Of a stretch of 27,915 nucleotides of DNA, positions 1-27,915 are shown piece after piece; the stretch's first letter is position 1, and each line of letters opens with the position of its first letter. The notes below the pieces were generated by a model, which was not told the origin of the DNA, did not search any database, and worked only from the letters and a program-made list of their open reading frames with translations. Source of the stretch: a virus; IMG/VR virus record IMGVR_UViG_3300042475_001103, positions 1 through 27,915 of that record; one strand, written 5' to 3'. Both the position numbers and the translations under genes were made by a program.

Positions 1-1941
1 TTGAGTAGCGGTGTCTGTATTGGTCTTCATTTCTTTTGCGTAGTAAGCAAAAGAGTCTGTCCCGTCTTGAGTAGCCGCTGTCACGTTCGAGATTGTTAGA
101 CCAGCGTCAGCGATTGCTTGTGAAAGTCCTTGCGCCCCAAGTTCGGCAAGAACGAACGCTTCAGCACCCGAATTCGCACCCAACGGGTTGTCTTGAGCCT
201 TGCCTCTCAGCAAGTCATACTCTTCAATCAACGCACTGACACGAGTAGTCAGAGTCGCCGCTTCGTCACCTGCATCAGCAAGCGCACTCGTCAAGTCTTC
301 TTGACGATCTTTCGCTTCTTGTGCGTTCTTGCTGAACGAATACCAGACTGCCGCAACAGCAACGACAGCAACAGCAACACCAGCAAGAATTGGCCCTGCC
401 GCCGCAAATTGTGCAATAGCAGTTGCAAAGGCTTGCGTAGCCATAGCCGCTTTCAATGCGAGCCACGCTTTCGCAAGAGAACCAAGCATGATCAACAACG
501 GCCCACCGACAGCGACAAGACCTGCAAGCACAACGATGATCGTCTTCATGAAGTTTGGCAGAGCGTTGATTGCGGTCATGACTTTCTCGAACGCTGTCGC
601 AACCATCTTCAATGCAGGCACAACAATCGGTACAAGAACTTGACCGAGACTGATGAAAGCATCTTTCACTTCTGCCATGACTTGCTTCATCTTGAAAGCA
701 CCTGTCGACGACATCGCTTGGAACGCTTTGTCTGCGTCGCCTGTGTTGTCAGCAAGGTTGTCGAATATCTTTGTCGTGCTCTCTGTTGCCGCACCGAACA
801 TACTCATGATACCTGTCAACGCACGAACGTTGCCGAAGACGAGTCCTTGTGCTTGTTCGTTATCACCGAACGCTGTTGTCAATGTTTGCAACGCTGACAA
901 CAAGCCCTTCTCTTTGATCTGTTGACGCAAGCCTTGACTGCTCAGACCGAGACTGTTCATCGTCTCTTCTGCTTCTTTAGTTGGTGTCAATAACGAACCC
1001 AAGATTCCACGAATCTGAGTTGCCGCTTCGCTTGCATCTGTACCGTTACGACTCATCGCCGCAAAAGCCGCACCGACTTCATTGAACGAAACACCCATCG
1101 CTGACGCAATCGGCAGAACTCTAGGCAACGCACCAGCCAACTGATCTGCTTCCATCTTGCCTTCACGAACAGCCGCAACCATCAAGTCTGTTGCCGCCGC
1201 CGCAGATAAGTTCTCGATACCGTAAGCGTTCAACGCAGACGACACAGTGTCAGCAATGATGCTTGTATCGCCCATGCCGATCGCTGACGCTTTCAATGAC
1301 TGCTCAAGAACTGTCATTGCTGTCGCACCATCGATACCTGCTGACGCAACGAAGTACAAAGCATCAGCGGCTTGAACAGCACTGCCACCATATTGCTTCG
1401 CCATTTCACGAGCGGCGATACCCATGTCAGCAACTTTGTCTTCAGACAAACCGACCATCGCCACGATTGACTGCATTGAGAACTCAAAGTCGTTCGCTGT
1501 CTTGATCGCTTGACCACCAGCGAGCAACATCGGTGCAGTCAAAGCCATCGACATCCTCGTGCCGACAGAAGTCATCTTGCTACCCATGTCGGTGAACTTG
1601 TTACCTACACGAGACGCACTGTCACTCGCTTGCTCAATCTTCTTTGAGTCTCTAGCGACCTTCTGCGCCATCTGATGATACGCAAGACCGAACTCGTCAA
1701 CCCCGTAAGACGCTTTCGCATACGCTTGTTCAACTTTGCTGAGAGACTGCTTTGTCTGTTGAGCAACCTTCTGAACTGCTTTCTCAGCCTTAGTTGCACC
1801 AGCAGACGCATCTTGACCGATCTTGTCGAAAGAATCACTGAGCGTCTCAACAGTCTTCTGAGCGGCTTTGACACCAGCGATGAGCGGCTTTGAGTCAAGA
1901 CCGAGAACGACGTTGACTGTGCCGACTGTTGCTTGTGCCAT
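1..1941 (-). CDS. Tail tape measure protein, N-terminal part (runs off left edge)
   Basis: Open for 647 codons from the ATG at 1941 to the window edge with no stop. The order is typical of TP901-type tape measure proteins: an N-terminal stretch MAQATVGTVNVVLG, an Ala/Lys/Gln-rich helical and probably coiled-coil segment, the conserved core (DFEFSMQSIVAMVGLSE, GIDGATAMTVLEQS, LPRVLPIASAMGVSFNEVGA, NGTDASEAATQIRGIL), then hydrophobic helices near 640-350 (ALPNFMKTIIVVLAGLVAVG and a following Ala/Val segment). The family sets tail length and is threaded through the tail tube. It starts 3 bases after the stop of the frameshifted chaperone, in the usual tail order. The C-terminal part, including any lytic domain, is not in view. 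Confidence 0.95.
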   Translation of the reverse strand, partial: MAQATVGTVNVVLGLDSKPLIAGVKAAQKTVETLSDSFDKIGQDASAGATKAEKAVQKVAQQTKQSLSKVEQAYAKASYGVDEFGLAYHQMAQKVARDSKKIEQASDSASRVGNKFTDMGSKMTSVGTRMSMALTAPMLLAGGQAIKTANDFEFSMQSIVAMVGLSEDKVADMGIAAREMAKQYGGSAVQAADALYFVASAGIDGATAMTVLEQSLKASAIGMGDTSIIADTVSSALNAYGIENLSAAAATDLMVAAVREGKMEADQLAGALPRVLPIASAMGVSFNEVGAAFAAMSRNGTDASEAATQIRGILGSLLTPTKEAEETMNSLGLSSQGLRQQIKEKGLLSALQTLTTAFGDNEQAQGLVFGNVRALTGIMSMFGAATESTTKIFDNLADNTGDADKAFQAMSSTGAFKMKQVMAEVKDAFISLGQVLVPIVVPALKMVATAFEKVMTAINALPNFMKTIIVVLAGLVAVGGPLLIMLGSLAKAWLALKAAMATQAFATAIAQFAAAGPILAGVAVAVVAVAAVWYSFSKNAQEAKDRQEDLTSALADAGDEAATLTTRVSALIEEYDLLRGKAQDNPLGANSGAEAFVLAELGAQGLSQAIADAGLTISNVTAATQDGTDSFAYYAKEMKTNTDTATQ

Positions 1942-1944
1942 GAG

Positions 1945-2504
1945 TTATCTTCTCGATCTTGACTTTGCTCGCTGTTGTTGTTGTTCTCGTTCGCTTGCTT
2001 CAATCTTGAACAACGCACACCACTCAACGAACTCTGAACTCGTCATCGTGTCCATAAGTTCGCCAACTGTCATGCCAAGTTCACGGGCTAGATGGAAGTA
2101 CGATCGTCTTTCAGGTTGGCTTCTCCCGAATCGGTCGGGGAAACCGAGTAAGACTTTCCCGCTTCATCGATTGCCTTCTCTTTCAAGCCTGAAACTTCGA
2201 GACAACTTGTGACGAGACGATCGATAACAGCACCTGACTTCTCAGTCATGAGCCACTGCAAGTCGTCTTCTGTGAACACAGGTGAACCGTCTTCAGGGTC
2301 GAGACAGCACGTGACAAGAATCTGACCGTATACGTTCTCGATCTTGTCGCCGTTGTCTGACGTGTCTTGACTAGCCGCAACGAACGATGCTCGCTGACGC
2401 ACAGTCATTGAACGCACTTCGATCGATACGTCCCATTCAGGGATAGCAATGATCTCACGATCAAGGTCTTGCGCTGATCTGATCTTGTTCTTGATGTTGG
2501 ACAC
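1945..2504 (-). CDS. Tail assembly chaperone, -1 frameshifted long form (gpGT-like)
   Basis: If ribosomes slip back one base on GGGAAAG at 2160-2154, translation continues as VLLGFPDRFGRSQ... for 69 more codons to the TAA at 1947-1945. The product has about 186 residues from the 2504 start. The extension is coding-like and resembles a T domain: HLARELGMTVGELMDTM then SSEFVEWCALFKIEAS, ending in a Gln/Arg-rich tail. That extension has no credible independent start with a ribosome binding site, and it fills the whole gap between the short form and the tape measure ATG. In lambda the GT product links the tape measure to tail tube subunits and is made at a low ratio to G. The ratio here cannot be read from sequence. 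Confidence 0.85.
2088..2504 (-). CDS. Tail assembly chaperone, short form (gpG-like)
   Basis: A protein of 138 residues from a GTG at 2504, which has AGGAG ten bases upstream. An in-frame GTG at 2513 is also possible, but the AGGAG is then only one base away. It lies between the tail tube and tape measure genes, the fixed position of the gpG-type chaperone. The sequence fits the role: a mixed alpha/beta start (AIPEWDVSIEVRSMTVRQRA) and a helical middle (DDLQWLMTEKSGAVIDRLV). Such proteins coat the tape measure protein during tail assembly and are absent from the finished virion. The zero-frame tail after the slippery site is short and polar. The family is assigned mainly from position, size and the frameshift. 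Confidence 0.85.
   Translation of the reverse strand: MSNIKNKIRSAQDLDREIIAIPEWDVSIEVRSMTVRQRASFVAASQDTSDNGDKIENVYGQILVTCCLDPEDGSPVFTEDDLQWLMTEKSGAVIDRLVTSCLEVSGLKEKAIDEAGKSYSVSPTDSGEANLKDDRTSI
2131..2160 (-). other. Programmed -1 frameshift site with downstream stem
   Basis: The heptamer G GGA AAG lies in the zero frame at 2160-2154 (codons gcG GGA AAG). It is the same slippery heptamer as in lambda G/GT. Six bases after it, TCGGT (2147-2143) can pair with ACCGA (2135-2131) around a 7-base loop. An alternative CCCGA/TCGGG stem overlaps it slightly further downstream. The -1 frame is open on both sides of the site. Confidence 0.85.
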
Positions 2505-2542
2505 TTTGGTCACACTCCTATGTTGTTTGTTTGTTATTGAGA

Positions 2543-2953
2543 TCAGTACGTGGTGCGAGTGATTGAGCCAGTGACCTGAAGATCAAGGCTGTAAGTCACT
2601 ACGTCACCGACAGGGTTTGAGATCGAGTACGAAGTCACGATCGCTTCACCCGTGTACTTGACGTTGCCAGCAGTTGAGCCAGCAGGTCCGAACACGAACG
2701 AACGTGATGCAGGTTCTGCACCGCCTGCGATGTAACCGTCAACAGTTGCGTCCCAAATACCAGAGACGCTGATCGTTGCGTCTGTGAGACCAACGATGTA
2801 CGACTTTGCGCTTGAACCGAACGCAGTGGTCTCAGCAGTGTCGAGAGTTTCGGGCAAGTCGACACTCGTGACAGTGTTGCTGATATCTCGAACAGAACCA
2901 GCGGTGTCGTCGAGTGTGAAGTTCGTGGACTTACCATGTACGAAAGTGGGCAT
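2543..2953 (-). CDS. Tail tube protein (short paralog)
   Basis: 136 residues, starting at an ATG with AGGAG six bases upstream. It is a beta-rich major tail tube-type protein. Residues 1-9 (MPTFVHGKS), the segment FGSSAKSYIVGLTDATISVSG and the segment TSYSISNPVGDV match the neighbouring upstream gene almost word for word, so the two are paralogs. Tube proteins of this type form the stacked hexamer rings through which DNA passes. The position between neck genes and the tail chaperone supports the role. Which of the two paralogs forms most of the tube is not visible, although the stronger ribosome binding site is on this one. Confidence 0.8.
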   Translation of the reverse strand: MPTFVHGKSTNFTLDDTAGSVRDISNTVTSVDLPETLDTAETTAFGSSAKSYIVGLTDATISVSGIWDATVDGYIAGGAEPASRSFVFGPAGSTAGNVKYTGEAIVTSYSISNPVGDVVTYSLDLQVTGSITRTTY

Positions 2954-2965
2954 GACTATCTCCTA

Positions 2966-3721
2966 TTAGTTGCGGGCGAACCCGACGTTGAAAGTGATTG
3001 AACCTGAAGAACCTGCTGTGCTTGCTGTGACTCTGACGTAACGATTGACAGTGCCTGTGCTCGCTTTTGATACGCCGAGTGTTGTGCTCGCTGGTACTGC
3101 GTCGAACGTGATCAAGTCTGCCCAAGTGCTGTTGTTCGTTGAGTGCTGAACCTTGATCGTGGTGTCTCCACCTGCGATCGAGTTTGCTGTGACGTGAAGT
3201 GTTGCGAGCGAACCAGCGGCAGACGATGCGGCGTTGTCAACGCTTGCGAGGTTGCCAAGAGAACCGAAAGCGATTGACGCACCCGTAGTAAGAACAACAC
3301 CACCGTGAAGTCCGTACACCTGATTAGCAACAGCACCAGCAGTTGCATTGAAGTCAGCACTCACGCTCGACACGTCAGCGACAGGGTTCGAGATCGAATA
3401 AGAAGTCTCGTGCGCTTGACCGACGATGCAACGATTGCCGATCGTGCCTGTCTGATAAACGACAGTGACAGCAGGACTCGTTGCTTGACCGAGCAGAGTG
3501 CTCAATGCAACGTCAGAACCGCCAGCGTCTTGCGAGTACAAGCCTGAAAGACTGAGCGTCGCATCGTTGAGACCTGTGATGTAGGACTTCGCAGAAGAAC
3601 CAAACGAGGTGACTTCAGCAGTGTCGATCGTTGATGCGTAATCAGCAGAGTTGAAATAAGTTGAGAGATCGTAAGCGTCGATGAATACGCCCGTCGACTT
3701 GCCGTGAATGAATGTAGGCAT
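2966..3721 (-). CDS. Tail tube protein paralog with C-terminal extra domain
   Basis: 251 residues. The first roughly 135 are a tail tube domain with MPTFIHGKST, FGSSAKSYITGLNDATLSLSG and TSYSISNPVADV shared with the next gene. The remaining roughly 115 residues form a separate beta-rich, Ser/Thr/Ala-rich domain (KVQHSTNNSTWADLITFD, NRYVRVTASTAGSSGSI) that looks like an Ig-like or carbohydrate-binding-type beta sandwich displayed on the tube surface. The ATG overlaps the stop of the upstream gene (TGATG), so translation is probably coupled. There is no obvious Shine-Dalgarno of its own. Tandem tube genes of different length suggest a mixed or decorated tube. Confidence 0.8.
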   Translation of the reverse strand: MPTFIHGKSTGVFIDAYDLSTYFNSADYASTIDTAEVTSFGSSAKSYITGLNDATLSLSGLYSQDAGGSDVALSTLLGQATSPAVTVVYQTGTIGNRCIVGQAHETSYSISNPVADVSSVSADFNATAGAVANQVYGLHGGVVLTTGASIAFGSLGNLASVDNAASSAAGSLATLHVTANSIAGGDTTIKVQHSTNNSTWADLITFDAVPASTTLGVSKASTGTVNRYVRVTASTAGSSGSITFNVGFARN

Positions 3722-3936
3722 CAGATAACCTCAGGTTCAGTTGAAACTTCTTCGACGACGACAGGTGCGTTCTTACTCTTCTTCGCTGATGCGTCGATCG
3801 CTTCGACGTAACCTTGCTCGACAAGCCATTCAGAATCTTTTGCAGTGAGTTCTACTTCTTCGCCTGCTTCGTATCGCTTGTCAGCAACGTCGATACCACT
3901 TGTGCCGTCTTGTCCACCTGTGACTCTGTATCGCAT
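3721..3936 (-). CDS. Small phage protein of the late operon, unknown function
   Basis: 71 residues from the ATG at 3936, chosen because AGGA lies 6 bases upstream and MRYRVT is a natural start. An in-frame ATG at 3948 would add MRNF. The core motif (YEAGEEVELTAKDSEWLVEQGYVEAID) looks like a small barrel followed by a helix-turn element, a pattern I associate with short proteins near head-tail genes in many phages. The C-terminus is acidic (VVVEEVSTEPEVI). It overlaps the next gene by one base (TGATG), so it belongs to the tail tube transcription unit. No function is assigned. Confidence 0.7.
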   Translation of the reverse strand: MRYRVTGGQDGTSGIDVADKRYEAGEEVELTAKDSEWLVEQGYVEAIDASAKKSKNAPVVVEEVSTEPEVI

Positions 3937-3969
3937 GAAGTTCCTCATCTGAGATAACGCCGAGCGACA

Positions 3970-3982
3970 GTCAAGACTTGAC
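3970..3982. other. Short perfect palindrome GTCAAG-A-CTTGAC
   Basis: Six-base arms around a single central base, in the non-coding region between the divergent start of the tail-tube unit (3936) and the first plus-strand cassette. It could be an operator, but no second copy was found, so it may be chance. Confidence 0.25.
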
Positions 3983-4095
3983 GGTCACACGGACACCTAC
4001 GGCGACGAGCGCACACTTGTTGAGCGAATCGTAGCAGGCGTGATGCTGTCGAGATCGTAGGTTGGGACTGTTTCCTGCGTGATTCTAGGTACGAT

Positions 4096-4175
4096 AAGTG
4101 CTGGTCAGAGACATATTTTGAGAAATATCGTGCATATGTCGCATCTTGTACAAGTACGTGTATATGATCTCTTCT
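4096..4175 (+). promoter_or_regulatory. Repeated promoter element, copy 1
   Basis: One of three copies of a conserved upstream region (others at 15364 and 17357). In order: AAGTGCTGGTCAGAG (4096-4110), inverted repeat GACATAT (4110-4116) and ATATGTC (4134-4140), palindrome CTTGTACAAG (4145-4154), -10-like TATGAT (4163-4168), then 7 bases to the ATG at 4176. No Shine-Dalgarno precedes the ATG, so transcription starting at or next to the A would give a leaderless message. The -35 position lacks TTGACA; the TTGTACAA palindrome begins exactly 17 bases before the -10 in all copies and probably binds a regulator. Confidence 0.75.
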
Positions 4176-4325
4176 ATGAACAACACCACAATTACAAAGA
4201 CAGAAGTCCTATCCAAGAAGATCAGTCTTCTCAACGATCTGTTCGACAACGGGCGTATCACTCTGAGTGAACTTGAGAGTCTTGTTCAAGACGCAATCGA
4301 AACATTCAACGGAGAGAACTCATGA
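4176..4325 (+). CDS. Small helical protein, first gene of plus-strand cassette 1
   Basis: 49 residues, beginning MNNTTITKTEVLSKK and continuing with a likely helix-turn-helix-sized pair of helices (ISLLNDLFDNGRITLSELES, then LVQDAIETFNG). The start is fixed by the promoter element ending 7 bases upstream and by the MNNT start shared with the first genes of the other two cassettes. It overlaps the next gene by ATGA. No family is recognised. The helical pattern could suit a small DNA-binding or adaptor protein, but that is a guess. Confidence 0.65.
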   Translation: MNNTTITKTEVLSKKISLLNDLFDNGRITLSELESLVQDAIETFNGENS

Positions 4326-4615
4326 GCACTTCATCATTCATCAACGCTGAAGAGTTGCGAGTATCAAAGCAACTACAACAGAAGAACAAGAACTCAAAAT
4401 ACCTTAGCGAAACGGGTCAAGAGTGCGCTCTTTGTTGCAAGGGAATGGGGCAACTGACAGAGGGCATGAACGTGTGGTACATCAACTTGACAACTGACGA
4501 CATGATCGCCCCAATCGAATCGAATATCGAACTCGGCGACAATGATCAGGGTTGGTTTGCTCTTGGCTCAGAGTGTGCAAAGCGTGTACCACTAACTCAC
4601 CGTATGAAGTTCTAA
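4322..4615 (+). CDS. Small Cys-containing phage protein, possible zinc site
   Basis: 97 residues. It starts in an ATGA overlap with a GGAGAG ribosome binding site inside the previous gene. Cys35, Cys38 and Cys39 (CALCC) and Cys85 (GSECAKRV) are spaced like a treble-clef or short zinc ribbon. The pattern CxLC..., then QGWFALGSECAKRV resembles small zinc-binding proteins common in actinobacteriophages, from recall. The N-terminal 30 residues are polar and helical. No function can be assigned. Confidence 0.75.
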   Translation: MSTSSFINAEELRVSKQLQQKNKNSKYLSETGQECALCCKGMGQLTEGMNVWYINLTTDDMIAPIESNIELGDNDQGWFALGSECAKRVPLTHRMKF

Positions 4616-4645
4616 CAACAACAAACACAAACAGGAGAAACCATC

Positions 4646-4864
4646 ATGAACACGAACGCACACTTGATCACTCACAACGGCGAAAGCCGAGGCAAGTTGT
4701 ACTACACAACTCTCAACACTTACGAGATGAAGTTTGTCTTGGGCAACTTTCAACTCGACGCAGACGGTGTGACGATCATTGCTCGCAACATCGGCGGTCA
4801 TAATCGATTCAAGTTCATCACAGTCGATCAGATCATCGACTTCGAGCCTGATCAAGCGAAGTGA
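4646..4864 (+). CDS. Small hypothetical protein, cassette 1
   Basis: 72 residues with a strong AGGAGA ribosome binding site 7 bases before the ATG, preceded by an unstructured CA-rich leader (aacaacaacaaacacaaac). The sequence is beta-rich (GKLYYTTLNTYEMKFVLGNF, ARNIGGHNRFKFITVDQII) and ends FEPDQAK. It resembles a short SH3-like or PH-like fold. No family is recognised. It is followed by a possible separate promoter for the next gene. Confidence 0.7.
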   Translation: MNTNAHLITHNGESRGKLYYTTLNTYEMKFVLGNFQLDADGVTIIARNIGGHNRFKFITVDQIIDFEPDQAK

Positions 4865-4880
4865 CTATCGCTCTCACAGA

Positions 4881-4912
4881 TTGACAACAACTGCACTACA
4901 CCGATCTAGTAC
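4881..4912 (+). promoter_or_regulatory. Possible sigma70-like promoter inside cassette 1
   Basis: A perfect TTGACA (4881-4886) is followed 18 bases later by TCTAGT (4905-4910), or 20 bases later by TAGTAC (4907-4912). It sits in the 78-base gap before the 4943 gene and would give a short leader containing AGGAGA. The -35 is convincing; the -10 is weak. Confidence 0.4.
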
Positions 4913-4942
4913 ACTCAACACAAACAGAACAGGAGAACAGCA

Positions 4943-5659
4943 ATGCAACAGTCACCCCATATCCATCACTTCGTCATCTCGTTCGACGCTCGCTCTTTCG
5001 AGTGGGAATGGAACACCGACGCAGAAGAACAGTTCTTCACAGAAGGCACAGTCGCCAACGTGAAGTACGAAGACGACATCATGTGGACTTCGGCGTATCT
5101 TGGTGCGTCGTACGTCGAGAACGAGACAGCGTTATCGGATTCAGTAACGCACGCAGTCAAAGTCTTGAACGATCTGATCACGAAGAAAGCAAGCACACGA
5201 GACTCGATCATTCTGAACTCGATCGAAGAGAACGCTGATGCTCTTGCTGACGCTCTCGTGTCTCATCGAGATTGGTTCGACGAAGACGAGGACTCAGACA
5301 TCGAGTCAATCAAAGTCATCGACGAGGCTCTGTCAGCACTTCAGCACGTATACGACCGATTCTTACCTGAAAGCGAACCACTCATGAAAGAGATTCAACC
5401 TGAGCGCACTCTGCAAGCAGGCTCAGTGCTCACGAACGGTGCGACAGTCGTTGTATGCACGAAGACTCGTGACGCAGTTCCTAGTGACTCGTACGCAACG
5501 TATATCGCAGTCTGCGTTCGAGACGGTGAGAACTTCCACGACTACGCCGTGTGGACTGTCATCGATCGACCTGAAGGTTTCGTTGCTGAACACGGCGACT
5601 ATCGACACACGCTCACAGAGGCGATTGGTTGCTACGAGAATCGACGAGGTGTGCTGTGA
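4943..5659 (+). CDS. Acidic hypothetical protein, cassette 1
   Basis: 238 residues with AGGAGA ahead of the ATG. Three parts can be seen: an N-terminal beta-rich segment (residues 1-60, HHFVISFDARSFEWEWNTD), an acidic helical middle (about 60-155, with DEDEDSDIESIKVIDEAL), and a C-terminal domain (about 155-238, TLQAGSVLTNGATVVVCTKT, then NFHDYAVWTVIDR, YRHTLTEAIGCYENRRG). The C-terminal pattern, beta strands then a YAVW strand and a helix ending in an Arg-rich tip, resembles a small accessory domain seen in actinophage proteins, from recall only. It overlaps the next gene by GTGA. No function is assigned. Confidence 0.75.
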   Translation: MQQSPHIHHFVISFDARSFEWEWNTDAEEQFFTEGTVANVKYEDDIMWTSAYLGASYVENETALSDSVTHAVKVLNDLITKKASTRDSIILNSIEENADALADALVSHRDWFDEDEDSDIESIKVIDEALSALQHVYDRFLPESEPLMKEIQPERTLQAGSVLTNGATVVVCTKTRDAVPSDSYATYIAVCVRDGENFHDYAVWTVIDRPEGFVAEHGDYRHTLTEAIGCYENRRGVL

Positions 5660-5877
5660 CTCACAAGCAGACGATCGTCAAAAGACAGACGCTTAGGCGT
5701 GAACCTCGCATCGGTAGGTGGCTTGACTACATATGGTGGCTCAACTTCTTCTCGTTCGGTGTCAGCATCGCTATATCTGATGTCACTCGAATCACTCTGA
5801 TACCTGCGTTCATCTCGATCACAACAGTCGGCGCACTGCAACTGTTCTCAATGAAACACGACGGGGCAGACTCATGA
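5656..5877 (+). CDS. Small membrane protein, cassette 1
   Basis: 73 residues from a GTG that overlaps the previous stop (GTGA). A basic N-terminus (KQTIVKRQTLRREPRIGR) is followed by two hydrophobic stretches (YIWWLNFFSFGVSIAI and ITLIPAFISITTVGALQLF), probably a two-segment membrane hairpin. It ends with a short acidic tail and overlaps the next gene by ATGA. It could be a holin-like or superinfection-type membrane protein, but nothing specific supports either role. Confidence 0.7.
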   Translation: MTHKQTIVKRQTLRREPRIGRWLDYIWWLNFFSFGVSIAISDVTRITLIPAFISITTVGALQLFSMKHDGADS

Positions 5878-6197
5878 TCAGATACAACGTCATCACTCGC
5901 ACGCTTGACAATGTTGACCGACGATTCGTCGGTGTTGATTACTTCAACCCTGACAACTCGACTGAAGTCTTCACTGCTCTCGTCTCATTGAATGACGATG
6001 ATTGGCAACTCGAAACAGAAGATACGTATCCTGAATGGTTTGCGTTCGATCAAGAGTATGTCGTGTTCTCTTGTGCGTCTCTCGACGAGTTAGTGAACAT
6101 GATCTTGAAAGAAGGTGAGTTCGGTGACATGACTCTGCTCGCAATCGATCAAGACGATGAAGACGTACTCGCCACTGTTCAAGACTTAGCGTGGTAG
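5874..6197 (+). CDS. Acidic hypothetical protein, last gene of cassette 1
   Basis: 107 residues starting in an ATGA overlap. It is strongly acidic with a beta-rich N-terminal half (MIRYNVITRTLDNVDRRFVGVDYF) and an alternating aromatic and acidic C-terminal half (DTYPEWFAFDQEYVVFSCAS, DEDVLATVQDLAW). No signal peptide, membrane segment or family motif is seen. It is tightly coupled to the preceding membrane protein. An anti-restriction or DNA-mimic role is conceivable from the charge, but this is speculation. Confidence 0.65.
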   Translation: MIRYNVITRTLDNVDRRFVGVDYFNPDNSTEVFTALVSLNDDDWQLETEDTYPEWFAFDQEYVVFSCASLDELVNMILKEGEFGDMTLLAIDQDDEDVLATVQDLAW

Positions 6198-6202
6198 TGC
6201 GA

Positions 6203-6239
6203 TGACACACGATCGTCATAATCCTGTAAGATGTAATTC
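6203..6239 (+). promoter_or_regulatory. Possible leaderless promoter for the lipoprotein gene
   Basis: TAAGAT (6227-6232) preceded by TG (extended -10, TGTAAGAT) lies 7 bases before the ATG at 6240, and no Shine-Dalgarno is present. TGACAC at 6203-6208 is a poor -35 match. The geometry matches the leaderless starts elsewhere in the window. Confidence 0.45.
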
Positions 6240-6776
6240 ATGATTCGACGAACGAGCCTTGCGCTCGCAACGTTGTCGCTGATCGCTTCGTGCGGTGGCG
6301 GTGTGAACGACACAACGTCAGTACCCCCACAGACGACCCCTATTGTGTTATCGCCCGTCACTGCACAAGCACCAGCAACAACAACAACATCAACAACGAC
6401 AAGCACAACAACGACTGAAGTACCTTTACAGTCAGACCCGCTTGATTACATTGACGAGCAACGACAACTACACGGTCAATGCGGTGAATGGCACGATCTT
6501 GCACTTGAAGTCGGTTGGCAAGAAGAACAATGGCCCACGTTGAGTGCTGTCTTGTTTCGAGAAAGCCGTTGCACGTTCGACGCATGGAACGGTTCAGACG
6601 CAGGCTTGAGCCAGATCAATCAGATTCACACTTCGTGGTTGAACGAGATGGGTCTTTCACACCCTGACGATATGTTCGACCCTCGCAAGAATCTTTGGTT
6701 CGCTCACAAGTTGTTCTCTTCACGTGAAGAGAAGGGTCAATGCGGTTGGCAACCTTGGTCAAAGCCTTGCAACTAA
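6240..6776 (+). CDS. Lipoprotein with lytic transglycosylase-like domain
   Basis: 178 residues. A lipoprotein signal ends in LIASC (lipid-attached Cys18), followed by a Thr/Ser-rich linker (about 44-62) and a C-terminal lysozyme-like SLT domain (about 70-178). In the SLT domain FRESR carries the likely catalytic Glu108 and GLSQIN (122-127) matches the usual GLMQIN motif. Four Cys residues (81, 111, 168, 177) could form disulfides outside the cell. The family cleaves peptidoglycan between MurNAc and GlcNAc. Anchored outside the membrane, it could help lysis or remodel the wall of infected cells. It is on the plus strand and overlaps the convergent Com-like gene by 4 bases. A host-derived moron gene is possible. 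Confidence 0.85.
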   Translation: MIRRTSLALATLSLIASCGGGVNDTTSVPPQTTPIVLSPVTAQAPATTTTSTTTSTTTTEVPLQSDPLDYIDEQRQLHGQCGEWHDLALEVGWQEEQWPTLSAVLFRESRCTFDAWNGSDAGLSQINQIHTSWLNEMGLSHPDDMFDPRKNLWFAHKLFSSREEKGQCGWQPWSKPCN

Positions 6777-6940
6777 CTTGCTGACTCGTTGATCTCTTTG
6801 CATCGAGTGCAACGTATGCGCCAAGGTGAAGTGATCATCTCAGCAAGTAACTTGCCGCAGTTGCCACAGCGCACGCTTGTGCGTGTCGCACGTTCAACTT
6901 CGGGTACAAGCCTTGTCTCTGCATAAGGGTCAACAGTCAT
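6773..6940 (-). CDS. Com-like zinc finger protein
   Basis: 55 residues, with ATG at 6940 overlapping the stop of the upstream gene (TGATG). The core is RCGNCGKLLAEM followed by RIRCTRCKEIN: two CxxC pairs about 16 residues apart, with KLL after the first and N after the second. This matches the Com family, whose phage Mu member binds RNA and activates translation of the mom DNA modification gene. The N-terminus (MTVDPYAETRLVPEVERATR) is an extra basic/acidic arm. It lies at the end of the neck gene run, and no mom homolog is visible in the window, so its target is unknown. Its last 4 bases overlap the stop of the plus-strand lipoprotein gene. Confidence 0.8.
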   Translation of the reverse strand: MTVDPYAETRLVPEVERATRTSVRCGNCGKLLAEMITSPWRIRCTRCKEINESAS

Positions 6941-7335
6941 CAGTACGCTCGTGTGACATTGAAGTTCTGTACGAAGATCACTCGATCTTGACTGTCACGT
7001 TCAAGAACAAACGGCGACTGAATCGCAGTCACACGGTTGTATCTCGTACCCGATAACGACATATTGACGATGCCTTCAAGAGTTGCCCAACAAAGATTGA
7101 TCAGCGACTCTGCTGACGCATACAACACTGCACGCACAGCGATCTGCACACTCGGATTCTGCAACACAGGCAGACCGCTACCCATCGTGTTGTCAGGTGC
7201 TGACCCGCCGTACTCGTACAGAACAACACAAGTATCAGGTGAGTCAGGCATACGACCGAGAAAGAGATTCGTACCGAGCGTCAAAGACGCTTGCTGTGAA
7301 TCAAGATAAGTTGCGATATCAACAAGCGTTGTCAT
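6940..7335 (-). CDS. Tail terminator / minor capsid protein
   Basis: 131 residues from the ATG at 7335, which overlaps the upstream stop (TGATG); the TTG just before it is not needed. The pattern of an N-terminal helix (LVDIATYLDSQQ), then LFLGRMPDSPDTCVVLYEYGG, then NPSVQIAVRA with a helix, and finally an IQSPFVLERDSQDRVIFVQNFNV strand pair matches the tail terminator/minor capsid family (lambda gpU-like fold). It closes the tail tube at the head side. It follows three other neck genes in canonical order. Confidence 0.8.
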   Translation of the reverse strand: MTTLVDIATYLDSQQASLTLGTNLFLGRMPDSPDTCVVLYEYGGSAPDNTMGSGLPVLQNPSVQIAVRAVLYASAESLINLCWATLEGIVNMSLSGTRYNRVTAIQSPFVLERDSQDRVIFVQNFNVTRAY

Positions 7336-7814
7336 CAACTACGACCTGTGCCGAGTTGATAATGCTTACGAACATACGCTGTCAAAGTCTCAGTGAAGTT
7401 CGCTGTGTACTGCTTGAAAGGTCGCTCAAGATACTTCGGGCCTCGACCCGTAGCAGGGTCAATACCCGGCCCTGTTCCTTGTCGCCCGCCGACTTTACTT
7501 TTGTTCGGTGGTTTCGGCGGGTGATAGAAGTCAAGACGTTCGTGTTGCACAAGAGCGTACGGTGTTGCACTGTTGCCGTATCCGACTTCAACCTTGTACG
7601 TCGTTCCTATGTTGCTCTCTTCAACACTTCGACTCGTGCGAAGTATTCCCTCGTCGACGGGTACCAGTTGTTCGCTTGCGTTGCTGATGTCTTCTGCCAT
7701 GTTCTTGAGACCTGCACGCAAAGCAAGAGACACACCTTCAGCGTCAGCAATCAGAGCACGATGAATTTCACTCATGTTCTGAGTCTTCACTTTGATCGTG
7801 ACAGGCTTTGCCAT
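7335..7814 (-). CDS. HK97 gp10-like neck/tail completion protein
   Basis: 159 residues, starting in a TGATG overlap. Key features are an N-terminal helix (AGLKNMAEDISNASEQL), the segment VPVDEGILRTS followed by a VEVGYG strand, a YALVQHERLDFYH motif, a Gly-rich loop and the C-terminal GPKYLERPFKQY helix. These are the hallmarks of HK97 gp10-like/minor capsid proteins that join the head connector to the tail. The start has overlapping translation coupling with the upstream gene and no strong ribosome binding site. Confidence 0.85.
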   Translation of the reverse strand: MAKPVTIKVKTQNMSEIHRALIADAEGVSLALRAGLKNMAEDISNASEQLVPVDEGILRTSRSVEESNIGTTYKVEVGYGNSATPYALVQHERLDFYHPPKPPNKSKVGGRQGTGPGIDPATGRGPKYLERPFKQYTANFTETLTAYVRKHYQLGTGRS

Positions 7815-8164
7815 CAGTTGCGTCTCGGTTCACCAAGTGCAAGCACGACGCATTGTTGACCGAACTCGTCTGATCGAATATCAGTTTCGACGATAACTCT
7901 TGAAACACCGCTGACAGTGAGAAGATCATCAGTCGATGGTGAATAAGTCGTTGAGGGAATGTATGCGATGTAATCGATGACTGCTTGATCTGTTGATGCG
8001 TTGCGCTTGCTCGCAGATATCTTCTGCACGTAAGCCTTGTACGTTGTGCCACTGCCTGCGTTCAAGACTTCGCCATACGAGTTGATCGAAGATCGAGGCG
8101 TGACTGTCACAGTCTGCGTTGCAAGTTGCAACAGTTCAGTCATGAAGTCGTTACTCGCTGTCAT
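7814..8164 (-). CDS. Head-tail stopper / head closure protein
   Basis: 116 residues in a neck gene run, overlapping the upstream gene by ATGA. It is beta-rich: QTVTVTPRSSINSYGEVLNA, then TYKAYVQKISASKR, then STDDLLTVSGVSRVIVETD, which fits the head closure (SPP1 gp16-like) fold. An N-terminal helix (FMTELLQLA) precedes the barrel. It would plug the connector after packaging. The assignment relies on gene order and secondary structure pattern more than on a motif. Confidence 0.75.
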   Translation of the reverse strand: MTASNDFMTELLQLATQTVTVTPRSSINSYGEVLNAGSGTTYKAYVQKISASKRNASTDQAVIDYIAYIPSTTYSPSTDDLLTVSGVSRVIVETDIRSDEFGQQCVVLALGEPRRN

Positions 8165-8652
8165 TGATCAGCACCGCCACCAAATATCTGTACACCCGTG
8201 ATCGTGTTATTCGCACCACCATCGTCGACGTTCTGAAACTGACCTGATGCGAACCAACCTCTGAACACGTCACTGTTGTCTTGATCAATCTCTTTATCAC
8301 TGATCGACAAACCACCAGCGTACGCAATCGGCACGAAGTTCTGAACTTTCGCCATCGCATTGAACTGTGATGCTTGCGCCAAATACCCTTGTGCTTTCTG
8401 CGACAACTTCACGTTCAAGTCACCGATCTGCTTATCAGCAAGACGAGCCAACTTTGACGCAATAGTTAGACAGCATCGGTACGCCGCATCGTATAGAGCG
8501 TTCGTACCCGTTGAAGTACCTGATGCTTCAGTGTTCACCCACGATATTTCTTCATTCGATAACAGTTGATCAGTTGTGTCAGTGTCACCAATAAGGAATC
8601 TGATTGCGTCTTTAGCGTTAGCAGACGGGTCGCCACCATAAGTCCATGTCAT
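8161..8652 (-). CDS. Head-tail connector (adaptor) protein
   Basis: 163 residues. The start WTYGGDPSANAKDAIRFLIG followed by DTDTTDQLLSNEEI is the characteristic opening of phage head-tail connector proteins (helical bundle, HK97 gp6/SPP1 gp15-like). A long helix follows (ALYDAAYRCCLTIASKLARLA), then LNVKLSQKAQGYLAQAS. The C-terminal third is Gly/Asp-rich and flexible. It binds under the portal as a ring. It leads the four neck genes 8652-6940. Confidence 0.85.
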   Translation of the reverse strand: MTWTYGGDPSANAKDAIRFLIGDTDTTDQLLSNEEISWVNTEASGTSTGTNALYDAAYRCCLTIASKLARLADKQIGDLNVKLSQKAQGYLAQASQFNAMAKVQNFVPIAYAGGLSISDKEIDQDNSDVFRGWFASGQFQNVDDGGANNTITGVQIFGGGADQ

Positions 8653-8663
8653 TGTCGCTCATC

Positions 8664-8975
8664 TCACTTGATCGTCGGAAGAGTGAACACAGAACCAATC
8701 GGTGTGCCAGAAATTAAGTCAACGTATATCCCATCAGGGCAAGCGATACCGTTTGGCCCAAACCAATGAGTCTCGTGATCTCCATTCGCTGGTTTAATGA
8801 GAGCAACGATCGGGTCAGTGTTTGCGTCGCCGTTGTGAAGGTGCAAGTGAACTTGACCGTGAGAAGAATCACCAATAGTAATCCCCATCAGAACAACCGC
8901 GCTTGCTGTCTGTACACCTGAAGTCGCTCGAATTTTTGTTGCTGTCACTGCGCTTGTTTGTGTTGTGTTTCTCAT
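8664..8975 (-). CDS. Small beta-rich structural protein, unknown
   Basis: 103 residues with GGAG six bases ahead of the ATG. The protein is Thr/Ala/Gly-rich and beta-rich, with HGQVHLHLHNGDA in the middle and a C-terminus ending in GIYVDLISGTPIGSVFTLPTIK. The alternating HVHLHLHNG pattern looks like a strand of a jelly-roll or decoration protein. It sits between the capsid block and the connector gene, just downstream of a strong hairpin, so it may be virion-associated. No family is recognised. Confidence 0.65.
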   Translation of the reverse strand: MRNTTQTSAVTATKIRATSGVQTASAVVLMGITIGDSSHGQVHLHLHNGDANTDPIVALIKPANGDHETHWFGPNGIACPDGIYVDLISGTPIGSVFTLPTIK

Positions 8976-8996
8976 ATGTGACTCCGTGAATGACTA

Positions 8997-9034
8997 AGGC
9001 CGAGACTGATGCGTTCTAGCACCAGTCTCGGCCT
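8997..9034 (-). terminator. Strong hairpin downstream of capsid genes
   Basis: AGGCCGAGACTG (8997-9008) pairs perfectly with CAGTCTCGGCCT (9023-9034), a 12-bp stem with a 14-base loop that can add a TGC/GCA pairing. No U-tract follows on either strand, as is frequent for actinobacterial terminators. It lies in the 80-base gap after the capsid/decoration genes, so it may end or attenuate the capsid message, or protect its 3' end. Confidence 0.7.
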
Positions 9035-9055
9035 GAGTGCCGTAGTTGAGTTGTA

Positions 9056-9481
9056 TTACTTGCGGTAGAAAGTAACGCCTGTCGCTGAGTCGTAACGAAC
9101 CAACCAAGTACCTGACGTTGCCGCAGGCACAGTTGCAAGTCCAACGAGAGTGACACCTGTTGCACCAGCAACAAGAGTGATCGTTGCGGCTGATGCGGCA
9201 AGGTTCACGATCGTGAACTCTGTGCAGTCACCGACTTGTTGACCAGCGAGCAGAGCAATGATGTCAGCACCGATCGCAGTTGTTACGTTGCGAGCGGTCG
9301 TTGGTGTTGAAGTGACAAGAGTGTTCGTAACGATATGAGCCGCAGTAGCAACCATCGACGCACCATCAGCGATAGTTGCCGCAGTGCGCTTGACGCTTGC
9401 AGTGCCACGAAGACGTGTCGGGCCGCTTACTTCAAGAGCACCGACGAGTGCAGTACCACGAGTGATTCGATTGAAAGCCAT
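9056..9481 (-). CDS. Capsid-associated decoration or head fibre-like protein
   Basis: 141 residues, with AGGAG six bases before the ATG. The N-terminus (MAFNRITRGTALVGALEVSG) is short, followed by an Ala/Thr-rich stretch and a C-terminal beta domain (GDCTEFTIVNLAASAATITL, then GTWLVRYDSATGVTFYRK). The last part resembles the small knob domain found on phage head fibres and decoration proteins, where a GTW...Y...VTFYR ending is common. The gene is directly downstream of the major capsid gene and upstream of the hairpin. Confidence 0.65.
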   Translation of the reverse strand: MAFNRITRGTALVGALEVSGPTRLRGTASVKRTAATIADGASMVATAAHIVTNTLVTSTPTTARNVTTAIGADIIALLAGQQVGDCTEFTIVNLAASAATITLVAGATGVTLVGLATVPAATSGTWLVRYDSATGVTFYRK

Positions 9482-9494
9482 GTGAGTCTCCTAA

Positions 9495-10445
9495 TTACGC
9501 AGTGACGCAGTTGCTGAAGAAGTAACCGAGCGGTGTACCGACAGCCTTGAAGTCCCAAGCGGATTCAATTTCAAGACGATCTGCACGCAAGTGATCCATA
9601 CGGAAACGTGAGACAGCAGTCGAAGTACCGAGACCGCCACCAACACCGTTCCACACGAAGTTGTAACCTGCTGATGCGCTCATGATTCCAGCGGCTGGTG
9701 CGACGTAACACAAGAGAGCGTCTTTGTCGCCCATCTGTGCGTAAGTTGCTGATGCGCCTTCTTTTGCTGAGTTGAATACGCCCTTCATGACCATGACACG
9801 GGGAACGTCGAGCACTTTGCCGATGAGTTCAGGTGTGATGCTGTCTGCTGACGTGTACTTGTAACGATCAACGAAGTCGCTGTGGTTACGAAGAGTCTTG
9901 TAGGTTGCGTACGACAACACGAGAGTGTTGGGCAAGTAGCCAGTGTTCGTCAAGATGGTGTTCACACCAGTCTGAATGTCACCGATCGGGTCAGAACCTG
10001 ATGCGTCCCACAAAGTCGAAGGCGTAGCGTCAGTTCCCCAAACAGAAGTCGTGAAGAACTTGCTAGCCCAATCACGCTCTTGACGAATCATCATCTGATG
10101 AGCAAGGAACTTTGTTGCGTCCATGTCGGGGTCAAGTGGCGAATCGCTGTTCGCACGAACCTGATCGCCAATGTCTTTGTGCAAAGCCCAAACACTTGAC
10201 GAGTAACTTGAGGTCGACAGCGAGTAGCCGCTTCCTGCTGATTCAGTTCCGTCAGCACGATACTGTGCCTGATCACGGTAGAAGTCTGCTTGCGAGTACG
10301 TGAAGTACAAGTCAGATTGCTTGTTCACCGAAACAGTCGGGAACACTTTTGATGCGACAAAGTTGTCGACTTCGTTCATGTAAGCGACGCTCAAGTTGGT
10401 GAGCACCGCATCGATATGAACTTGGTTCTGAGTGGGCTGTGCCAT
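9495..10445 (-). CDS. Major capsid protein
   Basis: 316 residues of HK97-fold type. Supporting segments are the N-terminal arm (HIDAVLTNLSVAYMNE, FVASKVFPTVSVNKQSDLYF), a loop region with KDIGDQVRANSDSPLDPD, the spine helix (KFLAHQMMIRQERDWASKFF), the PNTLVLSYATYKTLRNHSDF segment, and the C-terminal RADRLEIESAWDFKAVG strand. This pattern matches the encapsulin-like/Mu-type major capsid proteins that occur with Mu-like portals. It follows scaffold and decoration genes in the usual order. The ribosome binding site is weak (AAGAAGAA). Confidence 0.92.
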   Translation of the reverse strand: MAQPTQNQVHIDAVLTNLSVAYMNEVDNFVASKVFPTVSVNKQSDLYFTYSQADFYRDQAQYRADGTESAGSGYSLSTSSYSSSVWALHKDIGDQVRANSDSPLDPDMDATKFLAHQMMIRQERDWASKFFTTSVWGTDATPSTLWDASGSDPIGDIQTGVNTILTNTGYLPNTLVLSYATYKTLRNHSDFVDRYKYTSADSITPELIGKVLDVPRVMVMKGVFNSAKEGASATYAQMGDKDALLCYVAPAAGIMSASAGYNFVWNGVGGGLGTSTAVSRFRMDHLRADRLEIESAWDFKAVGTPLGYFFSNCVTA

Positions 10446-10465
10446 GACTGGTTCTTCTTTCTAGA

Positions 10466-10852
10466 TCAGGCGCAACGAGCGTTGCTTGGGTTGAGGAACA
10501 TTGTGACGATATTGCCTGCGGCGGCGGCTTCAATAGCCTGACCCATGACGAAGACAGTTGTATCAGTACCGCTAGTGATCGCATCTGCTTGCGAATCGCT
10601 CGAAGTACCAATGATGTTGCCAGCGGCAAGGTTTCCATCGGCAACAACTTTGCTGATACCGAAGATTGCAATCTCAGCAGACTGACCGCTAGTCGGTGTG
10701 TTCTGCAAGATGCCGATCGGCTTGTCAGTGATTGCATCGCAAACATTGACAGTAGTTGCAGACGCTAACTTCACGAAGTGAAATTGCTTTGCTGACAAGT
10801 CAGCGGCGGCAACAAGGTTGCCTAATTTGATCTGTGCGCCTTCGTAAGCCAT
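10466..10852 (-). CDS. Capsid decoration (cement) protein, DUF2190-like
   Basis: 128 residues. It resembles capsid cement proteins of the DUF2190 type: FHFVKLASATTVNVCDAITDKP, then IGILQN, then AEIAIFGISKVVADGNLAAG, then VFVMGQAIEAAAAGNIVTMFLNP. This is a small beta-barrel protein that binds the outside of the capsid, usually encoded immediately before the major capsid gene, as here. It starts two bases after the scaffold stop. Confidence 0.85.
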   Translation of the reverse strand: MAYEGAQIKLGNLVAAADLSAKQFHFVKLASATTVNVCDAITDKPIGILQNTPTSGQSAEIAIFGISKVVADGNLAAGNIIGTSSDSQADAITSGTDTTVFVMGQAIEAAAAGNIVTMFLNPSNARCA

Positions 10853-10854
10853 GT

Positions 10855-11346
10855 TCAGCGGCCTTTCTCAATGAGGTATTGGTTGTATAGGTCTTTGTTG
10901 GACTCAGCAACAAGCGTCACTGCCTTTGCGAAAGACGGTGCTCGACCTTCGCTGACGAGTGCGTGTGCTTGTGCAGAGATCGTTGTCCATGCGTCTTCGC
11001 CATTGTTCGATGCAGTTGTGCCGATCTCTTTCAAGAGATCAGATTCACGCAACGCACGTGACGATGCTTCAAGGACTTTCTCGACGATGAGTGCTTCAGC
11101 AGGCATCGTGTCACGCAGAGCGCACAACACAGGTGCGAACTCAGCGGGGTCGAGTTCAGGCAAGATTGACCATGCGTGTGCAGAGTCGACAGCCTTTTCA
11201 AGAGCACGAGTCGACTTCAAGACTTCTGATTCGTGACGTGCATCGTCTAACTGCTTGCGAAGATCAGAGAGTTCTTTGCGGATCTCTTCATCGAAAGATG
11301 CCTTCTCTACTTCAACTGCGGGGGTCTCAGTAACTTCGAGGTCCAT
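10855..11346 (-). CDS. Nested in-frame scaffold, short form (candidate)
   Basis: An internal ATG at 11346 is in frame with the long scaffold (its residue 55) and has AAGGAG at 11358-11353 with a 6-base spacer, the best ribosome binding site in this gene block. It would give 163 residues (MDLEVTETPAVEVEKASFDEE...), that is, the coiled coil and C-terminus without the conserved N-terminal domain. Nested scaffold starts are known in phages (lambda C/Nu3). Alternatively 11346 may be the only efficient start and the long form minor. Confidence 0.6.
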   Translation of the reverse strand: MDLEVTETPAVEVEKASFDEEIRKELSDLRKQLDDARHESEVLKSTRALEKAVDSAHAWSILPELDPAEFAPVLCALRDTMPAEALIVEKVLEASSRALRESDLLKEIGTTASNNGEDAWTTISAQAHALVSEGRAPSFAKAVTLVAESNKDLYNQYLIEKGR

Positions 11347-11508
11347 GCTTGTCTCCTTATTTACGGCGGCTGGATTGATTACTTCATCAAGTGTTGCAGT
11401 CAAGTCTTCTGACTTCATGACTAGCCAACCTTCGTGAAGATGAGCGGGGTGATCGACACCACTTGTCTCTTTGACCATCAGGTCTGCGAGTTTCGTTGAA
11501 CGTGCCAT
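10855..11508 (-). CDS. Scaffold protein, long form
   Basis: 217 residues from the ATG at 11508. The N-terminus has a conserved motif (ETSGVDHPAHLHEGWLVMKS) that I associate with phage proteins encoded next to capsid genes. From about residue 70 it becomes a coiled coil (EEIRKELSDLRKQLDDAR), then a helical C-terminal part with PSFAKAVTLVAE and ends in LYNQYLIEKGR. This suits an internal scaffold. There is no ribosome binding site at 11508, but TACGAT lies 8 bases upstream, so a leaderless start is possible. A second start at 11346 has a perfect ribosome binding site (see nested form). The separate protease is the XkdF-like gene upstream. Confidence 0.8.
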   Translation of the reverse strand: MARSTKLADLMVKETSGVDHPAHLHEGWLVMKSEDLTATLDEVINPAAVNKETSMDLEVTETPAVEVEKASFDEEIRKELSDLRKQLDDARHESEVLKSTRALEKAVDSAHAWSILPELDPAEFAPVLCALRDTMPAEALIVEKVLEASSRALRESDLLKEIGTTASNNGEDAWTTISAQAHALVSEGRAPSFAKAVTLVAESNKDLYNQYLIEKGR

Positions 11509-11603
11509 CGCTGTGAATCGTAGACACCTGCGTCGATTATCCGTTGTAACTCTGCAAAGAACTTCCAATGATCTTTCGTTCTTGATCAGTACAGTGATTG
11601 ATC
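11509..11603. promoter_or_regulatory. Divergent promoter region with two -10-like boxes
   Basis: Between divergent genes. On the minus strand TACGAT (11522-11517) is 8 bases before the scaffold ATG; on the plus strand TACAGT (11590-11595) is 8 bases before the lipoprotein ATG. Neither gene has a Shine-Dalgarno. No clear -35 boxes are seen. Confidence 0.4.
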
Positions 11604-11816
11604 ATGCTTGCTGAACGTACTGCTCGAACATTGTTTGCGTGCGTTGCGTTCATCTCTTTGAGTGCTATCGCATCGTCGTGTGGATACGACGGGAAATATC
11701 GATACACGTGTCAAGACCCAGCGAATTGGGAACTGGCAGAGTGCAAGCCACCAATCTGTGAACCAACAGGCAACTGTTCTGAGACTCTCGTATGGGGTAA
11801 TTCTAATGGCTCGTAA
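11604..11816 (+). CDS. Small lipoprotein, possible lysis-related
   Basis: 70 residues from the ATG at 11604. A signal with basic start (MLAERTART), a hydrophobic core and a lipobox ending SAIASSC (modified Cys probably residue 26) is followed by a short exported part with five further Cys residues: CGYDGKYRY, CQDPANWELAECKPPICEP, then GNCSETLVWG. The Cys/Pro-rich tail could be disulfide-bonded. Similar short lipoproteins with a CQDPANW motif occur in aquatic phages, from memory. It overlaps the membrane gene downstream by 11 bases, so the two are probably coexpressed. A spanin role is unlikely if the host has one membrane. Confidence 0.75.
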   Translation: MLAERTARTLFACVAFISLSAIASSCGYDGKYRYTCQDPANWELAECKPPICEPTGNCSETLVWGNSNGS

Positions 11817-12102
11817 GCGTTACGCACCCGAAGAGATACACGCACGACTCGTTCTTGCTGTCGGTCTTGCTTTGTGTTTCACGTTCGTGATGATCGTCGT
11901 TGCAGTCTTGTGGGCATTGGTATTCGTTACGCAACCGATGACTCAATCACCCAACGACAAAGCGTTCCTCGATGGTGTGTTGATTCCGATCACGCTCTTC
12001 TTGAGCGGGGCATTGAGCGGGGTTCTAGCAAGCAACGGACTCAAGTCGAAACCACAACAGCAACGTCGAGACATGATCTCAGACGAAGAGTTGTTTCGCT
12101 GA
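11806..12102 (+). CDS. Two-segment membrane protein, holin-like
   Basis: 98 residues from the ATG at 11806, inside the end of the lipoprotein gene. A basic N-terminus (MARKRYAPEEIHAR) is followed by a long hydrophobic helix (LVLAVGLALCFTFVMIVVAV and on to WALVFV), a loop (TQPMTQSPNDKAFLDG) and a second helix (VLIPITLFLSGALSGVLA). The C-terminus is polar and charged. The size and topology match class II holins, but the same could be said for many phage membrane proteins. Pairing with the lipoprotein makes a small exported-protein unit. Confidence 0.7.
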   Translation: MARKRYAPEEIHARLVLAVGLALCFTFVMIVVAVLWALVFVTQPMTQSPNDKAFLDGVLIPITLFLSGALSGVLASNGLKSKPQQQRRDMISDEELFR

Positions 12103-12381
12103 TTAGTTCTCTACGCTTTCGAGCGGTAGCAGTGTCGAGACTTTGAGACGATCGATGCGCTTAATCATTCCATTCGGTATCGCAATCACGTGATCAATAT
12201 GATCTGATTCGTCCATGATGACTGACTGCGAGATCACAACATGATTCGCTTTCACGCCCGCTATGAGATATCCGATTGACGTGACAATGCAAGGTTCGCT
12301 GTCTAGATCGTCTCGTGTAGTCCACGTCTCTGAGACAGCATGAGCGTCGTGCCATGTGACTTGAATCAGTTGATGCTTCAT
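12103..12381 (-). CDS. Small conserved phage protein, unknown
   Basis: 92 residues from the ATG at 12381, which overlaps the metallophosphoesterase stop (ATGA). It opens MKHQLIQVTWHDAHAVSETW and has a beta-rich middle (PCIVTSIGYLIAGVKANHVVISQSV) ending in the segment HVIAIPNGMIKRIDRL. The W.DA...W opening and IPNGMI.RI.L ending recur in small phage and actinobacterial proteins, from memory, without known role. Translation is probably coupled to the phosphoesterase. Confidence 0.75.
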   Translation of the reverse strand: MKHQLIQVTWHDAHAVSETWTTRDDLDSEPCIVTSIGYLIAGVKANHVVISQSVIMDESDHIDHVIAIPNGMIKRIDRLKVSTLLPLESVEN

Positions 12382-13529
12382 GCTTTGTATTCCTTGCCTC
12401 TGTACATCGCCCACCCGTCGTGAATCGCTATCTGTTCATAGCAGAAGTTCCCCGACTCAGGGTCGTACGGTATGACTGCGAGACCTTGTTGCCAATCTTC
12501 GTAGCGCACAAGCGGTCTGCCGTTCAAGTCTGTACCGCCACGTGTGCTCGGCACTGCACCATCGACTCGACACAAGCAACCCGGACTCGCCGCAAGAACT
12601 GTACGAGGCCCATCATGATCTTCACGAGTACGTTCTGCCCATTCACGACGATGAATATGACCGTACACGACTGACGACTTCTCTTGACCAAGATACTTGT
12701 GCGCTGTTGAACCACCGCTTGCAACTCGATCACCGTGAATGACACGCAGACGTTCAGTAATCCAAACAGACGACGCTGGATAACCCGGTCTGTATTCGAT
12801 ATCAACTTCGTCGAGTCGACACAGATACGGCACGCTCATGACAGGCCATGAGTCAGGCAGATTCCCTCGCTTCAATCCGAAAGCGGCGGCGGCGTTCTGC
12901 AACAAGAACTTCGGCAATCTTTCTTCGTGATTACCTGCAAGCCAAATGATCTTTGCTCGTGGTGCGGCGGCACGTATCTCTGCGGCGAGTCGTGTTGCTC
13001 GATCGATCGTCGCTTGTGTTGTCTGTTGATATGCGCTTGTGACGATGTACTTGCCGAGTTCAGCGAAGTCAAGGTTGTCACCAACGAGAACAACGATGTC
13101 AGGGTCAACATCAGCAACGATTGACAACGCAACAGAGATCGCTCGTTCGTCGTGTATCGCTTCAAGTGAACCATCAACAGCAGAGAAGTACCCGCACTGA
13201 ATATCGGGCAACACAACAGCAACAGGCCAACCTGATCGTGTTTTCGTTGCTTTCGATGCAGTGATCTTGACAGGCGGGCCTTGTTGAATGACAGGCCATT
13301 CAGGGCCTGTCTCCCACTTTGGTGAGAACTGAATACCTGTGAGATCGTGTACTGATGCTTCACCTGTGTCGCTGTCTTTCGTGACTGCTTGATACAGCGA
13401 CACTCTTTTGATAGCACCGACTTCATCGATGTCAATGCCGTTGCGTTCGAGTAGTTCAGCGATTCGACCAAGCGACTGTTTCTTCGTCGTTGATGCGTTC
13501 TCTCGTTCGATGTCGTCTCTAAGACTCAC
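12378..13529 (-). CDS. Calcineurin-like metallophosphoesterase
   Basis: 383 residues from a GTG at 13529 with GAGGGG nine bases upstream. The metal-site motifs are present in order: PDIQ (Asp109, in place of the usual DxH), GDNLD (about 150-154), GNHEE (199-203), IHGD (264-267) and GHIH (290-293). The first motif has Gln where His is usual, a variation also seen in Mre11-related phage enzymes. The N-terminal about 100 residues are a helical region with an HTH-like start (SLGRIAELLERNGIDIDEVGAIK). It follows an HTH-like gene with an 11-base overlap. A phosphodiesterase or nuclease acting on DNA or RNA is likely; the substrate is not visible. Confidence 0.85.
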   Translation of the reverse strand: MSLRDDIERENASTTKKQSLGRIAELLERNGIDIDEVGAIKRVSLYQAVTKDSDTGEASVHDLTGIQFSPKWETGPEWPVIQQGPPVKITASKATKTRSGWPVAVVLPDIQCGYFSAVDGSLEAIHDERAISVALSIVADVDPDIVVLVGDNLDFAELGKYIVTSAYQQTTQATIDRATRLAAEIRAAAPRAKIIWLAGNHEERLPKFLLQNAAAAFGLKRGNLPDSWPVMSVPYLCRLDEVDIEYRPGYPASSVWITERLRVIHGDRVASGGSTAHKYLGQEKSSVVYGHIHRREWAERTREDHDGPRTVLAASPGCLCRVDGAVPSTRGGTDLNGRPLVRYEDWQQGLAVIPYDPESGNFCYEQIAIHDGWAMYRGKEYKA

Positions 13530-13767
13530 AAGAACAATCCCCTCGTCGATGTCGCTTGAGCATCTCGATCGTGACTGTGATGTCTCTGTCAGCAAGTGCA
13601 AGCGAGATTGATCTGTTAGTTATTGAACGATCTTTCAATGCCACGTTCAAGTCTTCGAGATCAACGCCGAAGAGTTTGCCGAGAGCGAGTTGAACACCGC
13701 AGATACGTCGACCGTGTGATCTGTGATAATTGCTTATTGAACTAGACAGACTTTCTTTGTCAGGCAT
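13519..13767 (-). CDS. Small HTH-like DNA-binding protein
   Basis: 82 residues. The first 18 residues are Ser-rich; then CGVQLALGKLFGVDLEDLNVAL, and DRSITNRSISLALADRDITV with TIEMLKRHRRGDCSCES. Two helical stretches followed by RHRRGxCxC form a pattern I recall from actinophage helix-turn-helix proteins that often precede a phosphoesterase. The terminal basic patch and Cys pair could contact DNA or a metal. It overlaps the phosphoesterase by 11 bases, so the two are probably one functional pair. Function is unproven; a small-terminase-like or regulatory role is also possible. Confidence 0.7.
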   Translation of the reverse strand: MPDKESLSSSISNYHRSHGRRICGVQLALGKLFGVDLEDLNVALKDRSITNRSISLALADRDITVTIEMLKRHRRGDCSCES

Positions 13768-13824
13768 ATCAGTCCGATCGTTACAAGATCAGACCAGCCT
13801 AACAAACTGTGGACAACTTGTGGG

Positions 13825-13998
13825 TCAATCTGTGTTGTCTTCGTCTCTTGTCAACAGAACACCGATGAAGTGCAGAGCAAGACTTGCCCCGAAAGTCCAT
13901 GCGGCTTTCGAGAGTGTTGCGCCACTGAGAGTGATCAGCACTAGAGCGACTCCGCAGATAGTCCATATTTGTGCGTGTAGTTCTTTGATGACTTTCAT
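13825..13998 (-). CDS. Small two-helix membrane protein (holin-like)
   Basis: 57 residues. ATG at 13998 has AAGGAG seven bases upstream and overlaps the stop of the Thr-rich protein (TGATG). A short polar start (MKVIKELHAQ) is followed by hydrophobic IWTICGVALVLITLSGATL and, after KAAW, TFGASLALHFIGVLL, ending in acidic TRDEDNTD. Two membrane helices in under 60 residues suit a small holin or a partner of the exported protein translated just before it. Confidence 0.75.
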   Translation of the reverse strand: MKVIKELHAQIWTICGVALVLITLSGATLSKAAWTFGASLALHFIGVLLTRDEDNTD

Positions 13999-15209
13999 CA
14001 GATTCTCCTTCGAGTTGTTGGTACGGGTGCAGGCAATAAGAAAGACACAGCAGTCACAGCGACGACAGCACGTCGTGCGCCTACTGAGATCGTCGAGCCA
14101 TCAGGAACGTACGTATCGAACTGTCCACTGAATACGTTGATCGTCTCCTCGAACTGTTGCTTCACTTCAGCGGGTGCGTCTGAGAGTGCTTCTGCGATCT
14201 GTTCTGCCTGCTCATCGGTCAGTTCTGTGTCTGCGATGCTTGCGATCAGTTCTTCTGTCTGCGTGTCTGTTAGGTCTGCAAGATCATCTGTCGTCAACTC
14301 TTGAAGATAAGTGACGATCTCTTCTGCGTCTGCTTCTTCAGGCAGGCTTTCAACGATCGTTGATTCAGTGACAGGCGCACTCTCTGTTGGGGCAGTAGTA
14401 GGCACTGTCGTCGTTCCATTTGTGGAATCTGGTGTCGTTGTGCTCGTCGAAGTTGATGACGTGCTTGTCGTCGTCGGTACTGTCGTCGAAGTTGAAGACG
14501 TTGTTGATGTGGTCTGTGAGATCGGTGATGGTTGCGTGCCATTCGAGAGCGTTGTTGTAGGCAATTCGACTTGGGTCGTCGTCGTAGATACTTCTGCTGG
14601 TAGCGATGTCGTCACCTCTGTCGTCGTTGTTTGTATAACTGTCGTTGTAGTGGCCGGCTCTGTTGTCGTCGTTGTTGTAGCAGGTTCAGTTGTCGTCGTC
14701 GTTGTAGTTGTCGTACTCGAAGTCGTTGTCGTTGTAGCAGGCTCTGTTGTTGTTGTTGAAGTTGTCGTCGTTGTTTCAGGTTCTGTCGTCGTGCTGACTT
14801 CAGTTGTCGTCGTTGAATCACTTTGTGATTCATTGAACGTCAACTCGTACTGAACATTCCATACAACACCATCTCGCCATACATCAGGTTCGTAACAACA
14901 CGTCGACGCTCGAAGACGATACGAACCAGCAGACAGCATGAGATCAATCTTCGACTGTAAGCCCACGTAGTCGTCGTTCGTGACGATCAGTTCGTTGTCA
15001 CTGTTGTACAACCACAGTTGCGGGTCAGACGGAAGATCGCCTGATTGATATGTCTGTGCCAAAAACTGTGTTGACTCTGCGAACTCGAAGTTGAAGTCTG
15101 TCGGTGCAGTGATCACAAGTCTTGAGTCTGCGTGTGCTGGTTGAACCCATGCAAGCAAGAGACCTGCATACAGCAGAACTCGACTCAGTGTTGTAAAGAC
15201 TCTTCTCAT
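13998..15209 (-). CDS. Exported Thr-rich stalk protein with C-terminal membrane anchor
   Basis: 403 residues from the ATG at 15209 (an in-frame GTG at 15239 is less likely). A signal peptide (MRRVFTTLSRVLLYAGLLLA..., cleavage near AHADS) leads into a beta-sandwich-like domain (about 30-125: LVITAPTDFNFEF, YNSDNELIVTNDDYVG, GSYRLRASTCC), then about 150 residues of Thr/Ser repeats with TTTTEP units. An acidic helical region follows (TTDDLADLTDTQTEELIAS, LTDEQAEQIAEAL), then NVFSGQFDTYVPDGS and a hydrophobic anchor (VVAVTAVSFLLPAPV) ending in RRR. The layout is that of an actinobacterial cell-surface stalk protein rather than a virion protein; a host-derived moron altering the cell surface is the best guess. 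Confidence 0.8.
   Translation of the reverse strand: MRRVFTTLSRVLLYAGLLLAWVQPAHADSRLVITAPTDFNFEFAESTQFLAQTYQSGDLPSDPQLWLYNSDNELIVTNDDYVGLQSKIDLMLSAGSYRLRASTCCYEPDVWRDGVVWNVQYELTFNESQSDSTTTTEVSTTTEPETTTTTSTTTTEPATTTTTSSTTTTTTTTTEPATTTTTTEPATTTTVIQTTTTEVTTSLPAEVSTTTTQVELPTTTLSNGTQPSPISQTTSTTSSTSTTVPTTTSTSSTSTSTTTPDSTNGTTTVPTTAPTESAPVTESTIVESLPEEADAEEIVTYLQELTTDDLADLTDTQTEELIASIADTELTDEQAEQIAEALSDAPAEVKQQFEETINVFSGQFDTYVPDGSTISVGARRAVVAVTAVSFLLPAPVPTTRRRI
14370..14818 (-). repeat. Low-complexity Thr/Ser codon repeat
   Basis: Read on the minus strand this is an almost unbroken run of Thr codons (ACA, ACG, ACT, ACC mixed) broken by EPA, EVS and similar spacers, coding for the stalk of the exported protein. 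Mixed codon choice shows selection at protein level rather than simple slippage, but length variation between relatives is expected. Confidence 0.85.
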
Positions 15210-15260
15210 GATCTCTCGCAGTGAGGCGACAGAGCGCACGAAGGCATCACAAGGATATCA

Positions 15261-15284
15261 CTGTGATCTGCTCTGTGATCTGCT
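15261..15284. repeat. Tandem 12-base repeat, two units
   Basis: CTGTGATCTGCT occurs twice without a gap, followed by CACTGTG, in the non-coding region between the divergent stalk protein gene and the repeated promoter element copy 2. It may bind a regulator or be a small duplication. Confidence 0.5.
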
Positions 15285-15363
15285 CACTGTGCGTGCGTCG
15301 ATGCTGTGCGTGCTGTCAATCTGACGCTGTGTTAGCCTGAGGCCGGTAGGTTTTGTGGCGCAA

Positions 15364-15443
15364 AAGTGCTGGTCAGAGACATATTTTGCAGAATCTTCTC
15401 GAATATGTCGCACGTTGTACAAGCACGTGTATATGCTGAAGAT
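15364..15443 (+). promoter_or_regulatory. Repeated promoter element, copy 2
   Basis: AAGTGCTGGTCAGAG (15364-15378), inverted repeat GACATAT (15378-15384) and ATATGTC (15403-15409), palindrome TTGTACAA (15415-15422), -10-like TATGCT (15432-15437), 6 bases, ATG at 15444. Spacings match copies 1 and 3 within one base. There is no Shine-Dalgarno. Confidence 0.75.
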
Positions 15444-15797
15444 ATGAACAACACACTCAACTACCACAGCAACTACAACTCAGCAGTCTTCGCACCCGCA
15501 CAGACGGGCGTGCTCACCGCTCTCGTCCCGCAAAAGCGTGGTGATGACTACTCAATCCGCATCAACGCAACAAACGTCGAGACGCTCGCTGACGGGTCGA
15601 TCTCATACACAGAAGTCGTACTCGTCGAAGTTTCACGTGGCGAATACGAACCTCGCTTGTCGATCAGCAAAGTAGTCAAGTCTGAACTCGTGACTGCTTA
15701 CAACTGGAAGTTCGCTTCTGTTCTTGCAGACGCTGATCTCTCGATCAACTTCGTTCGTCGTCAAGATTCGACATCGACGATCAGCGAGTGCAACTGA
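15444..15797 (+). CDS. Hypothetical protein, first gene of cassette 2
   Basis: 117 residues. The start is set by the promoter element and by MNNT, shared with the lead genes of the other cassettes; in-frame codons further upstream overlap the promoter and are rejected. After a flexible N-terminus (NYHSNYNSAVFAPAQTG) it is beta-rich (DYSIRINATNVETLADGS, ISYTEVVLVEVSRGEYEPRL) with a helical and polar C-terminus. No family is recognised. Only the first few residues, not the body, resemble the other lead proteins. Confidence 0.7.
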   Translation: MNNTLNYHSNYNSAVFAPAQTGVLTALVPQKRGDDYSIRINATNVETLADGSISYTEVVLVEVSRGEYEPRLSISKVVKSELVTAYNWKFASVLADADLSINFVRRQDSTSTISECN

Positions 15798-15806
15798 TCA
15801 TGAACT

Positions 15807-15833
15807 CCACAACCAACACAACAACACAGGAGA
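15807..15833 (+). repeat. CA-rich leader with ribosome binding site, copy A
   Basis: CCACAACCAACACAACAACA (15807-15826) is identical to 16043-16062; each copy is followed by AGGAGA (here 15828-15833) and a start codon. It probably gives an unstructured leader that helps ribosome loading. An ATG at 15800 reads through it in frame as MNSTTNTTTQ. Confidence 0.7.
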
Positions 15834-15838
15834 CAGCC

Positions 15839-16039
15839 GTGAAATACGCAATCAAACTCACAAGCACACGAACAAGGAAGATCAAGTTCCTTCACTCGCA
15901 TCGATCAGGGTTGCGAGCACGCATCACCACCACGTCAGAGTTCGCCAACGCTCGCAAGTTTGCAACTGAGGCTGACGCACAAGAGTTCATCAACAAGAAC
16001 GCATACAACTTCGGATACAAGTTCGAGGTCGCATCGTGA
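15839..16039 (+). CDS. Small basic hypothetical protein, cassette 2
   Basis: 66 residues from a GTG with AGGAGA five bases upstream. An in-frame ATG at 15800 would prepend 13 residues encoded by the CA-rich leader. It is basic at the start (VKYAIKLTSTRTRKIKFLHS), then shows a strand and a helix (RARITTTSEFANARKF, ATEADAQEFINKNAYNF) ending YKFEVAS. The beta-alpha pattern with A..FATEADAQEFI resembles small domains where a helix packs on a short sheet, as in many phage hypotheticals. It overlaps a possible GTG start of the next reading frame (GTGA). Confidence 0.65.
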   Translation: MKYAIKLTSTRTRKIKFLHSHRSGLRARITTTSEFANARKFATEADAQEFINKNAYNFGYKFEVAS

Positions 16040-16042
16040 ACA

Positions 16043-16071
16043 CCACAACCAACACAACAACAAACAGGAGA
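16043..16071 (+). repeat. CA-rich leader with ribosome binding site, copy B
   Basis: A 20-base identical copy of 15807-15826 (16043-16062), then AGGAGA at 16066-16071 and ATG at 16078. Similar but not identical CA-rich leaders precede the 4646 and 4943 genes. Confidence 0.7.
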
Positions 16072-16077
16072 AACATC

Positions 16078-16290
16078 ATGAGCAAGCGTTACTACAAAGA
16101 GTTCATCGATTGGAGAGAAGTCACTGAGTGGGCTGTCGTCGATAGCAAGCGTCGAGTCACCGACTTCAACGTTTACTGTGAAGACGAGAGTCATGCAGAC
16201 GCACTCGTCAAAGAATTGAACCGTCGTGGCTACGAGATCGGTGAGTTCCACGCAATCATGATCGCTAACGACTTGAAGGTGAAGTCATGA
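16078..16290 (+). CDS. Small hypothetical protein, cassette 2
   Basis: 70 residues from an ATG with AGGAGA at the right distance; a GTG at 16036 in frame would add the leader-encoded Asn/Thr stretch and is less likely. It is a small alpha/beta protein: YKEFIDWREVTEWAVVDSK, DFNVYCEDESHADALVKEL and GYEIGEFHAIMI. The middle (VYCEDESHADALVKELNRRG) has the same layout as the next gene (CVNKEHALRVAQALNK), which suggests the two are distant paralogs. No function is assigned. Confidence 0.7.
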   Translation: MSKRYYKEFIDWREVTEWAVVDSKRRVTDFNVYCEDESHADALVKELNRRGYEIGEFHAIMIANDLKVKS

Positions 16291-16556
16291 GCGGCGATCG
16301 CTACTTCGCAGAGAGCGTCGAGCACTTCAACGAACGCACTGGCGAATGGTCAGAGCAATGGCTCGTCAGCGACGATCAACGCTTCGGCATCAGTGGTCGC
16401 ACGTTCGAGTGGTTGTTCGAGATCAAGTGCGTCAACAAAGAGCACGCACTCAGAGTCGCTCAAGCGTTGAACAAAGACTTCAACGGAGAACACGTCTCAC
16501 AAGAAGACGCTCGTGAACTTGCAAGCGATCTTCGACCGAGCAAGTTGTTCAAGTGA
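16287..16556 (+). CDS. Small hypothetical protein, likely paralog of its upstream neighbour
   Basis: 89 residues starting in an ATGA overlap. RYFAESVEHFNERTGEWSEQ and EWLFEIKCVNKEHALRVAQ repeat the strand-strand-helix arrangement of the preceding gene: a WxxxW-like pair, then C, then a charged turn and an Ala/Leu helix. The C-terminus is helical and charged (SQEDARELASDLRPSKLFK). No family is recognised. It is coupled on both sides by overlaps. Confidence 0.7.
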   Translation: MSGDRYFAESVEHFNERTGEWSEQWLVSDDQRFGISGRTFEWLFEIKCVNKEHALRVAQALNKDFNGEHVSQEDARELASDLRPSKLFK

Positions 16557-16750
16557 TGTCTCGTTACTACTACGACATCGATGTCGTTCTTGAATCTGTA
16601 CGCAACGCAGTTGGCTTGACTGAGTTCGCTATCAGTGACGAAGACTGGCAGACGTGCGCTGAGATACACGCTGAACTTGCTGAACTGTTCTCAACACTTG
16701 AACGTCGACGAGTTGTGCGAATGAACAACGTGTATTCTGATCAGTCATGA
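16556..16750 (+). CDS. Small hypothetical protein, cassette 2
   Basis: 64 residues from the ATG at 16556 in a TGATG overlap with the preceding gene. The sequence MSRYYYDIDVVLESVRNAVG followed by EFAISDEDWQTCAEIHAEL and STLERRRVVRMNNVYSD suggests one strand and two or three helices. Nothing identifies a function. It overlaps the next gene by ATGA. Confidence 0.65.
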   Translation: MSRYYYDIDVVLESVRNAVGLTEFAISDEDWQTCAEIHAELAELFSTLERRRVVRMNNVYSDQS

Positions 16751-17235
16751 GACCTGCGAACTTTGTTGATTGGGCAGAAGGCGAAGACTGTGCTGATGCG
16801 TTCAAGAACGCTCACGTCTGTGCTCGTCTGATGCACAGAGTCGGCGGCTTTGACGCACCGATCTTGCGTAAGCGATCATTCATCGAACTTGAAGTACCGT
16901 CTGACATCGTTGACGAACGGGGACTCGAACGACTCTGCTTGACTGTGCTCGCATACGTTCAGCGTGAACGACTCGAAGACGGGTCAGTCGTTCTCGATCT
17001 TGAAGGTCTTGCTGAACTTGTCGAAGACGACGACGAGAATCTTCGTTGCTCTGTGAATCGAGAGTCTGAATGGTTCTCTCTGATCGACTTTGCGTATCTG
17101 ATGCACGTCATCGGTGTCGATGCTGTCGATTCTTTGTTGCGTCAGTACGTTGACATCAACGGGCCTTGTCTTGCTGTTCGAGCGAGCGACTCGAAGTGGC
17201 TCTTCTTCGGTCTCGTCACGTCTCAGCACGACTGA
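16747..17235 (+). CDS. Acidic hypothetical protein, last gene of cassette 2
   Basis: 162 residues starting in an ATGA overlap. It is mixed alpha/beta and acidic: NFVDWAEGEDCADAFKNAHV, FIELEVPSDIVDERGLERLC, then VVLDLEGLAELVEDDDENLR and a C-terminal domain (FSLIDFAYLMHVIGVDAVDS, then PCLAVRASDSKWLFFGLV). There is no signal or membrane segment. No family is recognised. It ends just before the non-coding stretch leading to promoter copy 3, which in 17236-17350 is T- and GTCTG-rich with no gene. Confidence 0.7.
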   Translation: MRPANFVDWAEGEDCADAFKNAHVCARLMHRVGGFDAPILRKRSFIELEVPSDIVDERGLERLCLTVLAYVQRERLEDGSVVLDLEGLAELVEDDDENLRCSVNRESEWFSLIDFAYLMHVIGVDAVDSLLRQYVDINGPCLAVRASDSKWLFFGLVTSQHD

Positions 17236-17356
17236 TCTCAGATCGCTTTCAGTCGCACGAGGTTGCGTTCTGAGCGGTTCTGTCTGCTTATCTGAGTCTT
17301 TGTGTCGTCTGCTTTGTGCTGTTCGTCTGTGCTCGTTCTGTGTTGTCTGAGTACAT

Positions 17357-17435
17357 AAGTGCTGGTCACAGATATATTTGGTCGAATCTTCAGGATATGT
17401 CGTTGCTTGTACAACTGTGGGTATATGCTGAAGAC
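17357..17435 (+). promoter_or_regulatory. Repeated promoter element, copy 3
   Basis: AAGTGCTGGTCACAG (17357-17371), imperfect inverted repeat GATATAT (17371-17377) and ATATGTC (17395-17401), palindrome TTGTACAA (17407-17414), -10-like TATGCT (17424-17429), 6 bases, ATG at 17436. It is the most diverged copy, but the TTGTACAA, the right arm and the spacing are kept. Confidence 0.75.
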
Positions 17436-18266
17436 ATGAACAACACCACGAACACCAACCTCACGACCATGACACCAGCACAGATCGACGAACTCTTGCT
17501 CGAACTGATGCGTGAAGAATCAAGCAATTCAATCGATCTCACTTATGCGATGTACAAAGCGACAGACTTGCATTGGTCAACTGATACCAGCGCAAGCGTT
17601 GTCATCTCATGCACAGTTCGTCGAGAGAACCGCTACGAAGATTCAGTGAAGTTCTTTGCTCTTCGCTCTGACTTCGATGCCGCACCTGAGACCACGACTG
17701 AATACCCGAACGGTCACGTCTCAGTCGGCAAGCGTGACTCGAATCGTTACTTGTTGAGCGACGCAGTTGCTTACCTTGCAGACAAGCAGATCAACGATGT
17801 CGATGCGGTCAAGATCGTTGCAAGTCAAGACACAACTGTCGACGGGCTTGCTGTCAAAGCAATCGTCGAGCGCAACGCTGAGATCAAGAACTTGATCAAA
17901 GCAATCGACGCAGAGTTCAACGCTCGCGGCGGTTGGTCACGTTACTTCCTCGTCACTTCGAGCACAGGTCATATTCACTCATCGCAGTCTTGTCACTCAT
18001 GCAACAAGGGCAAGTACGCAACGTCGTTCGCTCTCGTTTACGCAATGAGCGACCTGAACGCTGAAGTCGCAGTCGAGTTGCTCGGCCCGTCACTCTGCTC
18101 AATCTGCTTCCCGAACGCACCCGTCGAAATGACAGAGCAGTCAAAGATCAGCGCATCGCTTGCGAGCGTGTACTTCGACAAGGGTCATGACGCTTTCGTC
18201 GCCGCAAAGAAGATCGCTGAAGAGAAAGCCGCAAAGCGTGCCGCCAAGAAAGCAGTCGCCTGCTGA
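17436..18266 (+). CDS. Putative zinc-binding hypothetical protein, cassette 3
   Basis: 276 residues, starting MNNTTNTN directly after promoter copy 3. The N-terminal part (to about 160) is alpha/beta (MYKATDLHWSTDTSASVVIS). A domain at about 165-230 has GWSRYFLVTSSTGHIHSSQS, CHSCNKGK (Cys186, Cys189), ATSFALVYAMS and LCSICFPNAPVE (Cys221, Cys224), with His179/His181 nearby: a two-knuckle zinc site. The motif pair GHIHSS...C..C and LC..CFPNAP is recurrent in actinophages and actinobacterial plasmids, from recall, function unknown. The C-terminus is a Lys/Ala-rich helix (EEKAAKRAAKKAV). It is the only gene of this cassette and is followed by a terminator. Confidence 0.8.
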   Translation: MNNTTNTNLTTMTPAQIDELLLELMREESSNSIDLTYAMYKATDLHWSTDTSASVVISCTVRRENRYEDSVKFFALRSDFDAAPETTTEYPNGHVSVGKRDSNRYLLSDAVAYLADKQINDVDAVKIVASQDTTVDGLAVKAIVERNAEIKNLIKAIDAEFNARGGWSRYFLVTSSTGHIHSSQSCHSCNKGKYATSFALVYAMSDLNAEVAVELLGPSLCSICFPNAPVEMTEQSKISASLASVYFDKGHDAFVAAKKIAEEKAAKRAAKKAVAC

Positions 18267-18291
18267 TCTTGAGCGACATACTCAAGCACTT

Positions 18292-18317
18292 GACCCGCTC
18301 GCTTGAGCGGGTCTTTT
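18292..18317 (+). terminator. Intrinsic terminator after cassette 3
   Basis: GACCCGCTC (18292-18300), loop GCTT, GAGCGGGTC (18305-18313) and TTTT at 18314-18317. A perfect 9-bp GC-rich stem with a U-tract, 25 bases after the stop of the 17436 gene. It also lies beyond the 3' end of the convergent protease gene, and the stem would form on that strand too, with only AAGT following. Confidence 0.9.
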
Positions 18318-18408
18318 GCTTTGTGCGCTCTGTGACGCTCTGACGATCTTGACTCACAAAGAGTCGTGATCGAACTCAGAGTCGCTCAGAACGAAACCTC
18401 GTGCGCTC

Positions 18409-20235
18409 TCAGACAAGCACAGACTCAGGCAGATCAGCACTCATTCGACGTGCAGAACCACCGATCGAGTAGCCACGTAACTTGCCTTCTTTGACAAGAT
18501 TCCACGACCACTCTTCCCAAACAACACCCATGAACGGGGTGTTCGCAGGGAACTGATACTTCGTCACGCCTTGATTCGGAACTGTCAAGTCTGCTTCGAC
18601 AGCGAACGGCACAGTCATGATCTCAACCATCTCACCTGCGGGCTTGTCAGAGTGCTGAAGATAGATCGTGCGATCGCCTGATCGAACCCAATCCCACAAA
18701 GCCTTCTGCAACGTGTCTTCGTCAGTGAACTCACCGTGAGCATCTTCGACACCGGGTACGTACCAAGGTCCGAGCGTGTATCTCTGCTCGTTCGCTTTCG
18801 CAACGATGCCTGCTGACTTGTCGACGAGCAGTGCGATCTTCTCTTCGCTTGTGATCTCGTACGGTCGTGCGTGACCTCGATCTTCCATCTCGTCTTCGAG
18901 TAGATCGTGAAGACTCTTCAACGCTTGAGAAACAGTCGACACTTCGTGACACTTGTTGTGCCATGACACAAGATCGTTCAACGATGCCTGTACCAACTTG
19001 GTGCTTCTGAACCGTTCGATCTGTGCGAGTCGTTGATCTGCTTGATCACGTTCTGCGTAGCAACCGAACGAGCGACCTGTCTCGCTGAGTACGCAGAATT
19101 GACCGCCGACTTCTTGAACGACTCGCTGAACCATACTGCGAGTCCCACTACCGTCGCTAACAGGTTCACTGACAGAATCACTTTCAGAACTTTCATCAGA
19201 CGTTTCATTGTTGTGCGAATCTCCCCCGTAAACGATCATCTCTGCTTCGTGAATCAATGCCATGACCATCGCACGCAAGTCTGCACGTGACGTGTTCAAG
19301 AGTCCAATATAGGCGTGAGTCAAGCACTCGACAGGGTTGTCGTAGTGCATATTCTTCTTCATGTTCTCAGGCATCATGTCTTCGACGTACATCTCTCGAA
19401 CTGCTGTGATGACTTCCATGATCTTCACAAGAAGTTTGTCGGTCTTTGGCCCCATCTTGACTGCGGCACTGTAAGCCTCAAGAAGACTGTCGAGCGGGTC
19501 GTATCCGTCGCTGTCGTCGTCTTTCATCTCGTACCCGTACATCTTGTCTGCGTCCATTGTTTGTTCCAAGTTCTTTCGTGTTGATAGCGGGTGTCCCTCA
19601 GGCAGAATATCTGTGTCGAACGCACCGCTCTTGTACCTGCCTGTGCGTACTGCGAAGAGAAAGGCGTTCACTCGTGCGTACGCCCACTGATCTGAACTCG
19701 TGACAGTCGGTCTGACGCTCGACGGGTTCGTGTTGTATGCGCCAACACCACGCTCGAAGACTCGTTCAAGCATTGAAAGAGTGACACGCTTGCTTTGAGT
19801 ATTCCCGAACTTCTCGTTGTGCTCGTCGACTTTGCGCTTCAATGCTGTCGAGACAGTCGCTGACACTTCTTTCTCGATCTGCTTCGACAGTTCGCCTTCT
19901 GCGATGAGTTGATCACGCTTGCGTTCTGCCCACAGTCTTGCTCGATCACGCTGTGCGCTACTGATGTCTCCACCCCATAAGAGCCACGCAACTTGACCTG
20001 CTGTCGGTCTGTCTTTCGTACCGTCGAGATATGCGCCAGCGTCAGGTGAACTCAGATCAGATTCGTGTCGTGCAAACCAAGCCGCCATGCGACGCACTTT
20101 CTCTGCTGTGATCGAGCCTGATGCCATGCTTCGAGCGTCACGAACTGTCTGTGCTTTGAGACCGTCGCCTGCGTATTCAAGCAACTTGAGTCCACGCTTT
20201 GCGTTGCTTGAGACGAACGAAGGGACTGCGACCAT
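18409..20235 (-). CDS. Prohead maturation protease, XkdF-like, with fused N-terminal domains
   Basis: 608 residues. The C-terminal domain (about 485-608) is an XkdF-type serine protease: LGPWYVPGVEDAHGEFTDED, YLQH (His528), PFMGVVWEEWSW and GYSIGGSA (Ser590) give the expected His and Ser. Before it is a short GCYAERDQADQRLAQI motif (about 390-407), like the small GC-turn domain often found in phage head proteases. The N-terminal region has a helical domain (about 10-112: KAQTVRDARSMASGSITAEK, AGQVAWLLWGGD) and a segment SSDQWAYARVNAFLFAVRTG (about 180-200). The middle is helical with a Ser/Asp/Glu-rich linker near 340-365. The family processes scaffold and capsid inside the prohead. It is longer than a typical stand-alone XkdF protein. 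Confidence 0.85.
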   Translation of the reverse strand: MVAVPSFVSSNAKRGLKLLEYAGDGLKAQTVRDARSMASGSITAEKVRRMAAWFARHESDLSSPDAGAYLDGTKDRPTAGQVAWLLWGGDISSAQRDRARLWAERKRDQLIAEGELSKQIEKEVSATVSTALKRKVDEHNEKFGNTQSKRVTLSMLERVFERGVGAYNTNPSSVRPTVTSSDQWAYARVNAFLFAVRTGRYKSGAFDTDILPEGHPLSTRKNLEQTMDADKMYGYEMKDDDSDGYDPLDSLLEAYSAAVKMGPKTDKLLVKIMEVITAVREMYVEDMMPENMKKNMHYDNPVECLTHAYIGLLNTSRADLRAMVMALIHEAEMIVYGGDSHNNETSDESSESDSVSEPVSDGSGTRSMVQRVVQEVGGQFCVLSETGRSFGCYAERDQADQRLAQIERFRSTKLVQASLNDLVSWHNKCHEVSTVSQALKSLHDLLEDEMEDRGHARPYEITSEEKIALLVDKSAGIVAKANEQRYTLGPWYVPGVEDAHGEFTDEDTLQKALWDWVRSGDRTIYLQHSDKPAGEMVEIMTVPFAVEADLTVPNQGVTKYQFPANTPFMGVVWEEWSWNLVKEGKLRGYSIGGSARRMSADLPESVLV

Positions 20236-20275
20236 GCCTGCAGATTAGTTGATCATCACTGATCTACACAGCAGG

Positions 20276-20587
20276 TCAGTTGACAGTGTTGGGAAGAGTT
20301 CGTACTGCAACAGGAAGATTCAAGTCTTGAACTGTGAGAGTGACTTCAACTTTAGGGTCGTCGACTAAGAAGATGAAGTATTGAAGACTCGCAAGTGCTT
20401 GATGAATTACATCAGATGAATCAAAGACAAGTGCTTGATCAGGTAACGCAATCACGAGTTCGTTGCGTTGCTTTGTTTGCATGAAGAACTTGACATCTGA
20501 AAGCAAAGTCGGGTCAAGGTATGGTTCTGCAACGTAAGCAGTACGACCGTTGATCTTAATTGTCCACATCATGTTGTTCTGTTTCAT
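20276..20587 (-). CDS. Small unknown protein following the MuF-zincin gene
   Basis: 103 residues, starting with ATG directly after the TAA of the MuF gene (TAAATG). It is beta-rich (MWTIKINGRTAYVAEPYLD, VKFFMQTKQRNELVIALPD, ASLQYFIFLVDDPKVEVTL) with a Ser/Asp-containing helix in the middle. Base composition looks more AT-rich than the flanking phage genes, like the C-terminal half of the MuF gene. No family is recognised. Its tight position after a possible effector domain makes an immunity or chaperone role conceivable, without direct evidence. Confidence 0.7.
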   Translation of the reverse strand: MKQNNMMWTIKINGRTAYVAEPYLDPTLLSDVKFFMQTKQRNELVIALPDQALVFDSSDVIHQALASLQYFIFLVDDPKVEVTLTVQDLNLPVAVRTLPNTVN

Positions 20588-23212
20588 TTAAACGAGAGCC
20601 AATGTTCCCAAGACGAATCTACGATATGCGCCGCTGATGCGAAACGGCGACAGCATTGTGTCATATCGAAACAGAGATTCCATTCCTCTAGGCAAAGTTT
20701 CATGGAAGGCTGACAGCCACTCTTGCTTTGCAGTCCCGTCTCTTCCACCGTACCAGCGACCCGCATACCAATCGCCATATTCATCTTCAATCGCAACTTC
20801 TGAAACATCGTAACTGCCGCCTGTTGCTTTCTTTAGACCAACAAGTTGCTCTTCTCCGTTTCTACTTTGTCGAGCAACGAACGCATCATTCGCTCGTGAC
20901 AGTCTCGTCGTATGCGCTTCAGCGGCGTGAGTAAACTCGTGCAGAATTGTCGTATCAGGAGATCGTGTTGATGTTTGTATCAACTTTCTTGAAGTATTTT
21001 GCGATCCTCGTTTGGAGACAGTGACTGTATATCGTTCAAGATTAATGTTATCAACCCACTCTGCGGGTAGATCGACTGATGCTTTATCAATCGCTGATTC
21101 TATCTCAGCGACTGTAACTTCTTTAGAAGTACCTCTGTTCACTGCAGAGGGTTTCAACTTCTTTGACCCGAGCGTGGGTCTAACTTCTCGCAAAGCCTGT
21201 CGAATTGCTTTGACCTCTTTTGTATACGCTTCTTCAAGTTCCCGAGTTAGTTCTAGTATTTCGTCTTGAACTTTCTCAATCGCACTTCTAGTGCTCTCTG
21301 ATCGAGATAAGTCTCTCAATGCTCTTGATATTGATGACGCTGACCCGTCAAAATTATCACCAAATATCGCTCGACGGTTGCCCACGTCAAGCCATCGCTC
21401 ACGATACTCTGTCATGGCCCTCAGACGAAAGTTCCCTGAAGTGGGAAGATCTATTGTTGCAAGGAACTCACCGTTAGAGAAGTCATCTCTGATTCTCTGC
21501 GCTTGTTCATAATTAAATACTGCCAAGTCGCCAGAGTCATTGATAATGATTGCATCGTCGACCTCAAAGCCTGAATCTTGTAATGCTTGCTTCATTCTTG
21601 GGAACTCAACTTCGCTCTGAGTTTGTTGCAGTTCATTGCGTTGAGCGTAAGCACGTTCTCTTTGCGCTTCAATTTGTTTCGGTTGTCTGCCGCCTGATTC
21701 GCTTATTATTTCGTCAACTCTTTGATCAACACGACGACCTGCTTCTTCTATTGCGTCAACTGCTTGATCACCTGCAAGAGTTGGTCGTTGCTGTCTTGCA
21801 CCAATTCTCTTCTGTAGTCCGGGTCTGCTGTCAACGAGTTCAATACCTCTATCAAAGTCTAACTCTTTGACAGAATCTCTGAGATCATCTAGTGAACTTG
21901 GTGTCAATGCTTGACCTGCACCAGATGATGCGGGCAAAGGTGCTTCGACTGCGGGTGCAACAGGTATCTCAACAGGCTTGACTTCGGGTGGCTTTGGTTT
22001 AGATCGTGGCTTTGGTGTTGGCTTCGGCGTAGATGTCGGCGTTGGTGTAACAACGTCTGAACCCGGCAACGGTGGGAAGTCATCAATGTTCGGCGGGCCT
22101 GAATCAACTTCAAGACGGAACGGGTCTGCTTGAGTACCTGTACCGATCGTCTTCGGCGGTTCTTTCGCAGTGTTGAGACGCATCGTGCAACGACAGTTCG
22201 GGTGCGCTGGCGGTGTCTTTACTTCACCGATACCTGTCGAGAACTTCCCCATCAACGGAACAGTCTTGCCTTGCAACTTCGAGCAGATCGGGCATACGTC
22301 CATCGGTGACGCACTCCACGTCTTCGTTGCTTTGTTCTTATCGATGAGACCCTTCTTCGATGCTTGTTCCCATGCTTGCTGACGACCCTCTTCTGCTGAT
22401 CTGATGATCTCTGTGCGTGCGATCGTGCGTGCTCTTGCTTTGCGAAGTTTCTCTGCGTAAGCGTCAGTCTTCTTGCGTATCTCTTCAACTGCTTTCGTGC
22501 CTTCGATGCCACGTCGAGCGAGGTCTTCAGCGATATCGTTCGCTCGATTCCATACTGCTTTCTCGTACTGTCGTGTGAGTCCGTTGCAGTTCGCACCGAT
22601 CTGAGTTGCTGTGATGCGACCGTACTCTGTGCCTGTGCCGATATCTTGCAAGATCGTTCGTAGTGCAGAACTTGTACCTGCTCGTGTTGCGCCTGCTGTC
22701 ATTGTTTGCCCGACGACTTGACGCATCACTGCACGTTGTTCGTCTGCCATGTTCGTGATGAGTTGCCCTGATTCTGTGCGTGCATAGTTCAGAGCGTCTT
22801 GACTGTTCAGATCGAATCTAAATGATTGAGCGACCTGTGTCGGTGTCAGTGCGTCTGCTTTGCCGAACAGATACTTGAATTGTTCAGCGAGCATCTTCGA
22901 GAGATCGATTGCTTCTGCTGACCCTGTTGACGTGAGTTGTCTGAGAAGTATGTCTTCGATCTTTGGTTGTTCTTTCATCAGTGCTGTGTACACGATGTCT
23001 CTGTATTGCAGACCCTCTTTGTCGTCGAGCACTGACAGATACGCTCGATCAGGCACGTTGTCGAACGCTTGCAAGATCACTGCTTGCAGTTCGTCTTCAA
23101 GTCTTGTCAGTTGCTGAAGACCGACTGAACGATGAGATGGTGTTGTACTGACCTGCGTCTTGCGAACAAGTATCGCAGTCGTCTTGTTGACCTGTCTGCC
23201 GAAGATCGGCAT
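20588..23212 (-). CDS. MuF head protein fused to a zincin-like metallopeptidase domain
   Basis: 874 residues. The N-terminal half is a MuF-type minor head protein: helical region (about 30-260), then ARTIARTEIIRSAEEGRQQA (261-280), CPIC (307-310) and HPNCRC (337-342), the classic MuF core with Cys/His. A Pro/Lys/Thr-rich linker (about 373-430) follows, then a long helical, charged region (430-700) and a C-terminal domain with TTILHEFTHAAEAH (HExxH at 758-762) and a downstream QEWLSAFHE (830-838) that could supply the third zinc ligand. MuF proteins sit at the portal vertex and are injected; fused C-terminal enzyme domains are known as phage-borne effectors. The C-terminal half looks more AT-rich than the flanks, suggesting a module swap. 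Confidence 0.9.
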   Translation of the reverse strand: MPIFGRQVNKTTAILVRKTQVSTTPSHRSVGLQQLTRLEDELQAVILQAFDNVPDRAYLSVLDDKEGLQYRDIVYTALMKEQPKIEDILLRQLTSTGSAEAIDLSKMLAEQFKYLFGKADALTPTQVAQSFRFDLNSQDALNYARTESGQLITNMADEQRAVMRQVVGQTMTAGATRAGTSSALRTILQDIGTGTEYGRITATQIGANCNGLTRQYEKAVWNRANDIAEDLARRGIEGTKAVEEIRKKTDAYAEKLRKARARTIARTEIIRSAEEGRQQAWEQASKKGLIDKNKATKTWSASPMDVCPICSKLQGKTVPLMGKFSTGIGEVKTPPAHPNCRCTMRLNTAKEPPKTIGTGTQADPFRLEVDSGPPNIDDFPPLPGSDVVTPTPTSTPKPTPKPRSKPKPPEVKPVEIPVAPAVEAPLPASSGAGQALTPSSLDDLRDSVKELDFDRGIELVDSRPGLQKRIGARQQRPTLAGDQAVDAIEEAGRRVDQRVDEIISESGGRQPKQIEAQRERAYAQRNELQQTQSEVEFPRMKQALQDSGFEVDDAIIINDSGDLAVFNYEQAQRIRDDFSNGEFLATIDLPTSGNFRLRAMTEYRERWLDVGNRRAIFGDNFDGSASSISRALRDLSRSESTRSAIEKVQDEILELTRELEEAYTKEVKAIRQALREVRPTLGSKKLKPSAVNRGTSKEVTVAEIESAIDKASVDLPAEWVDNINLERYTVTVSKRGSQNTSRKLIQTSTRSPDTTILHEFTHAAEAHTTRLSRANDAFVARQSRNGEEQLVGLKKATGGSYDVSEVAIEDEYGDWYAGRWYGGRDGTAKQEWLSAFHETLPRGMESLFRYDTMLSPFRISGAYRRFVLGTLALV

Positions 23213-23214
23213 GA

Positions 23215-24573
23215 TCAGACTTCTTCAGCCTGACCTTGTGGCAAGCCTGCAATGCCTCGCAGATAGTTCTCAAGTTGCTGATCAGGGAACAGCGGTGCGC
23301 CTGCTTGAGCGAGCGACGTGACGAACTTGCTGAGTCCATCGAGATCGATGTTCTTCGGCGGTGTGTAAGTCAATGTCGGTGACAGTTCTTCAGGTACGCC
23401 GTTGAGTCGCATCAGTCTAGGGATTGCGTAAGAGTTGAACGTCTCAGCAATGTTCGAGAGATACGCAGTCAACGAAGTCAAGAACAGTTCGACCTTTGAC
23501 ACTGACAGTGCTTGAGTGCCGACACCCTCGTGACCGAGCAACAAGAAGTCAGCGAGCAGACTCATTGTGATGCGCTGGTCGTATCGAGTGATGATCTCGT
23601 TCGTGTCGAACTGACGACGACCACCCGTTGACATCAACTTCAGATCGTATGCAGGCATCTTCGTGTCAGGGTCATACGCAAGAGGGAAGACGATGCCTTC
23701 TTGTTCGTCACGCTTGATCTGACGCACGATCTGCTTGATCGCTTGCAGTGCCGCTTTCTCGTCTGATGTTGCGTTGTTCGACAGCAACTGCGGTGGCACG
23801 TAAGCAACGGGCATACCTGCGAGATCACGTTCGATACCGATTGCTTCGATCTCTTGAATACGACGCTTGTAGTACCAAGGCAAGAAAGCGTTACGAAGAA
23901 CAGATCGACCTTGAGGGTCGTTCAACGCTGTAGTCGTGCGGAACAGCAAGCACTTGCTGATCGGCAAGAACACGAGACCCTTGCTCGGTGCATACGGGTC
24001 GAGTTGGTACATACCTTGTATGCCACCGTTCTCGTCTAAGTCCCATCGTTGCACTGTTGACTGCGATCTGATCGGCAACTTGCGCCAACCGATTCGACCG
24101 TCGCTGAACTTCGATTGCGTTGTAGCGTCGCCCGTGTAGCCACGTCGATACTTGTACACGATCTCGTGATATGAGAACCCGTAGACAAGGAACGTCAAGA
24201 TCGATGCGAGCGTGTCGTCCCAAGAGGTGCTCATATCGTTGAGACACGTCGATACGAAAGCGGCTTCGTCGATCGCTCTCTGATCGTCAGGGTCAGACGG
24301 TTCGACTGACCAGTCGACTGATCGTACGATCATCTCGATTGCGTGCAACATTGCCCCGATCACGGGGTCGTTGTCTGCCATCTCTCGATAGTTTGCGAAC
24401 GCTTGCTTGCCTTGAAGTTGACGCAAGAAGTCTGTCTTGACGATGCCGCCTGATTGAATCAGACCTGTAGAACCTACTTCGAGAAAGTCTTTTGACGACG
24501 GCTTCTCTTTGTTCACTCTTGTTGAGTTTGTAGTTCTGCCGTTGTGTTGCACTCTGCTCATGCTAGTCGTCAC
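23215..24573 (-). CDS. Portal protein, Mu gp29-like (DUF935 type)
   Basis: 452 residues from a GTG in a GTGA overlap with the upstream gene. Diagnostic segments are ANYREMADNDPVIGAMLHAI, VDWSVEP, the stretch FLVYGFSYHEIVYKYRRG, RSQSTVQRWDLDENG, LPISKCLLFRTTT and QGRSVLRNAFLPWYYKRRIQ, then FDTNEIITRYDQRITMSLLA. These match Mu gp29-family portals, the dodecameric DNA channel and packaging platform. A MuF gene follows, the usual partner. Confidence 0.93.
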   Translation of the reverse strand: MTTSMSRVQHNGRTTNSTRVNKEKPSSKDFLEVGSTGLIQSGGIVKTDFLRQLQGKQAFANYREMADNDPVIGAMLHAIEMIVRSVDWSVEPSDPDDQRAIDEAAFVSTCLNDMSTSWDDTLASILTFLVYGFSYHEIVYKYRRGYTGDATTQSKFSDGRIGWRKLPIRSQSTVQRWDLDENGGIQGMYQLDPYAPSKGLVFLPISKCLLFRTTTALNDPQGRSVLRNAFLPWYYKRRIQEIEAIGIERDLAGMPVAYVPPQLLSNNATSDEKAALQAIKQIVRQIKRDEQEGIVFPLAYDPDTKMPAYDLKLMSTGGRRQFDTNEIITRYDQRITMSLLADFLLLGHEGVGTQALSVSKVELFLTSLTAYLSNIAETFNSYAIPRLMRLNGVPEELSPTLTYTPPKNIDLDGLSKFVTSLAQAGAPLFPDQQLENYLRGIAGLPQGQAEEV

Positions 24574-25340
24574 TCTGTCTCTCTCGTTGGTGCTAGAGCA
24601 CTCATTGTGCGACCGTCGAATCTTTTGATCGCTACGGGCAGTCTGTTCGCAACGATGCCGATCTTCATTGTTGGTGCTACGACAGCGAGAAGATCATTGT
24701 CTGACTGATCGAAGTACCCTGCGTCGTTCAACGCTTGAGCAGTAGGGAAGACATCTGCGTGTCTGTGTTGTTCACGATCGATCAAGTGATCTTCTTTGCC
24801 ACCGTAACTCATGACGATTCTGAAGTTGATAGGCATACGATCGATGTATCTGAGCATCATCGATATCTCTTTCGTGTACGCATAGAACAACACTTGTGGT
24901 GCTTTGCGTGCGATATATGTCCATCGATGAAAGTATTTCTCGTCGAAGAAGTCTCCTGCGTCGTGTATGCGTACTGCTTTGCCACCGTTCTTCACCCAAG
25001 TCTTGAGCCATATGTCTTCACTGTCGAACGGCAGATCGTGAGGCTTCAGCGTTGGTTTCATGCGCTTGTGCGTGACTTCGTTGATCATCTGTTCTTGCCA
25101 TGTATCGCCCTCTAAGAGCACGTATTCAAGGTTCTGAACGTGTCGTGCTTTGACGTTGCTGAACGTGTACGTGCCGAACTTTGCGTAGCAGACTCGACCA
25201 CAAGAGCCTGCGTGCGGGCAACAGTTGAATCGTTCACCGTTCGTGAGCGTGACTACGTGTGCAGGGATAGTCCAGTTCCAGACTCCAACTCTTCTGAGTT
25301 CGCTGTTCTGAGTGAGTAGTCGTGCAGGTGCTGTGTTCAT
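24570..25340 (-). CDS. GP88-family protein with Cys cluster
   Basis: 256 residues from the ATG at 25340, which has GGAAGG upstream and overlaps the terminase stop (ATGA). It belongs to the phage GP88 family: NSELRRVGVWNWTIPAHVVT, ERFNCCPHAGSCGRVCYAKF, then TFSNVKARHVQNLEYVL, GGKAVRIHDAGDFFDEKY and VLFYAYTKEISMML. The CPHAGSCGRVCYA cluster (Cys-x5-Cys-x3-Cys) suggests an iron-sulfur or zinc site; the HDAGDFF and YAYTK segments look like beta-strand ends of a barrel enzyme, reminiscent of radical-SAM enzymes, but this is inference. The function is not established. Its place between large terminase and portal is unusual for a non-structural gene. Confidence 0.85.
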   Translation of the reverse strand: MNTAPARLLTQNSELRRVGVWNWTIPAHVVTLTNGERFNCCPHAGSCGRVCYAKFGTYTFSNVKARHVQNLEYVLLEGDTWQEQMINEVTHKRMKPTLKPHDLPFDSEDIWLKTWVKNGGKAVRIHDAGDFFDEKYFHRWTYIARKAPQVLFYAYTKEISMMLRYIDRMPINFRIVMSYGGKEDHLIDREQHRHADVFPTAQALNDAGYFDQSDNDLLAVVAPTMKIGIVANRLPVAIKRFDGRTMSALAPTRETE

Positions 25341-26677
25341 GAGACCTTCCAAGGTGAAGTCTGCGAGATTGAGATTGGTACGACAGCAGGTGCAGAACGA
25401 CTGCCATCAATCATGAGTTCTGTGAACGCCCATACCATAGCGTCGAGTCTGTCAGGTGAGATTGACACGTCAGGTATCCACCCGCAGAGTTGATCTTCGA
25501 GTTGTGGAAGATATCCGACGTGGTGAATCTTGCCTTGCTCGTAGAGAGCCGCAATCGGTTCTGCTCGTGTGCGCTTTCCCCGTGATGCGTGAACGAGTTT
25601 CACAGGTGCATGACGATCGACAGTTGCGAGCGTGTGTCGAACCATGTCACCGCCTTGATTAGATTCAGCGACGATACGGTCTGCTTTGTAGTGATGATAC
25701 GCAGAGACTGCCGCTCTGCCCCATTCGTCGGGTGAACCACGCATTGTCTTGTCGTCGAGTACATAGCCGTGACCGTCTAGCCCAACTCCTGCGACGATGA
25801 TGCCTGTCTCGTTGCTTTCAGATCGTGACGTGACAGCAGGGTCGACAGCGACGACGATGCGCTTCATGTCAACGTGCTTGATCACACGATGCTGATCGAG
25901 CGTGATGCGTTGCCACAGTGCGCCTTCTACGTCTTCAAGAACTTCAGCGTGTAACTCTTGACGACCGAGTGTTGTGCCTTCGTATCGTCGTCTCATCTCA
26001 TCAATGAACGCTGGTGCAAGATTCTTCACGTTCTCGTACGTCGAACCTCGTGTCACGACGACTGAACCGTCGTCGATCTTCAGCAAGTCTTTGATCACAG
26101 GCACAGGTCGAGGGGTCGTTGTGACAACGCAACGTGGATACGCACCGATTCGCAGACCGAACATCAACTGATCCCAAGCGTCTTTGTATCTCCACGCCGC
26201 TAACTCGTCAGACCATGCGAAGTCGTGGTTTGGGCCTCGTAAGCGATCAGGTTCGTCAGCACTGTACGTCGATGCTTGAGCACCGTTGTGAAAGGTCAGT
26301 CGACGCTTTGATGGTTCGTATCGTGGTCGTTGATCAGCAGGGAATACTCGAAGTAAGCCTGACTCACCCTCAATCATTGTGTCTCGAACGTCTGACGCTG
26401 TTCGCCCTACGATCGCACCATGCTTGATCAGACCCAAGTTGACTTGTTCTCTGAACGTCTCTGCACCAGTTCGAGTCTTGCCAAAGCCACGACCTGCTTG
26501 AATCAGCCACACTCTCCAGTGACCCTCAGGTGTCTTCTGCTTCGGTCGTCGCCAGACAGACCAGTCGTACAGCATCTGCTTCTGCTGTTCAGGTGTCAGA
26601 TCGTTGATCACAGCGAGCAACTGATCTTGACTCAGACTTGCGAGTTGCTCTGCGACACTTCGTTCGTCAATCACCAT
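25337..26677 (-). CDS. Terminase large subunit
   Basis: 446 residues. The ATPase half has a Walker A variant GRGFGKTR (62-69), Walker B-type FAWSDE (153-158) with Glu158, and VVTTTPRP (184-191) as the coupling motif. The nuclease half has VAVDPAV (277-282, Asp279), IVAESNQGGD (335-344) and a C-terminal SPDRLDAMVWAFTEL with a third acidic residue. This is the packaging motor that cuts the concatemer and drives DNA through the portal. It is downstream of the small subunit by 19 bases and overlaps the GP88-family gene. Confidence 0.95.
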   Translation of the reverse strand: MVIDERSVAEQLASLSQDQLLAVINDLTPEQQKQMLYDWSVWRRPKQKTPEGHWRVWLIQAGRGFGKTRTGAETFREQVNLGLIKHGAIVGRTASDVRDTMIEGESGLLRVFPADQRPRYEPSKRRLTFHNGAQASTYSADEPDRLRGPNHDFAWSDELAAWRYKDAWDQLMFGLRIGAYPRCVVTTTPRPVPVIKDLLKIDDGSVVVTRGSTYENVKNLAPAFIDEMRRRYEGTTLGRQELHAEVLEDVEGALWQRITLDQHRVIKHVDMKRIVVAVDPAVTSRSESNETGIIVAGVGLDGHGYVLDDKTMRGSPDEWGRAAVSAYHHYKADRIVAESNQGGDMVRHTLATVDRHAPVKLVHASRGKRTRAEPIAALYEQGKIHHVGYLPQLEDQLCGWIPDVSISPDRLDAMVWAFTELMIDGSRSAPAVVPISISQTSPWKVS

Positions 26678-26696
26678 TGTGCGCCATGCTCTGCCA

Positions 26697-27209
26697 TTAT
26701 TCGCCGCTCAGTGCCGCTGAACCGCTGTCGTCTGCTATCTCGACAAAGTGTGTATCAATGATGTCGCTGTCGCTCTGAGGCGAACCTAGCGTGGTCTCAG
26801 AAGACGCAGAGAGTGCGTGCAGTCTGTCGATCAGCACCTGACCGAGATCAGTCTGAATCGCACCACCGTCTTGACCAGTGACTTCGATCGTCTTCGTAGC
26901 ATCAAGACCCCACAACTCAGCACGTCTCTTCTCAATAGCGATCACGTTGCGTACTTGATCGAGATCACCATTGAGCACAGCCTGCAAGCATCGAGTGACC
27001 ATCATGTCGAGACGCTCGCTCTGAATGAACCGCTGTTCCATGACAGGCTCGAACTCAGCACGATCAAGACAAGCCTTCACTGCTTTGCGAGCACCGCTTC
27101 GATCGAAGTAGCCCATCTGTTCTGCGATCTGATCGTACGATGCGCCGAGATTGCGTAAGCGCAAGGCTTTCTGTTGTTTCTGTATGACTTCGACGTTCAT
27201 GCGATTCAC
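26697..27209 (-). CDS. Terminase small subunit (putative)
   Basis: About 170 residues. The GTG at 27209 has AGGA ten bases upstream; the ATG at 27200 is the alternative. The N-terminal part is HTH-like (KALRLRNLGASYDQIAEQMG, DRSGARKAVKACLDRA), followed by a helical dimer segment (QSERLDMMVTRCLQAVLNGD, then VRNVIAIEKRRAELWGLDA) and a polar, acidic tail. Small subunits bind the packaging site and recruit the large subunit. The assignment is from the HTH, the LWGLDA motif common in small terminases of this type, and the position. Confidence 0.85.
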   Translation of the reverse strand: MNRMNVEVIQKQQKALRLRNLGASYDQIAEQMGYFDRSGARKAVKACLDRAEFEPVMEQRFIQSERLDMMVTRCLQAVLNGDLDQVRNVIAIEKRRAELWGLDATKTIEVTGQDGGAIQTDLGQVLIDRLHALSASSETTLGSPQSDSDIIDTHFVEIADDSGSAALSGE

Positions 27210-27301
27210 GGTGTTTGTGTCCTGCTTCGTGTGTCCTGTTTTGTGGTCTGTTGTTGATGGTAGCAGGTGTCCACCTATTGTTGTGCGCTTATGAGTATCC
27301 T

Positions 27302-27613
27302 GTGTTGTTAGTGCGTGACGATGATCTTGTGTTGTTCAATACTCCGCCGCCGGGTTCGTGGGTGAGTGAGAGTCGATGTATCGGTGTTGAGTCGTCTGTG
27401 TTCTTCCCGAAGGCGGGTTCACGACCGACTGAGGCGATTCTGATCTGTTCGCAGTGTGCTGTTCGTGTTGAGTGTGCTGAGTATGCGCTTGAGAACAACC
27501 AGCATTGGGGTGTATGGGGTGGATTGACTGAGCGTCAACGCTTTGCTGTGAAGAAGTTTCGTCGATCGGGTGTTGTTCACCCTCTTGACCCTGTGCGCTT
27601 TGATAAACCTTGA
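27302..27613 (+). CDS. WhiB-type iron-sulfur transcription factor
   Basis: About 103 residues from GTG at 27302; GTG at 27311 is also possible and no ribosome binding site is present. It carries the WhiB core: SRC (first Cys), FFPKAG, then ICSQCAVRVEC (Cys-x2-Cys-x5-Cys), AEYALENNQHWGVWGGL with the GVWGG turn, and a basic tail (TERQRFAVKKFRRSG). WhiB proteins bind a 4Fe-4S cluster and partner with the host sigma factor; the family is restricted to Actinobacteria and their phages. It is divergent from the terminase genes. It is the best candidate in view for a regulator of the repeated promoters, without proof. Confidence 0.9.
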   Translation: MLLVRDDDLVLFNTPPPGSWVSESRCIGVESSVFFPKAGSRPTEAILICSQCAVRVECAEYALENNQHWGVWGGLTERQRFAVKKFRRSGVVHPLDPVRFDKP

Positions 27614-27620
27614 AGGTTTA
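27604..27620. terminator. Palindrome between convergent genes
   Basis: TAAACCT (27604-27610), TGA, AGGTTTA (27614-27620). The TGA of the WhiB gene and the TAA of the convergent small gene both lie inside it. The stem is short and A/T-rich, with no U-tract on either side; weak bidirectional termination is possible. Confidence 0.45.
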
Positions 27621-27830
27621 TTCGGCGTAGTTGTAGTCGTAGTTGTGTTCGTCAAGTTTGTTTAGACGGATTCGCTTGTTGCGTAATGCACCGATGTGGT
27701 GTCGTGCGGCGGCAAGAGTTGTGAAGGCGTACGCTTCGATCTGTGAGTCGACGCTTGTCTTGTGTACTGCAAGCCATGCTGATGACTTTGCTGTTGAGCG
27801 TGTGACTTGCCAGTAGTGCTGAGTCTTCAT
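27618..27830 (-). CDS. Small hypothetical protein
   Basis: 70 residues from the ATG at 27830. It has an aromatic and basic composition: MKTQHYWQVTRSTAKSSAWL, then SQIEAYAFTTLAAARHHIG and LRNKRIRLNKLDEHNYDYNY. The pattern of strand, strand, helix suits a small alpha/beta fold. A -10-like TACAGT lies 7 bases before the ATG and there is no ribosome binding site. No family is recognised. It is convergent with the WhiB gene. Confidence 0.65.
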   Translation of the reverse strand: MKTQHYWQVTRSTAKSSAWLAVHKTSVDSQIEAYAFTTLAAARHHIGALRNKRIRLNKLDEHNYDYNYAE

Positions 27831-27837
27831 ACATCTC

Positions 27838-27846
27838 ACTGTATCA
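27838..27846 (-). promoter_or_regulatory. Extended -10 box, leaderless start
   Basis: TGATACAGT on the minus strand (27846-27838): TG plus -10 TACAGT, followed by 7 bases (27837-27831) and ATG at 27830. The -10 hexamer is the same as the one upstream of the 11604 gene. Confidence 0.45.
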
Positions 27847-27867
27847 GCGTGAAGTCGTTAGCCGTTG

Positions 27868-27915
27868 TCAGTTGTTTGTTTCTCGGTACGCAATGTTCTT
27901 GAGTCGTCGTGCTTC
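27868..27915 (-). CDS. Possible C-terminal end of a minus-strand gene
   Basis: From the right edge one minus-strand frame reads EARRLKNIAYRETNN then TGA at 27870-27868. The Arg/Leu-rich helical text is coding-like, but only 15 codons are visible and two other frames are also open over much of this stretch. Confidence 0.3.
   Translation of the reverse strand, partial: EARRLKNIAYRETNN

Follow-up and report, generated by a model that had tools for sequence, protein, structure and literature searches.

Dispersed promoter-like elements head unrelated gene cassettes and a replication operon in an uncultured phage

At least six dispersed copies of one conserved element stand at operon fronts in an uncultured phage, three of them in the 27.9-kb virus contig analyzed here (the window, meaning that whole stretch of DNA). 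Judging by its sequence, each copy is likely an early promoter–operator module of the phage that is read by host RNA polymerase with the main sigma factor. The identification as a promoter is well supported, and the six copies probably constitute a real early regulon, i.e., a shared on-switch for scattered early non-structural genes that also marks the sites where blocks of genes are swapped.

A sequence-only reading had placed three copies in the window, each directly followed by an ATG (at 4176, 15444, and 17436). They are present at those positions. Aligned in pairs, they score 84.2, 81.5, and 59.0 bits, far above the 42.8 bits of the best self-match obtained when the window was shuffled 40 times with dinucleotides preserved. 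The proposed spacings are exact: 12 bases from the right arm of an inverted repeat to the TTGTACAA palindrome, 17 from TTGTACAA to TATG(A/C)T, and then 6–7 nt to the ATG. BLASTP similarity is absent among the three first proteins, in agreement with the proposal that the genes behind the copies are unrelated. The three units comprise the following features:

4096–4175, plus strand: element copy 1, type A, with upstream box, AT-rich block, ATATGTC, TTGTACAA, and −10 TATGAT; TCGCAT at the −35 place
4146–4153, plus strand: TTGTACAA palindrome of copy 1
4163–4168, plus strand: −10 TATGAT of copy 1, 7 nt before the ATG at 4176
4176–6776, plus strand: cassette 1, small genes of unknown function, the last (6240–6776) encoding a lipoprotein-like SLT transglycosylase
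15364–15443, plus strand: element copy 2, type A, −10 TATGCT, then the ATG at 15444
15415–15422, plus strand: TTGTACAA palindrome of copy 2
15444–17235, plus strand: cassette 2, six small genes, those tested lacking a PHROG match at E ≤ 0.001
17357–17435, plus strand: element copy 3, type A, −10 TATGCT, then the ATG at 17436
17407–17414, plus strand: TTGTACAA palindrome of copy 3
17436–18266, plus strand: cassette 3, a single gene of unknown function (PHROG 2433/15500)
18292–18313, plus strand: intrinsic-terminator-like hairpin (9 pairs, 7 of them G-C, and a T run) that closes the plus-strand block

Those first proteins of the cassettes that were tested against PHROG matched no family of known function, and no strong terminator was seen after cassette 1. 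Cassette 3, with its element, gene, and terminator, is flanked by 29-nt inverted repeats that are 90% complementary (17254–17282 and 18377–18405). Two plus-strand genes of the window, one at 11662–12102 and the WhiB gene at 27215–27613, have no element in front. Using BLASTN, copy 1 found zero matches in 50,697 phage records. One pattern match elsewhere (L004) is intergenic and lies in another phage, and a second (L006), which looks coding and has low GC, was taken as chance.

Two further contigs extend the window in both directions. G003 equals window positions 6502–27915 at 99.9% and continues rightward, G002 equals positions 1–4166 at 99.86% and continues leftward, and the two contigs share 130 bp (99.2% identity) where their free ends meet, giving a population genome of ~52.9 kb that is a composite of three contigs rather than one assembled molecule. 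This genome encodes a WhiB-like protein; the known distribution of WhiB points to actinobacteria, so the hosts are probably uncultured actinobacteria. A host search by capsid protein or WhiB among 84,980 genomes matched nothing. No tyrosine integrase or serine recombinase scored above the cut-off; the phage is therefore probably lytic, and a lysogeny repressor is unlikely. A protein resembling glucosyl-HMC glucosyltransferase (PHROG 842) adjoins a ParB-like protein (G002 1664–2668 and 2550–3188, both minus strand), which suggests hypermodified phage DNA. The claim of three copies holds for the window and undercounts the phage, which has three more, diverged and of a second type, on the minus strand outside it:

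G002 9788, minus strand: type B copy
G002 1534, minus strand: type B copy
G003 23436, minus strand: type B copy

The copy at G002 9788 stands at the head of an operon that includes genes for RecT, a replication initiator, RusA, and ParB. All six distinct copies share the upstream box (CATAAnnGCTGRTCAG.GACATATTTTG), the AT-rich block, and the TTGTACAA palindrome, and their alignment keeps GCTG.TcA, AT.TTtg (ATatTTtg), gAAT, TTGTAcAA, and the −10. Two traits first thought general belong to type A: the GACATAT..ATATGTC inverted repeat is found in the three window copies but is absent from type B, and the −35 is missing from type A, which reads TCGCAT, TCGCAC, or TCGTTG there, whereas type B has TTGACG/TTGCTA 18 bp before the −10 (TTGACG/TTGCTA-N18-TAnGAT).

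The sequence-only reading had named conservation at cassette fronts in relatives as one of its tests beforehand, and this was passed. Relatives were gathered as 57 loci found by capsid protein, and the longer records were compared to themselves. G004, G009, G010/G011, G015, G016, G019, and G021 each carry their own family of 2–7 dispersed, phage-specific copies at operon fronts, and some copies in G004 and G009 occupy the genome site of window copy 1. The proposal of a promoter-like element heading unrelated cassettes as a candidate regulon is supported, and it widens to six copies and to a replication/recombination operon. Elements share 62–78% identity within a phage and mostly 5–20% between phages, with the exception of the window phage compared to G004 (42–56%) and G009 (23–36%). 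This pattern indicates that the elements of each genome evolve in concert, whether or not a cognate regulator exists.

The most constant trait across these families is their geometry. Every copy of the window phage has TAnnnT 5–7 nt before its ATG, as do 29 of 34 elements from eight phage groups before ATG or GTG, compared to 2.2% of all ATGs. The five elements without a strict TAnnnT are all the G016 copies, which read TAATACT and count against the promoter–operator reading. At the other extreme, the G015 element (TTGACA-N17-TATGAT-N6-ATG) is an almost perfect sigma-A promoter. Mycobacterial leaderless genes have an RTG at +1 with the −10 directly 5′ of it (PMC4633059), and each copy is best read along the same lines, as a leaderless promoter for the host sigma-A (TAnnnT, 5–7 nt, ATG). 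Because the −10 adjoins the ATG as it does in those genes, the MNNT start of the proteins would reflect conserved first transcribed bases. Two findings count against this reading: type A copies have no −35, and three G004 copies are leadered, with a Shine–Dalgarno sequence. In G015, G016, G019, G021, G010, and at G002 9788, a Shine–Dalgarno sequence and a second ATG follow ~10–12 codons past the leaderless ATG, mostly in frame. At three G015 sites (15093+, 19606+, and 28908−), the leaderless start, as read in the sequence, opens an ORF of ~11–13 codons that stops before the next gene and may encode a leader peptide. The leaders of G004 (39139+, 32320+, and 18189−) contain CGTACGCAAGAGCGTACG, a hairpin-forming repeat before the Shine–Dalgarno sequence that differs by one base in one copy.

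Where strains have exchanged sequence, the boundary lies at the element. G002 and the window agree at 99.86% as far as the copy-1 −10, after which they carry different genes, and the loci L005, L007, and L010 match the window to position 4189, differ, and rejoin at 4616 at a AACAACAAACACAAACAGGAGAAAC linker. This ribosome-site linker stands between cassette genes at window positions 4614–4641 and 16047–16074 and in relatives at G008 11807 and G009 16163. At the copy-2 site, L011 carries a related element and gene (84% over 238 bp), and the gene behind the G002 1534 copy is 90% identical over 71 residues to a gene in the structural region of G009. The strain breakpoints at the element and the shared gene at differing sites indicate that units move between element-headed sites.

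The upstream box keeps a stepped distance from the −10. This distance is 70–71 bp in seven window-phage copies (one a strain variant of copy 1) and four G004 copies, i.e., 10 distinct copies from two phages; 60–61 bp in four copies, from G008, G009 (twice), and G021; and 80–81 bp in another four, from L060, L061, and G015 (twice). Since these distances step by ~10 bp, about one DNA turn, they suggest that whatever binds the box touches RNA polymerase from one face of the helix, with the reservation that the box in G009 and G015 was matched through weak similarity and that the helical series draws on few independent lineages. The G012 box, at 55 bp, is off the series, and the boxes in G013/L026 and at G009 4941 are inverted; both findings count against the promoter–operator reading. 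TGTACAA precedes the −10 by 16 nt in the window phage and by 23–24 nt in G004, while the position of the box is unchanged. Because the palindrome slides by 7–8 bp within the polymerase footprint, it looks more like a repressor operator. Two other origins of the box were rejected. A peptide coded on the opposite strand is contradicted by stop codons in several frames in relatives (read by eye), and a tRNA fragment by ARAGORN, which found none in 18 loci, 14 of them with the 16-mer CATAACCGCAGGTCAG, and by a T-arm-like sequence after just one of 122 listed exact matches of CATAACCGCAGGTCAG.

This 16-mer, which differs from the type B box at two positions and from the type A box at three, occurs in G021 (20300− and 46329−) and G012 (15221−), and its reach is wider. 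At least 122 exact places were found in viral contigs (including L126–L245), in about 61 unrelated contexts, compared to 6 for the reversed CATAACCGCAGGTCAG and 14 for CATAACCGCTGATCAG; CATAACCGCAGGTCAG is at least 20-fold above its reversed form. It also occurs, at positions worked out by hand, in the divergent gp12–gp13 intergenic region of Corynebacterium phage P1201 and near the right genome end of Mycobacterium phage Crossroads, outside annotated genes. One group of CATAACCGCAGGTCAG sites lies ~660 bp from contig ends, and P1201 has several CCTCTGACCTGC repeats at ~4754–6754, a region that matches the record at seven places. Among the at least 122 places, an extended −10 follows CATAACCGCAGGTCAG after 15–45 nt in 10 of 61 clusters, compared to a 1% background, whereas a leaderless start 40–90 nt downstream accompanies only 2 of the 122 listed, compared to 5.5%. 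It is a doubtful proposition, offered with much reserve, that the box is the local form of a pan-actinophage CATAACCGCAGGTCAG site, bound by a conserved, perhaps host-encoded protein that would aid polymerase at early promoters from one helix face.

In mechanistic terms, a promoter–operator module could be rationalized as follows. The −10 (TAnnnT), 5–7 nt before the ATG, would start a leaderless mRNA directly at this ATG, and the promoter and the translation start would then travel together. The upstream box, held rigidly at 70–71 bp from the −10, may act as an activating site that touches polymerase through a bound protein or the alpha-CTD, and TTGTACAA, placed in the polymerase footprint, may be an operator that serves shut-off more likely than activation. 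Type B, with its −35, fronts the replication/recombination region, and type A, which lacks it and probably leans more on the upstream site, fronts extra cassettes among structural genes. Common modules would allow cassettes to be exchanged with immediate expression.

The copies could instead be plain duplicates: strong but ordinary host promoters, each with an AT-rich, UP-like segment, that recombination copied along with moron cassettes and gene conversion evened out, with no dedicated regulator. Homogenization within each phage, breakpoints at both the element and the downstream ribosome-site linker, and a G015 family that is essentially a consensus sigma-A promoter all fit such duplication. 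We nonetheless hold it to be rather unlikely, since blocks outside the promoter core (GCTG.TcA, ATatTTtg, and TTGTAcAA) stay constant amid varying neighboring bases, and G004 has these blocks too, at a constant box spacing. A regulon timed by a phage-encoded DNA-binding protein, which would bind the box or the palindrome at all six units, is in our view unlikely as well. Its best candidate is a 74-aa HTH protein (G002 3185–3409), confined among 20 records to the four phages whose element families have a CATAA box (the window phage, G004, G008, and G009), in which its recognition region is nearly invariant. These four phages are, however, each other's nearest relatives, which leaves the protein a candidate binder only, and G021 has an exact box without it. 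A MarR-like wHTH protein was rejected as the cognate regulator, its HTH showing almost no variation in phages whose elements are unrelated, and WhiB occurs in most relatives whatever the element type and was not found in G021.

The halt of strain exchange at the element might also mean that the elements serve mainly for recombination or cassette exchange and not as promoters. This is very improbable: the promoter geometry and start codon are what remain most constant across unrelated element sequences, one copy fronts a replication operon, and exchange at repeats is expected of any shared sequence. The lack of a −35 in type A could point to a promoter served by a single-subunit RNA polymerase or a sigma factor that the phage itself encodes, but relatives show sigma-A geometry, and no sigma-70 region 2 gene was detected in ten records in which the controls were positive, making this reading extremely improbable. 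If a promoter–operator module read by host polymerase is right, an uncultured phage group runs its early genes by lineage-specific, multi-copy promoter modules into which new gene cassettes plug, the promoter bringing a leaderless translation start of its own. The per-phage families would then be ready-made test sets for cognate regulators. The wider CATAACCGCAGGTCAG motif ties the elements to cultured mycobacterial and corynebacterial phages, which are open to experiment, and its reading as a pan-actinophage site, if true, would mean that actinobacterial phages have a general, as yet undescribed way of controlling their early genes.

Several known systems share part of this design. Like the moron cassettes of tailed phages, the units here lie between structural genes on the opposite strand, have their own promoter, and are swapped between strains; cassette 3 has all of the promoter (17357), gene (17436–18266), and terminator (18292–18313) amid structural genes. 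Unlike morons, several units draw their promoters from one family, which also heads the phage's replication operon. The stoperator system of cluster A phages uses multiple 13-bp GGTGGMTGTCAAG sites; this 13-mer has one match with two mismatches, compared to 0.91 expected. Leaderless sigma-A promoters of actinobacteria, described in mycobacteria (PMC4633059), likewise place the −10 directly 5′ of an RTG without a Shine–Dalgarno sequence. They differ from the elements described here, which are a repeated conserved module with an upstream box and a palindrome, and to which some relatives add a Shine–Dalgarno sequence and a second ATG, mostly in frame.

The earlier statement that no described element has this arrangement was too strong, as the ESAS of cluster K mycobacteriophages are comparable (PMC3203893, PMC11373665). 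These are repeated intergenic SigA-like promoters with inverted repeats before unrelated genes, with a consensus that differs by subcluster and an unknown regulator; they measure 46–47 bp, with 15–17-bp imperfect inverted repeats, usually a 13-bp SAS (GGGATAGGAGCCC) no more than a few bp from a start codon, and a putative SigA promoter with 17–18 bp spacing (PMC3203893, PMC11373665). Within the window, GGGATAGGAGCCC has no match with two or fewer mismatches, and 17-bp inverted repeats of the ESAS type are absent, the only pair being the 7-bp GACATAT/ATATGTC of type A. Both promoter boxes (N18) are found in the three type B copies, and the −10 only in the three type A copies. Unlike ESAS, the elements are ~85 bp long, have a leaderless ATG, an upstream box whose distance is fixed, and a spacer with an 8-bp palindrome, and also occur among structural genes on the opposite strand. 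Like ESAS, they are intergenic copies before unrelated non-structural genes, with a putative SigA promoter that has both boxes in type B, an adjacent symmetric sequence, and a subgroup-specific consensus. ESAS is, on these sequence features, the nearest described system, and the elements reported here appear to be ESAS-like in their working without being members.
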